From positions 1-64,000 of the forward strand of contig JAHDVS010000006.1 in the NCBI GenBank assembly GCA_023382435.1: a DNA stretch of 64,000 nucleotides, in the 5' to 3' direction. Positions 1 through 64,000 of the stretch are shown in pieces. The stretch's first letter is position 1; each line of letters begins with the position of its first letter. Below the pieces are notes generated by a model. The model was not told the origin of the DNA and searched no databases. It saw only the letters and a list, made by a program, of their open reading frames with translations. A program made the position numbers and the translations under genes. The DNA is from Thermoleophilia bacterium (GTDB lineage Bacteria; Actinomycetota; Thermoleophilia; Gaiellales; Gaiellaceae).

Positions 1-1
1 C

Positions 2-568
2 GGCGAGCAGCTGGAGGCCGAGCTCGAAGCGCGGTTTCGCGAGAACGCGGTCGATGCGCTCGTCGACGCGTCGGCGTTCGAGGGGATCGAGCCGCTCGTC
101 GACCGCCGCGCCAGCTCGCTCCTGGCCGGCTTCCTGCGCGGCCTCGAGCAGCGGGGAATCAGGCCGGAGACGTACCTGACGATGACCGGCCAGAGCCCGG
201 AGGCGCTCCAGCAGGGCATGCGCACGGAGGCCGAGCGCGCGCTCGAGCGCGAGCTCGTGCTCGAGGCGGTCGCCGACCGGGAGGGGGTCGAGGTCTCCGA
301 CGACGAGGTGGAGGAGCTGATCCGCGAGGAGGCGGGCGAGGCCGGCGAGGACCCGGAGCAGGTGCTCGAGGCGATGCGGGTGCGTGGCGGCTACGAGCAG
401 CTGCGCGGCGACCTGCGCCTGCGCAAGGCGCTCGACCTCGTGGTCGAGGGCGTCGGGCGGATTCCGGTCGAGCTCGCGAAGGCGCGCGAGAAACTCTGGA
501 CACCCGAGAAGGAGAAGGGCGGTAGCGGCATGAAGATATGGACGCCGGGGAGCGAGGAGAGACCATGA
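2..568 (+). CDS. tig: Trigger factor, C-terminal part (5' end outside window)
   Basis: This is the C-terminal part of trigger factor, the ribosome-bound chaperone that receives nascent chains. The frame is open from base 2 and ends with TGA at 566-568, leaving 188 residues; the ribosome-binding and prolyl-isomerase domains lie outside the window. What remains is charged and helical, rich in Glu, Arg and Leu, as in the trigger factor chaperone arms. The tail carries WTP twice (KLWTPEKE and KIWTPGSE). clpP starts 19 bp downstream and clpX follows; tig-clpP-clpX is the classic order, which carries much of the identification. I see no promoter between tig and clpP, so the three are probably cotranscribed. 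Confidence 0.88.
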
Positions 569-587
569 GCCCGAGGAGGGTGGAAGG

Positions 588-1172
588 ATGAGCCCGCTGA
601 TTCCGATGGTGATCGAGCAGACGTCGCGCGGCGAGCGCGCCTTCGACATCTACTCGCGCCTGCTCAACGAGCGGATCATCTTCCTCGGCACGCCGATCGA
701 CGACCAGATCGCGAACCTCGTGGTCGCGCAGCTCCTCCACCTCGAGTCCGAGGAGCCCGACAAGGACATCTCGCTCTACATCAACTCGCCCGGCGGCTCC
801 GTCTACGCGGGCCTCGCGATCTACGACACGATGCAGTTCATCAAGCCGGACGTGCAGACGATCTGCGTCGGGATCGCGATGTCGATGGGCGCCCTGCTGC
901 TCGCGGGCGGTGCGAAAGGGAAGCGCATGTCGCTGCCGAATGCCAAGATCCTGATCCATCAGGTCTCGAGCGGGTTCCAGGGGCAGGCGACGGACATCGA
1001 GATCCAGGCGCGCGAGGTCATCTCGATCAAGCGCCGCCTGGAGGAGGTGATCGCCGAGCACACGGGGCAGGAGCTCGAGAAGGTCTCGCACGACATGGAA
1101 CGCGACTACTTCATGACGGCCGAAGAGGCGAAGGACTACGGAATCATCGACACGGTGATCGCCCACAGGTAG
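588..1172 (+). CDS. clpP: ATP-dependent Clp protease proteolytic subunit
   Basis: ClpP forms the tetradecameric peptidase chamber that degrades substrates unfolded by ClpX or ClpC in the cytoplasm. The 194-residue length is normal for the family. The catalytic triad is visible: Ser99 in AMSMGA, His124 in LIHQ, and Asp in the RDYF motif. The N-terminus ([20 protein letters not shown]) is the standard one. The start at ATG 588 has a purine-rich ribosome binding site (ggagggtggaagg) directly upstream. It lies between tig and clpX in the usual cluster. Many actinobacteria carry two adjacent clpP paralogues; only one is seen here, so any second copy would be elsewhere. Confidence 0.97.
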
Positions 1173-1215
1173 TGCTGGGCGTGGCAAGCTTCCGGTAGCA
1201 GACAGGGGAGGGACG

Positions 1216-2490
1216 GTGGCGCGGGCGAGCGACGGCAACGAGCAGCTGCTCTGCAGCTTCTGCGGCAAGAGTCAGCGGCAGGTCAAGAAGCTGATCGCGG
1301 GCCCCGGCGTCTACATCTGCGACGAGTGCATCGACCTCTGCAACGAGATCATCGACGAGGAGCTGACCGCTCCCGCGACGCTCGACCTCGACAACCTACC
1401 CCGGCCGCGTGAGATCTACAACGTCCTGAACGACTACGTCGTCGGCCAGGAGGAGGCGAAGCGGACGCTCGCCGTCGCCGTCTACAACCACTACAAGCGC
1501 GTCCGCATGGCCGCCGACGACACGGAGGTCGAGCTCCAGAAGTCGAACATCATGCTGCTCGGGCCGACGGGCTGCGGCAAGACGCTGCTCGCCCAGACGC
1601 TCGCGCGGATCCTGAACGTGCCGTTCGCGATCGCGGACGCGACCGCGCTCACGGAGGCCGGGTACGTCGGCGAGGACGTCGAGAACATCCTCCTCAAGCT
1701 GATCCAGGCGGCGGACTTCGACGTCAAGAAGGCCGAGACCGGGATCATCTACATCGACGAGGTCGACAAGATCGCGCGCAAGGCCGACAACCCGTCGATC
1801 ACGCGCGACGTGTCCGGCGAGGGCGTTCAGCAGGCGCTCCTGAAGATCCTCGAGGGTACGGTGGCGTCGGTTCCGCCGCAGGGCGGCCGCAAGCACCCGC
1901 ACCAGGAGTTCCTGTCGATCGACACGACGAACATCCTCTTCATCTGCGGCGGGGCGTTCGCCGGGCTGGAGAAGATCATCTCGAAGCGGATCGGCAAGAA
2001 CCAGGTCGGCTTCGGCGCGGACATCAAGTCGAGGCGCTCGGTCGAGGGCGCCGAGCTGCTCTCCGAGGTGATGCCGGAAGACCTGCTCGCCTACGGGCTG
2101 ATCCCGGAGTTCATCGGCCGCCTGCCGGTCGTCTGCGCCGTCCACCAGCTCAAGCGCGACGACCTCGTCAAGATCCTCCTCGAGCCGAAGAACGCGCTCG
2201 TCAAGCAGTACCAGCGCTTCTTCAACTACGACTCGATCGAGCTCGTCTTCACCGACGACGCCCTCTGGTCGATCTCCGACCGGGCGCTCGAGCGCGAGAC
2301 CGGCGCGCGCGGCCTGCGCTCGATCATCGAGCGGGCGCTGCTCGACGTGATGTTCGAGCTCCCGTCCCGCCACGACGTCTCGAAGTGCGTGATCACGAAG
2401 GAGACGATCACGCGCAACCTGAAGCCGACGCTCGTCACGAGCGGCGGCCGCTCCCTGGAGCTCGACGAGCTCCAGGAAGAGTCCGCCTGA
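1216..2490 (+). CDS. clpX: ATP-dependent Clp protease ATP-binding subunit ClpX
   Basis: ClpX is the AAA+ unfoldase that recognises tagged proteins and threads them into ClpP. The 424-residue protein has the family order: an N-terminal zinc-binding domain with Cys13, Cys16, Cys35 and Cys38, Walker A GPTGCGKT at residues 116-123, the pore-loop GYVGED, Walker B IIYIDE near residue 180, and the C-terminal lid domain with ETGARGLRS. It starts at GTG 1216 with a ribosome binding site caggggagg about 6 nt upstream. It follows clpP by 43 bp and should be cotranscribed. The usual neighbour valS follows, but a toxin-antitoxin pair on the other strand now separates the two. Confidence 0.97.
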
Positions 2491-2545
2491 GCGGATCCGG
2501 CGCTCGTCGGCGGCGGCGGGGCGACCCGGATCGCGCTCGGACTGC

Positions 2546-2950
2546 TCAGGCGCCCGGCGAGGCGACGCTGAGCCCCGCCGCTCCGGCGGCGTCGAGCAGG
2601 CGCTGGTCGTAGGCGACGAACCGATCAGCCTGCACCTCGAGAGCGGTTGCCAGGTGGATCGCGTCGAGCGTGCGCAGCCTCGGCGGGCCCGCGGTCGCGG
2701 CACGCTCGAGGATGTCCCGCGAGACGGCGATCAGGTCGAGCTGACCGAGGATCCCCCGGGCGGCCGCGGTTCTCGCTGGGGAGCCGTCCGCCAAGCGGCA
2801 TGCTCGCAGCAGCTCTGCTCGGGCGAGCTCGCTGCTCGCGAGCGCGTGCCTCCCGAGCCATGCTCTCAGGGTGTCGGTCTCGGGCTCGCGCACGACGAGC
2901 TTGACCAGCGCCGACGCGTCCAGGTAGAGAAGGAGGTCACTCCTCGCCAC
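2546..2950 (-). CDS. vapC: PIN-domain toxin of a VapBC pair
   Basis: This encodes a PIN-domain ribonuclease, the toxin half of a type II toxin-antitoxin system; relatives cleave tRNA or rRNA. All four acidic positions are visible: Asp in LYLDAS, Glu in the SELARAE segment, Asp in TLDAIHLATA and Asp in AYDQRLL. I start it at GTG 2950 (VARSDLLLYLD), giving 134 residues. The longer upstream reading has a low-complexity Arg/Ala stretch that is a shadow of the antitoxin gene. Its start lies 14 bp inside the end of the antitoxin gene, the normal arrangement for coupled synthesis. The pair sits between clpX and valS on the opposite strand, as an insertion into a conserved cluster. Confidence 0.88.
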   Translation of the reverse strand: MARSDLLLYLDASALVKLVVREPETDTLRAWLGRHALASSELARAELLRACRLADGSPARTAAARGILGQLDLIAVSRDILERAATAGPPRLRTLDAIHLATALEVQADRFVAYDQRLLDAAGAAGLSVASPGA

Positions 2951-3218
2951 GGAGCCACTCGAGCGCCTCGCTGCCGCTGATTCCGGTCGTGCTCGGGCGG
3001 GGCGGGTGCTCCCGCAGGCATGCCTCGAGGCTCTGGCCGCCACGGGTCGCTTTGCCCTCCGCGATCAGCTGATCGAGCTTGGTCGGGTACACGACGGGAA
3101 CGATCCGGGCGACCGGCTCGCCGTTGTTCGTGACTTCGAGCGTCTCCCCGTTCCTGACCCGTTCGATCGCCTGCGAGAGGTTCTGCCGCAGCTCCCTGAT
3201 ACCGATTCGAGCAGCCAT
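2937..3218 (-). CDS. vapB: Phd/YefM-type antitoxin (VapB)
   Basis: This is the antitoxin partner of the downstream PIN toxin. It has 93 residues from ATG 3218. The N-terminus (IGIRELRQNLSQAIERVRNG, then ETLEVTNNGEPVARIVP) is typical of Phd/YefM DNA-binding antitoxins, which bind their own promoter as dimers. The C-terminal half, which would wrap the toxin, ends in EALEWLRGEE. A GTG at 3230 in the same frame would add four residues (MCTR) but lies inside the inverted repeat, so I prefer the ATG. Autoregulation through the inverted repeat at 3221-3240 is inferred from the family and the position. Confidence 0.88.
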   Translation of the reverse strand: MAARIGIRELRQNLSQAIERVRNGETLEVTNNGEPVARIVPVVYPTKLDQLIAEGKATRGGQSLEACLREHPPRPSTTGISGSEALEWLRGEE

Positions 3219-3220
3219 CC

Positions 3221-3240
3221 GTGTACACACGGTACTACAC
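3221..3240. promoter_or_regulatory. Inverted repeat in the vapB-valS divergent region, possible operator
   Basis: GTGTA at 3221-3225 and TACAC at 3236-3240 form a 5-bp inverted repeat with a 10-bp centre. It lies immediately upstream of the vapB start and just ahead of the valS -10 element at 3253. Phd/YefM antitoxins usually repress through such repeats. If it is bound here, the antitoxin could also affect valS. The arms are short, so this is tentative. Confidence 0.4.
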
Positions 3241-3252
3241 GCTCTCGCTCCC

Positions 3253-3258
3253 TACAAT
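3253..3258 (+). promoter_or_regulatory. -10 element of valS (leaderless geometry)
   Basis: TACAAT ends 7 nt before ATG 3266. With transcription starting about 7 nt after a -10 hexamer, the mRNA would begin at or next to the start codon. The ATG at 3257 overlaps this hexamer and so is unlikely to be transcribed from it. Confidence 0.6.
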
Positions 3259-3265
3259 GGCCGGG

Positions 3266-5677
3266 ATGGACAGCCTGTACCGCCCCGAGCTGGTCGAGGA
3301 GCGCTGGCAGCGCTCCTGGGAGGATGAGGGCCTCTACGCGGGCCATGCCACTGAGGGCAGACCGACGTACGTGATCGCGGTGCCGCCTCCGAACGTGACC
3401 GGGGCGCTCCACATGGGCCACGCGCTCAACGGAACGATCCAGGACGTGCTCGTGCGCTGGCACCGGATGCGCGGGTTTGCGACTCTCTGGCAGCCCGGCT
3501 ACGACCACGCGGGCATCGCCACCCAGAACGTCGTCGAGAAGGAGCTCGCGCGCGAGGGCACGAGCCGGCACGACCTCGGCCGCGATGCGTTCCTCGAACG
3601 GGTGTGGGCCTGGCTGGAGGAGTACGGGGGCATCATCATGGGCCAGTTCCGCCGGCTCGGCGCCTCCCTCGACTACAGCCGCGAGCGCTTCACGATGGAC
3701 GAGCCGTACGTCCGCGCGGTGCTGCGGTTCTTCGTCCACCTCTACCGGCGCGGCTGGATCTACCGGGACAACCGGATGGTCAACTGGTGCCCGCGCTGCG
3801 CCACCGCGATCTCCGATCTCGAGGTCGAGCACGTCGACGTGGACGACACGCTCACCTACGCCCGCTACCCGCTCGCCGACGGTGGCGGCTCGATCACCGT
3901 CGCAACCGTCCGTCCGGCCACGATCCTCGCGGATGTCGCCGTCGCCGTTCACCCGGCCGACGAGCGCTATCGCCACCTGGTCGGGCGCGAGGCGATCGTC
4001 CCGGTCGTCGAGCGTCGCGTCCCGGTGATCGCCGACGACCGCGTCGAGCCCGGCTTCGGGACCGGCGCGCTCAAGATCACGCCCGGGCACGACCCCGTCG
4101 ACTTCGAGATCGGCCGGCGCCACGGTCTCTCCGAGCCGATGGTGGTCGGGCTCGACGGTCGCATGAACGGGGAGGCCTCCGCCTTCGAGGGCCTGACCCA
4201 GGAGGAGGCGGGAGCTCGCGTGCTCGCCTGGCTCGAGCAGCGGGGCCAGCTCGAGCGCCGCGAGCCCTACCGCCACGCGGTCGGCCACTGCGAGCGCTGC
4301 CACACGCGGATCGAGCCGCTGATCTCGCTCCAGTGGTTCTGCGAGATGGCGGAGCTCGCTGCCCCCGCGATCGAGGCCGTCCGCGACGGCACCGTGCGCT
4401 TTCACCCACCCGTCCACGGGAGGGTCTACCTCGACTGGATGGAGGCGATCCGGCCCTGGTGCATCTCGCGTCAGCTCTGGTGGGGACACCGGATCCCCGT
4501 CTGGTACTGCGGCTGCGGCGCCACGATCGTCGCCGAGAGCGAGCCCGATCGGTGCGACGAGTGCGGCGACCCCGAGCTGCGCCGCGACGACGACGTCCTC
4601 GACACGTGGTTCTCCTCGGCGCTCTGGCCGTTCGCCACGCTCGGTTGGCCGGACGACACCGCCGACGTGCGCGCGTTCTACCCGGGCCACGTCAACTCGA
4701 CCGCGCGCGAGATCATCTTCCTGTGGGTCGCCAGGATGATCATGGCCGGGCTCGAGCTGATGGGCGACGTGCCGTTCCGCGACGTGATCATCCACTCGAC
4801 CGTGCTCGCGCCCGACGGGCGCAGGATGTCGAAGAGCCTCGGCACCGGCATCGACCCGCTGGACGTGATCGCACGTCACGGGGCGGACGCGACCCGCTAC
4901 GGGCTCTGCAAGATGTCCTCGACCCAGGACGTGCGCTTCTCGATCGGGTCGATCGAGGAGGGACGACGGCTCGCGAACAAGCTCTGGAACGCCGCCCGCC
5001 TCCTGCTTGCGGCCGGCGGCGGCGAGGTCGAGGCGAGGCCGCGGGAGCCGATCGAGCGGTGGATCCTCGCCCGCCTCGAGCAGGCGCGCGCGGAGGTGGA
5101 GGGGCACTTCGGGCGCTTCGACTTCGCGGCTGCCACCGACGTGCTCTACCACGCGACGTTCGACGACTTCTGCGACTGGTACGCCGAGGCCGTGAAGCCG
5201 AGGCTGCACGCACGCGACCCGGACGCGACTGCGACCGCCCTGTACGCGCTCGAGCGACTGCTCGCGCTCCTGCACCCGATCATGCCGCACGTGACCGAGG
5301 AGATCTGGGCGCAGCTCCCCGATCGGGCCGGGCGCCTGATCGTGTCGCCGTGGCCGACGTCCGACGGCTCGGCCCCGGACGGGGCGATCTCGATGGAGCT
5401 CGTCAAGTCCGCCGCCGCCACGTTCCGGCGCAGCGGCGTGCGACTCGAGCTCAACGAGGCGGAGTCGCGGATCTTCGAGGCCGTCGTCAGGCCAGAGCGT
5501 CTCAGGGTGGACGGAGACGCCGAGGCGGAGCGCGAGCGCCTGCGTGGCGAGATCGCCCGCGCGGAGCGGATGCTCGCCAACGAGCAGTTCGTCGGGAGGG
5601 CCCCGTCCCACGTGGTCGAGGCCGAGCGTGAGAAGCTTGCCCGCTACCGGCGCGAGCTCGATGCTGTCGGCGGCTGA
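3266..5677 (+). CDS. valS: Valyl-tRNA synthetase
   Basis: ValRS charges tRNA-Val and edits mischarged threonine. It is a class I enzyme with HIGH-type motif PPPNVTGALHMGHALN near residue 40 and a KMSKS loop in the form RMSKSLGTG. The insertion with the editing domain and the C-terminal tRNA-binding coiled coil (LRGEIARAERM, then VVEAEREKL) are present. The length is 803 residues from ATG 3266. I prefer this start over ATG 3257 and GTG 3221 because the TACAAT -10 element covers 3253-3258. The coding end overlaps folC by 17 bp, the familiar valS-folC pair. Confidence 0.96.
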   Translation: MDSLYRPELVEERWQRSWEDEGLYAGHATEGRPTYVIAVPPPNVTGALHMGHALNGTIQDVLVRWHRMRGFATLWQPGYDHAGIATQNVVEKELAREGTSRHDLGRDAFLERVWAWLEEYGGIIMGQFRRLGASLDYSRERFTMDEPYVRAVLRFFVHLYRRGWIYRDNRMVNWCPRCATAISDLEVEHVDVDDTLTYARYPLADGGGSITVATVRPATILADVAVAVHPADERYRHLVGREAIVPVVERRVPVIADDRVEPGFGTGALKITPGHDPVDFEIGRRHGLSEPMVVGLDGRMNGEASAFEGLTQEEAGARVLAWLEQRGQLERREPYRHAVGHCERCHTRIEPLISLQWFCEMAELAAPAIEAVRDGTVRFHPPVHGRVYLDWMEAIRPWCISRQLWWGHRIPVWYCGCGATIVAESEPDRCDECGDPELRRDDDVLDTWFSSALWPFATLGWPDDTADVRAFYPGHVNSTAREIIFLWVARMIMAGLELMGDVPFRDVIIHSTVLAPDGRRMSKSLGTGIDPLDVIARHGADATRYGLCKMSSTQDVRFSIGSIEEGRRLANKLWNAARLLLAAGGGEVEARPREPIERWILARLEQARAEVEGHFGRFDFAAATDVLYHATFDDFCDWYAEAVKPRLHARDPDATATALYALERLLALLHPIMPHVTEEIWAQLPDRAGRLIVSPWPTSDGSAPDGAISMELVKSAAATFRRSGVRLELNEAESRIFEAVVRPERLRVDGDAEAERERLRGEIARAERMLANEQFVGRAPSHVVEAEREKLARYRRELDAVGG

Positions 5678-6794
5678 CTTCATCCGTGCCCGCGACCGCT
5701 TCGGGATCCGGCCCGGGCTGGCCCGGATGCGGGCGCTGCTCGCCCGCCTGGGCGACCCGCACCTGAGCTTCCGTGCCGTCCACGTCGTCGGCACGAACGG
5801 GAAGACGACGACGACGCGGATGGTCGAGGCGCTCCTCGCCGACGCCGGCCTCGCGGTCGGCGCCTACGTGTCTCCGCACGTCGTGCGCTGGTCGGAGCGA
5901 ATCCGCGTGCGAGGCGAGGAGGCCGACCTCGATCGGCTCGTCGCCGGGCTCGCTCCCGCGATCGAGGAGATCGATCGCGAGCTCGGCGACCCGGTCACCC
6001 AGTTCGAGGTGCTGACCGCGGCAGCGTTCGTCGCATTCGCGGAGGGAGAGGTGGAGGTCGCCGCGGTGGAGGCGGGACTCGGCGGCCGCCGCGATGCCAC
6101 GAACGTGCTCGCCGCTCCGGTCGTGGTCCTGACCAGCGTCGGCCTCGACCATCTCGACCACCTCGGCGACACGCGCGAGCGAGTGGCCTCGGAGAAGCTC
6201 GCTGTCGTCCACCACGGCGCGGTCGTCGTGCTCGGCGAGCCGGAGTGGGAGGGGATGGCGCGCACCGCCGGGGCCTCGCGGGTCGTGCTCGCCGAGGGGA
6301 ACCTCGGCTGCGCCGTCGCGGCGGTCGAGGCGTTCCTCGGCCGGCCTGTCGACCCGGCCCCGGCGGGGCAGATCGAGCTTCCCGGCAGGCTCGAGATCGT
6401 CTCGGGCGACCCGTTCGAGCTCTGGGACGGCGCGCACAACGCGGAGAGCGCCCGCTACCTGGCGGCACAGCTTCGAGGAGACGTCGGGCCGTTCGTGCTC
6501 GTCAGCTCGATCCTCGCCGACAAGGATGCGGAGGGGATCCTGCGCCCGCTCTCGGCGCACGCGACAACGCTCGTCGCCACCAGCTCCACGAATGCGCGCA
6601 GTCGCCCGGCCGCCGAGCTGGCGGCGCTCGCCCGCGAGCTCGGCCTGTTCGAGCAAGTCGAGGCGGTCACCGACCCCGTCGCCGCACGCACCCGCGCCCG
6701 TGAGCTGGCCGGGCCCGGCGGAGCCGTGCTCGTCGCCGGCTCCCTCTACCTGCTGCTCGATCTCGCTGCCGTCCGGCCGGCACGCGTACCATGA
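5661..6794 (+). CDS. folC: Bifunctional folylpolyglutamate synthase/dihydrofolate synthase
   Basis: FolC adds glutamate to dihydropteroate and folates using ATP, a cytoplasmic step of folate metabolism. It is a Mur-ligase-fold protein of 377 residues. The P-loop VVGTNGKTTTT covers residues 42-52, the conserved EAGLGGRRDATNV block binds metal and ATP, and WDGAHN marks the C-terminal domain. The start is ATG 5661 (MLSAADFIRARDRFG), inside the valS end; the reading frame upstream is a shadow of valS. The stop overlaps the next small gene as ATGA. Whether both synthase activities are present cannot be told from sequence alone. Confidence 0.92.
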   Translation: MLSAADFIRARDRFGIRPGLARMRALLARLGDPHLSFRAVHVVGTNGKTTTTRMVEALLADAGLAVGAYVSPHVVRWSERIRVRGEEADLDRLVAGLAPAIEEIDRELGDPVTQFEVLTAAAFVAFAEGEVEVAAVEAGLGGRRDATNVLAAPVVVLTSVGLDHLDHLGDTRERVASEKLAVVHHGAVVVLGEPEWEGMARTAGASRVVLAEGNLGCAVAAVEAFLGRPVDPAPAGQIELPGRLEIVSGDPFELWDGAHNAESARYLAAQLRGDVGPFVLVSSILADKDAEGILRPLSAHATTLVATSSTNARSRPAAELAALARELGLFEQVEAVTDPVAARTRARELAGPGGAVLVAGSLYLLLDLAAVRPARVP

Positions 6795-6904
6795 AACGGG
6801 AGGGCGGTAGGACGAGCGTCATCGTCTTCGTCGTGGTCGCGGTCTGCGCGCTCATGGCGATCGCGTTCGGCATCGGCTACTTCCTAGGCAAGATTCTGCT
6901 CTGA
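6791..6904 (+). CDS. Small single-pass membrane protein (37 residues)
   Basis: This short reading frame starts at ATG 6791 and shares the ATGA overlap with the folC stop, so it should be translated by coupling. The product has a basic N-terminus (MKREGGR), one hydrophobic span from about residue 8 to 32, and ends GKILL, which is the pattern of a single-pass membrane peptide with its N-terminus inside. It is shorter than usual gene-calling limits. No function can be assigned. The overlap and clean hydrophobic profile support it being real. Confidence 0.6.
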   Translation: MKREGGRTSVIVFVVVAVCALMAIAFGIGYFLGKILL

Positions 6905-6923
6905 GGCGGCGAATAGGCTCGCG

Positions 6924-7430
6924 ATGCTCACCGGTCAGACAACCACGGGCTCGAGCGACGACCTCTTCGGGGGGGTTCGCGACTTCTTCGAGTCGGACGT
7001 CTGGCTCGTCGTGCGCAACGTCGCCATCTTCCTGGCGGTTGCTTTCTGGGTCGCGTCCGCCTACTGGGTCTACAAGGACGCCCGCCGCCGCATCGAGGAT
7101 CCCTGGCTGATCGCGGTCGCCGTCGCGGTGGGTATCTTCCCGCCCTTCTTCGGTCCGCTCGTCTACCTGTTCTTCCGCCCGCCCGAATACCTGGAGGACG
7201 TGCGCGAGCGTGAGCTCGAGATCCGGGCCATGGAGGAGCACGTCGGAAGCGACGAGCGCTGCCCCGTGTGTCGCTCCGCGGTCGCGCCCGGCTTCCTCGC
7301 GTGCCCCGTCTGCACGACGCGCCTGCGCCAGTCCTGCCGCCACTGCAATGCGCCGCTCGAGGCGCTCTGGCAGATCTGCCCGTACTGCACGACCCCGGTC
7401 GAGCAGCCGCGCACGCTGGAGAACCTGTAG
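6924..7430 (+). CDS. Double zinc-ribbon membrane protein
   Basis: The function is unknown. The 168-residue product has two predicted membrane spans at about residues 30-50 and 62-84, separated by a basic loop (KDARRR). A cytoplasmic domain follows with eight cysteines in four CxxC pairs (113/116, 127/130, 138/141, 152/155). That spacing makes two rubredoxin-like zinc ribbons, the double zinc ribbon layout. Such domains often mediate protein or nucleic acid contacts. A TAGGCT hexamer at 6914-6919 lies just 4 nt before the ATG, so a very short leader or none is possible. A hairpin follows the stop codon. Confidence 0.8.
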
Positions 7431-7450
7431 GGGCGGATCCGGTCCGCCTC
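7430..7450 (+). terminator. Hairpin after the zinc-ribbon gene
   Basis: GGCGGA (7432-7437), loop TCCGG and TCCGCC (7443-7448) form a stem that extends by a G-T and a G-C pair to 7430 and 7450. It starts at the TAG stop codon and lies before ndk. It lacks a T-run. The left arm (taggggcgg) is the same as in the hairpin after uvrB at 63668. Confidence 0.5.
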
Positions 7451-7482
7451 GCCGTTCGACGACAAGGAAGGAAGACACGCAC

Positions 7483-7899
7483 GTGGTGGAGCGCACGCTC
7501 GTCCTCATCAAGCCCGACGCCGTCAGGCGGCGACTCACCGGCAGGATCCTCGACCGCTTCGAACAGCGCGGCCTGACCATCCGGGCCGCGAAGCTCGTCC
7601 AGGTCGGACGCGACCTCGCCGAGCGGCACTACGCCGAGCACGTCGAGAAGCCGTTCTTCGGCGAGCTCGTGGAGTTCATCACCTCCTCGCCGACGCTCGC
7701 GCTCGTCCTCGAGGGTGAGGGGGCGATCGCGACCGTGCGCACGACCATGGGCGCGACCAACCCGGCCACGGCGGCCCCCGGGACGATCCGTGGCGATCTC
7801 GCCCTCTCGATGCCCGACAACCTCGTGCACGGCTCGGACTCCCCGGAGTCCGCCGCCCGCGAGGTCGCGCTCTGGTTCGCCCCGGAAGAGCTTGTCTGA
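7483..7899 (+). CDS. ndk: Nucleoside diphosphate kinase
   Basis: Ndk passes the terminal phosphate from ATP to other nucleoside diphosphates through a phosphohistidine. The 138-residue product has the family length. The N-terminus [15 protein letters not shown] is diagnostic, and the active site NLVHGSDS carries the catalytic histidine. Two GTG codons lie side by side at 7483 and 7486. I use 7483 because the ribosome binding site aaggaaggaag (7464-7474) is nearer to it; the choice changes one residue. The stop is followed within 75 bp by maf. The ndk-maf neighbourhood upstream of mreB is common in actinobacteria. Confidence 0.95.
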
Positions 7900-7978
7900 G
7901 CTGACCGAGCACGCGCTGCGCAGCCGCGCGCGGCGCTGGCCGTCCGAGGAGATCCGGAAGGCCACGAGAACGGCGTGA
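7892..7978 (+). CDS. Possible 28-residue coupled small ORF between ndk and maf
   Basis: A frame opens at TTG 7892, 8 nt inside the ndk end, and stops with TGA 7976-7978 overlapping the maf start (GTGA). The peptide ([20 protein letters not shown], then IRKATRTA) is basic and could be helical. Its exact fit between ndk and maf resembles a translational bridge. No homologue comes to mind, and a chance open frame of this size is common in GC-rich DNA, so this is only a candidate. Confidence 0.25.
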
Positions 7979-8565
7979 GCACCCTCCTGCTCGCGTCGAC
8001 GTCGCCGCAGCGGCGGGCTATCCTGGGACAGCTGGGCGTTCCCTTCGAGGTCGTGGCCCCGGATTACGAGGAGCATGACCCGCCCGGGCTCACGCCCGTC
8101 GAGGCCGTCCGCGCCCACGCGCTCGGCAAGGCTCGCTCCGTCGCCGCCGAGGCCGCCGGGCGGATCGTGCTGGGTGTCGACACCGCCGTCGTCCTGGACG
8201 GGCGAGCCCACGGCAAGCCGAGCTCGGCCGGCGAGGCAGCCGTCATGCTGGCGGTACTCGCCGGGCGCACCCATGAGGTCGTCTCGGGCCTCTGTGTCGC
8301 CGGCCCCGGCTTCGAGGACGTGGAGCACGAGACGACCCGCGTCACGTTCCGCTCGCTGCCCGTGTCGACGAACGCGGCCTACGTCGAGACCGGCGAGTGG
8401 GAGGGACGGGCCGGCGGCTACGCGATCCAGGGTCGGGGCGCGGCTCTCGTCACGCGTGTCGAGGGCGACTACCTGAACGTGGTCGGCCTGCCCGCAGCCC
8501 TGCTCGTCACGATCCTCTCCCGCCGGCTGCCAGGGGAGCTCTGGTTCTCGTCAGTCGGGCAATGA
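7975..8565 (+). CDS. maf: Maf-family nucleotide pyrophosphatase
   Basis: Maf proteins hydrolyse non-canonical or pyrimidine nucleoside triphosphates and are linked to septum and cell-shape control. The 196-residue product begins [14 protein letters not shown], matching the family's nucleotide-binding loop. It contains the conserved [10 protein letters not shown] segment with the catalytic Asp and ends with the [11 protein letters not shown] and DYLNVVGLP blocks. The start is GTG 7975 with a ggaagg ribosome binding site 13-18 nt upstream. It lies directly before mreB, an order also found in E. coli and Bacillus relatives, which fits its historical link with the shape genes. Confidence 0.92.
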
Positions 8566-8577
8566 AGAGACCTCGAC

Positions 8578-8583
8578 TACACT
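8578..8583 (+). promoter_or_regulatory. Probable -10 element of mreB
   Basis: TACACT lies 13 nt before ATG 8597. This would leave a leader of only about 6 nt, without room for a normal ribosome binding site. Confidence 0.45.
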
Positions 8584-8596
8584 TGGCGCGAGCCTG

Positions 8597-9646
<1,050 letters not shown>

Positions 9647-9708
9647 GGCACGCGGCTTCCGGGGGCCGTGCGCCCCGGCGACTGCGCCAGGCGAGCCGGG
9701 CGCTCGGC

Positions 9709-9714
9709 TAACCT
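9709..9714 (+). promoter_or_regulatory. -10 element of mreC (leaderless geometry)
   Basis: TAACCT ends 9 nt before GTG 9724. It rules against the TTG at 9715, which directly adjoins the hexamer and would lie upstream of the transcript start. Confidence 0.5.
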
Positions 9715-9723
9715 TTGGCGTCC

Positions 9724-10638
9724 GTGCCCCGGCAACGAACAGCACGGCTCGCCCGGCTGGGCGCGTTTCCCCGGCCGCCGGCTCCCCGGTCGAAGGCAAA
9801 AGGCGTCCTGGCCCGGCGTCTCGTCGCCGCGGTGCTCGTGCTCGCCTCGCTCGTGCTCCTGACCGTCTACCTCCGTGAGGACGATGAGGGCGCACTGCAC
9901 GCCGCCCAGCGCATCGGCCTCGCGGTGCTCGCGCCGTTCGAGGCTGCGGGGGAGCGTCTGGCGCGCCCGTTTCAGGACGCGTACGCCTACGTCTCCGACC
10001 TGGTCGACGTGAAGGCCGAGCGGGACGCGCTCGAGCTCCGGGTGCACGAGCTCGAGGGGCAGGTGGTCGAGTACCGGACCGCGAGGCAGGAGAACGAGCG
10101 CCTGCGCGACCTGCTCGACTTCGTCGACGGGCCCGCCCTGGCCGAGTTCGAGCGGGTGACGACGCGCGTGCTCGCGCAGCCTGCGAGCGCGTACGACCAG
10201 GCGATCCTCGTCGCCGCCGGCTCCGACGACGGCGTGGCGGTCGACGCCCCGGTCGTCAACGAGGACGGTCTCGTGGGGATCGTCACGAAAGTCGCCCCCG
10301 GCGTCTCCAGCGTGGCTCTGTTGACCGACGAGTCGGTCGCGGTCTCGGCGCTCGACTTCGCGACCGACGCGAGGGGCATCGTGCGGCCGGCGCCGAGCGC
10401 CGGCTCCGGGCTCGTGCTCGACCGGGTCGGCAAGGATCAGGTCGTGCGGGTGGGCGATACCGTGATCACGGCCGGGTGGCGCTCGGGGAACATCGCTTCC
10501 TTGTACCCGATGGGAATCGCGATCGGCACCGTGACGAGCGTCGGGCAGCAGGACATCGACCTGTACAAGCGGGTCCAGGTCGACCCGTTCGTCGACTTCG
10601 ACTCGCTGTTCGAGGTGATCGTCCTCGTCAGGAGATGA
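9724..10638 (+). CDS. mreC: Rod shape-determining protein MreC
   Basis: MreC is a bitopic membrane protein whose external domain links MreB to the elongation synthases PBP2 and RodA. The 304-residue product has a short basic inner segment, one membrane span at about residues 32-50, a coiled coil (ERDALELRVHELEGQ) and then the beta-sandwich domains with the family block PVVNEDGLVGIVTKV. The C-terminal GIAIGTVTSVGQ is also typical. I start it at GTG 9724, not TTG 9715, because a TAACCT -10 element occupies 9709-9714. It ends just before mreD. Confidence 0.9.
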   Translation: MPRQRTARLARLGAFPRPPAPRSKAKGVLARRLVAAVLVLASLVLLTVYLREDDEGALHAAQRIGLAVLAPFEAAGERLARPFQDAYAYVSDLVDVKAERDALELRVHELEGQVVEYRTARQENERLRDLLDFVDGPALAEFERVTTRVLAQPASAYDQAILVAAGSDDGVAVDAPVVNEDGLVGIVTKVAPGVSSVALLTDESVAVSALDFATDARGIVRPAPSAGSGLVLDRVGKDQVVRVGDTVITAGWRSGNIASLYPMGIAIGTVTSVGQQDIDLYKRVQVDPFVDFDSLFEVIVLVRR

Positions 10639-10681
10639 GCGTGCCGTCCCCGACCAGCCGCCCCTCGACGGAGCGCCCGCG

Positions 10682-11206
10682 ATGATCGTCGATGCCGCCA
10701 AGGCTGTGGCGCTGATCTTCGCGGCAGCGGTCGTTCAGGTGTCGTTCGTGAACGCCTTCGAGCTCGCGGAGGGCAAGGCCGACGTCGTGCTGCTCGCTCT
10801 CGTCGGGGTGGGGCTGCTCCGCGGCCCGGTCTTCGGCGCCTGCGCCGGCTTCTTCGCGGGCGTCGTGATCGACACGGCGACGTTCGGGACGCTCGGATTG
10901 ACGTCGCTGCTCCTCACCCTGACCGGCTACGGGATCGGCCGCCTCGGCGAGTCCACGAGCCACCAGCGCAACCAGCGCGCGCGGGTAGTGATCGCCGTTG
11001 CGCTCGCGACTCTCGCGCTCGAGCTCGGCTCGCTCGTCGTGCATGCCCTGCTCGGCGGGTCGGCCGCGTTCGACCAGGTCGTCGGCCGCGTGCTGGCACC
11101 GTCACTCGCCCTCAATCTCGTGCTCGCGATCCCTGGCTACGCGCTCCTGCGGCGTCTCTTCCCGCCTCCCGCACGTCCGGAGCGGGAGGTGGTGCCGGCT
11201 GTCTAG
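10682..11206 (+). CDS. mreD: Rod shape-determining protein MreD
   Basis: MreD is a small polytopic membrane protein of the elongasome. The 174-residue product starts at ATG 10682 and has about five hydrophobic spans, with the family feature LRGPVFGACAGFFAGVVID in the middle. The position between mreC and mrdA is the strongest evidence, because MreD sequences are poorly conserved. There is no good in-frame start nearer to mreC, so a 43-bp gap remains. The last codons contain a ribosome binding site (GGGAGG, 11184-11189) used by the next gene. Confidence 0.87.
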   Translation: MIVDAAKAVALIFAAAVVQVSFVNAFELAEGKADVVLLALVGVGLLRGPVFGACAGFFAGVVIDTATFGTLGLTSLLLTLTGYGIGRLGESTSHQRNQRARVVIAVALATLALELGSLVVHALLGGSAAFDQVVGRVLAPSLALNLVLAIPGYALLRRLFPPPARPEREVVPAV

Positions 11207-13211
11207 CAGCGCCTTCCTGCCGCCCGACCCGCGCGTCGAGGAGCCCTACCGGTTCACGCCCCAGCTGGCGCTCCGGGTGGCGATCGTGGGCATCGTCGCG
11301 GTCGCGCTGTTCGCGGTGCTGTTCTTCCGGCTCTGGGCGCTCCAGGTGATCTCGGGAGACGACTACCTGAAGAGCGCGCGCTCGAACCAGATTCGCGCGT
11401 TCAGAATCCAGCCGCCTCGGGGGCCGATCCTCGACCGCGACGGGGTCGCGCTCGTCACGAACGTGCCCGGCACGATCGTCCGGCTCTGGCCCGCAGACGT
11501 CCCGGACGGTCGACTCGACGAGACGGTCCGGCGTCTCTCGGAACTGCTCGACGTGCCCGAGAAGGAGCTCTGGCAGTCCGTGCGCGCCCGGGCCGGCGAC
11601 CCGCTCACGCCGGTGGTCGTGAAGACGAACGTGCACGACGCGAAGGCGAACTACCTCGACGAGCACCAGGCGGAGTTCCCCGGCGTCAGGGTCGGCCCCA
11701 CGCAGCTTCGCCGTTACGAGCTCGGGTCGTTCGCCGCCCACCTCCTCGGCTACGTCGGGGAGATCACCGAGCTCGAGCTCCGGCAGAAGGGGGAGGGGTA
11801 CGCCGGTGGCGACCGGATCGGGAAGACCGGCGTCGAGGCCGCCTACGACGACTACCTCAGGGGTCAGCCCGGCGTCGGCCAGGTCCGCGTCAACGCGCTC
11901 GGGGAGCGCACGAGCGGGCTCGTGCCGAGCAGGATGCCGCAGGCCGGCTACGCCGTCCGGCTGACGCTCGACACAGATCTCCAGGGCGCTGCCGAGGACG
12001 CGCTTCGCTGGGGCGTCCAGTTCGCGCGCGAGAACGGCAGCTGGGCCGCGAACGGCGGTGCGATCGTCGCGATGAACCCGCTCAACGGCGAGCTCCTGGC
12101 GCTCGCGTCGTACCCGACTTTCGACCCGAGCGTGTTCAGCGGTCGGCCCGATCCGAACAAGGTGCAGCAGCTCTTCGACCCGGAGGTGAGTGCCGCCGCG
12201 AACCACCCGATGCTGAACCGCGCTGTCTCGGGCCTCTACCCGGCCGGGTCGGTGTTCAAGCCCGTCACCGCGCTCGCCGCCATGTCCGAGGGGATCCTCG
12301 ACCCGTACGAGCTGATCTCGTGCGTGCCCGAGCGGATCATCGACAAGCAGAAGTTCGTCAACTGGGACCCGTACCGCAACGAGGCGATGCAGCTTCGCAC
12401 GGCGCTCTCGAACTCCTGCGACACGTACTTCTACGATGTGGCGCTGCGGTTCTACGACCTACCGCCCGAGCGGGGGAATCCCCTCCAGGACTGGGCCAAG
12501 AAGATGGGCATCGGCATCGAGACGGGGATCGACGTCGGCCCGGAGAGCGCGGGGCTTCTTCCCACGCCCGCGTGGCGCAAACGCCATTTCGACACCGCGA
12601 TCGACAGGCTCTGGTCGTCCGGCGACTCGGTGCAGCTCGCGATCGGCCAGGGCGATCTGCTCGTGACGCCGCTGCAGATGACCCGGTTCTACGCGCTGTT
12701 CGCCAATGGTGGCAAGCTCGTCGAGCCCCACCTCGTGAAATCGATCGAGCAGCCTCGCGCGGAGGGCGAGACCGGGCCGCCGGTCGTGCTGCGCACGTTC
12801 GCGGCAAAGCCGCCCCAGGGTCTCGACCTGAACCCGTCCTTCATCCAGGTGGTCAGGGAGGGGCTCTGGGACGCGACCCACGACGCGAACTACGGCACCT
12901 CGTACGGCGTCTTCGGGTTCTACGAGGTCCCGATCGCCGGCAAGACCGGGACGGCGGAGAAGTTCGTCACCTTGCCGGAGGGTTACCTCGGCACCGACCA
13001 GCCGTTTGCGCGCCTGATGGATCAGGCCTGGTGGTGTGGCTGGGGCCCGTACGAGGGGGAGTCATGGGGCGGCAAGAAGCCGCTCGTCGTGTGCGCGCTC
13101 GTCGAGAACGGCGGCCACGGCGGCGAGGTCGCTGCGCCCGTTGCCCTCCGGGTGTTCGCCGAGTACTTCGACACGCCCCTGCCGGCGATCGCGCCGCGGG
13201 AGTCCGACTGA
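11199..13211 (+). CDS. mrdA: Penicillin-binding protein 2, elongation-specific transpeptidase
   Basis: PBP2 cross-links peptidoglycan during cell elongation together with RodA. The 670-residue protein has one N-terminal membrane span (AIVGIVAVALFAVLFFRL), a pedestal domain and a transpeptidase domain. The three motifs are S351VFK with the nucleophilic serine, S404NS and K582TG. No ATG, GTG or TTG lies in frame between the mreD end and the membrane span. CTG 11199 sits 9 nt after GGGAGG and overlaps the mreD stop by 8 nt, so I take CTG as the start. The first standard in-frame start is GTG 11277, inside the membrane span, and would remove the conserved YRFTPQLAL lead-in. rodA begins in the stop codon (TGATG). 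Confidence 0.9.
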   Translation: MSSSAFLPPDPRVEEPYRFTPQLALRVAIVGIVAVALFAVLFFRLWALQVISGDDYLKSARSNQIRAFRIQPPRGPILDRDGVALVTNVPGTIVRLWPADVPDGRLDETVRRLSELLDVPEKELWQSVRARAGDPLTPVVVKTNVHDAKANYLDEHQAEFPGVRVGPTQLRRYELGSFAAHLLGYVGEITELELRQKGEGYAGGDRIGKTGVEAAYDDYLRGQPGVGQVRVNALGERTSGLVPSRMPQAGYAVRLTLDTDLQGAAEDALRWGVQFARENGSWAANGGAIVAMNPLNGELLALASYPTFDPSVFSGRPDPNKVQQLFDPEVSAAANHPMLNRAVSGLYPAGSVFKPVTALAAMSEGILDPYELISCVPERIIDKQKFVNWDPYRNEAMQLRTALSNSCDTYFYDVALRFYDLPPERGNPLQDWAKKMGIGIETGIDVGPESAGLLPTPAWRKRHFDTAIDRLWSSGDSVQLAIGQGDLLVTPLQMTRFYALFANGGKLVEPHLVKSIEQPRAEGETGPPVVLRTFAAKPPQGLDLNPSFIQVVREGLWDATHDANYGTSYGVFGFYEVPIAGKTGTAEKFVTLPEGYLGTDQPFARLMDQAWWCGWGPYEGESWGGKKPLVVCALVENGGHGGEVAAPVALRVFAEYFDTPLPAIAPRESD

Positions 13212-14401
13212 TGGCCACGGAGCCCGGGATCTGGCACGCCCGCAGCCGGCGTCGCCGGCCGCAGGCGGGCGCGGACGTGGGTCACTTCCTGCGCAGCCTC
13301 GACTACGTGCTCCTCGCGGCGACGACCGGGCTCGTCGCATACGGCCTCTGGGTGATCCGTGCGATCACCGGCGACGACGTGGCCGCCGACCCGTCCTACT
13401 ACTTCGTGCGCCAGTCGATCTACGTCGGCGTCGGCGTCGCCGCCCTCGTCGGGGCCACCCTGGTGAGCCCGGACCTGTTGCGCCGCTACCGGCACGTCCT
13501 GTTCGGTGCGACGCTCGCTCTCATGATCGTCGTGTTCGTGCTCGGCTCGGCCGTCCGTGGCTCGCGCAGGTGGATCGACCTCGGCTCGTTTCAATTCCAG
13601 CCGTCCGAGATCGGCAAGCTCGCGTTGATCGTCTTCGTCGCGGGGTTCCTCGCGGAGCGCGCCAAACGGATCGACCAGGCCGGAACCGTGCTCTCGGCGA
13701 TCGGGCTCGCGATGGTGCCCGTGCTGCTCGTCTTCTTCGAGCCGGACTTCGGCACCGCGCTCGTCTACTTGGCGGCGACCGTGAGCGTCCTGTTCTTCGC
13801 CGGCGTCCGGTTCGGTCACCTCGCCTCGCTCGGGGTTGCGGCCGCCGGCCTCGCGGTCGCTCTCCTGTGGGGTCTGCCGGCGGCGGGAATCCAGGTGTTG
13901 CGGCCCTACCAGATCGACCGGCTCGTGGGCTTCCTCGACCCGGATTCCGACCCCAGCGGCAGCACCTACAACATCACCCAGTCGATCACCGCCGTCGGCG
14001 CCGGCGGCCTCGACGGGCGGGGTGTCGCCGGCGCCACCCAGACCAACCTGAACTACCTGCCCGAGCATGCGACCGACTTCGTCTTCGCGTCGCTCGCCGA
14101 GCAGCGCGGCTTCCTCGGGGCCTCGATCCTGCTGCTCCTGTACGCGCTCGTCGTGTGGCGCGGGATCAAGGTCGTCGCGGTCGCGCACAGTCTGTTCTCG
14201 GCGTCGGTCGCCGGCGCGATCGTGGGGGCGTTTCTGTTCCAGATCTTCCTGAACGTCGGCATGACGATCGGGATCGCCCCGATCACCGGCATCCCGCTTC
14301 CGTTCATCAGCTACGGGGGCAGCTCGATGATCACGTCCCTGGCCATGATCGGCATGCTTCAGGCCATCCATGCCCGTGGTCGTCTGGCGGGGAACCGGTG
14401 A
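13211..14401 (+). CDS. rodA: RodA, SEDS peptidoglycan glycosyltransferase
   Basis: RodA polymerises lipid II into glycan strands and works as a pair with PBP2. The 396-residue polytopic membrane protein has about ten spans and the SEDS family hallmarks: RWIDLGSFQFQPSEIGKLAL, EPDFGTAL, the catalytic-loop block LPEHATDFVFA and ISYGGSSMI near the end. It starts at ATG 13211, sharing one base with the mrdA stop, so the two partners are translationally coupled. The family also includes FtsW, but the context with mreBCD and PBP2 makes this RodA. Confidence 0.95.
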   Translation: MATEPGIWHARSRRRRPQAGADVGHFLRSLDYVLLAATTGLVAYGLWVIRAITGDDVAADPSYYFVRQSIYVGVGVAALVGATLVSPDLLRRYRHVLFGATLALMIVVFVLGSAVRGSRRWIDLGSFQFQPSEIGKLALIVFVAGFLAERAKRIDQAGTVLSAIGLAMVPVLLVFFEPDFGTALVYLAATVSVLFFAGVRFGHLASLGVAAAGLAVALLWGLPAAGIQVLRPYQIDRLVGFLDPDSDPSGSTYNITQSITAVGAGGLDGRGVAGATQTNLNYLPEHATDFVFASLAEQRGFLGASILLLLYALVVWRGIKVVAVAHSLFSASVAGAIVGAFLFQIFLNVGMTIGIAPITGIPLPFISYGGSSMITSLAMIGMLQAIHARGRLAGNR

Positions 14402-15228
14402 GCGGGGACAGCGCAGCGCTTCTGCGGGTGGCCGCGAGCCTGCCGCGCCAGGTACGTGACGCTCAGGCGACCCGGCCGGGCCCGCTGCTCGTCTCGGGAC
14501 CGCCGTCGGCCACCCGCGCGCTCGTCCAGGGCCTCACCCGGGACGGCGGGCCCGGGCTCGTGCTCGAGCTCGGCAGCGGTGGCGATTCGCGTGCTCTTGC
14601 GGGCGCCAGCGCCCTCGTGCACGTCGTGCGCGGCTCGCTCACGCCGACCGACGAGGCTTTGCTCCGCGCCGCCGACCGCCGGCGAGTCCCGCTCGTGTGC
14701 CTGCTGCTCGGGGAGGCGGCGCCCCCGGCGCGCGTGCTGCCGTACGTCCGGGCGACCGACGTCATCCGGGCGAGCGAGCTCGACGAGGCCGCAATCGGCG
14801 CGGTCGCGCGGGCCGTCGCCGGGCGGGCGGCGGACCTCGCCTGGGCGCTTGCCGCCGATCTGCCGGTTCTCGCCGGCCCCGCGGCCCGGGCACTCGTCCG
14901 GCGCACGGCGATCCGCAGTGCGTTGACGGTGGCGTTCCCGCGTGAGGGCCCCGACCTCCCCGTGCTCGCCAGCAGCCAGCTCGGTCTCGTGGCGAGGCTG
15001 GCGACCGCGTCTGCACTGGAGCCGGCCCGTGTTCAGGTGCCGGCCCTCGCCGGGGTCGCGGGAGTCGCTCTCGCGCTCCGCGCGATCGTCCGGCGCGCCG
15101 GCGCCGGACCCGGACTCTCCGGGCAGGCGCTGCGCAGCGGCGCCGCCTTCGCGGGGACGGCGGCGATCGGCGGTGCCATGATCCTCTGGCTCGAGCGGTC
15201 GGGGGGCCGCAGCCGGGGCCGCTGGTAG
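14398..15228 (+). CDS. Degenerate GTPase-like protein with a DUF697-type membrane domain
   Basis: The function is unknown. The 276-residue product starts at GTG 14398, overlapping the rodA stop (GTGA). The first half resembles a Ras-like GTPase that has lost its motifs: the P-loop position reads LLVSGPPSATRAL with no GKS, and the place of NKxD reads LVCLLLGE, while the strand-helix rhythm (ALVHVVRGSLTPTDEALLRA) is kept. The second half (FPREGPDLPVLASSQLGLVA, later FAGTAAIGGAMILWLE) looks like DUF697, found in YcjF and GTPase-linked membrane proteins. The tight coupling to rodA suggests a role at the elongation machinery; this is inference. Confidence 0.6.
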   Translation: MSGDSAALLRVAASLPRQVRDAQATRPGPLLVSGPPSATRALVQGLTRDGGPGLVLELGSGGDSRALAGASALVHVVRGSLTPTDEALLRAADRRRVPLVCLLLGEAAPPARVLPYVRATDVIRASELDEAAIGAVARAVAGRAADLAWALAADLPVLAGPAARALVRRTAIRSALTVAFPREGPDLPVLASSQLGLVARLATASALEPARVQVPALAGVAGVALALRAIVRRAGAGPGLSGQALRSGAAFAGTAAIGGAMILWLERSGGRSRGRW

Positions 15229-15370
15229 GCTTCGAGTAGGAATCCGAGAGCACCGGCCCGGATCGGGCGAGCGGGATCTCGGTCGAAGATGACGGACGCC
15301 ACCGCGAAACGCAGCACGATCCACTGGATGTTTCCGCTGCTCCGGACGCGTGGCGCACGAGGAGGACTAG

Positions 15371-18142
15371 GTGCTGCGAGTGTTTCGCCGCAAGGCGCAA
15401 ACGGACGAGCAGGCGCCCGCGCAGGCAGCCGCTCAGGAAACGAACGAGCAAGGCGGCGCTACCGCCGCGGAGGACAGCGGGGCGAAAGCTGAGAAGCCCA
15501 CCGCCGCGCGCTCGCGCGGCGGACGGAGCACGAGGAGACAGCCGGCGGACGGGGCCGCGAAGGCGCCGGCACGCGGTACGAAGGCCGCCGCCAAGGCGCC
15601 GGCGTCGAGGGCCGCGGAGAAGCAGGCGACGGAGAAGAAGCCCACCCGTGCCCGGCGGCGCACGCCGACGTCCCGGACCGCGTCGCTGCCGAAGGTGCGC
15701 AAGGAGATGCTGATCGACTACGACGTCGGCGAGCAGCGGGTTGCGGTCCTCGAGGACGGCCAGCCGGTCGAGGTCTACCTCGAGCGGCCGGGACGGCGCT
15801 CGATCGCCGGCAACGTCTACAAGGGGGCCGTCGTCAACGTGCTTCCAGGAATGGAGGCCTCCTTCGTCGAGATCGGTCTCGAGAAGCATGGCTTCCTCTA
15901 CGTGGACGAGATCGTCGTGCCGGAGCTCGAGGGCAAGCGTCACGGCCGACGCATCCAGGACCTCGTCTCTCGCGGGCAGGAAGTGCTCGTCCAGGCGGTC
16001 AAGGATCCGATGGGCACGAAGGGCGCCCGCCTGACCACCGAGATCTCCCTGCCCGGCCGCTTCCTCGTCTACACGCCCTTCGGGGACGGGATCGGCGTCT
16101 CGCGCCGGCTCGAAGACGAGGAGCGCGAGCGACTGAAGGGGCTGTGCCGTGGGCTCGAGCTGCCCGAGGGCGGCATCATCGTGCGTACCGCCGCGGAGGG
16201 CGCGTCCGAGGCGGAGCTGGCGGGAGACCTCGCGCTCCTGCGCAAGCTGTGGCTGACGATCCAGGGCCGCGCGGAGCGCTCGAAGGCGCCCGCGCTCGTG
16301 TACCGGGAGGCGGAGCTGCCGCTGCGAGTCGTACGGGACGTGTTCCGAAGCGATTTCGAGCGGCTCGCGATCGACCACGAGCGCACGTACCGCCGCATCG
16401 TCAGCTACCTCAAGCGGACATCGCCGGACCTCGCCGAGCGCGTCGAGTGGTACCGCGACCGGGAGCCGCTGATGGAGCGCTCCGGGGTCGACGCGGCCGT
16501 CCGCTCGACGCTGAATCGCCGGGTCGATCTCCCCTCGGGCGGCTACCTGATCTTCGACTACGCGGAGGCGTTCACGGTCATCGACGTGAACACCGGCCGC
16601 TTCGTCGGCGGGCGCGGGAAGTCATCCACCGGGAGGCTCGAGGACACGATCACGAAGAACAACCTCGAGGCGGCGAAGGAGATCGTCCGGCAGCTGCGGC
16701 TCCGGGACATCGGCGGGATCATCGTCATCGACTTCATCGACATGGCGAACCCGAAAAACCGTCAGAACGTCGAGGACGCGCTCAAGCTCGAGCTCGAACG
16801 CGATCGCACGAAGACGTACGTCGTCGAGATCTCACCGCTCGGGCTTGTCGAGATGACGCGACAGAACGTCACGGACGGGCCGCGCGAGATCCTCACCGAG
16901 CGCTGCGGCACGTGCGGGGGCGACGGCATCGTGGTCTCCGACGAGACGCACGCGGTGAAAGCGGAGCGGGCCCTGGGGCGTCTCGCCGCCGACGCGACGG
17001 GAGAGGCGCTGCTCGTCGAGCTGCCGGCGCGCGTCGCGGGCCTGCTGATCGGCGCCGGCGGCTCTCGCCTCGCCGAGATCGAGAAGGAGACCGGGAAGCT
17101 GTTCGCGTTCGAGGCCCGGGACGACGTTTCGCTCGACCACGTGAAGCTGCTGCGGGAGGGCTCGGCGACCGCGATCGAGGGCGTGCTGCCCGTGGCCGCA
17201 GGTGCGGAGCTCGAGCTCGAGCTGCTCGAGCGGCGACTCCACCACCCCGAGGACGCGATCGGACGCCTCGACGGCTACGTGGTCGCTGTCGCGGGCGCAG
17301 CGGCACAGATCGGGAGCACCGTCCGCGTGCGGGTCGAGCGCGCTACCCGCACGGTCGCCTACGCGACGCTGACAGGTGCCGTGACCGCCGCGGAGGCGCC
17401 GCTCGAGCTCGGTGCGGTCGCCGAGGACGAGGCGGACGAGACGGTGGCCGCGAAGAAGGCGGCGCCGCGCCGCCGCAAGCCGGCCGCGCCGAAGCAGCCC
17501 CCGGGCGGTCCGGACGAGGCCGCCGCGGAGGAGACTGCCCCGAAGAAGCCGGCACCGCGCCGCCGCAAGCCGGCGGCGGCCGAGTCGCAGGAGGAGAAGG
17601 TCGAGGAGACCACCGGGACGGAGGCGAGCGCCGGGGAGGCCGAGCAGGGCGGGGAGGGGCCGAAGAAGCGCACCCGCCGAGGCACCCGTGGCGGGCGTGG
17701 GCGTAAGCGGCCGGCTTCCGCCGCCGCCGCCTCGACCGAGGACGGCGAGGACGTCACCGGGGATTTGCCTCCCGCGGTCGAGCCGGACCTCGCGGGCGAG
17801 GCCGAGCCCGCGCCGGATGGGGCAGCCGCGCCGAGGAAGCGCACACGTCGCGGCACCCGGGGCGGGAAAGGGCGCAAGAAGTCCACGGCTGCGGTCGTGG
17901 ACGGCGACGAGGCGGTCCAGGAGGCCGCGGCCGTCGGCGCGGACGGCGGCCTTGACGAGGAGCCCGAGCTGTCCGTGTTCGAGCACGTCGCGGGCGGCGA
18001 GCCGCCGGACGGCGAGGCGGCCGCGAAGAAGCGCACGCGCCGCGGGACGCGGGGCGGCCGAGGGCGCAAGCGGCCCGAGCCGGCCGGCGACGGGAACGGC
18101 GTTGTTGTCGAACCGGTTGCCGAGGGCGTCGAGCCCGGCTAG
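15371..18142 (+). CDS. rng: Ribonuclease E/G with basic RNA-binding-like tails
   Basis: RNase E/G cleaves single-stranded RNA in rRNA maturation and mRNA decay. The 923-residue protein has a disordered Ala/Lys/Arg-rich N-terminal extension of about 110 residues, then the S1 domain (VYKGAVVNVLPGMEASFVEI), the catalytic DNase I-like region with Asp405 (IDVNTGR) and Asp454 (VIDFIDM), and the zinc link ERCGTCGGDG. A tail of about 250 residues follows, with three KKRTRRGTRGG-type repeats between acidic Ala/Glu linkers. It starts at GTG 15371 after an aggagg ribosome binding site. It leads the conserved rng-rplU-rpmA-obgE order. A 142-bp leader region precedes it with no other feature. Confidence 0.94.
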   Translation: MLRVFRRKAQTDEQAPAQAAAQETNEQGGATAAEDSGAKAEKPTAARSRGGRSTRRQPADGAAKAPARGTKAAAKAPASRAAEKQATEKKPTRARRRTPTSRTASLPKVRKEMLIDYDVGEQRVAVLEDGQPVEVYLERPGRRSIAGNVYKGAVVNVLPGMEASFVEIGLEKHGFLYVDEIVVPELEGKRHGRRIQDLVSRGQEVLVQAVKDPMGTKGARLTTEISLPGRFLVYTPFGDGIGVSRRLEDEERERLKGLCRGLELPEGGIIVRTAAEGASEAELAGDLALLRKLWLTIQGRAERSKAPALVYREAELPLRVVRDVFRSDFERLAIDHERTYRRIVSYLKRTSPDLAERVEWYRDREPLMERSGVDAAVRSTLNRRVDLPSGGYLIFDYAEAFTVIDVNTGRFVGGRGKSSTGRLEDTITKNNLEAAKEIVRQLRLRDIGGIIVIDFIDMANPKNRQNVEDALKLELERDRTKTYVVEISPLGLVEMTRQNVTDGPREILTERCGTCGGDGIVVSDETHAVKAERALGRLAADATGEALLVELPARVAGLLIGAGGSRLAEIEKETGKLFAFEARDDVSLDHVKLLREGSATAIEGVLPVAAGAELELELLERRLHHPEDAIGRLDGYVVAVAGAAAQIGSTVRVRVERATRTVAYATLTGAVTAAEAPLELGAVAEDEADETVAAKKAAPRRRKPAAPKQPPGGPDEAAAEETAPKKPAPRRRKPAAAESQEEKVEETTGTEASAGEAEQGGEGPKKRTRRGTRGGRGRKRPASAAAASTEDGEDVTGDLPPAVEPDLAGEAEPAPDGAAAPRKRTRRGTRGGKGRKKSTAAVVDGDEAVQEAAAVGADGGLDEEPELSVFEHVAGGEPPDGEAAAKKRTRRGTRGGRGRKRPEPAGDGNGVVVEPVAEGVEPG
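17663..18073 (+). repeat. Three basic GRG-type repeats in the RNase E/G tail
   Basis: Three copies of a 16-residue element (consensus KKRTRRGTRGGRGRKR) start at 17663, 17834 and 18026, corresponding to residues 765, 822 and 886. Acidic, Ala-rich linkers of about 40-48 residues separate them. Shorter APRRRKPAA motifs precede them twice near 17460-17580. Such Arg/Gly blocks are typical RNA-binding or condensate-forming segments. Confidence 0.85.
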
Positions 18143-18172
18143 GATGTCCGGTTGAGGCGGGCCCGTGCCCGC
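18140..18172 (+). promoter_or_regulatory. Possible rplU promoter and leader hairpin
   Basis: TAGGAT at 18140-18145, overlapping the rng stop codon, could act as a -10 element. GCGGGC (18157-18162), loop ccgt and GCCCGC (18167-18172) form a 6-bp stem ahead of the L21 gene. Ribosomal protein leaders often carry such a stem, but no binding site for L21 can be proven here. Confidence 0.35.
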
Positions 18173-18196
18173 TCTTCTCACGCTGGGAGCCATGCA

Positions 18197-18586
18197 ATGA
18201 GCTACGCGATCATCACCGTCGGCGGCAAGCAACACCGCGTTCGCGAGGGCGAGTGGCTGCTCGTCGATCGGCTGCCGATCGAGGCGGGGCAGACGTTCAA
18301 CCCGGAGGTGCTGCTCGTCGGTGGCGAGGGCGAGGCGCTGCTCGGCTCCGACGAGCTCGTGGGCGTGCAGGTCACCGTGCGCGTGACCGAGCACCTGCTC
18401 GGCAAGAAGGTGATCGTCGGCAAGCATCGCCAGCGCACGGGCTACCGGCGCCGGAACGGCTTCCGGGCCCGCCTGTCGAGGATCGAGATCGAGTCGATCG
18501 GCACCGCGAGGCCCGCCCGACGGACGCGCAAGAAGGCGGAGGAGGCTCCGGTCGAGGCGGCCGCTCCCTCCTCCGGGGAGGAGTAG
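18197..18586 (+). CDS. rplU: 50S ribosomal protein L21
   Basis: L21 is a component of the large ribosomal subunit that binds 23S rRNA. The 129-residue product begins [20 protein letters not shown], matching the family, and contains the [22 protein letters not shown]-contact stretch. The last 25 residues are an added Lys/Ala/Glu-rich tail. The start is ATG 18197; the 15 codons upstream in the same frame are Arg-rich and overlap the rng end, so they are not included. rpmA follows after 4 bp, the universal L21-L27 pair. Confidence 0.95.
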
Positions 18587-18590
18587 GACA

Positions 18591-18836
18591 ATGGCGCACA
18601 AGAAAGGGCTCGGCTCGTCCAGGAACGGTCGTGACTCCGAGTCGAAGCGGCTCGGTGTCAAGGTCTTCGCCGGACAGGAGATCAAGGCCGGGATGATCAT
18701 CGCTCGTCAGCGCGGCACCCGGTTTCGGCCTGGCGCCGGGGTCGGTCTCGGCCGGGACGACACGGTGTTCGCGACCCGAGACGGCGTGGTCGCGTTCCGC
18801 ACGAGCGGCGAGCGGCGCATCGTCTCGGTCGTCTAG
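18591..18836 (+). CDS. rpmA: 50S ribosomal protein L27
   Basis: L27 reaches the peptidyl transferase centre of the large subunit with its N-terminus. The 81-residue protein starts [20 protein letters not shown], so it has the direct AHKKG end and none of the cleaved leader known from Firmicutes. The remainder ([20 protein letters not shown]) is standard. The ribosome binding site ggagga is part of the rplU stop region. It sits between rplU and obgE. Confidence 0.97.
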
Positions 18837-18872
18837 GGTCGGGCGCCCGGCCAGAGGCCGCGGAGTCCCGGC

Positions 18873-20075
18873 GTGTTCCACGATCGCGCACGCGTCGTCG
18901 CCCGGGGGGGCCGCGGCGGTGACGGAGCCCTCAGCTTTCGTCGCGAGAAGTACGTTCCGAGGGGTGGGCCCGACGGTGGTGACGGCGGCCGCGGCGGAGA
19001 CGTCGTGCTCGTCGCGGACGCCGATCTGCGCGACCTGTCGTTCCTCCGGGGGCGGACGGTGTTCGCGGCGCGGCGGGGTCGCCATGGCGAGGGGTCGAAC
19101 CGCCGAGGCGCTGACGGCGACGACGTTGTCTTGCGGGTTCCGGTGGGCACCCAGGTGCTCGACGCGGACGGAGGCCTCGTCGCCGACCTCGCCCACGAGG
19201 GCGCACGCGTCGTGCTCGCCGCAGGCGGGCGTGGCGGCTCGGGGAATCGCCGCTTCGCGACCCCGACGCGGCGTGCGCCGAGATTCGCCGAGCCCGGACT
19301 TCCCGGGGACGAGGTCGAGGTCGAGCTACGTCTCAAGCTCGTCGTCGACGCGGCCCTGCTCGGGTTCCCGAACGCCGGGAAGTCATCCCTGCTGCGCCGG
19401 ATCTCGAACGCGACCCCGAAGGTGGCCGACTACCCGTTCACGACGCTGCAGCCGGTGCTCGGCACGGTGCAGGCATCCGACGGGCGCCAGCTCGTCGTCG
19501 CCGACGTGCCGGGGCTGCTCGAAGGCGCGAGCGAAGGCGTCGGGCTCGGCGACGAGTTCCTCGCGCACCTCGAGCGGGCGCGGGTACTCGTCCACGTGAT
19601 CGACGCGTACGAAAGCGACCCGGTCGGACGGTTCCGGGCGATCGACCGCGAGCTGCGCGCCTATGGAGCCGGCCTCGCCGAACGACCCCAGATCGTGGTT
19701 CTGAACAAGGTCGATCTGCTTTCGGAGCCGCCGGAGCTCCGGCTCGGCGATCCCCGGATCCTCGCCACCGTGGCCGTGTCCGCCGTCACGGGCGCGGGGA
19801 TTCCCGAGCTGGCACGCGCTCTCTTCGAGCTGATCCCGGAGCCGGCGCCCGGCGCGGTCACCGCCGCTCCGGAGCTCGCCGACTTCCTCGTCTACCGTCC
19901 TCGCCCGCCGCGGCGCCGCACCTTCCGGGTCTTTCGCACCGACCGGGGCTTCCTCGTTACGGGTCGGGATGTCGGCGCCGCCAGCGAGGAGGAGATCGAG
20001 GCGGCCCTGCGCGCCGCGGGCGCCCGTCCGGGCGATGCGGTCGAGATCGGCGATCGCGAGCTGGAGCTCGCGTGA
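18873..20075 (+). CDS. obgE: Obg-family GTPase (ObgE/CgtA)
   Basis: Obg is an essential GTPase involved in 50S assembly and the stringent response. The 400-residue protein has the glycine-rich Obg fold at the N-terminus (ARGGRGGDGALSFRREKY), the G domain with P-loop GFPNAGKSS, DVPGLLEGASEG and NKVDL, and a C-terminal OCT domain (VYRPRPPRRRTFRVFRTD). The start is GTG 18873. It ends in a GTGA overlap with nadD. The OCT domain is present in many but not all Obg proteins. Confidence 0.96.
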   Translation: MFHDRARVVARGGRGGDGALSFRREKYVPRGGPDGGDGGRGGDVVLVADADLRDLSFLRGRTVFAARRGRHGEGSNRRGADGDDVVLRVPVGTQVLDADGGLVADLAHEGARVVLAAGGRGGSGNRRFATPTRRAPRFAEPGLPGDEVEVELRLKLVVDAALLGFPNAGKSSLLRRISNATPKVADYPFTTLQPVLGTVQASDGRQLVVADVPGLLEGASEGVGLGDEFLAHLERARVLVHVIDAYESDPVGRFRAIDRELRAYGAGLAERPQIVVLNKVDLLSEPPELRLGDPRILATVAVSAVTGAGIPELARALFELIPEPAPGAVTAAPELADFLVYRPRPPRRRTFRVFRTDRGFLVTGRDVGAASEEEIEAALRAAGARPGDAVEIGDRELELA

Positions 20076-20683
20076 CCGGTCTGCTGGGCGGTGCCTTCGA
20101 CCCGCCCCACAATGGTCATCTCGTGCTCGCCGACGAGGCGACCCGCCGCTTCCGGCTCGAGCGGCTGGTGGTCGTGGTCACCGGGGTTGCCCCGCACAAG
20201 GAGGTGGAGACCGACCCGGAGACGCGCTACGGGCTCGCGGTCGCCGCCTTCGCGGGCCGGCCCGGCGTCGAGGTGTCCCGCCACGAGCTCGACCGACCGG
20301 GCCCGTCGTACACGGTCGACACGGCGCGCTGGGCCGCGGATCGGTACGGGGACGCCATCTTCCTCGTGGGCGCGGACGAGCTCGCGAGCTTCCTCGACTG
20401 GAAGGATCCGGACGAGGTGCTGCGCCGCGTGCGGCTCGGCGTCGCCACGAGGCCCGGCTACCCGCGCGAGCTGCTCGACCCGGTGCTCGCGCGGCTCGAA
20501 CGTCCGGATCGGGTCGAGCTGTTCGAGATCCCCGAGCTGCCGATTTCCTCGACCGGGATCCGCGAGCGAGTCGCGCGCGGGCTCGCGATCGACGGGCTCG
20601 TTCCGCCCGCCGTGGCCGCGCTGATCGTGACGCGCGGCCTCTACCGACAGCTTGACCCGTGTCCGCCCGGGTCGCTAGGCTGA
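20072..20683 (+). CDS. nadD: Nicotinate-nucleotide adenylyltransferase
   Basis: NadD joins ATP and nicotinate mononucleotide to make deamido-NAD. The 203-residue protein begins TGLLGGAFDPPHNGHL, containing the nucleotidyltransferase GxFxPxHxGH motif, and has LPISSTGIRERVARG, the ISSTxIR ATP-binding signature, near the C-terminus. The start is GTG 20072, overlapping the obgE stop by 4 nt. rsfS follows after 31 bp, as in many bacteria where nadD and rsfS form an operon. Confidence 0.95.
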   Translation: MTGLLGGAFDPPHNGHLVLADEATRRFRLERLVVVVTGVAPHKEVETDPETRYGLAVAAFAGRPGVEVSRHELDRPGPSYTVDTARWAADRYGDAIFLVGADELASFLDWKDPDEVLRRVRLGVATRPGYPRELLDPVLARLERPDRVELFEIPELPISSTGIRERVARGLAIDGLVPPAVAALIVTRGLYRQLDPCPPGSLG

Positions 20684-20714
20684 GCCGGGAACCTCCGAGG
20701 AGACACGAACCGCC

Positions 20715-21068
20715 CTGACGCCGCTCGAGCTGGCCCGCCGAATCGCCCACCTTGCCGGGGAGAAGCTCGCGCAGGACGTGGTCATCCTCGACATGCGCCC
20801 GGCCGTCGCCTACACGGACTTCTTCGTCGTCTGCACCGGCCGCAACCCCCGTCAGGTGGCTGCGATCTACGAGGAGGTGCGGGAGGCCGTGAAGCGCGAG
20901 ACAGGCGTCGTGCCACGCCACGTGGCCGGCGAACGGGAGTCGACCTGGGTTCTCGCCGACTACCTCGACGTCGTCCTGCACGTGTTCACGCCCGACGCGC
21001 GCGGCTACTACCGGCTCGAGGAGCTCTGGGGCGACCTGCCGTCGGTCGAGGTCGCCGCCGGCGTGTAG
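20715..21068 (+). CDS. rsfS: Ribosomal silencing factor RsfS
   Basis: RsfS binds L14 and blocks subunit joining when nutrients are low. The full product is 117 residues (TPLELARRIAHLAGEKLAQD, then VVILDMRPAVAYTDFFVVCT), with the family YTDFFVV core and a C-terminal YRLEELW block. The nearest standard start, GTG 20778, would remove the whole first helix. No ATG, GTG or TTG lies upstream in frame, but CTG 20715 does, 11 nt after a gaggaga ribosome binding site (20697-20703). I therefore call a CTG start. A TAGGCT hexamer at 20676-20681 could serve as a local promoter. Confidence 0.9.
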   Translation: MTPLELARRIAHLAGEKLAQDVVILDMRPAVAYTDFFVVCTGRNPRQVAAIYEEVREAVKRETGVVPRHVAGERESTWVLADYLDVVLHVFTPDARGYYRLEELWGDLPSVEVAAGV

Positions 21069-21099
21069 GGCGTCGTCAGACGAGGCAACGTCCGATAGA

Positions 21100-21113
21100 C
21101 GAACCAGTGTTCG
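21100..21113. promoter_or_regulatory. Likely LexA (SOS) box
   Basis: CGAAC-cagt-GTTCG is a perfect palindrome with a 4-bp centre, the form of the SOS box recognised by LexA in Gram-positive bacteria and actinobacteria (CGAAC-N4-GTTCG). It ends 3 bp before ATG 21117 of the nuclease-like gene. There is no ribosome binding site between, so the box would cover the transcription start of a leaderless or nearly leaderless mRNA. Confidence 0.65.
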
Positions 21114-21116
21114 TTC

Positions 21117-21560
21117 ATGCTCTCTTCCGCCCGAAAAGGGGCGATCGCTGAGTCGGCAATCGCTCACGCTGCGACGAAGCTGGGGATCGTCGTTGCGAAG
21201 CCCCTGACGCCAGAGCGGTATGACCTGATCTTCGACCTTGGCGCACGTCTCCTGCGCCTGCAGTGCAAGTGGGCTGCGCGCCGTGGCGGCGTCGTCATCG
21301 TCCGTTGTTACTCGTCGAGCCGGGCAAGGGACGGACTCGTGCGGCGCTTCTACTCCGAGCACGAGATCGATGCGATGGCTGCCTACTGCCCGGACACGGA
21401 GCGCTGCTATTTCCTGACTGCCTCCTGGATCGATGGTCGCCAAAGCGTGCAGCTTCGCGTCGAGCCCGCGCGCAACAACCAGGCGGCGGGAGTCGTGAGA
21501 GCAGACGTGTTCGAGTTCGAGGCACTAGACTGGGGGAGTCTGACGAGCACGGGGCCATAG
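21117..21560 (+). CDS. PD-(D/E)XK nuclease-like protein, probably SOS-controlled
   Basis: The 147-residue product resembles group I intron endonuclease-like PD-(D/E)XK proteins. KGAIAESAIAHAATKLG gives the helix with the conserved Glu, YDLIFDLG supplies the catalytic Asp, and LQCKWA supplies the Q-x-K end of the motif. It is a stand-alone domain with no visible DNA-binding part. The start is ATG 21117 directly behind a LexA-type palindrome. The stop lies inside tRNA-Ala, a 10-nt overlap on the same strand. Local G+C (about 63% in the first 60 coding bases) is below that of the neighbours, which suggests acquisition. The substrate is unknown. Confidence 0.7.
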   Translation: MLSSARKGAIAESAIAHAATKLGIVVAKPLTPERYDLIFDLGARLLRLQCKWAARRGGVVIVRCYSSSRARDGLVRRFYSEHEIDAMAAYCPDTERCYFLTASWIDGRQSVQLRVEPARNNQAAGVVRADVFEFEALDWGSLTSTGP

Positions 21561-21623
21561 CTCAGCTGGGAGAGCGTCTGGCTGGCAGCCAGAAGGTCGG
21601 GGGTTCGAATCCCCCTGGCTCCA
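21551..21623 (+). tRNA. tRNA-Ala, anticodon GGC
   Basis: A complete 73-nt cloverleaf can be drawn. The acceptor arms are GGGGCCA and TGGCTCC with one G-T pair. The D arm is GCTC/GAGC. The anticodon stem is TCTGG/CCAGA with loop CTGGCAG, giving anticodon GGC. The T arm is GGGGG/CCCCC with loop TTCGAAT. The discriminator is A and the CCA end is not encoded. It decodes GCC, the favoured alanine codon at this base composition. Its first 10 bases overlap the end of the upstream nuclease-like gene. Confidence 0.97.
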
Positions 21624-21834
21624 TACCCGTTTCGGCCGTGGCTTACGGGCTTTCGCCGCGGAGGCGGCGGCTGGCTACGATCGGCGGCTGGGGCGCCGTT
21701 CAAGTGCTCTCCGGCGCCGAGCGAGGCCGCGTTGCTGCTGCACGACCACCTGGTCGCGCTGGTTCGGCCGCTGATCGTTCGCCCCGTCGCGGTTCATCCT
21801 CAACAACCGCGGCCTCCTCGCCGATGCAGGAGGT

Positions 21835-23415
21835 GTGAGCCGCCTTCGTTCCGGCACCGTCGTCGCCGTCGTCGTGGCACTGCTCGCGACCGCGGCCGCC
21901 GTCGCGGCCGCCGAGAGCTATCGCAGGGACGCCGAGCACCACACGCTGCAGGGGCGCGCGGTGGCGCTGTCCGAGCTCCTCGGCTCCTTCGCCCGCGAGA
22001 TCGAGTCCGCGCTTGGCGCGGCCGGGGCGATCGCCGCCGTCGTCGGCTCCGATCCGTCGCGGTTCGCGGCGGCCGTCGAGCCCCAGCTCGATCGTGGCGT
22101 GCTCGGCAACCTCACTCTGCTTCGCGTCGGTTCCGGCGCGGCCGAGCCGCTCGCCCACGCGGGTGCGGGGCGTCCGCTGCTTCTCGAATCGCTCGAACGG
22201 GCCGATCTCGAGCGCCTGCGCGCGGTCGCGGGAGACGCGCGTCCGGCCGTGGTCAAGCTCGCGACCGTGGGCGGGTTGCGCGTGCTCGCAATCGCGGTGG
22301 CGGCCGGGGAGGGGACCGTCGTCTATGCGGAGAGCCCGATCTCGATGCTCGCGGCGGCGTTCCCCGCGGCCGGGTCGGAGGGAATCGACTTCGCGCTCTA
22401 CCTGGGCGCGCGGGCCGCGCCGGAGACCCTGCTCGTCGCCTCCACGGAGGAGCTGCCGCTGCGCGGGTCGCTCGCGACGCAGCCGACCGAGCTGGCGAGC
22501 GCCCCGGCCCTCCTCGTCGTTCGCTCCCGGGAGCCGCTGACGGAGGCCCTGACCTCATCGCTCCCGTGGCTGGTCGCGCTGGTCGGCGCCGCTCTCACGG
22601 CCGTCGCCGGTGGGATCATCGAGCTGCGCGGCCGCCGGGTGCGTGCCGAGGCTGCGCGTCGCCAGCTCGTCGAGCAGAACGAGCGCCTGCGCGAGGTCGA
22701 CCGGATGAAGGACGAGCTCGTCGCCGTTGCCTCGCACGAGTTGCGAACCCCGTTGACGTCGATTCTCGGCTACGTGAGCGTGCTCCAGGACGAGGGGGAC
22801 GAGCTGACCGACGAGCACCGCCGCTTCGTGGGCGTGATCGAGCGTAACGCGAAGCGCCTGCTCGGCCTCGTCGGAGATCTCCTGTTCGTGGCGCGGGCCG
22901 AGGCAGGAGGGCTCCGGCTGGAGCGGGAGCCGGTCGATTTGCGGACGATCGTGGAGGAGTGCCTGGAGACGCACCGGCCCGGTGCCGAGGGCGCCGGGGT
23001 GATGCTCGACCTCTCGGCCCGCGACGACGCCCCCGTCATCGACGGAGACCCCGACCGCCTGGCCCAGCTCGTGGAGAACCTGGTGTCGAACGCGATCAAG
23101 TTCATGCCCGGCGGTGGGCGGCTCGGCGTGCGCCTCGCGAGCGAGGGCGGCTGCGCGGTGCTCGAGGTCGAGGACACGGGGCTCGGCATCCCGGCCGGGG
23201 AGCAGGAGCATCTGTTCGAGCGTTTCTTCCGCTCCTCGACGGCGCGCGCCGCGGCGATCCAGGGTACCGGCCTCGGCCTCACGATTGCGAAGGCGATCGT
23301 CGAGGCGCACGGCGGCACGATCTCTTTCACGAGCGAGGAAGGCGTCGGCACCGTGTTTCGGGTCGGGCTGCCGCTCCGCGTTGTCGCGCCTGCTCCGTTC
23401 GTGCTCGCCGGCTGA
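21835..23415 (+). CDS. Orphan membrane sensor histidine kinase
   Basis: This is a sensor kinase of 526 residues. It has a membrane span at about residues 8-27, an external sensing domain of about 210 residues without a recognisable fold, and a second span at about 243-262. A HisKA domain follows with phospho-acceptor His301 (ASHELRTPLT), then an ATPase domain with N-box NLVSNAIKF, DTGLGI and GTGLGLTIAK. The start is GTG 21835 with an aggaggt ribosome binding site. No response regulator gene lies beside it, so the partner must be elsewhere. The 211-bp stretch upstream, back to the tRNA gene, holds nothing I can identify. Confidence 0.88.
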   Translation: MSRLRSGTVVAVVVALLATAAAVAAAESYRRDAEHHTLQGRAVALSELLGSFAREIESALGAAGAIAAVVGSDPSRFAAAVEPQLDRGVLGNLTLLRVGSGAAEPLAHAGAGRPLLLESLERADLERLRAVAGDARPAVVKLATVGGLRVLAIAVAAGEGTVVYAESPISMLAAAFPAAGSEGIDFALYLGARAAPETLLVASTEELPLRGSLATQPTELASAPALLVVRSREPLTEALTSSLPWLVALVGAALTAVAGGIIELRGRRVRAEAARRQLVEQNERLREVDRMKDELVAVASHELRTPLTSILGYVSVLQDEGDELTDEHRRFVGVIERNAKRLLGLVGDLLFVARAEAGGLRLEREPVDLRTIVEECLETHRPGAEGAGVMLDLSARDDAPVIDGDPDRLAQLVENLVSNAIKFMPGGGRLGVRLASEGGCAVLEVEDTGLGIPAGEQEHLFERFFRSSTARAAAIQGTGLGLTIAKAIVEAHGGTISFTSEEGVGTVFRVGLPLRVVAPAPFVLAG

Positions 23416-23453
23416 GCCGACGGCTACTCCGGCCCGGCCCGCATACTGCCCGG

Positions 23454-24275
23454 ATGCACCGGGGGCACATCGCCGCCGCCGTGGTCGTGGCCGCGCTCGC
23501 CCTGCCGGCCGGGGCCGGAGCGGCCACCCGCGTCCTCGCGGTCGGGGATTTCGGCGTCGGCGGCTCCCGCCAGGAGGCGACGGGCCGGGCGATCCGCGCC
23601 TTCGAGGCGTCCCACCCGGCCTCGCTGCTCGTCACGCTCGGTGACAACGACTACACGAAGGGCGCCTCGTTCGAGTCCAACTGGAAGGCGTCGTTCGGCT
23701 GGCTCGCTCGTGCCGGCGTCCGCGTAGCGGGCGTGCTCGGGAACCACGACTACGAGCGGGGCGACCGTGGCTCCTACCAGCTCGAGGCGCTCGGGATGCC
23801 GCGGCGCTACTACACGCGGCGGGCCGGGGACGTGCAGGTCTTCCTGCTCGATTCGAACGAGATCACGGCCGCGCAGACCCGCTGGTTTCGCCGCGCGCTC
23901 CGAACCTCGAAGGCACGCTGGAAGATCGCGGCCTTCCACCACCCGCCGTGGGCCTGCGGCGGCCACTCCGGCCACGACGAAGTCGAGGAGCGCTGGGTGC
24001 CCTTGTTCGAGCGCTACGGCGTCGACCTCGTGCTCTCGGGCCACGACCACAGCTACCAGCGCTTCGCGGCGCGCCGCGGCGTCACGTACGTGATCCACGG
24101 CGGCGGGGGCGCGACCCTCTACCCGGTGCTGTTCTGCCGGCCCGGCTACCCGCGGCTTCTCTACCGGAAGGCTGACTTCGGGTTCCTCTCGATCGTCGCC
24201 CGTGACACCGAGCTCCGCGTGGCGGCGATCGGCCTCGGCGGCCGTCGCATCGACCGGGTGATCGTGCGACCGTAG
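23454..24275 (+). CDS. Secreted metallophosphoesterase (purple acid phosphatase-like)
   Basis: This is a calcineurin-type phosphoesterase of 273 residues with a signal peptide (residues 1-23, ending GAGAA). The metal-binding blocks occur in order: GDFG, GDND, GNHDY, FHHPPW and GHDHSYQR, as in purple acid phosphatases and related enzymes. The substrate is probably a phosphomonoester or diester outside the membrane; it cannot be narrowed further. The start is ATG 23454. CATACT at 23442-23447 sits 6 nt before it, close to a -10 consensus, so the transcript may be leaderless. It stands alone between the kinase and leuS. Confidence 0.82.
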   Translation: MHRGHIAAAVVVAALALPAGAGAATRVLAVGDFGVGGSRQEATGRAIRAFEASHPASLLVTLGDNDYTKGASFESNWKASFGWLARAGVRVAGVLGNHDYERGDRGSYQLEALGMPRRYYTRRAGDVQVFLLDSNEITAAQTRWFRRALRTSKARWKIAAFHHPPWACGGHSGHDEVEERWVPLFERYGVDLVLSGHDHSYQRFAARRGVTYVIHGGGGATLYPVLFCRPGYPRLLYRKADFGFLSIVARDTELRVAAIGLGGRRIDRVIVRP

Positions 24276-24329
24276 CCGGCTCGCGGGCGGCGACGGAGCG
24301 CAGCGCGTCCGGGCCGGGCCGGGCGTCGC

Positions 24330-24335
24330 TACGAT
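24330..24335 (+). promoter_or_regulatory. -10 element of leuS (leaderless geometry)
   Basis: TACGAT ends 9 nt before ATG 24345, and no ribosome binding site lies between. Confidence 0.45.
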
Positions 24336-24344
24336 CCACGGGCC

Positions 24345-26804
24345 ATGGAGCGCTACGACCCGGACGCGATCGAGCGCAAGTGGCAGGAGACGTGGGCGCG
24401 CGAGGGGGCGTTCCTCGTGCCGAATCCCGAGCGCGCGGACCCGGCCGACCCGGCTCCGCGGACATACGTGCTCGAGATGCTGCCCTACCCGTCGGGCGAC
24501 CTGCACATGGGGCACGTCCTCAACTACACGCTCGGGGACGTCGTCACCCATGTCCGCCGCCGTCGCGGCTTCACGGTGCTGCGCCCGATGGGCTACGACG
24601 CGTTCGGCCTGCCCGCCGAGAACGCGGCGATCCGCGAGGGCGGCCATCCGCGCCTGATCACCGAGCGCAACATCGCCTCGATCCGGGCGCAGGCGAAGCG
24701 GATGGGCTGGGCGATCGACTGGGGCCGGGAGATCTCGACCCACGAGCCCGAGTACTACCGCTGGACGCAGTGGCTGTTCCTCGAGCTCTACGAGGCCGGG
24801 CTCGCCTACCGACGGGAGGCGCCGGTCAAGTGGTGCCCGAACGACCAGACGGTGCTCGCGAACGAGCAGGTCGTCGAGGGCCGCTGCGAGCGCTGCGGCG
24901 CCGAGGTCGAGGCGAAGAGCCTCGAGCAGTGGTTCTTCCGGATCACCGCCTACGCCGACCGGCTGCTCGACGAGATGGTGCAGCTCGAGTCGTGGCCCGA
25001 GCGCGTGCTGACGATGCAGCGCAACTGGATCGGGCGCTCGCACGGCTGCGAGGTCGTGTTCGAGGTCGAGGGGCTCGAAACCGGGATCCCGGTCTTCACG
25101 ACCCGGCCGGACACGCTCTTTGGCGCCACGTTCTTCGTGCTCGCGCCCGAGCACCCGCTGATCCCCGAGCTCGTCCGCGGCACGTCCCAGGAGGCGGCCG
25201 TGCTCGACTACGTCCGGCGCACGGCCGCCGAGTCGGCGGTCGAGCGCGCCGACCCGGCGAAGGAGAAGACCGGCGTGTTCACGGGCCGCCACGTCGCGAA
25301 CCCGGTCAACGGGGAGCGGCTGCCGGTCTGGGTGGCCGACTACGTGGTGCTCGAGTACGGGACGGGTGCGATCATGGCCGTGCCCGCCCACGACGAGCGC
25401 GATTTCGCGTTCGCGACCCGCTTCGGCCTCGAGATCCGCCAGGTCGTCGAGCCCGCGGACGGCTCCGCGGTCGAGTTGCCGTACGTCGAGAAGACCGGGT
25501 CGGCGCGCTCGGTCGGCTCGGGACGCTTCTCCGGGCTTGCGACACCGGACGCGATCCGCGAGATCGGTGCCTGGCTCGAGGACGACGGGCGCGGCAAGGC
25601 GGCGGTCGGCTATCGCCTGCGCGACTGGCTGCTCTCGCGCCAGCGCTACTGGGGCTGCCCGATCCCGATCGTTCACTGCGCCGCGTGCGGGCCCGTGCCC
25701 GTCCCGCGTGACGAGCTGCCGGTGCTCCTGCCCGAGGTCGACGACTACAAGCCGAGGGGACGCTCCCCGCTCGCGGCCGCCGAGAGCTGGGTCGCCACCG
25801 CCTGCCCGCGCTGCGGCGCGCCTGCCCGCCGGGAGACGGACACGATGGACACGTTCGTCGACTCCTCCTGGTACTTCCTGCGCTACGCCGACCCGCGCAA
25901 CGATCGCGCGCCGGTGGCCCGGGAGATCGCCGACTACTGGCTCCCGGTGCGCCAGTACATCGGCGGGATCGAGCACGCGATCCTGCACCTCCTGTACGCC
26001 CGCTTCTTCACGAAAGTGCTCTGCGACCTCGGCCTGCTCGGCTTCAGCGAGCCGTTCCTGCGGTTGTTCAACCAGGGGATGATCTACTACCTCGGCGCCA
26101 AGATGTCCAAGTCGAAGGGCAACGTCGTCGCCCCCGACTCGATCGTCGAGCGTTTCGGGGCCGACGCGCTCAGGCTCTACATCCTCTTCATGGGGCCGGC
26201 CGAGGACGACAAGGAGTGGCAGGACACCGGCATCGAGGGCACGTACCGCTTTCTCGGTCGCCTCTGGCGCCTCGCGCTCGAGGTCGCGGCCGTCGGGCCC
26301 CCCGCGGCGGAGCCGCCGGACGGGCCGCTCGTGCGCCGGGCGCACGCCACGATCGCGAAAGTCACGGACGACCTGGAGCGCCGGTTCCAGTTCAACACGC
26401 CGATCGCCGCGGTGATGGAGCTCGTCAACGACGTCTACCTGGCGAAGGACGACCCGGCCCAGGTGCGAGCGGTCCGGTTCGCGACCGAGACGGCGATCAG
26501 CCTGATCCAGCCGTACGCGCCGCACGTCGCCGAGGAGCTCTGGGAGCGCCTCGGCAACGAGCGTCTGTGGGAGCAGCCGTGGCCGGAGCCCGACCCGGGG
26601 TTGCTCGGGCGCGACTCGTTCGAGCTCGTCGTCCAGGTCAACGGCAAGGTGCGCGAGCGCCTCGAAGTCGAGGCCGGGCTCTCCGATCCCGAGCTGGTCG
26701 AGCTTGCCCGGACGCTCCCGCGCATCCGGGCGCATCTGGAGGGGAAAGAGCCGAGCCGGGTGATCGTCGTGCCCGGCAAGCTCGTGAATCTCGTCGTCTC
26801 GTAA
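24345..26804 (+). CDS. leuS: Leucyl-tRNA synthetase
   Basis: LeuRS charges tRNA-Leu and hydrolyses mischarged products. The 819-residue class I enzyme has the HIGH-type motif [14 protein letters not shown] near residue 45, the zinc/connective region with CERCGAE, the editing domain with [13 protein letters not shown], a second Cys pair ([16 protein letters not shown]) and the KMSKS loop [11 protein letters not shown] near residue 587. It is of the bacterial type. The start is ATG 24345 ([14 protein letters not shown]). uspA follows after 77 bp. tRNA-Leu(CAA), one of its substrates, is encoded at 49252-49336. Confidence 0.97.
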
Positions 26805-26881
26805 CGGAGCGTGCGCGGGTCGTGCGCGCCCACTAGGATCAAGGTGTCCGCAGGGCACCAGGCTCCGAAGGAGGTTCGAGG

Positions 26882-27289
26882 ATGCAGTCGATCGTTGTCG
26901 GCTACGACGGTTCCCCCGAGTCGAAGCGCGCGCTCGATCGGGCGGCGGCACTGGCCGGGTCCGACGCGGCGGTCACCGTCGTGGCGGCGGTCGCGGTTGC
27001 AGGGAGCGGGCCCCGCGGCTTGGGCGGGGTGGACGAGACCGAGCGCGCTGCGGCGCGCGAGTCGCTCGACGCGGCCCGGGCGCACCTCGAGGGGCTCGGC
27101 GTGGACGTGAAGGCGGTCGAGGGGATCGGCGAGCCGGCCGAGGTGATCGGCGAGGCAGCCAAGGAGGCGAACGCCGACCTGATCGTGGTCGGAACCCGCG
27201 GCCTCGGCGCCGGCAAGCGGATATTGCTCGGGTCGGTCTCGACGCGGCTCGCGCACGACTCGCCCTGCGACGTGCTCGTCGTACGCTGA
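26882..27289 (+). CDS. Universal stress protein (UspA family)
   Basis: This is a 135-residue single-domain universal stress protein. The N-terminus QSIVVGYDGSPESKRALDRA and the ATP-binding signature GTRGLGAGKRILLGSVS (G-2x-G-9x-G-S) show that it belongs to the ATP-binding subgroup. The start at ATG 26882 has a strong ribosome binding site (gaaggaggttcgagg), and a TAGGAT hexamer at 26834-26839 can act as -10, so this is a leadered gene unlike several neighbours. The physiological signal is unknown. Confidence 0.9.
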   Translation: MQSIVVGYDGSPESKRALDRAAALAGSDAAVTVVAAVAVAGSGPRGLGGVDETERAAARESLDAARAHLEGLGVDVKAVEGIGEPAEVIGEAAKEANADLIVVGTRGLGAGKRILLGSVSTRLAHDSPCDVLVVR

Positions 27290-27317
27290 GCCGGCCCGGG
27301 CGCGCCAGGGTCTAGCG

Positions 27318-28490
27318 GTGGCGGAGCGGGCGGACATCGTTGTCGTCGGCGCGGGCCTGTTCGGGACGAGCATCGCCTACCAGCTCGCCCGCCGAGGCGC
27401 GGGCACGGTCGCGCTCGTCGAGCGCGGGGCCGTTTGCGGCGGCGACTCGGGCCTCTGCTTCTCGATGGTCCGCCGCCACTACTCGAACGAGGCGACGGCC
27501 CGGCTCGCGATCCGGGGCGTCGACGTGATCAAGGACTGGGGGCGGGAGGTCGGCGCCGGCGACTCAGGGTACGTCGCGACCGGCTATCTGCTGACGGTGC
27601 CGGAGGAGCGCCTCGCCGCGGTGCGCGAGAACGTGGAGCGGCTGCGCTCGCTCGGCCTCGACACGTCGGTCCTGACACCGGAGGAGATTCACGGGGTCGA
27701 GCCGCTGCTCTCGCTCGACGGGATCGCGGGCGCTGCCTACGAGGCGGACGGCGGCTTCGCCGACACGTTCCGGATCACGCTGACCTGGTTCGCGGAGGCC
27801 GTCCGTCTCGGCGTGCGGCCCGAGCTCGGCCGCCGTGTCACCGGTCTCCGGGTCGAGCGCGGCCGGGTGCGCGGCGTCGAGACCGACCGCGGCCCGATCG
27901 AGGCGGGCGCGGTCGTGAACGCCGCGGGCGCCTGGGGGCCTGAGCTCCAGCGGACGATCGGGCACGAGCCGCCGATCCTTCTGCGCCGCCTCCAGGTCGC
28001 GTACGTGCGCCAGCCACCCGACCGGCCGCAGGCGGGCGCGCTGTTCTCGGACGTCGTCTCGAACGTCGTCTTCCGGCCCGACCGGGCCGGGCTCGCCTGC
28101 GTCGTCGCGTACCTGCCCGAGGAGCGGGTCGCGACCCGCGACGGGTGCCGCCAGGAGCTCGACGCCTCCTACGAGCCTGCCGTGCGCGACGCGCTGCGGG
28201 CGCGCCTGCCCGCGTACGCGGACGCGGGCTGGGCGGGCGGCTTCGCGGGCGCCTACGACTACACACCCGACTGGAACCCGCTGCTCGGCTGGACGCCCGG
28301 GGTGGAGGGGCTCTACCTCGCGCTCGGCTGGTCGGGCCACGGCTTCAAGCTGGCGCCCGCGGTCGGCGAGGTCGTCGCCGACGAGCTGCTGGGGCGAACG
28401 CCGGCGATCGACGTCGGCAGTCTCCGGCCCGACCGGTTCGACCGCGGCGAGGCGCTCACGCTCGCCTACGGCGCCGGCGCGCGCGCGTAG
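27318..28490 (+). CDS. FAD-dependent oxidoreductase (DAO/sarcosine oxidase beta-like)
   Basis: This is a flavoenzyme of the DAO family, 390 residues, that would oxidise a secondary amine, amino acid or similar substrate. The dinucleotide-binding motif is DIVVVGAGLFGTSIAYQLAR at the N-terminus. The C-terminal block TPDWNPLLGWTPGVEGLYLA and the GHGFKLAPAVGEVVA sequence, which closes over FAD, match the sarcosine oxidase beta-like branch. No partner subunits lie nearby, so it may be a monomeric type. The start is GTG 27318. A hairpin follows at 28508-28523. The substrate is not predictable from the window. Confidence 0.82.
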   Translation: MAERADIVVVGAGLFGTSIAYQLARRGAGTVALVERGAVCGGDSGLCFSMVRRHYSNEATARLAIRGVDVIKDWGREVGAGDSGYVATGYLLTVPEERLAAVRENVERLRSLGLDTSVLTPEEIHGVEPLLSLDGIAGAAYEADGGFADTFRITLTWFAEAVRLGVRPELGRRVTGLRVERGRVRGVETDRGPIEAGAVVNAAGAWGPELQRTIGHEPPILLRRLQVAYVRQPPDRPQAGALFSDVVSNVVFRPDRAGLACVVAYLPEERVATRDGCRQELDASYEPAVRDALRARLPAYADAGWAGGFAGAYDYTPDWNPLLGWTPGVEGLYLALGWSGHGFKLAPAVGEVVADELLGRTPAIDVGSLRPDRFDRGEALTLAYGAGARA

Positions 28491-28507
28491 CGCGGGCGCT
28501 CTCTCCT

Positions 28508-28523
28508 GTCACGCTCTCGTGAC
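28508..28523 (+). terminator. Hairpin after the FAD oxidoreductase gene
   Basis: GTCACG, loop ctct, CGTGAC form a perfect 6-bp stem followed by gctttcg. It lies 18 bp after the stop and before comEA, so it can act as a weak terminator. Confidence 0.4.
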
Positions 28524-28579
28524 GCTTTCGGCATCGTCCGCGCACCCCGCGGCACGCGGGCGGCGGGACCATCGGCTGC

Positions 28580-29185
28580 ATGCGGATGCCTGCGATCCCG
28601 CGCGGCCGCGCGCTCGCCTACCTGGCCCTGATCGCGGGCCTGCTCGCGCTCGGTGGGCGAATCCTTCTCGGCGGCGGCAACGCGGCGCTCGAGGCGGCGC
28701 CGGTCGCGACGCTCGCTCCGGCGGCGGGCGTCTCGGAGCCGGCCGCGGCCGAGCCGACGGTCCTCGTCGTCCACGTCGCCGGCGCCGTCAGGCGGCCGGG
28801 CGTCTACCGGCTGGCGGAGGGGAGCCGGGTCGCCGACGCGGTCGAGGAGGCGGGGGGCGCGTCACGTCGGGCCGCGATCGGGCTCGTGAACCTGGCGGCG
28901 CTGCTCGTCGACGGCCAGCAGGTGCTCGTGCCGGCGCGCGGCGGCAGGGGATCCTCCGCCGGCGGGGTCGCGGGTGTCGCCGGCAGTCCGTCGGGACCGC
29001 TGAGCCTGAGCACGGCGACGCTGGAGCAACTCGACCTGCTGCCCGGCGTCGGGCCGGTGACGGCGCAGCGGATTCTCGACTACCGCGAGCGCCACGGCCC
29101 GTTCGCGTCCGTCGACGAGTTGGACGCCGTTCCGGGGATCGGCCCGGCACGCCTCGAGCAGCTGCGGGAGCTCGTCGTGCCGTGA
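28580..29185 (+). CDS. comEA: Competence protein ComEA, helix-hairpin-helix DNA receptor
   Basis: ComEA is the membrane-anchored receptor that binds external double-stranded DNA for uptake. The 201-residue protein has an N-terminal membrane span (about residues 10-30), a linker, an SLBB domain (HVAGAVRRPGVYRLAEGSRV) and a C-terminal double helix-hairpin-helix (LDLLPGVGPVTAQRILDYR, later VPGIGPARLEQL). ATG 28580 is used; ATG 28586 is equally possible. comEC follows with a GTGA overlap, so receptor and channel are translated together. Confidence 0.93.
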   Translation: MRMPAIPRGRALAYLALIAGLLALGGRILLGGGNAALEAAPVATLAPAAGVSEPAAAEPTVLVVHVAGAVRRPGVYRLAEGSRVADAVEEAGGASRRAAIGLVNLAALLVDGQQVLVPARGGRGSSAGGVAGVAGSPSGPLSLSTATLEQLDLLPGVGPVTAQRILDYRERHGPFASVDELDAVPGIGPARLEQLRELVVP

Positions 29186-31467
29186 TTTGTGCCGCGAGCC
29201 CGCCTGCCGCCCACCTCCTCGCTGCCGGGTTGTGCGCCGGGCTTGCCGCCTCGCTCGGCCTGCGCGCCGCCTCCCCGGGCGTAGCTGCCGCCGCCGCCCT
29301 GCTCGGAGCGCTGTCGGTGGCGCTGCCCCGCGGCCGCGCAATCGTGCTGGTGCTCGCTCTCGTCACCGCTGGTGTCTGGTGGGGAAGCGTTCGGCTCGCC
29401 GAGCTCGATCGGAGCGTTCTCGCGAGCGCGGTGGGGGAGTCCGCGCTCGCCCGGGTCGAGACGACCGGTCCCGCCCGGCCGGGCCTGCATACGATGCGAA
29501 TCCCGGTGAGGGTGATTGCCTTCGACGGGCGGACGATCGGCGAGCCCGCCCAGCTCGAGCTGCCGACCGGCGCGCCCACACCGGAGCAGGGGGCGATCCT
29601 CGAGCTGGTCGCGCGGGTCCGGCTTCCGCGCGGGCCCAGCGAGCCGGGCGGCTTCGATGAGGCCGCGTACCTGCGTCGCCGCGGCATGCACGTGGTTCTG
29701 CGCGGCGCTCGCTTCGACAGCGTCGGGCACCGAGGCGGGCTCGCGGGGGCAGCCGACAGGCTGCGCGAGCGGCTGGCCGGCTCGCTCGCCCCGGGTCTCG
29801 AGGGCGAGCGTCGCGCTCTCGTCGAGGGGATCGTGCTCGGCCGGGATGAGGGGCTCGATGACGCTCTGCGGGACCGCTTCCGCGCCTCGGGTCTGTACCA
29901 CGTCCTGGCCGTGTCGGGACAGAACGTCGCCTACGTCGTCGCGGGCGTGCTCCTCGCGGCCTGGCTCCTGGGCGTGCCTCGCGCGGCCGCGCAGATCGCC
30001 GCGCTCGTCGCGGTCGCGGGCTACGTCGTCGCGGTCGGCTGGCAGCCGTCGGTCGTGCGGGCGGGGGTCGCGGGCGCGCTTGCCTCGCTAGCCTGGCTCG
30101 CATCCCGCCCGCGAGACCGCTGGTACTTCCTGCTCGTCGGTGCGGTCGTGCTGCTCGCGTGGAGCCCGTACAGCCTGCTCGATCCCGGCTTCCAGCTCTC
30201 GTTCGCGGCCGTCGCCGCGATCTTCCTGCTCGTGCCGCGGCTGGAGCGCCGCCTCGAGGGCTACCCCGTGCCGCGCGTGCTCGCGGCCGCGGTGGCGGTC
30301 TCCGGTGCGTGCGGTCTCGCCACCGCCCCAATCCTCTGGCTGCAGTTCGGCGCCGTGCCAGTCTGGTCGGTGCTCGCCAACGTGCTGGCGCTGCCGGTCG
30401 TCGCTCCGATACTCGGGCTCGGGTTGCTCTCGGCCGCCGCGAGCCCGGTGCTTGCGGACATGGCGCTCGCGCTCGGCTGGTTGAACGGCTGGCTGGCCGC
30501 CTACCTTGCGTGGTGCGCCCGGCTCGTGGGCGGGCTGCCGCTCGCCCAGCTTCGCTCCGGCGCCGCTCTACTCGGCATCGGCCTCGGCGTGCTCGCGCTC
30601 GTCGGCGTCGCGCGTGCTCCGGCTCGACTGCGGCGCCCGGCGCTCGCTCTCGCGCTCGCAGCGGCCCTCGGGCTCGCCGCCTGGAAGATCGACCTGCCCG
30701 CGGCGCCGCTGCCGCCGCCGGAGGGCCTGAGGGTGTCGTTTCTCGACGTCGGCCAGGGGGACGCGATCCTGCTCCAGGTCCCGGAGGGTGCCGTGCTCAT
30801 CGACCAGGGCCCGCCGGAGGCGAACGTCGCCGAGCGGCTGCGCGCGTTCGGGGTGAAGAGCCTGTCGGCTCTCGTCCTCACCCATCCCCAGCGCGACCAC
30901 GTCGGCGGGGCCGTCGACGTCCTGCGCTCGGTCCCGGTGGCGCGGGTGCTCGATCCGGACCTGCCCGTGGAGAGCCCCGATGGGGGCGCTGCGCTTGCGG
31001 CGGCGCGCTCGCGCGGCGTCCCGATCGTGGTCGCGCGTGCCGGGCAGCGGCTCGCGCTCGGCCGGCTGCGGCTCTCCGTGCTCTGGCCGGACGGGCCCGG
31101 AGCGCCCGGCGAGGACCCGAACGGCCGGGCAGTCGTCCTGCTCGCCACGTTCGGGTCGATCGACGTCCTGCTCACCGCCGACGCGGAGTCCGGCGTCACC
31201 GCGCGGCTCCGGCTCCCCCGCGTCGAGGTGCTGAAGGTCGCCCACCACGGCTCCGCGGACGAAGGGCTGCCCGCGTTGCTCGAACGGATTCGCCCTCTCG
31301 CCGCCGTCGTCTCCGTCGGCGAGCGAAACGACTACGGCCACCCGACACGCTCGACGCTGGCGGCGCTTGCCGCCAGCCCGGGCACGCGTACGTACCGAAC
31401 CGATCGCGACGGCACGGTCGTCGTCGAGAGCGACGGGGCGGCGCTCACCGTGCGGACCTGGCGCTGA
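29182..31467 (+). CDS. comEC: Competence protein ComEC, DNA uptake channel
   Basis: ComEC is the inner-membrane channel for single-stranded DNA uptake. The 761-residue protein starts at GTG 29182 inside the comEA stop. It has N-terminal membrane spans and an OB-like external part, then the Competence domain of multiple spans (HVLAVSGQNVAYVVAG, FQLSFAAVAAIFLL), then a C-terminal metallo-beta-lactamase domain (LDVGQGDAIL, H568PQRDH573 VGG, VAHHGS). The His/Asp metal ligands are kept, so the nuclease domain could be active. No other competence genes are in this window. Confidence 0.94.
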   Translation: MICAASPPAAHLLAAGLCAGLAASLGLRAASPGVAAAAALLGALSVALPRGRAIVLVLALVTAGVWWGSVRLAELDRSVLASAVGESALARVETTGPARPGLHTMRIPVRVIAFDGRTIGEPAQLELPTGAPTPEQGAILELVARVRLPRGPSEPGGFDEAAYLRRRGMHVVLRGARFDSVGHRGGLAGAADRLRERLAGSLAPGLEGERRALVEGIVLGRDEGLDDALRDRFRASGLYHVLAVSGQNVAYVVAGVLLAAWLLGVPRAAAQIAALVAVAGYVVAVGWQPSVVRAGVAGALASLAWLASRPRDRWYFLLVGAVVLLAWSPYSLLDPGFQLSFAAVAAIFLLVPRLERRLEGYPVPRVLAAAVAVSGACGLATAPILWLQFGAVPVWSVLANVLALPVVAPILGLGLLSAAASPVLADMALALGWLNGWLAAYLAWCARLVGGLPLAQLRSGAALLGIGLGVLALVGVARAPARLRRPALALALAAALGLAAWKIDLPAAPLPPPEGLRVSFLDVGQGDAILLQVPEGAVLIDQGPPEANVAERLRAFGVKSLSALVLTHPQRDHVGGAVDVLRSVPVARVLDPDLPVESPDGGAALAAARSRGVPIVVARAGQRLALGRLRLSVLWPDGPGAPGEDPNGRAVVLLATFGSIDVLLTADAESGVTARLRLPRVEVLKVAHHGSADEGLPALLERIRPLAAVVSVGERNDYGHPTRSTLAALAASPGTRTYRTDRDGTVVVESDGAALTVRTWR

Positions 31468-31469
31468 CG

Positions 31470-31475
31470 TATCCT
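31470..31475 (+). promoter_or_regulatory. -10 element of holA (leaderless geometry)
   Basis: TATCCT ends 6 nt before GTG 31482, immediately after the comEC stop. The spacing predicts transcription starting at the GTG. Confidence 0.55.
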
Positions 31476-31481
31476 GGCCCA

Positions 31482-32450
31482 GTGGCGGAGGAGCTGAAGC
31501 CGGTCTACCTGATCACCGGCACCGACCTGCCGAAAGTCTCGCTCGCTCTGCGCCGGCTGCGGCGGCGGTTCGAGGAGGGGTCGGTCGACGAGCTCGACGC
31601 AGCCGTCGCCTCCGGGGAGGACGCGGTCGCTGCCACGAACGCGCTCGGCCTGTTCGGTGGCGGCGAGCGACTCGTGCTCGTCCGCGGGATCGAGCGCTGG
31701 AAGAAGGCGGATGCCGAGGCGATCGTCGCCTCTCTCGAGACCCCGGCGCCCGGGGCGGTGCTGGCGCTTGCCGGCGACGCCTCCAGGCACGCCGGCCTCG
31801 CCGAGGCCTGTGCCCGCGCCGGTGACGTGCTCAGCTTCGACATCCCGGTCCGCAGGACGCGGAACCGCGAGACGCCGGATCACGTTGCCTGGGCGAGAGC
31901 GCAGCTCGAGCGGGCAGGCGTACGCGCCGACCAGGACGCAGTCGCACGGCTCGTCGAGCTCGTCGGCCCGGACACGTTCGCGCTCGAGACCGAGGTCGAC
32001 AAGCTCGCGACCTGGTCGGACGGCTCCCCGGTCGGCGTGCGCGACGTCGAGGCCCTGACCGCGCCGACCGCCGAGACCTCCGACTATGCCGTCGCCGACG
32101 CCTGGGGCGCACGCGCCCCGGCGGAGCTCCTGTCGGCGTGCGAGGCCGCGCTCGGCAGGGGCTCCGAGCCGACGGTGATCGTCGCTCGCCTCTTCGGTCA
32201 CGTCGGCCGCGTCCGCGGCGTGCAGCGCCTCCGCGACGATGGCATCCCGGTCGGCGAGATGGCAGGGCGCCTCGGGCTGCGCTTCCCGCCCCGCCGCGAG
32301 CTCGGCCACGCCGGCAACTACACCCGCGAGGAGCTCGACGAGGCCGTCGTGCGCCTCGCCGCGCTCGATGCGGCGCTCAAGGGGGGCAGCAGGCTCGATC
32401 CCGAGCTCGAGCTGGAGCGGGCGCTCGTCGAGCTGACGCGCCACGCCTGA
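31482..32450 (+). CDS. holA: DNA polymerase III subunit delta
   Basis: HolA is the delta subunit of the clamp loader that opens the beta clamp. The 322-residue protein begins VAEELKPVYLITGTDLPKVS and has the family's LFGGGERLVLVRGIERW block and the central EVDKLATW region of the delta AAA-like fold, with VARLFGHVGRVRGVQRL in the C-terminal collar. The GTG 31482 start fits the TATCCT element just upstream. The order comEA-comEC-holA-rpsT is widely conserved, which supports the call for this divergent family. Confidence 0.92.
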   Translation: MAEELKPVYLITGTDLPKVSLALRRLRRRFEEGSVDELDAAVASGEDAVAATNALGLFGGGERLVLVRGIERWKKADAEAIVASLETPAPGAVLALAGDASRHAGLAEACARAGDVLSFDIPVRRTRNRETPDHVAWARAQLERAGVRADQDAVARLVELVGPDTFALETEVDKLATWSDGSPVGVRDVEALTAPTAETSDYAVADAWGARAPAELLSACEAALGRGSEPTVIVARLFGHVGRVRGVQRLRDDGIPVGEMAGRLGLRFPPRRELGHAGNYTREELDEAVVRLAALDAALKGGSRLDPELELERALVELTRHA

Positions 32451-32474
32451 CGTGGCCCGGGCCGGGCCCCGGCT

Positions 32475-32744
32475 CTAGCTCGCGTCGCGGGAGGCGACGA
32501 GCCGCGCGGCCTGCGCCTTCTTGCGCGCCGCCCGGTTCGGGTGGATCGCGCGGCGGGCCGCCCCCTTGTCGAGCGTGCGCACGAGCGCGCGATGCTCCGC
32601 CGCGATCCGCTCCTCGTCGCCGTCGGCGACCGCGTTCGCGAGCCGCCGGTGGAGCGTCTTCGCTGTCGAGCGCCAGCGCAGGTTCTCGAGCCGCTGCCTG
32701 GCGGCGGTCCTGACGCGACGCTCCTGTTGCTTGATGTTGGGCAT
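32475..32744 (-). CDS. rpsT: 30S ribosomal protein S20
   Basis: S20 is a primary 16S rRNA-binding protein of the small subunit. The 89-residue, strongly basic helical product begins [18 protein letters not shown] and contains the [17 protein letters not shown] signature near the end. It is encoded opposite to holA and murJ, which is the usual orientation for this gene beside holA. It converges with holA over a 24-bp gap. Its transcript starts from TAGCAT near 32781-32786 and has a leader of about 30 nt with a hairpin. Confidence 0.96.
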
Positions 32745-32755
32745 GACAGCAAAGC

Positions 32756-32774
32756 GCCCCGCTCGATCCGGGGC
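32756..32774 (-). promoter_or_regulatory. Hairpin in the rpsT mRNA leader
   Basis: GCCCCG and CGGGGC form a 6-bp stem with a 7-nt loop inside the short rpsT leader, 11 nt before its ATG. S20 represses its own translation in E. coli; whether this stem is used that way here is inference. Confidence 0.45.
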
Positions 32775-32780
32775 ACCGGG

Positions 32781-32821
32781 ATGCTAGCAGGACCCACCCT
32801 GCCCGGCCCGGCTCCTATACT
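32781..32821. promoter_or_regulatory. Divergent rpsT / murJ promoters
   Basis: On the minus strand TAGCAT (32786-32781) precedes rpsT by 36 nt. On the plus strand TATACT (32816-32821), nearly a perfect consensus, ends 8 nt before the murJ GTG 32830. The murJ transcript would be leaderless while the rpsT transcript is not. Confidence 0.55.
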
Positions 32822-32829
32822 CGACGGCC

Positions 32830-34457
32830 GTGGCGGGGCCCGAACCGGTCGAGGAGCCCGCCGGGGAGGAGACGGCCTCGGCCCACCACCGACGCCTCGC
32901 TCGCTCGACGGCCGTGTTCGCGCTCGCCACCGGTGGCTCCCGCGTGCTCGGGCTCGTGCGCGAGATCGTCGTGCGACGCTACTTCGGCGTCGAGGGCTCG
33001 ATCAACGTGTTCACGGTCGCGTTCCAGGTGCCGAACCTGATCCGCGCGCTCGTCGCCGACGCCGCGCTCTCCTCCGCGTTCGTGCCGGTCTTCAGCGAGC
33101 TGCTCGAGAAGGGGCAGCGGGCGCGCGCCTGGCGCGTCGCCTCGAGCGTCTTCTTCCTGCTCCTGCTCGCGCTGACCGCGCTGACGGCGTTGTTCGTCCT
33201 GCTCGCCCCCTGGGTGATGCGACCGTTCGGCTACGAGGACGATCAGCAGGACCTCGCGGTCGGGCTCTCGCGCGTGCTCTTCCCGATCGTCGCGCTGCTC
33301 GGCGCCTCCGGCGTGATCGTCGGGATCCTGAACAGCTACGAGCGCTTCACCGTGCCGGCGCTGACGCCGATCTTCTGGAACCTCGCGATCATCGCCGCCC
33401 TCGTCGTCGGCGTCCCCCAGGCCGGCAGCGACACCTCGAAGCTCTACGTGTACGCGGGCGGCGTGCTCGCCGGCACCGTGATCCAGGTGCTCTTGCCGGT
33501 GCCGTGGCTCGCGCGTCTCGACGGCAGCCTGCGCGTCGCGCTCGACTGGCGCGACCCGGCCGTACGGCGCGTGTTCGTGCTGATGCTTCCGGTCGCGCTC
33601 GGGCTCGGGCTGATCAACTTCAACCTCGTCGTCGACACGTTCTTCGCCGCCCGCTTCCTCGACCCGCAGCTCGCGCCGAGCGCGATCGACGCCGCTTTTC
33701 GCATCTACATGCTCCCGCAGGGGATCTTCTCCGTCGCGATCGCGACCGTGCTCTTCCCGTCCCTCTCGCGCCTCGCCGCCAGGGGCGACAGCGACGGCTT
33801 CCTCGAGACCGTCTCGCTCGGCGTCCGCCAGATCGGCTTCATGCTCGTCCCGGCCAGCGCGATCGGGGCGGCGCTCTCGATCCCGATCGTGCGCGTCCTG
33901 TACGAGCGCGGCGCCTTCGGGGCGGAGGAGACTACGGTCGTCGGCCACGCCCTCGCCGCGTTCCTGATCGGGCTCACGTTCAACGGGATGATGCTGATGC
34001 TGAACCGGGCGTTCTTCAGCCTCCAGGCACCGTGGGTGCCGACGTGGGTCGCGCTCGGGAACCTGTTCGTGAACGCCGGGCTCGACTTCGCGTTCTACCG
34101 GCTCGGGATCTGGGGGCTGCCGCTCGCGACCGCGGTCGTCAACATCGTCGCCTCCGTCGCCCTGTTCGCGATCCTGCGCCGGCGCCTCGGCCGGCTCGAC
34201 TCGCGCGCGATCGCCGGCTCCTACGCGCGGATCGTGCCGGTCGCGGCCGCCGCCGCCGGCGTCGCCTGGGGCGTCTACGCCGCCCTCGACGGGCCGCTGG
34301 GGAGAGCGTTCGGGCCGCAGGTCGTCGCCGTCGGAGCGGCCGTCGCCGCCGCCGCGCTCGCGTACCTGGTTCTGGCCCGTTTGCTGGGGATTCGCGAGCT
34401 CGGGGCGTTGCTATCGTTGGTCGGCCGCTCCGGCACGCGATCCGGCGGCCACCCCGC

Positions 34458-34461
<4 letters not shown>
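32830..34461 (+). CDS. murJ: Lipid II flippase MurJ
   Basis: MurJ moves lipid II across the membrane for peptidoglycan synthesis. The 543-residue polytopic protein belongs to the MOP/MviN superfamily with about 14 spans. After a short acidic N-terminal extension comes the conserved [20 protein letters not shown], then FVPVFSELL and [11 protein letters not shown]. The start is GTG 32830 behind a TATACT element. It replaces other genes usually between rpsT and lepA and is coupled to lepA by an ATGA overlap. Confidence 0.93.
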
Positions 34462-36244
<1,783 letters not shown>

Positions 36245-36248
<4 letters not shown>

Positions 36249-37369
36249 CCGCGGTCTCGCACCTCTACGTCCACGTCCCGTTCTGCGCGCACCGGTGCGG
36301 CTACTGCGACTTCGTCACGGTCTCCGGTCGCCGCGGCCAGCACGAGGCCTACGTGGACGCGCTGCTCGCCGAGCTCGAGCTCGAGCGCAGCCGGCTGGCG
36401 GCCGCTCTCGACACCGTCTACCTGGGCGGGGGGACGCCGACGTTCGCGGAGCCCCGACCGCTCGAGCGGCTGCTCCGCTCGCTGCCCCCGGCGGCGGAGG
36501 TGACCGTCGAGGCGAACCCGGAGACGGTCACGCCGGCACTCGTCGCGCTGCTCCGGCGGGTGGGCGTCACGCGTGTCTCGCTGGGCGCCCAGAGCTTCGA
36601 GCCGCGCCTGCTCGCGGTGCTCGAGCGCCGCGCGGGCGCCGACGACGTCCGCCGCGCGTTCGCTCGCCTTCGCGACGGCGGCTTCGACAACGTCTCGCTC
36701 GACCTCCTCTACGGGATCCCGGGCCAGAGCGCCGCCGATCTCGAGCGCGACCTGGGCTGCGCGCTCGCGCTCGCACCCGAGCACGTGTCCTGCTACGAGC
36801 TCGAGGCGAAGCCCGGGACGCGCTTCACGCACGCCCACGGGGCTGAGCTGGCACGGCAGGCTGACTCGACGGAGGGCTATTTCGAGCTCGTCGTCGAGAC
36901 GCTGACCGCGGCCGGCTACCGCTGGTACGAGACCTCGAGCTTCTGCCTGGACGGTCGGCGCTCGCGCCACAACCTCGCGACGTGGCTGGGCCGCGACTAC
37001 CTCGGCCTCGGGGTCGGCGCCGTCTCCACGGTCGCAGGCCTGCGCTGGCGCAACCGCCCCGGGCTGGCCGCCTACCTGCGGTCGCTCGACGCCGGCCGGC
37101 TTCCTCCGCGCGAGCTCGAGCCGATCAGCCAGGTCACCCGCCGCGTCGAGCGCCTGATGCTCGGGCTACGCCTCGACGAGCCGCTCCGGCTGGCCGACGT
37201 CGAAGGCGCCTACGACGCGGGCGCGCTCGCCCGGCTCGAGCGCCTCGGCCTGCTCGAGCGGCTCGGCGACCGGGTTCGCCTGACCGCCCGCGGGCGCTTC
37301 CTCGGCGGCGGCGCGACCGTCGAGTTGCTCGCGGAAATGCCTGCAAATGAGCTTGTTGTATCGGGGTGA
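36245..37369 (+). CDS. hemW: Radical SAM heme chaperone HemW
   Basis: HemW is a coproporphyrinogen oxidase-like radical SAM protein that binds heme and a [4Fe-4S] cluster. The 374-residue protein has the CxxxCxxC motif as [11 protein letters not shown], then [15 protein letters not shown] and the HemN-like C-terminal domain. CGYCD rather than a second N-terminal cysteine argues for HemW over HemN. The SRHNLATW segment replaces the more usual SxHNxxYW. The start is GTG 36245 within the lepA stop. It ends 18 bp before hrcA. Confidence 0.92.
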
Positions 37370-37384
37370 TCGGCTAGCATCACC
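37353..37384 (+). promoter_or_regulatory. hrcA promoter with an embedded inverted repeat
   Basis: TTGTTG (37353-37358), a 16-bp spacer and TAGCAT (37375-37380) form a good -35/-10 pair, and ATG 37388 follows after 7 nt. GGTGAT (37365-37370) and ATCACC (37379-37384) make a 6-bp inverted repeat with an 8-bp centre right across the -10. It is not the CIRCE sequence usually bound by HrcA, but its place suggests an operator. Confidence 0.55.
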
Positions 37385-37387
37385 GGT

Positions 37388-38428
37388 ATGGAGCCCGGGA
37401 CGCAGGATCTGACCGACCGGCAGCGCGCAATCCTCGAGTACGTCGTCGAGGACTACGTCGCCGCCGGCCAGCCCGTCGGGTCGAAGGCGCTCGCGAGCCG
37501 CCGGCGGATGCGGATCTCCGCCTCGACCGTGCGCTACGAGCTCGCGGAGCTCGAGGAGCGCGGGCTGCTCAGCCACCCGCACACGTCCGCCGGGCGGGTC
37601 CCGACCGATCTCGGCTACCGCGTCTACGTCGACCGGTTGCTCGGAACGCTCGAGCCGAGGACGACCGAGCTGACGCTCGACCTGTCCGCCGCCAGCCGGG
37701 AGGTCGACGTGGCGCTCCAGACCACCACCGACGCGCTCGCCCACGTCACGCACCTGCTCGCGCTCGTGACGGCGCCGCCGCTCGAGGCGACGATCGTGCG
37801 CCACGTCGAGGTGCTGATGCTCCAGCCGCGGGCGGTCGTCTGTGTGGTGATCACGTCGAGCGGCGACGTGTCGAAGCGGATCGCCACATTCGACGAGCCC
37901 GTCGATCCGGGGCTGGCCGAGTGGGCGCGCGAGTACCTGAACGAGCAGGTCGCAGGCCTCGCGCTCGGCGCCCGCTTGCTTCGGAACCGCTTCGGCGACC
38001 CCGGCCTCTCCCCGCGCGAGCGTGAATTCCTGGCCGCGCTCGAGCCCGCGTTCGCGGAGCTCGTCGAGCGGGGGGAGCGCGACGTGTACGTGGGCGGCGC
38101 CGCCGGCGTGATGGACGAGTTCCCCGCCGACGACATCGGCGCGTTCCGCAGCCTGCTCGAGGCGCTCGAACGCCGCGCCGCCCTGCTCGAGCTGACACGG
38201 GCAAGGCTCGCGGCCCGCAGGCCGTTCGTTCGCGTCGGATCCGAGCTCGACGACCCGGCGTTCGCGAGGGTCTCCCTGGTCGGCGCACCGTACGGGCTCA
38301 GCCGTCGCAACCTCGGCACCGTCAGCCTGATCGGCCCGACGCGAATGGATTACGGCAAGGCGATCGGGGCGGTCAGGGCGGCCGCGCTCGAGCTGTCCCG
38401 GTTCGTCGAGGGCCTCTACGACGAGTGA
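37388..38428 (+). CDS. hrcA: Heat-inducible transcription repressor HrcA
   Basis: HrcA represses chaperone genes and is inactivated on heat shock. The 346-residue protein has a winged-helix N-terminus (DLTDRQRAILEYVVEDYVAA, then SASTVRYELAELEERGLLSH, HTSAGRVPTDLGYR) and the C-terminal domain ending RRNLGTVSLIGPTRMDYGKA. The start is ATG 37388, 7 nt after a TAGCAT -10. It is followed by dnaJ, but no grpE or dnaK is present; in actinobacteria an hrcA-dnaJ pair away from dnaK is common. The operator may be the inverted repeat at its own promoter. Confidence 0.94.
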   Translation: MEPGTQDLTDRQRAILEYVVEDYVAAGQPVGSKALASRRRMRISASTVRYELAELEERGLLSHPHTSAGRVPTDLGYRVYVDRLLGTLEPRTTELTLDLSAASREVDVALQTTTDALAHVTHLLALVTAPPLEATIVRHVEVLMLQPRAVVCVVITSSGDVSKRIATFDEPVDPGLAEWAREYLNEQVAGLALGARLLRNRFGDPGLSPREREFLAALEPAFAELVERGERDVYVGGAAGVMDEFPADDIGAFRSLLEALERRAALLELTRARLAARRPFVRVGSELDDPAFARVSLVGAPYGLSRRNLGTVSLIGPTRMDYGKAIGAVRAAALELSRFVEGLYDE

Positions 38429-38450
38429 CTCGGGGCTCCGGGGCCGGCGC

Positions 38451-38456
38451 TACCCT
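38451..38456 (+). promoter_or_regulatory. -10 element of dnaJ (leaderless geometry)
   Basis: TACCCT ends 8 nt before ATG 38465. It suggests dnaJ has its own start in addition to read-through from hrcA. Confidence 0.45.
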
Positions 38457-38464
38457 GGTCCGCG

Positions 38465-39589
38465 ATGGCGACGACGAAGCGCGACTACTACGAGATCCTC
38501 GGCGTCCCCCGCGACGCCGACGAGCGGGCGATCAAGAAAGCGTTCCGGACGCTCGCGCGTGAGCTGCACCCGGACGTGTCGGAGGCGTCCGACGCGGAGG
38601 AGCGGTTCCGCGAGCTGGCGGAGGCGTACGAGGTGCTGTCCAAGCCGGAGGCCCGCGAGCTCTACGATCGCTACGGGCACGAGGGGCTGCAAACGGGTGG
38701 CTTCCGGCCGGGCTCCTTCGATTTCGCGAATCTCTCCGACCTGTTCTCCGCCTTCTTCGGGGACGAGCTGTTCGGCGGCGGGCAGGCGCGGCGGCGAGGC
38801 AGGCAGCGCGGCGGGGACGTCGCCGTCGAGGTCGAGGTCGATCTCGTCGACGTGGCCCGGGGAGTGGCCCGCGAGGTGCCGCTGACCGTGGCCGTCGCGT
38901 GCGCCGCGTGCGGCGGCAGCGGCGCGGCGGCCGGATCCGCACCCGAGACCTGTCCGGGCTGCGCCGGCGCCGGGCGCGTTCAGCAGGTAGCGAGCACCGT
39001 ATTCGGGCAGATCGTGCGAGCCCAGGCGTGCCCCCGTTGTCGCGGCGCCGGCACGATCATCGCCGAGCCCTGCCCCGCCTGTGACGGCGACGGGCGTGTT
39101 CCCGAGCAGCGAACGCTCGAGGTACGGATCCCCGCGGGCATCCATGACGGCCAGCGCATCCGTCTGTCCGGGGAGGGGCACGCGGGCGACCGCGGGAGTC
39201 GCCCCGGCGATGCCTACGTCGTCGTGCGCGTCCGCCCCGACGAGCGGCTCGCCCGTGACGGCGACGACATCGTGTCGGCAGTCCAGCTGACGATCACCCA
39301 GGCGGCCCTCGGGTGTCGTGTCACGGTTCCGACGATCGACGGCGAGCTGGAGCTCGAGTTCAAGCCGGGGACGCAGCCGGGCGAGGTGCGGGTGCTTCGC
39401 GGCAAGGGGCTTCCCGCGCTCCAGGGCTTCGGCCGGGGCAACCACCGTCTCCTCGTCGGCGTGGTGGTGCCCCACCGGCTCACCGACGAGCAGAGGCGCC
39501 TGCTCGAGGAGTTCGAACGCCTCTCCGGGGAGCGCACGTACGCCCCCGACGAGGGGTTCTTCGAGCGCGTCAGGGCCGCGTTCCACTGA
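38465..39589 (+). CDS. dnaJ: Chaperone DnaJ (DnaJ2-type)
   Basis: DnaJ stimulates DnaK and delivers substrates. The 374-residue protein has a J domain with H35PD, a very short Gly/Phe segment (GGFRPGSFDF), and four zinc motifs: CAACGGSG, CPGCAGAG, CPRCRGAG and CPACDGDG. The C-terminal substrate domains follow. The position next to hrcA and away from dnaK fits the DnaJ2 paralogue of actinobacteria. The stop overlaps the prmA start as CTGA. Confidence 0.94.
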   Translation: MATTKRDYYEILGVPRDADERAIKKAFRTLARELHPDVSEASDAEERFRELAEAYEVLSKPEARELYDRYGHEGLQTGGFRPGSFDFANLSDLFSAFFGDELFGGGQARRRGRQRGGDVAVEVEVDLVDVARGVAREVPLTVAVACAACGGSGAAAGSAPETCPGCAGAGRVQQVASTVFGQIVRAQACPRCRGAGTIIAEPCPACDGDGRVPEQRTLEVRIPAGIHDGQRIRLSGEGHAGDRGSRPGDAYVVVRVRPDERLARDGDDIVSAVQLTITQAALGCRVTVPTIDGELELEFKPGTQPGEVRVLRGKGLPALQGFGRGNHRLLVGVVVPHRLTDEQRRLLEEFERLSGERTYAPDEGFFERVRAAFH

Positions 39590-40374
39590 GCGGCGCGGGA
39601 CGGCTCCGGCGCGCCGCGATCCGCGTCGACGCGCGGGACGCCGAGGAGGCCCGCGCGCTCCTGCTCGCGCTCTGCCCGGCCGGCTTCGAGGAGCTCGAGC
39701 TGCCGGGTCGAGTCGAGCTCGCCGCTTACGTCGACGCCGCCGGGGAGGCGCGGCTCACCCGCGCGTTTCCGCAGGCCGCCGGCAGCAACGTGCCGGAGGG
39801 CTGGGAGGACGCGTGGCGGGCGTTCCACCGGCCGGTCCGCGCCGGCCCGCTCTGGATCGGGCCGCCCTGGGAGCGACCCGATCCGGGTGCGCTGGCCGTC
39901 GTGATCGACCCCGGCCAGGCATTCGGGACGGGGGCGCACGCGACGACCCGCCTCTGTCTCGAGCTTCTCGCCGAGCAGGGGCGCGGCAGCCTGCTCGACC
40001 TCGGCTGCGGCTCGGGCGTGCTCGCGATCGCCGCCGTCAGGCTCGGGTTCGGCCCGGTGGTCGCGCTCGACGACGACCCCGCCGCTGTCGAGGCCGCCCG
40101 CGCGAACGCGCGCGCGAACGGCGTCGACGTCCAGATCCGGCTCGCCGACTGCCTGCGCGAACCGCTGCCGGACACGGCCGTCGCCGTCGCCAACATCGGC
40201 GCCACCGCCGTCAGTCCGCTCGCGAGCCGCGTGCCCGCGCCGCGCCTGATCGCGTCGGGCTACCTCGCCGCCGACCGCATCGAGACACCGGGCCGCCGCA
40301 GCGTCGAGCGGCGCGAGCTCGACGAGTGGGCCGCGGACGTGCTCGAGCGGCCGGCTGCCCGACGACGATCGTGA
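39586..40374 (+). CDS. prmA: Ribosomal protein L11 methyltransferase (PrmA-like)
   Basis: PrmA methylates ribosomal protein L11 using S-adenosylmethionine. The product has an N-terminal ferredoxin-like domain (AIRVDARDAEEARALLLALC) and a Rossmann methyltransferase domain with FGTGAHATTRL, motif I DLGCGSGVLAIAAV and the VANIGA motif. To include the N-terminal domain the frame must open at CTG 39586, which overlaps the dnaJ stop as CTGA; no ATG, GTG or TTG exists there, and the first alternative lies about 68 codons in. The length is 262 residues, slightly short for the family. It sits between dnaJ and mtaB as in Firmicutes. Confidence 0.85.
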   Translation: MSGAGRLRRAAIRVDARDAEEARALLLALCPAGFEELELPGRVELAAYVDAAGEARLTRAFPQAAGSNVPEGWEDAWRAFHRPVRAGPLWIGPPWERPDPGALAVVIDPGQAFGTGAHATTRLCLELLAEQGRGSLLDLGCGSGVLAIAAVRLGFGPVVALDDDPAAVEAARANARANGVDVQIRLADCLREPLPDTAVAVANIGATAVSPLASRVPAPRLIASGYLAADRIETPGRRSVERRELDEWAADVLERPAARRRS

Positions 40375-40431
40375 AGGTCTCCGTGCGCTCGAGCTTCTCG
40401 CTCTTGCAGGCGCAGCGCTGCGATCAGTCCC

Positions 40432-40447
40432 GTCACCCCCCCGTGAC
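40432..40447 (+). terminator. Small hairpin between prmA and mtaB
   Basis: GTCAC, loop of six C, GTGAC form a 5-bp stem 57 bp after prmA. It may end the hrcA-dnaJ-prmA transcript before the mtaB promoter. It is short and has no T-run. Confidence 0.3.
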
Positions 40448-40468
40448 CTCCCGTGGGCGGCGCGCTTA

Positions 40469-40474
40469 TAGCAT
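40469..40474 (+). promoter_or_regulatory. -10 element of mtaB (leaderless geometry)
   Basis: TAGCAT, the same hexamer as at hrcA, ends 7 nt before GTG 40482. The ATG at 40473 overlaps the hexamer, and I treat it as a by-product of the -10 followed by G. Confidence 0.55.
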
Positions 40475-40481
40475 GTCTCGC

Positions 40482-41669
40482 GTGGCGACGTTCAGCGCCC
40501 GCTTCCTCGGCTGCAAGGTCTCCCACGCCGACGTGCAGGAGGTCCGCGAGCGCCTGCTCGCGGACGGCCATCTCGAGGCGGAGCGGTCGGAGGTCGCCGT
40601 GATCGGCACGTGCTGCGTCACCCGGGAGGCGGTCGCGAAGTCCCGCAAGGCGGCGCGGCGGGCGGCCGGGAGCGCCCGGCGCGTCTACCTGACGGGCTGC
40701 GCCGCCAGCCTGCCCGGCGCTTTCGACGGCCTGCCCGGGAACGTCGAGGTCGTCGCCCTCCCGAGCGAGCGGACGCCCGGGTTCGTCGCCGGGCGGCTGG
40801 GTGCGCTCGGCTGCGCGACGGCCGGCGCCGGTCTCGACCGGGTTCGCGCCTTCGTGAAGGTGCAGGATGGCTGCGGCTTCGCCTGCTCGTTCTGCGTGAT
40901 CCCGAGCGTGCGCGGCGGCCCGCGCAGCCGCCCCGCAGCCCGGGTGCTTGCCGAGATCCGCCGCCGGGTCGGGCAGGGACATCGCGAGGTCGTTCTGACC
41001 GGGATCAATCTCGGCTGCTACCGCGACCGCGAGGCCGCGCTCGACCTCGCCGGGCTCGTGCGCGCTGCCGGAGCGACGCCGGGGCTCGCGCGGCTGCGGC
41101 TCTCGTCCGTCGAGGTCAACCACGTAACGCCAGCGCTGCTCGCCGCGCTGCGGGAGACAGGGGCGGCCTCGCCGCACCTGCACGTGCCGCTCCAGTCCGG
41201 GGACGACGGCGTTCTGCGGGCGATGCGCCGGCGCTACACCGCCGCCACGTTCCTGCGCCGGCTCGAGCTCGCGGACCGCTTCAACGTGACGACCGACGTG
41301 ATCGTCGGCTTCCCCGGCGAGGACGAGGCGGCGTTCGAGCGGACGCTCGCGGTCGTCGAGCTTGCCGGGATCACGCGGGCGCACGTGTTCCCGTACTCGC
41401 CCAGGCCCGGCACGGGGACCGCGGGGCTCGACCCCGTTCCCGCCGCCGTCAAGCGCGAGCGCGGCTCGCGGCTGCGCGCGGCCGTCCGGGAGGCCAGGCT
41501 GGCGGCCTGGGCGCGCAAGCTCGGCAGCGAAGACACGGTCCTCGTCGACCGGCCCGGCCGGGGCTACGGCGACGATTACTCGCCCTGGCTCGTCGAGGGC
41601 CGGCCCGTCGGCGCGTTCGTGGCGGTACGGGCCGGCGCGGTCACGGAGGAGGGGATCCTCGCTGCCTGA
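40482..41669 (+). CDS. mtaB: tRNA methylthiotransferase MtaB-like
   Basis: MtaB adds a methylthio group to t6A37 of tRNAs, using radical SAM chemistry and two iron-sulfur clusters. The 395-residue product has the N-terminal UPF0004 domain (FLGCKVSHADVQEVRERL, GTCCVT, LTGCAA), the radical SAM motif CGFACSFCVIP and the LHVPLQSGDD and DVIVGFPGE blocks. A C-terminal TRAM-like part seems short. I use GTG 40482 rather than ATG 40473 because of the TAGCAT element. It may equally be another member of the MiaB family. Confidence 0.9.
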   Translation: MATFSARFLGCKVSHADVQEVRERLLADGHLEAERSEVAVIGTCCVTREAVAKSRKAARRAAGSARRVYLTGCAASLPGAFDGLPGNVEVVALPSERTPGFVAGRLGALGCATAGAGLDRVRAFVKVQDGCGFACSFCVIPSVRGGPRSRPAARVLAEIRRRVGQGHREVVLTGINLGCYRDREAALDLAGLVRAAGATPGLARLRLSSVEVNHVTPALLAALRETGAASPHLHVPLQSGDDGVLRAMRRRYTAATFLRRLELADRFNVTTDVIVGFPGEDEAAFERTLAVVELAGITRAHVFPYSPRPGTGTAGLDPVPAAVKRERGSRLRAAVREARLAAWARKLGSEDTVLVDRPGRGYGDDYSPWLVEGRPVGAFVAVRAGAVTEEGILAA

Positions 41670-42000
41670 GACAACCTGCGTGTTCTGCCGGATCGCGCGC
41701 GGCGAGCTTCCCGCCGACGTCGTCCATCGCGCCGACGGGCTGCTCGCGATCCGCGACATCGCGCCGAAGGCGCCGGTTCACGTGCTCTGCTTCCCCGAGC
41801 GCCACCTCGCGACGTTCCGCGAGATCTCCTTGCTCGACCCTGCGGAGGCCAAGCGGCTGCTCGATTTCGTCGCTGAGACCGCCGAGCGCGTGGGCCTCGA
41901 CGACTACCGGGTGATCGTCAACGTCGGCCCCGAGGCCGGGCAGACGGTCTTCCACCTCCACTGGCACGTGCTCGGAGGACGTACGCTTCCGTTTCCATGA
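41662..42000 (+). CDS. HIT-family nucleotide-binding protein
   Basis: This is a histidine-triad hydrolase or transferase of the HinT branch, 112 residues. The N-terminus TTCVFCRIARGELPAD carries the Cys pair, and the catalytic motif is VFHLHWHVLGG. The frame has no ATG, GTG or TTG that keeps the first cysteine. CTG 41662 lies 7 nt after ggaggagggg (41645-41654) and overlaps the mtaB stop by 8 nt, so I take it as the start. GTG 41680 would begin after the first Cys. The next gene overlaps as ATGA. Confidence 0.88.
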   Translation: MPETTCVFCRIARGELPADVVHRADGLLAIRDIAPKAPVHVLCFPERHLATFREISLLDPAEAKRLLDFVAETAERVGLDDYRVIVNVGPEAGQTVFHLHWHVLGGRTLPFP

Positions 42001-42434
42001 TCGAACGGATCGAGACCGACCTCAAGGAGGCGATGCGCCGGCGCGACCCGGTGCGCCGCTCGACGCTGCGCCTGACGCTGGCCGCTCTGCGTGCGGCCGA
42101 GAAGGAGCTCGACCGGCCGCTGAAGGTCGAGGAGGAGCTCCAGGTGCTGCAGCGCGAGCGCAAGCGCCGTCTCGAGTCGGTGCGGGCGTTCCGCGAGGCT
42201 GGCCGCGAGGAGCAGGCCGCGAGCGAGGAGGAGGAGCTGCGCGTGCTCGAGGAGCTGTTGCCCGAGCCGGTGTCCGAGGCCGAGCTCGAGCGGATCGTGG
42301 AGAACGCGATCGCGGAGACGGGAGCGACGTCGCTGCGCGACCTCGGCCGCGTGATGGCGGACGTGATGCCCCAGGTCGCCGGGCGCGCCGACGGCTCGAG
42401 CGTCAGCCAGCTCGTGCGCGAGCTGCTCGCGTAG
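41997..42434 (+). CDS. YqeY/GatB-tail domain protein
   Basis: This is a 145-residue helical protein of the YqeY family, which resembles the tail domain of GatB, the amidotransferase subunit that binds tRNA. Evidence is MIERIETDLKEAMRRRDPVR at the start and the C-terminal GRVMADVMPQVAGRADG block, followed by a helix. Its cellular role is not established, although such tails bind tRNA. The start is ATG 41997 inside the HIT gene stop. It keeps the mtaB-yqeY-phoH order. Confidence 0.9.
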   Translation: MIERIETDLKEAMRRRDPVRRSTLRLTLAALRAAEKELDRPLKVEEELQVLQRERKRRLESVRAFREAGREEQAASEEEELRVLEELLPEPVSEAELERIVENAIAETGATSLRDLGRVMADVMPQVAGRADGSSVSQLVRELLA

Positions 42435-42462
42435 GCCGGCCGCCCGGCCCCGGCCGGCCTTC

Positions 42463-42468
42463 TAGACT
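42463..42468 (+). promoter_or_regulatory. -10 element of phoH (leaderless geometry)
   Basis: TAGACT ends 8 nt before TTG 42477. The alternative TTG at 42468 begins within the hexamer and is unlikely to be transcribed. Confidence 0.5.
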
Positions 42469-42476
42469 TGGAGACG

Positions 42477-43436
42477 TTGCAGGACGTCCTGTCCGTACCG
42501 AACGAGGTCGCGGCGGAGCTCGCCTCGATCGACGACGGCATCCTGGAGGCGCTGCGGGACCGGTTCGGCTGCTCGATCCTGTTGCGCGGCAACCGCGTGA
42601 CGCTCGAAGGGCGCGAGGCGGACGTGGCGGCCGCACGCACGGTGCTCGACGAGCTGGTCGAGCTCGTCGACGCAGGCCACGAGATCGGCCCGGGTACCGT
42701 GGACGCGGTGCTCGGGGCGCTCGAGGAGTCGGCCGACGTGCGCGACGTGTTCGAGGACGTGATCTGGCGCCACCGGGGCAAGAAGATCACGCCGAAGACC
42801 GTCAACCAGAAGCGCTACGTCGACGCGATCCGGGCCCGCACGATCACGTTCGGGATCGGGCCGGCCGGGACGGGGAAGACCTACCTCGCGATGGCGCTCG
42901 CCGTCGCGGCGCTCGCCGAGCGCGAGGTGGGCCGGATCATCCTCACGCGTCCCGCGGTCGAGGCGGGGGAGCGGCTCGGCTTCCTGCCGGGCGACATGCT
43001 CGCGAAAGTCGACCCGTACCTGCGCCCGCTGTTCGACGCCCTCTACGACATGCTCGACGCGGACCGGCTCGCCTCCTACATGGAGAAAGGTGCGATCGAG
43101 GTCGCCCCGCTCGCGTTCATGCGCGGCCGCACCCTCAACGATTCGTTCGTGATCCTCGACGAGGCGCAGAACACGAGCCCCGAGCAGATGCAGATGTTCC
43201 TGACACGCCTCGGCTTCGGCTCGCGGGTCGTTGTCACCGGTGACGTCACCCAGGTCGACCTGCCGCGCGACCAGGCGTCCGGGCTGATCCAGGTGCAGGA
43301 GATCCTCGCCGGCGTCGAGGGGATCGCGTTCGTCGAGTTCGGCCACCAGGACGTCGTGCGCCACAAGCTCGTCCAGCGAATTGTCGAGGCCTACCGGCTC
43401 CACGCCGAAGAGACCGGCACCCAGCGGCGGCGTTGA
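42477..43436 (+). CDS. phoH: PhoH-like ATPase/ribonuclease-type protein
   Basis: This is a cytoplasmic PhoH-family NTPase of 319 residues. It has an N-terminal KH-like part (SILLRGNRVTLEGREADVAA), then Walker A GPAGTGKT, the LTRPAVEAGERLGFLPGD block and Walker B FVILDEAQNT. The start is TTG 42477, based on the TAGACT element; TTG 42468 would add three residues. It pairs with ybeY through a TTGA overlap. PhoH and YbeY act together in rRNA and RNA quality control in other bacteria. Confidence 0.92.
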   Translation: MQDVLSVPNEVAAELASIDDGILEALRDRFGCSILLRGNRVTLEGREADVAAARTVLDELVELVDAGHEIGPGTVDAVLGALEESADVRDVFEDVIWRHRGKKITPKTVNQKRYVDAIRARTITFGIGPAGTGKTYLAMALAVAALAEREVGRIILTRPAVEAGERLGFLPGDMLAKVDPYLRPLFDALYDMLDADRLASYMEKGAIEVAPLAFMRGRTLNDSFVILDEAQNTSPEQMQMFLTRLGFGSRVVVTGDVTQVDLPRDQASGLIQVQEILAGVEGIAFVEFGHQDVVRHKLVQRIVEAYRLHAEETGTQRRR

Positions 43437-43810
43437 TCGAGATCGAGGTTGTCAACCGAAGCGGCGCCCCCGCGGACGAGCAGGCGCTTTGCGACCTGTG
43501 CCGGCACGTTCTCGCCGCGGAGGGAGTCGAGGGCGGCGACCTCGGCGTGACGCTGATCGGGCCGGGCGAGATCGCCGCGCTCAAGCGCGAGCACCTGGGC
43601 GCGCACGAGCCGACCGACGTGCTCTCGTTCCCGATCGACGGTCGCGACGAGCTGCCCGCGGGCGTGCCCCGGCAACTCGGCGACGTCGTTCTCTGTCCGC
43701 AGGTCGTCGGCGATGCGTGGCGGGCGCCGCTCGTGCACGGGCTGCTGCATCTGCTCGGCTACGACCACGGCGAGGCGATGGAGCGCCGGGAGGCGGCGCT
43801 CCTGCCGTGA
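43433..43810 (+). CDS. ybeY: Endoribonuclease YbeY
   Basis: YbeY is a metal-dependent endoribonuclease needed for 16S rRNA 3'-end maturation and 70S quality control. The 125-residue product has the zinc-binding motif HGLLHLLGYDH near the C-terminus and the conserved PTDVLSFPID block. It starts at TTG 43433 in a TTGA overlap with phoH. It is slightly shorter than the usual 150 residues because the tail after the motif is brief. The next gene overlaps as GTGA. Confidence 0.93.
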   Translation: MIEIEVVNRSGAPADEQALCDLCRHVLAAEGVEGGDLGVTLIGPGEIAALKREHLGAHEPTDVLSFPIDGRDELPAGVPRQLGDVVLCPQVVGDAWRAPLVHGLLHLLGYDHGEAMERREAALLP

Positions 43811-44601
43811 GCGCCACGAAGCCCTCCGGTAGACCGCCCGCCGAGCCCGGTCGCCCGCCGTCCGAGGAGGAGGCCCGCGCGCCCGGGCCTCGCGGGTCGA
43901 CCTCGATCCTCCAGAGCTTCAATTACGCGTTCGAGGGGATCACCTGGGTGCTGCGGACGCAACGAAACATGCGCATCCACTTCGGGATCGCGACGCTCGT
44001 GCTCGTCGTCGCGTTCGCCTACGACGTGACCAGGATCGAGCTGATCGTGCTCCTGCTCGCGATCGCGTTCGTCCTGATCGCGGAGATGATCAACACGGCG
44101 CTGGAGGCGGCGACGGATGTCGCCACGACATCGTTCGACCCGCTCGCGAAGCTCGCCAAGGACATTGCCGCCGGGGCGGTCCTGATCGCGTCCGTCACCG
44201 CCCTCGTGATCGCCTACCTCGTGCTGGCCGACCGGCTCGGTCAGCCAACCGACCGGTTGCTCACGCAGATCCGCGACCGGCCGCTCCACCTGACGCTGAT
44301 CGCTCTCGTCGTCGTGATCCTCCTGGTGATCGCGCTCAAGGCTCTGACCCGGCGGGGTCGCCCCCTTTCCGGCGGGCTCCCCTCGGGGCACGCCGCGCTC
44401 GCGTTCGCCGGCTGGGCGGCGATCGCCTTCCTGACCGAGGGCTTCCGCCACCGCGTGCTCGTGTCGACGGTCGCGTTCGTTCTGGCCCTGCTCGTCGCGC
44501 AGACCCGCGTCGAGTCGGGGATCCACTCGACCCTCGAGGTCGCGATCGGTGCCGTGTTGGGCGCGGGAGTGACCCTCGCGCTCTTCCAGGCGTTCGGCTG
44601 A
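43807..44601 (+). CDS. Fused undecaprenol kinase (DgkA-type) and PAP2 phosphatase
   Basis: Two opposite lipid enzymes are joined in 264 residues. After a Pro-rich cytoplasmic N-terminus comes the Gram-positive DgkA-type kinase (EGITWVLRTQRNMRIHFGIA, EMINTALEAATD, KLAKDIAAGAVLIA), which phosphorylates undecaprenol. It is followed by a short PAP2 domain (KALTRRGRPLSGG, LPSGHAALAF, TRVESGIHSTLEVAIG) with the KxxxxxxRP, PSGH and R-x5-H motifs; Glu stands where Asp is usual after His. The PAP2 part would dephosphorylate undecaprenyl diphosphate, so both could supply the C55-P carrier. The start is GTG 43807, and cdd follows with a 1-nt overlap. Confidence 0.88.
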   Translation: MSATKPSGRPPAEPGRPPSEEEARAPGPRGSTSILQSFNYAFEGITWVLRTQRNMRIHFGIATLVLVVAFAYDVTRIELIVLLLAIAFVLIAEMINTALEAATDVATTSFDPLAKLAKDIAAGAVLIASVTALVIAYLVLADRLGQPTDRLLTQIRDRPLHLTLIALVVVILLVIALKALTRRGRPLSGGLPSGHAALAFAGWAAIAFLTEGFRHRVLVSTVAFVLALLVAQTRVESGIHSTLEVAIGAVLGAGVTLALFQAFG

Positions 44602-44963
44602 TGGACGACGCCGCCCTCCTCGAGGAGGCCCGGCGCGCCGCGCGCGCCGCGTACGCCCCCTACTCGGGGCTCGCGGTCGGAGCTGTCGCGCTCGCCCGCG
44701 ACGGGCGCGTGTTCGCCGGCGTGAACGTCGAGTGCGCCTCGTACCCCCTTGGCCTCTGCGCCGAGCGTGCAGCCCTGGCCAGGGCCGTCGCCGACGGGAT
44801 CCGGCCGGGCGACGTCGAGGCCGTTGCCGTCACCGCCGCGCCGTGTGGTGGCTGCCGCCAGTGGCTCGTCGAGCTGCGTGTCGGTCGGGTGATCTACCCG
44901 GACGGCGGTGGCGTTGCCGTCCGCTTCCCCGCCGAGCTGCTGCCGGGCGCGTTCGAGCTGTGA
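44601..44963 (+). CDS. cdd: Cytidine deaminase
   Basis: Cdd deaminates cytidine and deoxycytidine to uridine in pyrimidine salvage. The 120-residue homotetrameric-type enzyme has the zinc motif CAERAA with the catalytic Glu and the PCGGCRQ cysteine pair, plus YSGLAVGAVALARDG and NVECASYPLGL for substrate binding. The start is ATG 44601, sharing one base with the previous stop. The ybeY-dgkA-cdd-era order is ancestral. The stop overlaps era as GTGA. Confidence 0.95.
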   Translation: MDDAALLEEARRAARAAYAPYSGLAVGAVALARDGRVFAGVNVECASYPLGLCAERAALARAVADGIRPGDVEAVAVTAAPCGGCRQWLVELRVGRVIYPDGGGVAVRFPAELLPGAFEL

Positions 44964-45820
44964 GGAGCGGGTTCGTCGCGCTCGCGGGACGGCCGAACGT
45001 CGGCAAGTCGACGCTCGTGAACGCGCTCTGCGCCGGCAAGATCGCGATCGTCTCCGACAAGCCGCAGACGACCCGCCACCGCGTCTCGGGCATCGCCGAG
45101 GGCGAGGGCTACCAGCTCGTGCTCGTCGATCTGCCCGGGTTCCAGCGGCCGCTCGACCCGCTGACGGAGCGGATGCAACGAACCGTTGATCGGGGACTCG
45201 CCGACGTCGACGGCGTGCTGCTCGTGCTCGCCGCCGACGAGCGTCCGGGGCCCGGCGACCGGTTCGTCGCGCGCAGGGCGTTCGCCGGGTCGGCGCCGGT
45301 CGTGATCGCTCTGAACAAGACCGACCGGCTCGGGCCGGCCGAGATCGCGGAGCAGATCGAGCGGGTCGCCGGACTGGGCGACTTCCGTGCCCTTCACCCC
45401 GTGAGCGCCCGCACGGGCGACGGCGTCGCGGCGCTTCGCGACGAGCTGGCTGCCCTCCTACCGGAGGGGCCTCGCTACTTCCCGGAAGGCGCCACCACCG
45501 ACCAGCCGCTCGGCTTCCGTGTCGCGGAACTCGTCCGCGAGCGGGCGCTCGAGCTGACCCGGGAGGAGGTTCCGCACGCCATCACCGTGGAGCTCGAGGA
45601 GCTCGGCGAGAGGCGCGTGCGTGCGAGCGTACTCGTCGAGACCGAGGCGCAGAAGCGAATCGTGGTCGGGCACGGCGGGCGGACGATCAGGGAGATCGGG
45701 ATCCGCGCGCGGCCCGAGATCGAGTGCCTGCTCGACCGGCCCGTGTTCCTCGAGCTTCGGGTCAAGGTGCGGCCCCGGTGGCGTCGCGACAGGGCCTTGC
45801 TGGAGCGGCTCGGGTTGTGA
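44960..45820 (+). CDS. era: GTPase Era
   Basis: Era is a GTPase that binds the 3' end of 16S rRNA during 30S assembly. The 286-residue protein has P-loop GRPNVGKST, the switch region KPQTTRHRVSGI, DLPGFQ and NKTD, then a KH domain (EAQKRIVVGHGGRTIREIGI) near the C-terminus. The start is GTG 44960, overlapping the cdd stop. recO, a common next gene, does not follow here. Together with ybeY it supports 16S maturation. Confidence 0.95.
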   Translation: MRSGFVALAGRPNVGKSTLVNALCAGKIAIVSDKPQTTRHRVSGIAEGEGYQLVLVDLPGFQRPLDPLTERMQRTVDRGLADVDGVLLVLAADERPGPGDRFVARRAFAGSAPVVIALNKTDRLGPAEIAEQIERVAGLGDFRALHPVSARTGDGVAALRDELAALLPEGPRYFPEGATTDQPLGFRVAELVRERALELTREEVPHAITVELEELGERRVRASVLVETEAQKRIVVGHGGRTIREIGIRARPEIECLLDRPVFLELRVKVRPRWRRDRALLERLGL

Positions 45821-45858
45821 CCCGCCGGTCGGCGAGGCGCCGCGGTCGCTTCCCCGCG

Positions 45859-45864
45859 TAGGCT
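45859..45864 (+). promoter_or_regulatory. -10 element of the M3-like peptidase gene (leaderless geometry)
   Basis: TAGGCT ends 6 nt before ATG 45871. Confidence 0.45.
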
Positions 45865-45870
45865 TGACGG

Positions 45871-47370
45871 ATGCCTCCGCTCGCCCCCGACGCGTTCGAG
45901 GAGGAGCTCTCCCGCTACCTGTTCGAGCGGGCCGAGGAGGCGCGCGCCGTGCGCGTGGGGGAGAAGGAGACGTCCGAGCAGGCGGCGATCGTGGCTCGCT
46001 ACGCGGGCCTGTTCACCCGCGCGCAGCACGATGCGCTGCGCGGGGTGGAGGAAGCGGCGAGCGGGGACGTCCGTGAGCGGCTGCTCCGCCTGCGCGAGGC
46101 CTGCGCCGGCGGGATCGTCGCGGCCGAGCTGGCCGAGCGCTCGGACGCGCTCGAGAACGCGATCCTCGCCTGCCGGGTCGACTTCGACGGGGAGTCGCTG
46201 CCGCTGCGGTCTGCCCAGGCCCGGCTGGCCGTGCTGGAGCCCTACGCGGCGCGGGATCGCCTCGGCGGGCTCGTGAGCGACGCGTCCGCCGCGTTCAATC
46301 CCGAGCGGCTCGAGCTGCTGCGCTGCGGCGAGCGCCTCGATGCGGAGCTTTCCGGCGAGCCGGATCCTGTGCGGCGAAGCGGCGAGCTGAAAGGCGTCGA
46401 CCTCCGCGCCCTCGCCAGCGCCCTCGAGAGCGCGTCGGCGCAGCTCGACGGCCCGTACGCCAAGCTGCGCGGCTGCTGGCTCGACCGGCTGCTCGGGACG
46501 GATCGCGACGATCAACCGCTGTCCGCCCACTTCTCGTACGTGCGGCGGCTGTCGCCGCTCGCGTCCACGTATACGAAGGAGCGCGCCGTCGCCGTGTGCC
46601 TCGAGACCCTGACCGCGCTCGGCTTCGACCTCGCCGGCGACGAGCGCATCCGGCTCGACCTCGACGACCGCCCCCAGAAGAACCCGCGAGCGTGCGTGAT
46701 CGCCTCCGACCCGCCGCGTGTCGTCCACCTGATCACACGCGCCCAGGGCGGACTCGCTGACTACCAGGCGTTCCTGCACGAGGCCGGCCACGCGCTCCAC
46801 TACGCCGGCTGCGACCCCGGGCTCCCCTACGCGTTCCGGCGGCTGGCGCGCGACCACGCGCTGACCGAGATCTACTCGTTCCTCGCCGAGTCCGTGACGC
46901 ACGAGCCAGGCTGGCACGCGCTCCACTTCGGCCTCGACGCGGTGACGGCAGCGGCGAACGCCGAGGCGACGAGGTTCCTCGACGCCGGCCTGTTTCGGCG
47001 CTACACCGCCAAGCTGCGCTACGAGCTCGGCCTCTGGGCGGACTTCGCGAACGCGGCGGAGCACGCGTCCGAGTACGAGCGCCTCGTGTCGGGGGCGAGC
47101 GGGTTTCGCTACCCGCGCTCCGGCTTCCTGGCCGACATGGACGACGGCTTCTACTCCGCGGACTACCTCCGTGCCTGGATCCGCGCCGCCCAGGTGCGCG
47201 CGCATCTGCGCCGGGAGGCGGGCGAGGGCTGGTGGCGGCGGGCGGAGACGGGCGAGCTCCTGCGCGGCCTGTTTCGCGAGGGCACGCGGCCCTCGAGCGA
47301 GGACGTGGCGGCGCGGCTCGGCTTCGAGCCGCTCGACACCGGCCCACTCGTAGCCGAGCTTGCCGCGTGA
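45871..47370 (+). CDS. M3-like zinc metallopeptidase
   Basis: This is a cytoplasmic gluzincin-type peptidase of 499 residues without a signal peptide. The active site is H303EAGH307, and Glu333 in LTEIYSFLAES, 26 residues later, fits the third zinc ligand of the M3 (oligopeptidase) family. The N-terminal 250 residues are helical, as in oligoendopeptidases, but diverge from named members. The C-terminal part (SGFLADMDDGFYSADYLRAW) is also M3-like. The start is ATG 45871, 6 nt after a TAGGCT hexamer. It probably degrades short peptides; specificity is unknown. Confidence 0.78.
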   Translation: MPPLAPDAFEEELSRYLFERAEEARAVRVGEKETSEQAAIVARYAGLFTRAQHDALRGVEEAASGDVRERLLRLREACAGGIVAAELAERSDALENAILACRVDFDGESLPLRSAQARLAVLEPYAARDRLGGLVSDASAAFNPERLELLRCGERLDAELSGEPDPVRRSGELKGVDLRALASALESASAQLDGPYAKLRGCWLDRLLGTDRDDQPLSAHFSYVRRLSPLASTYTKERAVAVCLETLTALGFDLAGDERIRLDLDDRPQKNPRACVIASDPPRVVHLITRAQGGLADYQAFLHEAGHALHYAGCDPGLPYAFRRLARDHALTEIYSFLAESVTHEPGWHALHFGLDAVTAAANAEATRFLDAGLFRRYTAKLRYELGLWADFANAAEHASEYERLVSGASGFRYPRSGFLADMDDGFYSADYLRAWIRAAQVRAHLRREAGEGWWRRAETGELLRGLFREGTRPSSEDVAARLGFEPLDTGPLVAELAA

Positions 47371-47394
47371 GCGGTGGCGGGCCGGCGCGATCCC

Positions 47395-47400
47395 TACAAT
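47395..47400 (+). promoter_or_regulatory. -10 element before the small ORF and TrpC-like gene
   Basis: TACAAT, identical to the valS element, lies 11 nt before ATG 47412. It would give a leader of about 4 nt. Confidence 0.45.
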
Positions 47401-47411
47401 GGCGGTCGTCG

Positions 47412-47492
47412 ATGGCGTTACGGCTCGAGCAGCTCGCGACGACGATTGAACGTGCCGTGCCGGGCGCCGTGCAGCGCGGGCGGACGCCATGA
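47412..47492 (+). CDS. Possible 26-residue small ORF coupled to the TrpC-like gene
   Basis: ATG 47412 opens a 26-codon frame (MALRLEQLATTIERAVPGAV, then QRGRTP) that ends in an ATGA overlap with the next gene. A TACAAT -10 lies 11 nt upstream of it. It may be a small protein or simply a coupling cistron that brings ribosomes to the next start. No homologue is recognised. Confidence 0.4.
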   Translation: MALRLEQLATTIERAVPGAVQRGRTP

Positions 47493-48124
47493 GCGGCCAG
47501 CCGCCTGGCTGGCCCCGAAGGCGGTTCAGCCAGGCGATCTCGGAAGGCGACGGCATCTCCGTGATCCCGCTCGTGCGCGGCCCTCTCGAGGAGCGTGCCC
47601 GGGAGGCGGAGGATGCGGGCGCCGAGGCGCTCGCGGTCGAGCTGCCCGACGACGTTGCCGCCCTGCGCCCGGCTACCGGCCTGCCGCTGGTCCTGCACGC
47701 CGGCGTGCCCGGCGAGGGGACGCTGCGTGCCGCGCGGGCCGCGGGCGCCGACGCGTGCGTGCTCGCGTTCGGCGAGCTGGCCGGAGAGGGGACGCTGCTC
47801 GAGGAGCTCGCCGGCGTTGCGCAAAGCCTCGGGCTCGACTGGGCTCTCGCAGTGCGCAGCGAGGAGGAGCTCGAGCAGGCACTCGAGCGGCTCGACCCCG
47901 AGATCGTCGCCCTCCGCGCGCGCGGGGACGACGGGGCCGAGGAGGCGCTCGAGCGGATGCTCGACCTCCTCCCTGACGTGCCGGCGGGCAAGCTCGTCGT
48001 CGCCGAGGCGAACGCACCGAGCCGCGAGCAGGTGCTCGAGCTGGAGCGCGCCGGTGTCGACGGGGTGCTGCTGACCGCGGAGCTCGCCTCCTGGTCGCTC
48101 GGGGAGCTGACCGGCCGCGTGTAG
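47489..48124 (+). CDS. TrpC-like (indole-glycerol-phosphate synthase) barrel without catalytic residues
   Basis: The 211-residue product follows the beta/alpha order of TrpC: RFSQAISEGDGISVIPLV, LPLVLHAGVPGEGTLRAARA, LGLDWALAVRSEEELEQAL, LVVAEANAPSREQVLELERA and GVDGVLL. The catalytic places are changed. The first strand lacks the E-x-K-x-x-S motif (it reads IPLVRGP), RKDF has become LHAGV, the NNRDL region reads ALRARGDD, and VSESGI has become VAEANA. It also lacks the N-terminal substrate-closing extension. It is therefore probably not an indole-glycerol-phosphate synthase; a regulatory or different enzymatic role is open. The start is ATG 47489. Confidence 0.65.
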   Translation: MSGQPPGWPRRRFSQAISEGDGISVIPLVRGPLEERAREAEDAGAEALAVELPDDVAALRPATGLPLVLHAGVPGEGTLRAARAAGADACVLAFGELAGEGTLLEELAGVAQSLGLDWALAVRSEEELEQALERLDPEIVALRARGDDGAEEALERMLDLLPDVPAGKLVVAEANAPSREQVLELERAGVDGVLLTAELASWSLGELTGRV

Positions 48125-48134
48125 CGCCGGCTAC
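48121..48134. terminator. Small hairpin joining two convergent stop codons
   Basis: GTAGC, loop gccg, GCTAC form a perfect 5-bp stem. The TAG of the TrpC-like gene lies in the left arm and the reverse-strand TAG of pfkA lies in the right arm. It may act in both directions, but the stem is short. Confidence 0.35.
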
Positions 48135-49186
48135 CCGAAGAACGCCCGCGCCACCTCGTACCACTCCGCCGGCACGGTCTTGAGCCCGGCGACGGCCTCG
48201 GCCAGCGGCACCGCCACGATCGCGTCACCATGGAGCGCGGCCATCGTCCCGAACCGCCCCTCCTTGACGAGGTCGGCCGCCTTCAGGCCGAAGCGGGTCG
48301 CGAGCACGCGGTCCCGCGCGGTCGGCGTGCCGCCGCGCTGAACGTGGCCGAGCACCGTCACGCGCGTCTCGAAGCCCGTGCGCTCCTCGATCTCGCGGCC
48401 GAGCAGCTCGCCGACGCCGCCCAGGCGTGCGTGCCCGAACTGGTCGGTCGCCGCGGGTGGCCGGGCGACCGCGGCCCGCTCGCCCGACGCGGTGGTGAGC
48501 TCGTAGCCTTCGCTGACGACGACGATCGAGAAGTCCTTGCCGCGGGCGTGGCGGCGGCGGATCTCCTCGCAGGCCGCCTCGACGGTGATCGGGTGCTCGG
48601 GGATCAGGATCACGTCGGCGCCGCTCGCGATCCCGCTCATGACTGCGATCCAGCCGGTGTGGCGGCCCATCACCTCGACGACCATGACCCGGTTGTGGGA
48701 CTCCGCCGTCGTGTGCAGGCGATCGATCGCCTCGGTCGCGATCGAGACGGCCGTGTCGAAGCCGAACGTGTAGTCGGTGGCAGAGAGGTCGTTGTCGATC
48801 GTCTTCGGCACGCCGACGACCGGCAGCCCGTGCTCGGCGTGGAGGCGGGCGGCGACGCCGAGCGTGTCCTCGCCGCCGACCGCAACGAGCGCGTCGATTC
48901 CGGCCTCACCGACGGTCGCGAGCACGCGCTCGACGCCGCCTTCGATTGTGTACGGGTTCGTCCGCGACGTCCCGAGGATGGTGCCGCCCCGCGGCAGGAT
49001 CCCGGAGATCTCCTGGCGGCCGAGCTCGGCAAGCTTCCCCTCGACGAGGCCGCGCCAGCCCTCGCGCACGCCGATCGCCGCGTCCCCCCGGTCGAACGAC
49101 CGCCGCGCGACCGCGCGGATCACGGCGTTCAGTCCGGGGCAGTCGCCGCCGCCGGTCAGGATGCCGATCGTGATGCGGTCTGCCAA
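48131..49186 (-). CDS. pfkA: 6-phosphofructokinase, probably pyrophosphate-dependent
   Basis: This glycolytic enzyme phosphorylates fructose-6-phosphate. The 351-residue protein starts TIGILTGGGDCPGLNAVIR and has MGRHTGWIA and GHVQRGGTPTARDR. The donor-specificity positions read GGEDT (Asp where ATP enzymes have Gly) and PKTIDNDL (Lys where ATP enzymes have Gly). Both are the known signature of pyrophosphate-dependent enzymes, so PPi is the likely donor and the reaction would be reversible. The start is TTG 49186 (LADRITIGIL); no ATG or GTG is available in frame before it. It converges with the TrpC-like gene, and tRNA-Leu lies 65 bp upstream. Confidence 0.88.
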   Translation of the reverse strand: MADRITIGILTGGGDCPGLNAVIRAVARRSFDRGDAAIGVREGWRGLVEGKLAELGRQEISGILPRGGTILGTSRTNPYTIEGGVERVLATVGEAGIDALVAVGGEDTLGVAARLHAEHGLPVVGVPKTIDNDLSATDYTFGFDTAVSIATEAIDRLHTTAESHNRVMVVEVMGRHTGWIAVMSGIASGADVILIPEHPITVEAACEEIRRRHARGKDFSIVVVSEGYELTTASGERAAVARPPAATDQFGHARLGGVGELLGREIEERTGFETRVTVLGHVQRGGTPTARDRVLATRFGLKAADLVKEGRFGTMAALHGDAIVAVPLAEAVAGLKTVPAEWYEVARAFFG

Positions 49187-49251
49187 CTTTCTCGGTTTCC
49201 TGTCGTCAACAGCATCGCATGAGTGCGACGCTGGATCTCGCGCGAGCTCGA

Positions 49252-49336
49252 TGCCGAAGGCGGGAGTCGAACCCGCACGGGGCCCAGCCCCACTGGATTT
49301 TGAGTCCAGCGCGTCTACCAGTTCCGCCACTTCGGC
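49252..49336 (-). tRNA. tRNA-Leu, anticodon CAA
   Basis: This is an 85-nt class II tRNA with a long variable arm on the minus strand. The acceptor arms are GCCGAAG/CTTCGGC, the anticodon stem is CTGGA/TCCAG with loop CTCAAAA (anticodon CAA, reading TTG), the variable arm is about GGGGCTGGGCCCC, and the T loop is TTCGACT. The discriminator is A, and CCA is not encoded. TATGAT (49351-49346, minus strand), 9 nt before the 5' end, is a likely -10. Confidence 0.96.
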
Positions 49337-49362
49337 AGCGCGACCATCATAGCCCTGGGATC

Positions 49363-49391
49363 TTGCCGGGCCCGCGTGCCGGGGCGATAAT
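49363..49391 (+). promoter_or_regulatory. Promoter of livK
   Basis: TTGCCG (49363-49368), a 17-bp spacer and GATAAT (49386-49391) form a standard -35/-10 promoter. It leaves a leader of about 60 nt with a strong ribosome binding site (gaaggaggag) before GTG 49458. It lies back to back with the tRNA-Leu promoter. Confidence 0.6.
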
Positions 49392-49457
49392 CCGCTTTTC
49401 GGAGGCCGCTCGGGGAGGCGGCGCCGGGAGGGAAGCAGGGCGACAGAAGGAGGAGAC

Positions 49458-50834
49458 GTGAGGGGAAACAGGCTATTCGTCCTACTGGCGATGCTCGTCG
49501 GAGTGCTGGCGCTACTCGCCGTCGGCTGCGGCGGCGACGACGAGGCTGCACCCCCGGCGGAGCCGGCGACCGAGACCGAGGCGCCCGCCGAGGAGACGAC
49601 GGAGCCGCCAGCCGAGGAGCCGGCCGAGGAGACAACGGAGGAGCCGGCGACGCCGGCGTTCGAGCTGCGCGTCGGCGTGGTCACGTCGCTGACCGGGGAC
49701 CTCGCGCCGTTCGGCGTCGGTATCGACAACGGCGCGAGGCTGGCCGCCGAGCTCGCGAACGCGGCGCTTGCAAGTGCCGGTCTGGCGGATGTGTCCGTCG
49801 CGGTCGTGGCCAGCGAAGACGACCAGACCGACGCGACCGCCGGCGTGGAAGCCGCGACGAAGCTCGTGCAATCGGACGGCGTCCAGGTGATCGTCGGGTC
49901 GCTCGCCTCCTCGGTCACGATCCCGATCGCGGAGTCGGTGTCGATCCCGAACAAGGTGATCCAGATCTCCCCGGCTTCGACCGCCATCGCGATCAGCGAC
50001 ATCGCTGACGACGGGATGCTCTGGCGCACACCTCCGTCGGATGCGGCGCAGGCGCCGATCCTCGCCGCGGCAGTCGCCGAGGCGTTCGGGGCCGATGCCA
50101 CGATCAACGTCGGGGGCCGCAACGACGCCTACGGCGTCGGCCTCGCCGACGGGTTCGAGGCGGAGTGGCAGGCGCTCGGCGGCACGGTCGGTGCGTCCGT
50201 TCGGTGGAATCCCGAGGCCGCGACCTTCGACACGGAGGCCCAGCAGCTCGCCGGCGGAGAGCCTGACGGCTGGGTGATCGTCGACTTCCCCGAGACCTGG
50301 GCGAAGATGGGGCCCGCGCTCGTCAGGGCGGGCGGCTGGGACCCGGCGCGGACGTTCAGCACCGACGGGCTCCGCGACAAGACGCTGCCCGAGACCGGGG
50401 GCGCGGAAACGACCGAGGGTATGCGGGGCACCGCACCGAGCTCGGGCGGCGAGACTCCCGGGGGCGACGCGTTCGCGGCCGCGTTCGCGGCGGCCTACCC
50501 CGATCAGGAGCAACAGCTCTTCGACGCGAACGCGTTCGACGCGGTCATGGTCGCGTTCCTGGCGGCGCTTCAGGCGGGCTCCGCGGACACGACCGCGATC
50601 TCGGAGAACATGCAGGCGATCTCCGGCCCGCCCGGCCTCGCGGGCACCTTCGAGGATCTCGACGCGCTCGTGGCCGCCATCCTGGCGGGCGAGGACATCG
50701 ACTACCAGGGTGCCGCCGGCACGATCGACTTCGACGAGAAGGGCGACGTCAGCGCCGATGGCGCTCTCTACGAGCTCTGGCAGTTCGAGGGCGGCGAGCT
50801 GAAGACGCTCAGCTCGGTCGTGTTCGAGGGTTAG
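49458..50834 (+). CDS. livK: Substrate-binding lipoprotein of a branched-chain amino acid type ABC transporter
   Basis: This is the extracytoplasmic solute-binding protein for the LivHMGF transporter encoded just downstream on the other strand. The 458-residue precursor has a lipoprotein signal peptide with lipobox LAVGC. A Glu/Thr/Pro-rich flexible linker of about 35 residues follows, then a type I periplasmic-binding fold (LRVGVVTSLTGDLAPFGVGI, VQVIVGSLASSVTIPIAE, FDANAFDAVMVAFLAALQAG). The family binds Leu/Ile/Val but also amides, urea and aromatic compounds, so the ligand is open. The start is GTG 49458. A strong shared terminator follows. Confidence 0.9.
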   Translation: MRGNRLFVLLAMLVGVLALLAVGCGGDDEAAPPAEPATETEAPAEETTEPPAEEPAEETTEEPATPAFELRVGVVTSLTGDLAPFGVGIDNGARLAAELANAALASAGLADVSVAVVASEDDQTDATAGVEAATKLVQSDGVQVIVGSLASSVTIPIAESVSIPNKVIQISPASTAIAISDIADDGMLWRTPPSDAAQAPILAAAVAEAFGADATINVGGRNDAYGVGLADGFEAEWQALGGTVGASVRWNPEAATFDTEAQQLAGGEPDGWVIVDFPETWAKMGPALVRAGGWDPARTFSTDGLRDKTLPETGGAETTEGMRGTAPSSGGETPGGDAFAAAFAAAYPDQEQQLFDANAFDAVMVAFLAALQAGSADTTAISENMQAISGPPGLAGTFEDLDALVAAILAGEDIDYQGAAGTIDFDEKGDVSADGALYELWQFEGGELKTLSSVVFEG

Positions 50835-50855
50835 CTCCCTCACGGCCTGGCCGTT

Positions 50856-50891
50856 CGAGAGCGGGCGGGGTTGCGGCCCCGCCCGCTCTCG
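50856..50891. terminator. Strong bidirectional terminator between livK and livF
   Basis: A perfect 15-bp stem (arms 50856-50870 and 50877-50891, starting cGAGAGCGGG) with a 6-nt TTGCGG loop lies between the two convergent liv transcripts. It is nearly all G and C with no T-run, typical of actinobacterial terminators, and works for both strands by symmetry. Confidence 0.85.
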
Positions 50892-50894
50892 CGC

Positions 50895-51716
50895 TCAGAG
50901 GCGGAAACGCCGCTGAGCGGGTGGTGGCGGCCGCTCCGCCGCCTCGTAGTCCTCGCCGGACGGGGCAGCCGCGGCGAGCCGACCGCGGCCGCCGAGGTAG
51001 AGGTCGACCACTTTCTCGTCGTGGAGGAGGCGCTCGCCGGGGCCCTCGAAGCGGTTTCGACCCATGTCGAGCACGTAGCCGTAATCGGACATCGCGAGCG
51101 AACGGCGCGCGTTCTGCTCGACGATGATCATCGAGATCCCGGCGGCGTTGATCTCGCGGATCTTGTCGAAGACCTCGTCGACGACGTTCGGGGCAAGCCC
51201 CGCCGACGGCTCGTCGAGCAGGAGCAGGTCGGGGCCGCTCATCAGCGCCCGGGCCATCGCCAGCATCTGCCGCTGGCCGCCCGAGAGGCCTCCGGCCTTC
51301 GCCCGGCGGCGCTCCCGCAGCAGCGGGAACAGCTCGAACATCCGCTCCAGCCGCTCGTCGACACCGGTCCGGAGCAGGAACGCCCCCATCTCGAGGTTCT
51401 CCTGGATCGACATGTTCGGGAACACGTTGTCGAGCTGGGGGATGTAGGAGAGACCGAGCGCGGTCACGCGGTTCGGCCTCAATCCGGTGATGTCGTGCTC
51501 GGCGCCGTCGGGCCGGTAGACGACGCGCCCGTCGCGGGGTTTGAGGAAGCCGTAGATCGTCTTCAGGAGCGTCGACTTGCCGGCCCCGTTCGGTCCGATC
51601 ACCGACACGATCGCGCCGCGCGGAACCGCGATCGACACGTCGTGGAGGATGTTGACCTCGAAGTAGCCTGCCTTCAGCCCGGTCGTCTCGAGGATCGGCG
51701 GGGCGACGGCGGTCAC
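50895..51716 (-). CDS. livF: Branched-chain amino acid type ABC transporter ATPase LivF
   Basis: This is one of two cytoplasmic ATPases of the transporter, 273 residues. It has Walker A GPNGAGKST, signature LSGGQRQMLAMARAL, Walker B LLLLDEPSAGLAP and the H-loop position occupied by Gln in IIVEQNARR, which is normal for LivF. A low-complexity tail (YEAAERPPPPAQRRFRL) is added at the end. The start is GTG 51716 with a GTGA overlap with livG. It is the last gene of the minus-strand operon and ends at the shared terminator. Confidence 0.93.
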   Translation of the reverse strand: MTAVAPPILETTGLKAGYFEVNILHDVSIAVPRGAIVSVIGPNGAGKSTLLKTIYGFLKPRDGRVVYRPDGAEHDITGLRPNRVTALGLSYIPQLDNVFPNMSIQENLEMGAFLLRTGVDERLERMFELFPLLRERRRAKAGGLSGGQRQMLAMARALMSGPDLLLLDEPSAGLAPNVVDEVFDKIREINAAGISMIIVEQNARRSLAMSDYGYVLDMGRNRFEGPGERLLHDEKVVDLYLGGRGRLAAAAPSGEDYEAAERPPPPAQRRFRL

Positions 51717-52516
51717 CGGCCCATTCCCCCGGCCGCGGCGGCGGCGCCCGTCCCGAGGTAGGCGTCGATCACCCGCTGGTCGCGCTGCACCTCGCCGGGC
51801 GGGCCGTCCGCGATCACCCTGCCCTCGTTCATCACGATCACGCGTTCGCTGACGGACATCACGACCTCCATGTCGTGCTCGATCAGGAGAAAGGTCATGC
51901 CCAGGTCGACCTGGAGCGCTTTCATGCGCTCGAGCAACTCGAGGCCGAGCGTCGGGTTGACGCCCGCCATCGGCTCGTCCAGGAGCACCATCCGCGGCTC
52001 GGTCATCAGCGCCCGCGCGAACTCGAGCAGCTTGCGCTGGCCGCCGGAGAGGGTGCCCGCATAGTCGTCCGCGAGCCGTTCGAGGTGGACGAAGCGCAGG
52101 AGCTCGCGAGCCCGCTCGGCGACCTCCCGCTCGCGCCGACGCGCCGATCCCGGTCGGAGGACGATCTGCCAGAGGTGCTCTCCGGGCTGGTTGCGGGCGG
52201 CCAGCATCACGTTCTCGAGCACCGTCATCTTCGTCAGCGCCTTGGTGATCTGGAATGTCCTGACGAGACCCCGCTGCGCGATCGAATGCGGCGAGCGGCG
52301 GTCGATGCGCTCGCCTTCGAAGAGGATCTCGCCGCGCTCCGGCCGATAGAAGCCCGAGACCACGTTGAAGAGCGTGGTCTTGCCCGCTCCGTTCGGGCCG
52401 ATCAGAGCCGTGATCGACCCCCGTGCCACGTCGAGCGTCGCCCCGTCGACGGCGGCGATGCCGCCGAAGTGCTTCTCGACGCGGGAGACCTTCAGGATCG
52501 GCCCGCTGCTACTCAA
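51713..52516 (-). CDS. livG: Branched-chain amino acid type ABC transporter ATPase LivG
   Basis: This is the second ATPase subunit, 267 residues. Walker A is GPNGAGKTT, the signature is LSGGQRKLLEFARAL, Walker B is MVLLDEPMAGVNP, and the H-loop is FLLIEHDMEVV. The Q-loop region RTFQITKALTKMTVLENVML is typical of LivG. It starts at TTG 52516, which lies 8 nt inside the livM end and behind a ggagatgg ribosome binding site. No better ATG or GTG is available before the conserved LKVSRVEKHFGG. Confidence 0.93.
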   Translation of the reverse strand: MSSSGPILKVSRVEKHFGGIAAVDGATLDVARGSITALIGPNGAGKTTLFNVVSGFYRPERGEILFEGERIDRRSPHSIAQRGLVRTFQITKALTKMTVLENVMLAARNQPGEHLWQIVLRPGSARRREREVAERARELLRFVHLERLADDYAGTLSGGQRKLLEFARALMTEPRMVLLDEPMAGVNPTLGLELLERMKALQVDLGMTFLLIEHDMEVVMSVSERVIVMNEGRVIADGPPGEVQRDQRVIDAYLGTGAAAAAGGMGR

Positions 52517-53504
52517 GGACCATCTCCTCCCGCTTGCCGAGCAGCCCCTGCGGGCGGAACGCCATCAGCCCGATCAGGATCAGTCCGACGACGATCAGCC
52601 GCAGGTATGCCCGGTCGGCGGAGCCGAAATAGGTGAAGGGCGGGAACTCGAAGAACCGGGTTCCCGCGAAGATCACGCCGAAGATCACCGCGCCGACGGG
52701 CACGGCCCAGTTCCTTGCCGTCCCCGCGAGGATCACGATGATGTACCCGAAGAACGTCGTCAGCGGGTCGAAGTCCTGCGGGCTGAAGAACGAGAACTGG
52801 AAGGCGAAGAACAGTCCGGCGACCGCGGCCAGCGCGGCACCGAGCGCGAGCGCCTGGAGCTTGTAGGCGAACACGTTCTTGCCGAGCGACGAGGCGGCAT
52901 CCTCGTCCTCCCGGATCGAGCGGAGCACCCGTCCCCAGGGCGCCTTGACCAGCACCTGCATGGCGACGATGAGCGCGATCGCGACCGTCCAGACGATCGC
53001 GAGCATCGCGGTGTCCTTGCCCATGTCCCCGAACACGGTCTCGAGCGCGTGCTGCACCTTGCCCTGGAAGGCGAGCCAGTCCCCGTTGTAGGAGGCGGAG
53101 GTGCCGCTGCCCTTCAGGTTGATCGTGCCGATCGGGCCGCCCGTGAGGCCGTCCTGGTTGAGCGCGACGTAGCGGACGATCTCGCCGAACGCGATCGTCG
53201 TGATCGCGAGGTAGTCGGCCCGCAGGCGCAGGGTCGGCAGCCCGATCAGGAGGCCGAACACCATGGCGACCGCGATCCCGGCCGGGGCCGCTGCCCACAT
53301 CGGCGCCTCGACCTTCACGATCAGGATCGCCATCGTGTAGGCGGAGATCGCCATGAACGCGACGTGGCCGAAGTTGAGGAGTCCGGTGAAGCCGAACTGG
53401 AGCTGGAGGCCGAGCGCGAAGATCGTGTAGATGCCGGCGACGACGCCGACGAATGCCCAGAACGACGGGCTGGCGATCGTGGTGGCGAGCAGGGGGGCGG
53501 TCAT
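52509..53504 (-). CDS. livM: Branched-chain amino acid type ABC transporter permease LivM
   Basis: This is an integral membrane permease of 331 residues with about ten spans. The LivM signature is visible in LQFGFTGLLNFGHVAFMAIS and RADYLAITTIAFGEIVRYVA, and in the cytoplasmic coupling loop with SIREDEDAASSLGKNVFAYK. The start is ATG 53504 in an ATGA overlap with livH; the frame upstream is a livH shadow. It forms the channel together with LivH. Confidence 0.93.
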   Translation of the reverse strand: MTAPLLATTIASPSFWAFVGVVAGIYTIFALGLQLQFGFTGLLNFGHVAFMAISAYTMAILIVKVEAPMWAAAPAGIAVAMVFGLLIGLPTLRLRADYLAITTIAFGEIVRYVALNQDGLTGGPIGTINLKGSGTSASYNGDWLAFQGKVQHALETVFGDMGKDTAMLAIVWTVAIALIVAMQVLVKAPWGRVLRSIREDEDAASSLGKNVFAYKLQALALGAALAAVAGLFFAFQFSFFSPQDFDPLTTFFGYIIVILAGTARNWAVPVGAVIFGVIFAGTRFFEFPPFTYFGSADRAYLRLIVVGLILIGLMAFRPQGLLGKREEMVLE

Positions 53505-54394
53505 ACGTAGCGCGCCTTCCCGAACAGCCCCTGGGGGCGCACGAGCAGCGCGAGGATCAGGATCGCGAACGCGACCACGGGCTTGTAGACGGGGTCGACG
53601 CCGCCGGCGAGGGCGTTCCACGTCGACAGCTCCATGGCGAGCCCGAGCCCGACACCGCCGACGAGGGAGCCGTAGGCGCTGCCGACGCCGCCGAGGATGA
53701 CGGCGGCGAAGATCGGGAGCAGGAGCGTGAAGCCCATGTTGGGGTTGAAGGAGCCCTGCACGAGCCCGAGCAGCACCCCGCCGAGCCCGGCCAGTCCGGC
53801 CCCGAGAACCCAGGTGTAGGCGGTGATCCGGTCGACGTCGATGCCGGACACGGAGGCGAGGGCGCTGTTGTCCGAGTACGCGCGCATCGATTTCCCGAGC
53901 TTCGTCCGCGCGAGCGTCAGCCCCACGAGCAGGATCGCAGCGAACGCGATCGAGACGGCGGTGATCTGCGTCAGCGACAGTCGGATTACCCCGCCGAGGT
54001 CGTAGACCTGGAACACGTCGACGTCGAACCGCCGGGGGGTCGCCCCCCAGACGAGGAAGATGACGTGGCGCAGCACCAGGGCGAGGCCGATCGAGACGAG
54101 CAGCAACGCGACGACTTTCGCGCCGCGCCGGCGCAGCGGGCGCCAGAGCCCGTACTCAAGCCCGAGTCCGAGCATGGCGGTCGCGACCATCGCGAACACG
54201 ATCGACCCCGCGATCGGCCAGCCGAGGGTCACGTTGACCGCGAACGCGATGAAGGCGCCGAACGCGAGGTACTCGCCGTGGGCGAAGTTGACGATGCCCA
54301 GGATCCCGTAGACGAGCGTGAGCCCGATGGCCGCGATCGCGATGATCGAGCCGGTGACGAGACCGTTCGCTAGGAGCTGGGCGAGCTCGCTCAT
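53501..54394 (-). CDS. livH: Branched-chain amino acid type ABC transporter permease LivH
   Basis: This is the partner permease of 297 residues with about eight spans. GILGIVNFAHGEYLAFGAFI and MRAYSDNSALASVSGIDVDR are diagnostic for LivH. The start is ATG 54394, 10 nt after a minus-strand TACGCT hexamer (54410-54405), which can serve as the operon promoter. It is the first gene of livHMGF. The GNAT gene lies 36 bp upstream in the same direction and may be cotranscribed. Confidence 0.93.
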   Translation of the reverse strand: MSELAQLLANGLVTGSIIAIAAIGLTLVYGILGIVNFAHGEYLAFGAFIAFAVNVTLGWPIAGSIVFAMVATAMLGLGLEYGLWRPLRRRGAKVVALLLVSIGLALVLRHVIFLVWGATPRRFDVDVFQVYDLGGVIRLSLTQITAVSIAFAAILLVGLTLARTKLGKSMRAYSDNSALASVSGIDVDRITAYTWVLGAGLAGLGGVLLGLVQGSFNPNMGFTLLLPIFAAVILGGVGSAYGSLVGGVGLGLAMELSTWNALAGGVDPVYKPVVAFAILILALLVRPQGLFGKARYV

Positions 54395-54430
54395 CGACCG
54401 GGGGAGCGTACCGCGCCTGTCGCGCCGCGC

Positions 54431-54871
54431 CTAGTCGCGCTCGAGCTCGAGTCGGTAGGCGCGCCCGTGGTGGACGAAGCCGTACGCTTCGTAGAGCGGG
54501 TGCGAGGCCGTGCGGTCGTGGCCGGACTCGAGCCTGAGCGCGTGGCAGCCGCGCGCCCGCGCCTCCGCGAGGCAGGCATCGAGGAGCGCGCGCGCGACGC
54601 CGCGGCGGCGCCGACCCGGTCGCACGTACAGGTCGGGCAGCCACGCCTCCGGCGTCGCCCAGTTGAGCCGCGGTCGCACCCAGAGGCTCGCCGCCCCGGC
54701 GAGCTCCCCGCCCTCCTCGGCGACGAGCACGAGCCCGTCCGGGTGCTCGAGGTGCGCCAGGAAGACCGTGCGCTGCGCGGCCGGGTCGGCGGCGACGGCG
54801 GGCCGCCCGAGCCCGGCCATCAGCTCGAGCACATCGGCCGCGTCGTCGGGGGTCGCGCGCCTGACCGGCAT
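54431..54871 (-). CDS. GNAT-family N-acetyltransferase
   Basis: This 146-residue acetyltransferase uses acetyl-CoA; the acceptor is unknown. It begins MPVRRATPDDAADVLELMAG and has the CoA-binding motif A as LPDLYVRPGRRRRGVARALL (with R-x-x-G-V-A), then ALRLESGHDRTASHPLYEAY and GFVHHGR. The start is ATG 54871; codons upstream would overlap polA. A TACCGT hexamer ends 7 nt before it on the minus strand. It precedes livHMGF by 36 bp. Confidence 0.88.
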   Translation of the reverse strand: MPVRRATPDDAADVLELMAGLGRPAVAADPAAQRTVFLAHLEHPDGLVLVAEEGGELAGAASLWVRPRLNWATPEAWLPDLYVRPGRRRRGVARALLDACLAEARARGCHALRLESGHDRTASHPLYEAYGFVHHGRAYRLELERD

Positions 54872-54878
54872 GACGGAC

Positions 54879-54896
54879 ACGGTAGCCGCGTAGAGT
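54879..54896. promoter_or_regulatory. Back-to-back -10 elements of the GNAT gene and polA
   Basis: The minus-strand TACCGT (54884-54879) is 7 nt before the GNAT ATG, and the plus-strand TAGAGT (54891-54896) is 6 nt before the polA GTG. Only 31 bp separate the two start codons. Both transcripts would be leaderless, and polymerases at the two sites would exclude each other. Confidence 0.5.
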
Positions 54897-54902
54897 TGGG
54901 CC

Positions 54903-57485
54903 GTGGCGCCGAAGGCCTTGAGCGGAGAGGAGCTCGACCTCGAGGACGGGCCCGCCAGGGACTGCGAGCTCTTCCTGGTCGACGGCAACAACCTCGCCTA
55001 CCGCGCCTTCTTCGCGCTCCCGGAGGAGCTCGCGACGACGGACGGGTTCCCCACGAACGCGCTGCTCGGGTTCGTGAACATGCTGTTCAAGCTGCTCGTC
55101 GACTACCGGCCGAAAGGCGTCGCGGTCGCCTGGGACACCCGCCCGGTGCACCGCAAGGAGGTCTCGGAGGCCTACAAGGCCGAGCGCAAGGAGATGCCGG
55201 AGCTGCTACGCGAGCAGTTCCCGCACTTCCGCCCGATCGTGGAGGCGTTCGGCTACCGCAACCTCGAGTTCGAGGGCTGGGAGGCCGACGACGTGATCGC
55301 GACGCTCGCGACGCGCGCCGACCGGGCCGGGATCAAGACCTGCGTGGTTTCGACCGACCGGGACGCGTTCCAGCTCTGCTCGGAAAACGTCTGCCTGATG
55401 ATGACTCCGCGCGGGGTCTCCGACGTCCAGGTCTACACGCCCGACCGGGTCGAGGCGCGCTACGGGATCCCGCCCGCGCTCGTGCCCGACTTCATCGGTC
55501 TCAAGGGCGACACGTCCGACAACATCCCGGGCGTCCCGGGGATCGGCGACAAGACCGCCGCCGAGCTGATCGCCCGCTACGGGTCGCTCGAGAGCGTGCT
55601 CGAGCACGTGGACGAGCTCTCGCCCGCCCGCTCGAAGGCGCTGCGCGAGCACGCCGGTCAGGCGCGTGACTCGAAGCTGCTCGCCACGATGCGCCGCGAT
55701 CTCGAGCTCGACTGCGACCCCGCCGAGCTCGTGCTCGCCCCGCCCGACCGCTCCCGACTCAAGGAGCTGTTTCGCCGCTTCGAGTTCAGAAACGTGCTGC
55801 GCCGCGTCGACGAGCTCGACGCCGCCCTGCCCTCCGCCGCGCCCGCGGCTGGCGCAACGGCGGTCGCCTGGGTCGAGGGGGAGCTAGGCCCTGTCAGCGG
55901 CGAGGCCGGGGTGGCCGTCCGGGACGGCCGGGCTGCGGTCGCTCGGGTGGGCCAGCCCGTGGTCGTCGGGGCGTTCCGCGCGGAGGAGCTTCGCGGCGCC
56001 GGGCTGCTCTGCCACGACTTCAAGTCGCTCCCGCACGAGTTGGCAGCATCCGGCACCGTGCCCCGCTGCGACACCATGCTGGCCGCCTACCTGATCGACC
56101 CCGGCCGCTCCTCCTACGTCGTCGACGAGCTCGCCGCCGAGCACGGGCTCGAGCTCGTCCCCGAGCCGGCCGCGGAGGAGGAGACCGCCGCGCTCGTCCG
56201 GGAGGCGGAGACCGCCCGCCGCCTCGCCGGCCCGCTCGCCGGCCGGGTCGAGGAGCTCGGCATGGGCGGCCTCTTCCGGGACGTCGAGCTGCCCCTGACC
56301 GGGGTGCTCGCGGCGATGGAGGACGCGGGCGTCCGCATCGACACGTACCGGATGGGCGAGATCACCGCGCGGCTGGCCGACCGGGTCGAGGAGCTCGAGG
56401 CGCGGGCGCACGATCTCGCCGGCGAGCCGTTCCTGCTCGGCTCCACCCAGCAGGTCGCCCGGATCCTGTTCGAACGGCTCGGGCTCGAGCCGGGGCGCAG
56501 GGGGAAGACCGGCTACTCGACCGACACGCGCGTGCTGCGCAGCCTGCGCGACGCGCATCCGATCGTGCCGGTGCTCGAGGAGTGGCGCGAGTACTCGAAG
56601 CTCCTCAACACGTACCTGGGGCCGCTGCCGGAGTTGATCTCCCCGGCGGACAGCCGCCTCCACACCACGTTCAACCAGGCGGTCGCCGCGACCGGCCGGC
56701 TCTCGACCTCGAATCCGAACCTCCAGTCGATCCCGATCCGCACCGAGCTGGGCCGCGAGATCCGCAGCGCGTTCGTCGCCCGGCCGGGTTGGAAGCTCCT
56801 CTCGGCCGACTACTCGCAGGTCGAGCTGCGCATCCTCGCCCACGTCTCCGGCGAGCCGAAGCTGCGCGCGGCGTTTCTGCGCGGCGACGACGTGCACGCG
56901 ATCACCGCTGCCGAGGTACTCGGCAAGGATCGGGCGACGCTGACGAAAGACGAGCGCAATCGCGCGAAAGCGGTCAACTTCGGGATCATCTACGGCATCT
57001 CCGCGTTCGGGCTCTCCGAACAGCTCGAGATCTCCCGCGAGGAGGCGGGCGCCTACATAGACGCCTACCTCGCCCGCTTTCCCCGCGTCCAGGAGCTCAT
57101 TCGGGCCACGGTCGAGCAGGCCGAGCGGGACGGCTTCGTCCGGACGCTGTTCGGGCGCCGCCGGCCGATCCCGGAGCTGCGGGCGTCGAACCGCCAGACA
57201 CGCGCGCTCGGGGAACGGCTCGCGGTCAACACGGTGATGCAGGGCACGGCCGCCGACGTGATCAAGGTGGCGATGGTCGCGATCCACCGGCGGCTGCGGG
57301 CCGAGGGGCGTGCCGCGCGACTCGTGCTCCAGGTGCACGACGAGCTCCTGCTCGAGGTGCCGGCCGCGGAGCTGAAGGCCGTCCGTGAGCTCGTCCGGGC
57401 CGAGCTCTGCGGTGCCTACCCGCTCGATCCGCCCCTCGTCGTCGACGTCGGCGTCGGAGACGACTGGCGCGAGGCGAAAGCGTAG
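54903..57485 (+). CDS. polA: DNA polymerase I with inactive proofreading domain
   Basis: PolA fills gaps and removes primers. The 860-residue protein has a 5'-nuclease domain (LFLVDGNNLAYRAFFALP, STDRDAFQL, GLKGDTSDNIPGVPGIG). The middle domain has lost the DxE and other exonuclease acidic residues, so proofreading is very probably absent. The polymerase domain has motif A DYSQVELRILAH, motif B RAKAVNFGIIYGIS and motif C QVHDEL. The start is GTG 54903, with TAGAGT 6 nt upstream. Loss of the 3'-5' exonuclease is common in actinobacteria and Thermus-like enzymes. Confidence 0.95.
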   Translation: MAPKALSGEELDLEDGPARDCELFLVDGNNLAYRAFFALPEELATTDGFPTNALLGFVNMLFKLLVDYRPKGVAVAWDTRPVHRKEVSEAYKAERKEMPELLREQFPHFRPIVEAFGYRNLEFEGWEADDVIATLATRADRAGIKTCVVSTDRDAFQLCSENVCLMMTPRGVSDVQVYTPDRVEARYGIPPALVPDFIGLKGDTSDNIPGVPGIGDKTAAELIARYGSLESVLEHVDELSPARSKALREHAGQARDSKLLATMRRDLELDCDPAELVLAPPDRSRLKELFRRFEFRNVLRRVDELDAALPSAAPAAGATAVAWVEGELGPVSGEAGVAVRDGRAAVARVGQPVVVGAFRAEELRGAGLLCHDFKSLPHELAASGTVPRCDTMLAAYLIDPGRSSYVVDELAAEHGLELVPEPAAEEETAALVREAETARRLAGPLAGRVEELGMGGLFRDVELPLTGVLAAMEDAGVRIDTYRMGEITARLADRVEELEARAHDLAGEPFLLGSTQQVARILFERLGLEPGRRGKTGYSTDTRVLRSLRDAHPIVPVLEEWREYSKLLNTYLGPLPELISPADSRLHTTFNQAVAATGRLSTSNPNLQSIPIRTELGREIRSAFVARPGWKLLSADYSQVELRILAHVSGEPKLRAAFLRGDDVHAITAAEVLGKDRATLTKDERNRAKAVNFGIIYGISAFGLSEQLEISREEAGAYIDAYLARFPRVQELIRATVEQAERDGFVRTLFGRRRPIPELRASNRQTRALGERLAVNTVMQGTAADVIKVAMVAIHRRLRAEGRAARLVLQVHDELLLEVPAAELKAVRELVRAELCGAYPLDPPLVVDVGVGDDWREAKA

Positions 57486-57522
57486 CCCGAGCGCCTGTGC
57501 CGGCGGGTTTCCGGTAGGTGGC

Positions 57523-57528
57523 TATAAT
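57523..57528 (+). promoter_or_regulatory. Consensus -10 (TATAAT) of rpsA
   Basis: This perfect TATAAT stands out in very GC-rich DNA. It ends 12 nt before ATG 57541, leaving a leader of about 5 nt. It marks a strong promoter for S1. Confidence 0.6.
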
Positions 57529-57540
57529 GCGCCCTTCCTG

Positions 57541-58959
57541 ATGGCCCACGAGACCACCGCCGAGACCGATACGACCGAGGCTGGCTGGATCCGTGCCGAA
57601 GACGGCACGCTGATCCCCGACTACGACGCCACCATCCCCGTCATCAACGAGGGGGAGGTCGTGCGCGGTACCGTCGTGCGCGTCGACAAGGACGAGGTGC
57701 TCGTCGACATCGGCTACAAGTCGGAGGGCGTGATCCCGGTCTCCGAGCTGTCGATCCGCCGGTCCGTGAACCCGGCCGACGAGGTGCAGCTCGGCGACGA
57801 GATCGACGCGCTCGTGATGACGAAGGAGGACGCCGAGGGGCGCCTCATCCTCTCCAAGAAGCGCGCGCGCTTCGAGATGGCTTGGAAGCGCATCGAGGGC
57901 GCCGCCGAGAGCGGCGAGCCGGTTGAGGGCACCGTGATCGAGGTCGTCAAGGGCGGCCTGATCCTCGACCTCGGCGTTCGTGGCTTCCTGCCAGCGTCGC
58001 TCGTGGACATCCGCCGTGTCCAGAACCTCGACGAGTTCCTCAGCAAGCAGCTCCGGTGCAAGGTGATCGAGCTGAACCGCAGCCGCAACAACGTCGTGCT
58101 CTCCCGCCGCGCGGTGCTCGAGGACGAGCGCAAGGAGATGCGTCAGGCGATCCTCGACCGGCTTTCGCCCGGTGACGTGGTCGAGGGCACGATCTCGAAC
58201 ATCGTCGACTTCGGCGCGTTCGTCGACCTCGAGGGCATCGACGGCCTGATCCACATCTCGGAGCTCTCCTGGAGCCACGTCAACCATCCGTCCGAGGTGC
58301 TCGAGATCGGCCGGCCCGTGAAGGTCAAGGTGCTCGACATCGACCGCGACCGCCAGCGGATCTCGCTCGGGCTCAAGCAGACGCAATCGGACCCGTGGCA
58401 GCAGGTGATCGACCACTACCGCGAAGGCGACGTCGTCCAGGGCCGGGTCACGAAGGTCGTCACGTTCGGCGGCTTCGTCGAGATCCTCCCCGGGGTCGAG
58501 GGGCTGGTGCACATCTCCGAGCTGGCCCAGCACCACGTCGAGAACCCGCGCGAGATCGTGCAGCAGGGCGAGGTCGTGCAGGTCAAGCTGATCGAGATGG
58601 ACGCCGACCGCCGGCGCCTCTCCCTGTCCCTGAAGCGCGTCGAGCCCGGAGACGAGGTACAGCCGGCGATCGGCGGCACGGTCTACGAGTCGCTGGTCGT
58701 TGAGGAGGCCGCTCCGGAGGCGGAGGCTGCCGAGGAGCAGCCGGCGCTCGAGGCCGCCGCGGAGGAGCCGGCGCTGGAGGCTGCCGCGGAGGAGCCGATG
58801 CTGGAGGCTGCTCCGGAGGAGCCGATGCTGGAGGCCGCCGCGGAGGAGCCGGCGCTGGAGGCTGCCCCGGAGGAGCCGGCGCCCGGGACCGGTGCGCCCG
58901 CGCCGGTCGAGGTCCCGGTCGATCCGGAGCCGGCCGCCGAGACCGAGGCGTACGACTAG
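57541..58959 (+). CDS. rpsA: 30S ribosomal protein S1
   Basis: S1 binds mRNA on the small subunit. The 472-residue protein has four S1 domains, starting near GEVVRGTVVRVDKDEVLVDI, GEPVEGTVIEVVKGGLILDL, GDVVEGTISNIVDFGAFVDL and GDVVQGRVTKVVTFGGFVEI. This is the short actinobacterial form; E. coli has six. An acidic tail of about 100 residues contains a 9-residue repeat, AEEPALEAA and variants. The start is ATG 57541 (MAHETTAETDTTEAGW). The short leader implies S1 itself is made from an mRNA without a ribosome binding site. coaE follows, as in many actinobacteria. Confidence 0.95.
   Translation: MAHETTAETDTTEAGWIRAEDGTLIPDYDATIPVINEGEVVRGTVVRVDKDEVLVDIGYKSEGVIPVSELSIRRSVNPADEVQLGDEIDALVMTKEDAEGRLILSKKRARFEMAWKRIEGAAESGEPVEGTVIEVVKGGLILDLGVRGFLPASLVDIRRVQNLDEFLSKQLRCKVIELNRSRNNVVLSRRAVLEDERKEMRQAILDRLSPGDVVEGTISNIVDFGAFVDLEGIDGLIHISELSWSHVNHPSEVLEIGRPVKVKVLDIDRDRQRISLGLKQTQSDPWQQVIDHYREGDVVQGRVTKVVTFGGFVEILPGVEGLVHISELAQHHVENPREIVQQGEVVQVKLIEMDADRRRLSLSLKRVEPGDEVQPAIGGTVYESLVVEEAAPEAEAAEEQPALEAAAEEPALEAAAEEPMLEAAPEEPMLEAAAEEPALEAAPEEPAPGTGAPAPVEVPVDPEPAAETEAYD
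58732..58893 (+). repeat. 27-bp tandem repeat in the S1 tail
   Basis: Full units start at 58759, 58786, 58813 and 58840, with a degenerate first unit before (58732) and a last partial unit at 58867-58893. Each unit encodes A/P-E-E-P-A/M-L-E-A-A. Units differ by a few bases only, so the array is young and may vary between strains. Confidence 0.85.
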
Positions 58960-58984
58960 CGAGCCCCACCGGGAAGCCGCGGCG

Positions 58985-59596
58985 ACGCCGGGGCGCGCCC
59001 GCCCCGTCGCGGTTGCCGTCACCGGTGGGATCGGTGCGGGCAAGAGCGAGCTCCTGCGCGCGTTCGCGCGGCACGGTGCCGCGGTCAGCTCGAGCGACGA
59101 GATCGTCCACCACCTGCTCGCGGAGGACGCCACGGTGCGGCGGGCCATCGTCGAGCGCTTCGGCGAGCGCGCGCTCGGCCCGGGCGGGCGGGTCGACCGC
59201 ACCGCGGTGGGACGGATCGTCTTCGCGGAACCCGGCGAGCTCGAGTGGCTCGAGTCGCTCCTGCACCCGCTCGTGGTCGTGGCCCAGCGTCGGTGGCGGG
59301 ACGAGCTTGCCGCGCGGCCCGACCCGCCCGCCGTCTGCGTGATCGAGGTGCCCCTGCTCTACGAGACAGGCGGCGAGGCCCGCTTCGACGTGGTCGTCGC
59401 GGTGAGCGCCTCGCCGGCGACTCGTGCCGCGCGGACGGCCGTGCCGGACATGGCGTTGCGCGAGCGGAGGCTCCTCCCGGACGAGGAGAAGCTGCGTCGA
59501 GCTGACTTCGCGTACGTCAACGACGGCACGATCGAGGATCTCGACGCGTTCGCGGGGTCCGTGATCGCCAGTCTTTCGGGCACGGGTGGGTCGTGA
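58985..59596 (+). CDS. coaE: Dephospho-CoA kinase (start codon unresolved)
   Basis: CoaE phosphorylates dephospho-CoA in the last step of coenzyme A synthesis. The P-loop TGGIGAGKS, the substrate block SSDEIVHHLL, VIEVPLLYETGGEARFD and the C-terminal NDGTIEDLDAF identify it. The product is about 203 residues, a normal length. No ATG, GTG, TTG or CTG lies in frame between the rpsA stop and the P-loop. ACG 58985, 9 nt after gggaag, and GTC 59006 are the best near-cognate candidates; GTG 58892 would overlap rpsA by 68 bp. I use ACG 58985 as a placeholder. The gene itself is secure, its start is not. Confidence 0.85.
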   Translation, partial: TPGRARPVAVAVTGGIGAGKSELLRAFARHGAAVSSSDEIVHHLLAEDATVRRAIVERFGERALGPGGRVDRTAVGRIVFAEPGELEWLESLLHPLVVVAQRRWRDELAARPDPPAVCVIEVPLLYETGGEARFDVVVAVSASPATRAARTAVPDMALRERRLLPDEEKLRRADFAYVNDGTIEDLDAFAGSVIASLSGTGGS

Positions 59597-59614
59597 CCCG
59601 CCCCACGGGGTGAC

Positions 59615-60163
59615 GTGAGGCGGCTTGTCCTGCTCGGCGCGCTCGTCGCCGTCGCCGGCGGTGCGATCGCGTACGCCGTCTCGGCGGAGCCGGGCTGGTA
59701 CATCCGGCTGCGCTACCCGCTCGAGTACGAGAACATCATCCGCGGCCACGCGGAGAACTACGACCTCGAGCCGGCGCTGATCGCCGCCGTGATCTACCGG
59801 GAGAGCAAGTTCGATCCCGGCGCCGTCTCCGACTCGGGCGCCGTCGGCCTGATGCAGCTCCTCCCGAAGACGGCGCAGGGGATCGCCGAGTACACCGGTG
59901 GCTCGGAGTTCCGCGTCGACGATCTGACCGACCCCGAGCTGAACGTCCGCTACGGATCCTTTTACCTGCGCCGGCTGCTGCGCAAGTACGACGGCGACGT
60001 CTCGCTCGCGCTCGCCGCCTACCACGCGGGGCAGGGGAACGTGGACGGCTGGCTCGCCCGCGGCGAGGGGATCGCGTTCACCGAGACACGGGGCTACGTC
60101 GCCGACGTGCTCGAGCTGCGCGAGCGCTATCGCCGCGGCTACGGTCTCGGCGCCGCCCCCTGA
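59615..60163 (+). CDS. Lytic transglycosylase (SLT domain)
   Basis: This membrane-anchored or secreted peptidoglycan lytic transglycosylase has 182 residues. It has an N-terminal membrane segment (LVLLGALVAVAGGAIAYAVS) and an SLT domain with catalytic Glu63 (AAVIYRESKFDP), VGLMQLLPKTA and LAAYHAGQGNVDGWL. It resembles the C-terminal domain of Slt70. The start is GTG 59615, 18 bp after coaE. Its last 25 bp overlap the 3' end of the convergent subtilase gene, so the two mRNAs are antisense to each other there. Confidence 0.9.
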   Translation: MRRLVLLGALVAVAGGAIAYAVSAEPGWYIRLRYPLEYENIIRGHAENYDLEPALIAAVIYRESKFDPGAVSDSGAVGLMQLLPKTAQGIAEYTGGSEFRVDDLTDPELNVRYGSFYLRRLLRKYDGDVSLALAAYHAGQGNVDGWLARGEGIAFTETRGYVADVLELRERYRRGYGLGAAP

Positions 60164-61638
60164 GATCCCCGAGCGACTCGCGTCGTGAAGGCGCGTACGG
60201 CTCGGGCCTCCCGGAACGACGGCTCCACCGTGCCGCTCACCCGCTTGCCGGCGGCGCCGGCCGGTACGCGCCAGGTGCACAGTGCGACCCCTCGCGCGAA
60301 CGCCGCTCGAACGACCCGGAGGTGCCGCGCGCCGATCCGCGCGCGGCAGGAAATGCGGCCCGACTCGACGATCTCCCCCGTGTCGTCCCGGACGACCCGC
60401 GCTGCGGCGGCGAAGACCCGTCCGGGCTCCGGGGGGTCGAAGCCCGCCACGAACCAGCTCCCAGGGGAGATCGCGAAACGGGCGATCGTGAGCGTGAGCG
60501 GCGGATCCGGCTCGAGCGGCGCGCCAGGGTCGAGTGCCCGGCGAAGCGCGTAGGCGAGGTCGAGACGCCGCACCTCCTCGTCGGCGAGCGGCCGGGTGCC
60601 GGTCACGAGCGCCGCGCGGATAGCGTCGGGGCCGAGGGCGGGGAGGCGGGACAGGAGGAGGCCGGCGGCGCCGCCCACGACCGGCGCCGAGAACGATGTC
60701 CCCGAGACCCGCGCGTAGGCGCCGGCCGCGGTCGCGAGCAGCTTCGTCCCCGGCGCGGCCAGGTCGATCCAGCCGCCCCGGGTCGAGAACGGGGCGAGGC
60801 GATCGCGATCCGTGCTTGCTGCGACCGCGACCACCTCCTCGTACGCGGCGGGGTACTGGAGCTTCGCGTCGCCGTCGTTGCCTGCGGCCGCGACGAGCAC
60901 GACCCCCCTGGCGGCCGCGTAGGCGACCGCCTCGCGTTGGAGCGGGCTGTCGGTCGGGCCGCTCAGGCTCAGGTTGATCACGTCGGCTCCGTGGTCCGCG
61001 GCCCAGACGATCCCCTGCGCCGTGTCGAACTTCGTCGCCTCGGTGCTGCCGTCCCGGACGACCTTGATCGCCATCAGCGTGCAGCCGGGGCAGACCCCTG
61101 CGATGCCGAGCCCGTTGCCCGCGCGAGCGGCCGCGATCCCGGCCACCGCGGTGCCGTGCCCGTGCGGATCGATCGGGTCGACGTCGCCGTTGGCGAAGTC
61201 GGGGCCGAGGATCACCTTGCCGGCGAGGTCGGGGTGGACGTAGTCGATGCCGGTATCGATGACCGCGATCACGACGGTCGGGTCGCCGGTCCCGCCCGCC
61301 CACGCCTCCGCGGCGCCGATCTGCCCGAGCGACCACTGGAGCGCCAGGAACGGGTCGTCGACGACGCCTGCGAGCCCCAGGCGCCCGTTCCGCTCGACCG
61401 AGCGGACAAGCGCGCTCCCGCGCAGCGCCACGGCCCGCCCGGGTACCGCGACGAGGTAGGCGCCGAGCTCGGGGATCGCGTCGACGACCCGCCCGCCGGC
61501 GGTCGCCGCGAGCTGGGTTGCGTCCCCGCGGGTCGCTCCCGGCGCGAGTGAGACCACGAGCTCCGTGGCCCGCGCCGGGCCGGGGAGACCCGCGAGAGCG
61601 AGCGCGCAGAACGCTAGGAGAAGGCGCGGCGCGGGCAT
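60139..61638 (-). CDS. Secreted subtilisin-like serine protease (S8 family)
   Basis: This exported protease has 499 residues. A signal peptide (about residues 1-24) precedes a pro-region of about 80 residues, then the S8 domain with catalytic Asp128 ([14 protein letters not shown]), His161 ([10 protein letters not shown]), oxyanion Asn254 (AAGNDG) and Ser315 ([12 protein letters not shown]). The C-terminal 130 residues form a beta-rich tail of unknown fold with two cysteines. The start is ATG 61638. A TACGCT hexamer (61653-61648) lies 9 nt before it. It is divergent from uvrB. Confidence 0.92.
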
Positions 61639-61647
61639 CGGCCACCG

Positions 61648-61666
61648 AGCGTAGCGCGGCTACCAT
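61648..61666. promoter_or_regulatory. Divergent -10 elements of the subtilase gene and uvrB
   Basis: The minus-strand TACGCT (61653-61648) is 9 nt before the subtilase ATG. The plus-strand TACCAT (61661-61666) is 7 nt before GTG 61674 of uvrB. The ATG at 61665 overlaps the uvrB hexamer, so I do not use it. No LexA box is seen here. Confidence 0.5.
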
Positions 61667-61673
61667 GGCTCGC

Positions 61674-63671
61674 GTGCCGGACTTTCGCGTCTCCGCCGAC
61701 TACCGGCCGACCGGCGACCAGCCGCAGGCGATCGACGCGCTCGCTGCCAGCGTCACGGCCGGGGAGCGCTACCAGACCCTGCTCGGGGCCACCGGTACCG
61801 GCAAGACGGCGACGATGGCATGGATCGTCGAGCGGGTGCAGAAGCCGACGCTCGTGATCGCTCACAACAAGACACTCGCCGCGCAGCTCTGCAACGAGTT
61901 CCGGGAGTTCTTTCCCGACAACGCGGTCGAGTACTTCGTCTCCTACTACGACTACTACCAGCCGGAGGCGTACGTCCCGCAGGCAGACCTCTATATCGAG
62001 AAGGACGCGTCGATCAACGACGACATCGACCGTCTGCGCCACGCGGCCACGAGCGCGCTGCTGACCAGGCGTGATGTCCTGATCGTCGCCTCCGTCTCGT
62101 GCATCTACGGCCTCGGCTCGCCTGCCGAGTACCGGGAGAAGACCGTGCTGCTCGCGGTCGGGGAGGAGGTCGACCGCGACGCGGTGCTGCGCAAGCTCGT
62201 CGACATCCAGTACCAGCGCAACGACTCCTACCTGGGTCGCGGGCGCTTTCGCGTCCGCGGCGACGTGGTCGAGGTGCAGCCCGCGGCGACGGAGACCGCC
62301 TACCGGATCGCGTTCTTCGGCGACGAGGTCGAGCAGATCACGCATTTCGACCCGATGACCGGCGAGGTCCACCAGCGGCTCGAGCATCTCGCGATCTTCC
62401 CGGCGACCCAGTACGTGACCGACCGCCCGACGATCGAGCGGGCGCTCGGCGACATCCGGGCGGAGCTCGAGGAGCAGGTGGCGCTTTTCGAGTCGAAGGG
62501 GAAGCTGCTCGAGGCGCACCGGATCCGCCAGCGGACCGAGTACGACCTGGAGCTCCTGGCCGAGCTCGGCTACTGCAACGGGATCGAGAACTACTCGCGC
62601 TTCCTCGAGAACCGCCCGCGCGGGTCGCGGCCCCACTGCCTGCTCGACTTCTTCCCCGGCGACTTCCTTCTCTTCGTCGACGAGTCGCACCAGACGGTGC
62701 CGCAGATCGGCGGGATGTACGAAGGCGACCGTTCGCGCAAGGAGACCCTGGTCGATTACGGGTTCCGCCTGCCCTCGGCGATGGACAACCGGCCGCTGCG
62801 GTTCGACGAGTTCCTGGAGCTGGTGCCGCAGCTCGTGTTCGTGTCGGCGACGCCGGGCGCGTGGGAGTTGCGCCACTCGTCGGCGGTCGCCGAGCAGATC
62901 ATCAGGCCGACCGGGATCGTCGACCCGGAGGTGGAGCTGCGCCCGACCCGCAATCAGATCGACGACCTCCTGAACGAGATTCGCCGTCGGGAGGAGGCGG
63001 GGGAGCGCGTGCTCGTGACGACGCTGACGAAGAAGATGGCGGAGGACCTGACCGACTACCTGCTCGAGGCCAACGTGAAGGCGCGCTACCTGCATTCGGA
63101 GGTGGACACGCTGCAGCGGATCCAGATCATCAGGGAGCTGCGCCTCGGCGAGTACGACGTGCTCGTCGGGGTGAACCTGCTGCGGGAAGGTCTCGACCTG
63201 CCGGAGGTGACGCTGGTCGCGATCCTCGACGCGGACAAGGAGGGGTTCCTGCGCGGCCAGACCGCCCTCGTCCAGACGATCGGGCGGGCCGCCCGCAACG
63301 TCAACGGCAAGGTGCTCCTGTACGGGGACAAGCTGACGGAGGCGATCAGGGGGGCGATGGGGGAGACGGAGCGGCGCCGCGCGATCCAGGTCGCGTACAA
63401 CGAGGAGCACGGGATCACGCCGGAGTCGATCGTGAAGGGCGTCTCGGATATCGCGGAGCTGCTCGCGCTCGAGGCGCCGCACGTACCCGGTCGGCGCCGC
63501 CGCGGGCAGCGGAAGGTGGAGGGGATGAGCGCCGGGGAGCTGGAGCGGCTGGTGGTCACGCTCGAGGAGGAGATGTACGCCGCCGCGGAGGAGCTGCGCT
63601 TCGAGTACGCGGCCAAGCTCCGCGACGAGATCAAGGACCTGAGGCGGGAGCTGCAGGCGCTCGCCGTGTAG
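61674..63671 (+). CDS. uvrB: Excinuclease ABC subunit B
   Basis: UvrB is the damage-verifying helicase of nucleotide excision repair. The 665-residue protein begins [20 protein letters not shown] and has Walker A GATGTGKT, the DNA-clamping beta-hairpin ([12 protein letters not shown]), DESHQT, helicase motif RAARN and a C-terminal UVR domain ([20 protein letters not shown]) that contacts UvrC. I use GTG 61674 because the -10 TACCAT covers the ATG at 61665; the difference is three residues. A hairpin overlaps its stop codon. Confidence 0.95.
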
Positions 63672-63695
63672 GGGCGGGTCTTGGTCCGCCCCTAC
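63668..63695. terminator. Bidirectional hairpin embracing two convergent stop codons
   Basis: GTAGGGGCGG (63668-63677) and CCGCCCCTAC (63686-63695) form a perfect 10-bp stem with an 8-nt loop. The uvrB TAG lies in the left arm and the TAG of the reverse-strand PIN gene in the right arm. The arm sequence also occurs after 7427. Confidence 0.7.
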
Positions 63696-64000
63696 TCCGG
63701 CAGGAGCCGCAGCCGCTCGCAGTGGCGCGGGCGGACGGCGGAGAAGTCGCGCCGGTCGAGGGTTGCGACCTTCGTCTCCGCGAGGCGCTCGCAGGTGGCG
63801 ATCACGGCGGCGTCGACGAGACCGAGGTCGAGGCTCTCGTAAGCGCGCTCCAGCTCGGCCGCGCGGATGAGCTCGTCCTCGTCGAGCCCGTGCAAGCGGT
63901 ACGCGCCGCGCGCGACGTCCGCGACGAAGCTCGTCCACGTCTCCTGTCCGTAGAGCTTGCGGACCCAGTAGTCGACCTCGACGAGCACGGGCACCGGCAC
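63692..64000 (-). CDS. PIN-domain protein, VapC-like, N-terminus outside window
   Basis: The visible 102 residues form the C-terminal part of a PIN-domain ribonuclease. Two conserved acidic positions are visible in DLGLVDAAVIATCERL and VATLDRRDFSAVRP. The first catalytic Asp, near the N-terminus, lies beyond base 64000. The last residues read RPRHCERLRLLPE. An antitoxin would be expected further to the right. It converges with uvrB over a shared hairpin. It could also be a solitary PIN protein. Confidence 0.82.
   Translation of the reverse strand: MPVPVLVEVDYWVRKLYGQETWTSFVADVARGAYRLHGLDEDELIRAAELERAYESLDLGLVDAAVIATCERLAETKVATLDRRDFSAVRPRHCERLRLLPE

What the first reader, a model, noticed from the sequence alone, without database searches (positions are those of the whole stretch)
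11184..41664. Four genes that can only be read full length from CTG start codons
mrdA (CTG 11199), rsfS (CTG 20715), prmA (CTG 39586) and the HIT gene (CTG 41662) have no ATG, GTG or TTG that keeps the conserved N-terminus. In three cases a purine-rich ribosome binding site lies 7-11 nt upstream. In prmA the CTG overlaps the previous stop as CTGA, parallel to the ATGA and GTGA overlaps seen throughout the window. CTG initiation is rare in characterised bacteria. Four cases among about 60 genes suggests this lineage uses CTG routinely and that its annotated proteomes have systematically truncated N-termini.
Basis: partly seen in the sequence, partly recalled or inferred. Interest (0 to 1): 0.8.

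Follow-up and report, generated by a model that had tools for sequence, protein, structure and literature searches.

The report
Conserved CTG start codons in Gaiellaceae
In this family of soil and sediment bacteria a few core genes begin with the codon CTG, which bacteria almost never use to start proteins, and in at least two genes this rare start, or the equally weak TTG, has been kept across about 70 genomes and never replaced by the normal ATG or GTG.

Summary
mrdA, rsfS, prmA and the HIT gene have no ATG, GTG or TTG near their conserved N-termini, and a CTG sits at the right place. Orthologues from the same family (Gaiellaceae, Thermoleophilia) show that the CTG is the start. rsfS has CTG in 53 and TTG in 14 of 67 genomes. 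prmA has CTG in 27 of 30. mrdA and HIT alternate CTG, TTG, GTG and ATG at the same site. In rsfS, codon-periodic conservation begins exactly at the CTG, and some relatives have an in-frame stop 2-3 codons upstream.

'Routine' use is overstated: a 2 Mb census suggests about 1% of genes. Three of the four naive ORFs would be over-extended rather than truncated. Beyond the window, purL has CTG in 55 and TTG in 14 of 69 family genomes, 6-7 nt after a -10 box, so it is probably leaderless. Sampled outgroups use ATG or GTG. The initiator tRNA looks normal.

Best reading: ordinary fMet-tRNA initiates weakly at CTG, helped by stop/start overlap (mrdA, prmA, HIT), a Shine-Dalgarno sequence (rsfS) or a leaderless 5' end (purL). 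In rsfS and purL a weak start appears to be maintained. No protein data exist.

The parts
11199..13211 (+). mrdA (PBP2) read from CTG 11199
   Evidence: TIGR03423 pbp2_mrdA over its cut-off; FLPPDPRV..TPQLALR conserved in 30 relatives
11199..11206 (+). CTGTCTAG: mrdA start overlapping mreD stop by 8 nt; relatives have TTG/GTG/ATG/CTG at the same overlap
11184..11189 (+). GGGAGG, Shine-Dalgarno-like, 9 nt before CTG
20715..21068 (+). rsfS (ribosome silencing factor) read from CTG 20715
   Evidence: PF02410 and TIGR00090 over cut-off; 53 CTG / 14 TTG / 0 ATG or GTG in 67 family loci
20697..20702 (+). GAGGAG, Shine-Dalgarno-like, 12 nt before the rsfS CTG; distance 10-14 nt in nearly all CTG relatives where one was found
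20652..20681 (+). rsfS promoter-like elements TTGACC (20652-20657) and TAGGCT (20676-20681), 18-nt spacer; -10 ends 33 nt before CTG, as in CTG relatives (27-42 nt in nearly all)
   Evidence: consensus match only
39586..40374 (+). prmA (L11 methyltransferase) read from CTG 39586
   Evidence: PF06325 over cut-off; CTG in 27, TTG in 2, GTG in 1 of 30 relatives
39586..39589 (+). CTGA: prmA start overlapping dnaJ stop by 4 nt
41662..42000 (+). HIT-family gene read from CTG 41662
   Evidence: PF01230 over cut-off; aligned start CTG 14, TTG 9, GTG 4, ATG 3 in 30 relatives
41662..41669 (+). CTGCCTGA: HIT start overlapping the stop of the upstream gene by 8 nt
41645..41654 (+). GGAGGAGGGG, Shine-Dalgarno-like, 7 nt before CTG

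Best explanation
The four CTGs are genuine translation start codons. They are read (inferred) by the ordinary initiator tRNA with anticodon CAU through a first-position mismatch, and are expected to give low initiation rates. Context compensates. In prmA, HIT and mrdA the CTG overlaps the stop codon of the preceding gene, so translational coupling probably places the ribosome (overlap shown, coupling inferred). rsfS has its own promoter-like elements, a short leader and a Shine-Dalgarno sequence 10-14 nt upstream (sequence shown, function inferred). CTG is the ancestral rsfS start in Gaiellaceae and has changed only to TTG, never to ATG or GTG. purL, outside the window, shows the same CTG/TTG-only pattern in a probably leaderless mRNA. 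So rsfS and purL appear to be under selection for a weak start codon, whereas mrdA and HIT drift among all four NTG codons.
For: rsfS: 53 CTG, 14 TTG, 0 ATG/GTG in 67 family loci; nucleotide entropy is about 1.6-2 bits at most upstream positions, falls to 0.74/0/0 at the CTG, and is codon-periodic downstream; in-frame stops 2-3 codons upstream in four relatives; at least four independent changes between CTG and TTG on the rsfS tree; Solirubrobacteraceae relatives mostly have ATG or GTG at or near this site. prmA: CTG 27, TTG 2, GTG 1 of 30. mrdA: TTG 14, CTG 5, GTG 5, ATG 2 of 26; HIT: CTG 14, TTG 9, GTG 4, ATG 3 of 30, at the same site. purL: CTG 55, TTG 14, none ATG/GTG of 69; a TANNNT box ends 6-7 nt before the CTG in 48 of 55; outgroup families have ATG or GTG. 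Zero ATG/GTG in rsfS or purL differs from 14 of 56 in mrdA+HIT (Fisher about 6e-6 and 5e-6, phylogeny ignored). Initiator tRNA has CAT and GGG/CCC in the anticodon stem; IF3 is present.
Against: No peptide, ribosome-profiling or transcription-start data. Nearly all genomes are metagenome-assembled. The Shine-Dalgarno spacing of rsfS is longer than the best-enriched spacing in this family. For prmA the C is also the third base of the dnaJ last codon (CGC or CAC), so selection for CTG itself is not shown there. Translational coupling, leaderless transcription and low initiation rate are inferred.
Confidence: 0.85

Rival explanations
1. Translation really starts at a canonical ATG/GTG/TTG upstream or downstream, and the CTG is an internal or untranslated leucine codon.
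For: Canonical codons exist at GTG 11277 (mrdA), GTG 41680 (HIT), GTG 20778 (rsfS), and far upstream for mrdA, prmA and HIT.
Against: In relatives with CTG an in-frame stop lies 2-3 codons upstream (rsfS L152, L181; mrdA L006, L008, L016). Downstream candidates cut conserved sequence. An internal leucine should also show CTC, CTT and CTA, but 67 of 67 rsfS codons are CTG or TTG. For purL many genomes have no ATG/GTG/TTG from the upstream stop until 50-75 codons in.
Confidence: 0.05
2. The CTG in overlapping junctions is a by-product of the upstream gene's last codon and TGA stop; it is tolerated because coupled ribosomes restart by position, not by codon.
For: CTGA is fairly common where no other start is near (22 CTGA among 268 sole-candidate junctions; 27 observed versus about 15 expected from noise, p about 0.001). 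recF has CTC in one and CTA in one relative at the overlap site.
Against: Does not apply to rsfS or purL. For prmA a synonymous CGG would give GTG, yet CGC is kept in 23 of 30. recF keeps CTG in relatives where it no longer overlaps the dnaN stop.
Confidence: 0.35
3. Sequencing or assembly errors, or decaying genes, removed the true starts.
For: The window is from a metagenome-assembled genome.
Against: The same CTG recurs in dozens of independently assembled genomes from different projects, including the single-contig genome KatS3mg012. All four reading frames are open and conserved.
Confidence: 0.02
4. The lineage has a changed decoding apparatus (initiator tRNA with another anticodon, or relaxed IF3) that makes CTG a standard start.
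For: CTG use of about 1% is far above the 0.024% quoted for bacteria (PMC11497404).
Against: The initiator tRNA found in this genome has CAT and the usual GGG/CCC stem. ATG and GTG still make up most starts. IF3 fidelity residues were not compared.
Confidence: 0.07

Closest known systems
sigR of Streptomyces (GTC start, repressed by IF3; PMC5472188)
   Same: A non-canonical start codon conserved across a bacterial group (32 of 34 Streptomyces) and thought to keep expression low.
   Different: CTG instead of GTC; several core genes instead of one; conserved across a family of 34 genera; IF3 control not tested here.
infC (ATT in E. coli, ATC in Streptomyces; described in PMC5472188)
   Same: Conserved weak start codon in a translation-related gene.
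   Different: Autoregulation by IF3 is proven there. In this genome infC itself appears to start with TTG.
CUG initiation in enterobacteria (4 CUG starts among novel N-terminal proteoforms in Salmonella, PMC11005335; CUG 0.86% of AUG efficiency and 0.024% of bacterial starts, PMC11497404)
   Same: Same codon, same initiator tRNA expected.
   Different: There CUG mostly gives alternative proteoforms; here it is the only start of conserved core genes.
Leaderless initiation in mycobacteria (PMC4633059)
   Same: -10 box directly before the start codon, no leader.
   Different: CTG and TTG did not work at the leaderless position in mycobacteria, and CTG was not enriched even with a Shine-Dalgarno sequence. 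Gaiellaceae purL uses only CTG or TTG.

Membership tests
Genes with a near-cognate (non ATG/GTG/TTG) start codon | No ATG/GTG/TTG can serve as start without losing conserved N-terminal sequence | tested here: met
Genes with a near-cognate (non ATG/GTG/TTG) start codon | Orthologues have a start codon at the aligned position and conservation begins there | tested here: met
Genes with a near-cognate (non ATG/GTG/TTG) start codon | Mature protein begins with (f)Met encoded by that codon | not testable with these tools
   needs N-terminal proteomics
IF3-regulated starts (infC, sigR type) | Codon conserved as non-canonical across the group | tested here: inconclusive
   rsfS 53 CTG + 14 TTG of 67, purL 55 CTG + 14 TTG of 69; CTG is the majority, but TTG counts as canonical for IF3
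IF3-regulated starts (infC, sigR type) | Expression rises when IF3 fidelity is impaired | not testable with these tools
   genetic experiment
Translationally coupled overlapping genes | Start codon overlaps the upstream stop codon | tested here: met
   mrdA 8 nt, prmA 4 nt, HIT 8 nt; not rsfS
Translationally coupled overlapping genes | Downstream translation depends on upstream termination | not testable with these tools
   reporter experiment
Leaderless genes (purL, some rsfS) | -10 box directly upstream of the start codon | tested here: met
   purL CTG: 48 of 55 at 6-7 nt; rsfS TTG: 10 of 14 at 8 nt; rsfS CTG: about 27-42 nt, so leadered
Leaderless genes (purL, some rsfS) | Transcript 5' end is the start codon | not testable with these tools
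   needs transcription start mapping

The most novel reading that the evidence does not exclude
In a lineage rich in leaderless mRNAs the first base of the start codon can also be the first base of the transcript. purL (purine synthesis) and rsfS (ribosome silencing in starvation) keep a pyrimidine-first start codon (CTG or TTG) in every genome examined. They may do so either so that their transcription does not depend on the ATP/GTP pool, or so that their translation stays weak and IF3-sensitive. Either way the start codon would act as a conserved nutrient-linked control element. The leadered CTG form of rsfS speaks against the first version for that gene.
Probability: 0.12. Interest if true: 0.88.

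Novelty: new variant of a known kind. Interest (0 to 1): 0.64.

Why it matters
CUG is quoted as 0.024% of bacterial start codons with under 1% of AUG efficiency, and reporter tests in mycobacteria found it unusable. A bacterial family in which core genes have kept CTG (or TTG) starts across dozens of genera gives a natural system for asking when CUG initiation works, and whether a weak start codon is itself selected. It also means that gene callers limited to ATG, GTG and TTG will misplace N-termini, in both directions, in Gaiellaceae genomes.

Tried and rejected
A first codon-usage gene finder trained on the longest ORFs picked wrong frames in this GC-rich DNA; it was retrained on homology-verified regions. 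Two unsupervised EM models for start-codon frequencies were too noisy to give a reliable CTG rate, with control codons such as CTC scoring similarly in one genome, so the ~1% figure rests on hand-curated start-less genes and the stop/start junction counts. An idea that the conserved CTGA of rsfS ends a short upstream reading frame was rejected: that frame is closed within a few codons in several relatives. recF looked like a further conserved CTG gene, but CTC and CTA in two relatives make it less secure. The initiator tRNA is not altered. Baudet 2010 on Deinococcus deserti, a precedent I know of from memory, is not held.
Full report
WHAT WAS CLAIMED AND WHAT IS THERE. The four CTG codons are at the stated places. 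mrdA starts at CTG 11199 in CTGTCTAG, an 8-nt overlap with the mreD stop, with GGGAGG 9 nt upstream. rsfS starts at CTG 20715, with GAGGAG 12 nt upstream. prmA starts at CTG 39586 as CTGA over the dnaJ stop, and the HIT gene at CTG 41662 in CTGCCTGA with GGAGGAGGGG 7 nt upstream. An ATG/GTG/TTG-only ORF list gives 737 aa from TTG 10998 for mrdA, 353 aa from GTG 39313 for prmA, 212 aa from TTG 41362 for HIT, and 96 aa from GTG 20778 for rsfS. Such a caller would therefore over-extend three and truncate one. A codon-usage model that ignores start codons places the beginning of coding within 6 codons of each CTG.

WHERE IT COMES FROM. The window is contig 6 of a 2.73-Mb metagenome-assembled genome, with 102 relatives held in the same family. 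Named records among the closest rsfS matches include Gaiellaceae bacterium KatS3mg012, Gaiella sp. FR_16 and Candidatus Gaiellasilicea, so I call the family Gaiellaceae.

COMPARATIVE TEST. For each gene 30 family loci were fetched and aligned at the start. rsfS, extended to 67 family loci: CTG 53, TTG 14, no ATG or GTG. prmA: CTG 27, TTG 2, GTG 1. mrdA (26 resolvable): TTG 14, CTG 5, GTG 5, ATG 2. HIT: CTG 14, TTG 9, GTG 4, ATG 3. In rsfS the nucleotide entropy is about 1.6-2 bits at most positions of the ten upstream codons (lower near the Shine-Dalgarno). It falls to 0.74/0/0 at the start codon and shows protein-type periodicity from there on. Several relatives have an in-frame stop just upstream: 2 or 3 codons before the CTG in rsfS L152 and L181, and 3 codons in mrdA L006, L008 and L016. 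No upstream start is possible in those genomes, and an internal leucine would not be restricted to CTG and TTG. Solirubrobacteraceae relatives mostly have ATG or GTG at or near the rsfS site. On the rsfS protein tree the CTG/TTG label needs at least four changes, so CTG appears ancestral in the family and has changed only to TTG.

CONTEXTS. Three of the four window genes are stop/start overlaps. In this family 4-nt overlaps are the main type of gene junction: 565 of 790 TGA junctions are in that frame. Where no other start is near, the overlap codon is GTGA 155, ATGA 83, CTGA 22, TTGA 8. Noise in start-less genes explains about 15 of 27 CTGA cases, so there is an excess but not a large one. 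rsfS differs: it has promoter-like elements, and the -10 box ends about 27-42 nt before a CTG start in nearly all CTG relatives but 8 nt before most TTG starts. CTG relatives are thus leadered and most TTG relatives look leaderless.

BEYOND THE WINDOW. A census of 464 kb of this genome, 1.2 Mb of KatS3mg012 and 0.4 Mb of FR_16 turned up further genes with no canonical start: truB and gmk here; purL, maf, ymdB, recF, a permease and others in KatS3mg012; purL and a EutN/CcmL gene in FR_16. That is roughly 1% of genes by hand curation, an estimate and not a measured rate. purL is the most striking. In 69 family genomes the start is CTG in 55 and TTG in 14, never ATG or GTG at the aligned site; six of them have an ATG or GTG a few codons upstream. 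A TANNNT box ends 6 or 7 nt before the CTG in 48 of 55. That is the spacing at which this family's ATG and GTG starts show their own strong -10 enrichment (166 of 866 and 183 of 1207, against about 15 expected each), whereas CTG as a class shows none. So purL is probably a leaderless gene with a CUG start. This genome's own purL has TTG (L364). Families outside Gaiellaceae have ATG or GTG, often overlapping an upstream stop. recF has CTG in 26 of 30, but CTC and CTA in two others.

DECODING APPARATUS. The initiator tRNA has anticodon CAT and the normal GGG/CCC anticodon stem. One IF3 gene is present. Nothing suggests a changed code.

MECHANISM. Shown: positions, conservation, overlaps, -10 and Shine-Dalgarno placement. 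Inferred: initiation with fMet by the ordinary initiator tRNA, low efficiency, coupling, leaderless transcription. The absence of ATG and GTG in rsfS (0 of 67) and purL (0 of 69) contrasts with 14 of 56 in mrdA plus HIT. This suggests that a weak start is maintained in rsfS and purL and merely tolerated in the others; phylogenetic dependence is not corrected in that test.

COMPARISON WITH WHAT IS KNOWN. CUG is quoted at 0.024% of bacterial start codons and 0.86% of AUG efficiency (PMC11497404). Switches to CUG were 2 of 61,358 AUG starts in a 36-group survey (PMC5622118). In mycobacteria CTG failed as a leaderless start and was not enriched even with a Shine-Dalgarno sequence (PMC4633059). Conserved non-canonical starts exist: sigR with GTC in 32 of 34 Streptomyces, repressed by IF3, and infC with ATT or ATC (PMC5472188). 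Four CUG starts were among novel Salmonella proteoforms (PMC11005335). The finding is therefore a new variant of a known kind: the codon is listed as possible in NCBI table 11, but its family-wide retention in core genes, and its use in what looks like a leaderless gene, I did not find described in the searches made.

Noticed in passing
window 58957-59596: coaE follows the polA stop (TAG 58957-58959) with no ATG, GTG, TTG or CTG before its P-loop; its start codon is unknown. Family positions were found but the DNA could not be fetched.
   Followed up: partly
L364 and L304-L403: purL of Gaiellaceae: CTG or TTG start, mostly 6-7 nt after a -10 box, in 69 genomes, never ATG/GTG at the aligned site; outgroups use ATG/GTG.
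   Followed up: yes
sampled contigs of G000, G039, G046: About 15-19% of ATG and GTG codons near a coding boundary have a TANNNT box 5-9 nt upstream (about 15 expected each), so leaderless mRNAs are probably very common in this family.
   Followed up: partly
L303:2045-2034 (minus strand): infC of this genome appears to start with TTG overlapping the stop of a tiny reading frame ATG GTG CTT TGA.
   Followed up: no
G000 C7 minus-strand PIN-domain gene and C9 isochorismatase-like gene: Between the upstream in-frame stop and the conserved N-terminus the plausible start in each is ATC.
   Followed up: no
L193, L160, L208: Very divergent rsfS in L193; record titles of L160 (Acidobacteriota) and L208 (Bifidobacterium breve) look misassigned, since their rsfS resembles Thermoleophilia.
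   Followed up: no

Follow-up and report, generated by a model that had tools for sequence, protein, structure and literature searches.

A chromosomal I-Ssp6803I-type endonuclease gene beside tRNA-Ala(GGC), with LexA boxes and rewritten anticodon stems among its relatives

The 64,000-nucleotide stretch of Thermoleophilia DNA analyzed here (the window) carries, directly before tRNA-Ala(GGC), a gene whose product is, by sequence and predicted fold, a member of the I-Ssp6803I-type (PDDEXK_5) homing endonuclease family. Comparison across genomes associates such genes, at two tRNA loci, with recoding of the linked and putative target copy of the tRNA, although the window itself lacks the recoding. 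We consider it somewhat probable that the gene specifies a free-standing homing endonuclease aimed at the tRNA anticodon arm and travelling with a recoded, resistant tRNA; within that model, we infer that the enzyme cuts the arm, that recoding confers immunity, that the gene homes, and that SOS induces it in the cell. More tentatively, and with rather less than even confidence, we propose a widespread natural cleave-and-rescue element, in which an SOS-controlled nuclease would destroy ordinary alleles of essential tRNAs, ride with an uncuttable recoded stem, and have driven the evolution of anticodon stems in tRNA-Ala and other tRNAs across the Actinomycetota.

The nuclease gene and its tRNA neighbors

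The nuclease gene occupies positions 21117 to 21560 of the forward strand and codes for 147 amino acids. Before it on the same strand are nadD (20072 to 20683), recognized from its open reading frame, and rsfS (20736 to 21068), conserved left neighbors with the same order in relatives that lack the homing endonuclease gene; after it comes tRNA-Ala(GGC) (21551 to 21623, forward strand), which is identified by tRNA and Rfam annotation, is uninterrupted, and is the single copy found in the genome. The nuclease gene is free-standing in that it lies outside introns and inteins, at a site between conserved genes where some genomes have it and others do not. Its last 10 bases are the first 10 of the tRNA, and its TAG stop codon coincides with tRNA nucleotides 8 to 10, an overlap that a first-pass annotation of the window had read correctly, as it had the low G+C content of the gene (64.6% compared with 72.0% for the window, and equally low in just 1.1% of 441-bp stretches), which recurs in 70 of 71 relatives.

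That annotation had also described a small PD-(D/E)XK protein, and the assignment holds. The protein matches Pfam PF11645 (PDDEXK_5) at 9.2e-26 and 91 bits (curated cut-off, 26.1), and a search of PDB sequences returns a single match, 2OST (I-Ssp6803I), at 6e-8 with the single sequence, strengthening to 2e-22 with a 66-sequence profile. An AlphaFold2 model (pLDDT 95) used with Foldseek ranks 2OST first (E 4.3e-10, probability 1.00, TM 0.76 over 146 columns), with an archaeal Holliday junction resolvase as a distant runner-up (7.5e-4). The catalytic-type residues E12, D36, Q49, and K51, a PD-(D/E)XK-type site with QxK, are all in the window protein and are found in 69, 76, 77, and 76 of 77 relatives, respectively, the Asp and Lys that the earlier assignment took to be catalytic among them. 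The unit is not an undescribed nuclease, as had been proposed, but one of the I-Ssp6803I type.

Relatives are present in 104 of 399 genomes of the class (26%). Most of these genomes are draft assemblies from metagenomes, each species is represented by a single genome, and there is some contamination among them. A tRNA gene adjoins the nuclease at 88 of 90 class loci, and the remaining two stop at contig edges. The anticipated association with tRNA-Ala in related genomes is seen at 71 class loci, where tRNA-Ala(GGC) is downstream and on the same strand as the nuclease; at the other loci the nuclease adjoins tRNA-Arg(CCG), tRNA-Ala(TGC), to which it is mostly convergent, or tRNA-Thr(TGT), which is mostly upstream and divergent. 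When the whole Pfam family was sampled across the phylum, 29 of 30 loci had tRNA genes close by, with Ala(GGC), Arg(TCT), Thr(CGT), Thr(GGT) clusters, and Pro(GGG) as the neighbors. One locus (L096) has a tandem pair of nuclease copies before tRNA-Ala(TGC), about 31 to 35% identical to that of the window. In one metagenome genome, a small contig shares ~99% identity with its counterpart in a different genus (L205 versus L208), a probable contamination.

I-Ssp6803I is described as the product of a gene within a group I intron in Synechocystis tRNA-fMet, with specificity for the anticodon region (PMC1995217). The window gene resembles it in family by sequence, in fold, in catalytic-type residues, and in having a tRNA gene as its locus. 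It differs in that the I-Ssp6803I gene lies inside a self-splicing intron that interrupts its target, whereas the window gene has no intron around it, adjoins an intact tRNA, is preceded by a LexA-box promoter of its own, and has relatives in which the stem of the neighboring tRNA is often rewritten. The intron-encoded state reported for I-Ssp6803I (PMC1995217) could suggest that the window gene is the decayed remnant of a group I intron that once interrupted the tRNA and has since lost its ribozyme, but there is no Rfam match to a group I intron in positions 20600 to 22000, the gene lies outside the tRNA, the tRNA and its promoter are intact, and the same arrangement is kept in about 70 loci with intact active sites; we regard such a relic as highly improbable.

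Transcription of the nuclease and of the tRNA

The palindrome CGAACCAGTGTTCG at positions 21100 to 21113 of the forward strand is an exact match to CGAAC-N4-GTTCG, the sole exact copy within the window, and is separated from the nuclease ATG at 21117 by TTC (3 bp), as first annotated. It is also, as had been supposed, the LexA (SOS) box of this lineage: the window's own genome has eight exact boxes, compared with one for the pattern read backwards, including those at lexA, uvrA, and ssb (named from their translations), and lexA bears the box in 25 of 26 genomes tested. The nuclease gene thus has a box identical to those of the actinobacterial LexA/SOS regulon, but here the box precedes a putatively mobile nuclease gene instead of one for repair. 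An exact box is present just upstream of the nuclease start in 25 of 72 tRNA-Ala(GGC) loci, against a background of 4 in 280 kb of other sequence at these loci. By family, these are 3 of 33 loci in f1, to which the window belongs (the exact box is missing from the other 30), and 11 of 24, 6 of 7, and 5 of 8 in three others; upstream of the Thr and Ala(TGC) relatives there is no exact box. Judged from these motif counts, LexA control of the nuclease genes is probable, yet not universal. Loss of the nuclease box along with a change in the host LexA motif was considered and rejected, as lexA keeps the same box there.

Four loci of one genus (L033, L037, L059, and L107) have a palindrome, GTTCTC-N6-GAGAAC, over the nuclease -10, and lexA in these genomes still has CGAAC-N4-GTTCG; the palindrome is a candidate site for a second repressor. 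At L004/L005 (own genome, C7:76320-76357) two exact LexA boxes lie 10 bp apart, upstream of other genes.

The LexA box in the window overlaps the -10 region of a promoter-like sequence, GTCCG-N10-CAGTGT (21090 to 21110, forward strand, with the -10-like part at 21105 to 21110), which is recognized from recurrence of the motif in relatives. The motif GTCCG-N10-TAnnnT (window and L020-L107) recurs ahead of the nuclease genes, including those without a LexA box, and a strict version of it is present in 35 of 89 relatives, whereas 0.01 per 72 nt is the background; its spacing differs from that of an ordinary -35/-10 pair. The -10-like part ends ~6 to 7 nt before the nuclease start codon (6 bp before the ATG in the window), which suggests, with the transcription start predicted from the motif, that the nuclease messages are leaderless.

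The tRNA, for its part, probably retains its own promoter, because TAnnnT is found 14 to 32 bp before it whether or not the nuclease is present (62 of 63 loci with the gene and 38 of 39 without it, compared with 1 each in a control stretch). In filled loci this element falls inside the nuclease coding sequence, and in the window the probable -10 is TAGACT (21526 to 21531, forward strand), recognized by TAnnnT recurrence and located within the 3' coding end of the nuclease gene. The idea that DNA damage must drive transcription of the tRNA is not supported by this result. A second claim, that translation of the nuclease message and maturation of the tRNA exclude each other, is likewise not supported as an obligatory competition where the tRNA probably has its own promoter. 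An RNase P effect on the nuclease message is possible: among 54 full-length nuclease ORFs, 49 reach the tRNA 5' end before any stop codon, so that RNase P cleavage would yield a stopless message and may restrict nuclease expression. For T4 segB and segG, it is RNase E processing that is described as possibly limiting expression (PMC2988022).

The first-pass annotation had combined these elements into a host nuclease for DNA damage, with an output coupled through RNase P to the maturation of tRNA-Ala. The LexA box is real and the missing stop codons are consistent with such a role, but the protein is closest, in both sequence and structure, to a homing endonuclease that acts on tRNA genes, the nuclease is confined to a minority of class genomes, the tRNA appears to have its own promoter, and the LexA box is absent from many relatives; we hold this role to be quite unlikely. 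The earlier interpretation is only partly supported, and it missed both the kinship with tRNA-gene homing endonucleases and the recoded stems.

Anticodon stems beside the nuclease

The presumed kind of target is the anticodon stem-loop, a role assigned by analogy with I-Ssp6803I. In the window it reads TCTGG-C-TGGCA-G-CCAGA (21577 to 21593, forward strand), the usual (default) arm of family f1, with the default defined from the same data as those tested. The f1 tRNA-Ala(GGC) stem is nondefault in 24 of 28 genomes with an intact nuclease compared with 9 of 28 without gene or scar (Fisher p=9.6e-5), and stem entropy is 4.17 bits with the gene (21 kinds in 33) and 1.68 bits without it (7 in 28). 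Permutation of stem against nuclease presence within genera gives p=0.014. Almost all of the stem changes are fully compensated, the 32/38 pair included. The C and G at 32/38 of the default arm (window positions 21582 and 21588) become A/T or G/C jointly with the stem in nuclease-bearing genomes.

Reading these changes as immunity is weakened by the variation of other tRNA stems between lineages, by recoded stems in some gene-free genomes and default stems in some carriers, and by the description of free-standing enzymes as often cutting at a distance from their own genes (PMC2988022). In its favor, T-stem diversity is independent of nuclease presence (entropy in f1 of 2.12 with the gene and 2.02 without), acceptor stems keep the form typical of their lineage, and tRNA-Ala(TGC), with a nuclease gene that is convergent and not upstream, shows the effect again. 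At this second locus, families f8 and f10 have a rewritten stem in 11 of 11 genomes with the nuclease and 12 of 53 without (p=1.8e-6), and f10 by itself in 4 of 4 and 2 of 29 (p=3.7e-4), counts in which nuclease presence derives partly from partial matches (G248, G288, and G356) and the G182 arm is taken from L085. In the same genomes there is almost no variation in tRNA-Ala(CGC), a gene beside which no class relative was found. Between nearest same-state neighbors at a distance of <0.6 on a host tree of flanking proteins, the anticodon stem differs in 11 of 11 comparisons with the nuclease and 3 of 10 without, and the T-stem in 5 of 11 and 2 of 10, respectively. An independent-pairs test on the tree gives 4.4 versus 0.6, in the expected direction, with few pairs and little power (median p 0.22).

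The window's own tRNA-Ala(GGC) has the default stem, as do three other intact carriers. With an intact gene alongside, the enzyme would have to aim at a different target, lack activity, or be evaded by other means, and the combination is the weakest point of the homing and immunity model. The nine gene-free genomes with nondefault stems may include cases of gene loss without a scar.

Three further proposals were set aside. Import of a whole foreign tRNA as the source of rewritten stems is disfavored, because the acceptor sequence is still GGGGCC(A/G), with GGGCCCA in a single genus. The presence of two tRNA-Ala(GGC) copies in G165, G189, and G207 was dropped as evidence for self-immunity because contig G189:C45 matches a contig from a different genus at ~99% identity and the other two genomes may be strain mixtures. 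The tRNA-Thr(TGT) gene was dropped as a third replicate, its stems being too diverse for a default and nuclease detection too patchy.

Gain, loss, and a proposed homing cycle

Gene-free relatives retain nadD-rsfS-tRNA-Ala(GGC) with little or no extra sequence, and the distance from the end of rsfS to the tRNA is as short as 25 to 85 bp in L109, L111, L118, L120, L123, L125, L126, and L143, which lack the homing endonuclease gene. In gene-free L114, L122, L127, L128, L138, and L142, tblastn finds remaining C-terminal codons of a lost nuclease gene, and with a weak match in L113 the scars total six to seven. Nuclease presence is patchy, with at least 18 state changes on a 53-tip tree, and the empty, filled, and scarred sites look like repeated gain and loss of the gene. 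In comparisons between genera, there is no pair in which nuclease identity is clearly above that of the flanking genes; recent long-range transfer is thus not seen, and we set it aside.

We propose that an I-Ssp6803I-type homing endonuclease gene was inserted between rsfS and tRNA-Ala(GGC), and that its product would cut the palindromic anticodon arm of tRNA-Ala(GGC) genes matching its target; the arm is a DNA palindrome because it specifies an RNA hairpin, and would suit an oligomeric enzyme. Carrier chromosomes would be safe because the adjoining tRNA has a different, compensated anticodon stem, with the base pairing of the recoded stem keeping the tRNA working. Repair of the break in a naive chromosome would copy the nuclease gene and the resistant tRNA as one cassette, a form of 'intronless homing.' LexA would repress the leaderless promoter, such that the nuclease would be made when DNA damage has also raised RecA, and, as no stop codon precedes the tRNA, RNase P processing may lower expression further.

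The nearest parallel among free-standing enzymes is SegB of phages T4 and T6, which is likewise beside, and aimed at, a tRNA region; in T6, microhomology is reported between the 3' end of the segB gene and the 5' end of a tRNA (PMC13096335). SegB is, however, a phage-borne GIY-YIG enzyme of unrelated fold that cuts a tRNA intergenic region, and the available text of two accounts describes neither recoded tRNA stems nor LexA control for it (PMC13096335, PMC2988022). Synthetic 'cleave and rescue' gene drives also link a nuclease to a recoded, uncuttable copy of an essential target, but these are engineered and in eukaryotes, whereas the window and its relatives are natural and bacterial, and here the linkage is an inferred one only.

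Free-standing homing endonucleases aimed at tRNA genes are already known, from phages. In the literature searched, mostly outside subscription journals, we found no report of chromosomal PDDEXK_5 genes linked to tRNAs, of homing endonucleases under LexA control, or of recoded stems; a chromosomal bacterial family at essential tRNA genes, often with predicted LexA control and with rewritten anticodon stems, does not appear there. If the homing model is correct, it would explain abrupt changes of the anticodon stem between close relatives in otherwise conserved bacterial tRNAs and add a naturally occurring equivalent to the engineered cleave-and-rescue drives; the specificity code of an I-Ssp6803I-type enzyme could then be read from the many enzyme/stem pairs.

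The same components could instead form a domesticated defense or restriction-like unit, in which the recoded tRNA acts as the 'modification' and the nuclease cuts phage or integrative DNA carrying an ordinary tRNA-Ala gene. tRNA genes are common on phages and integrative elements, and both LexA control and long-term conservation of the active site at ~50% identity are consistent with such a unit; patchy presence with scars resembles the gain and loss of a selfish gene, however, and relatives are absent from plasmids and only distant in phages, and we consider a defense unit unlikely. Plasmid searches returned no relatives, no match in a viral contig was confirmed, and the phage relatives are distant only (29 to 36% identity); a plasmid- or phage-borne gene was rejected on these results. 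These phage records (H1-H14), mostly annotated as hypothetical, are from large phages of Klebsiella, Salmonella, Enterococcus, and Synechococcus.
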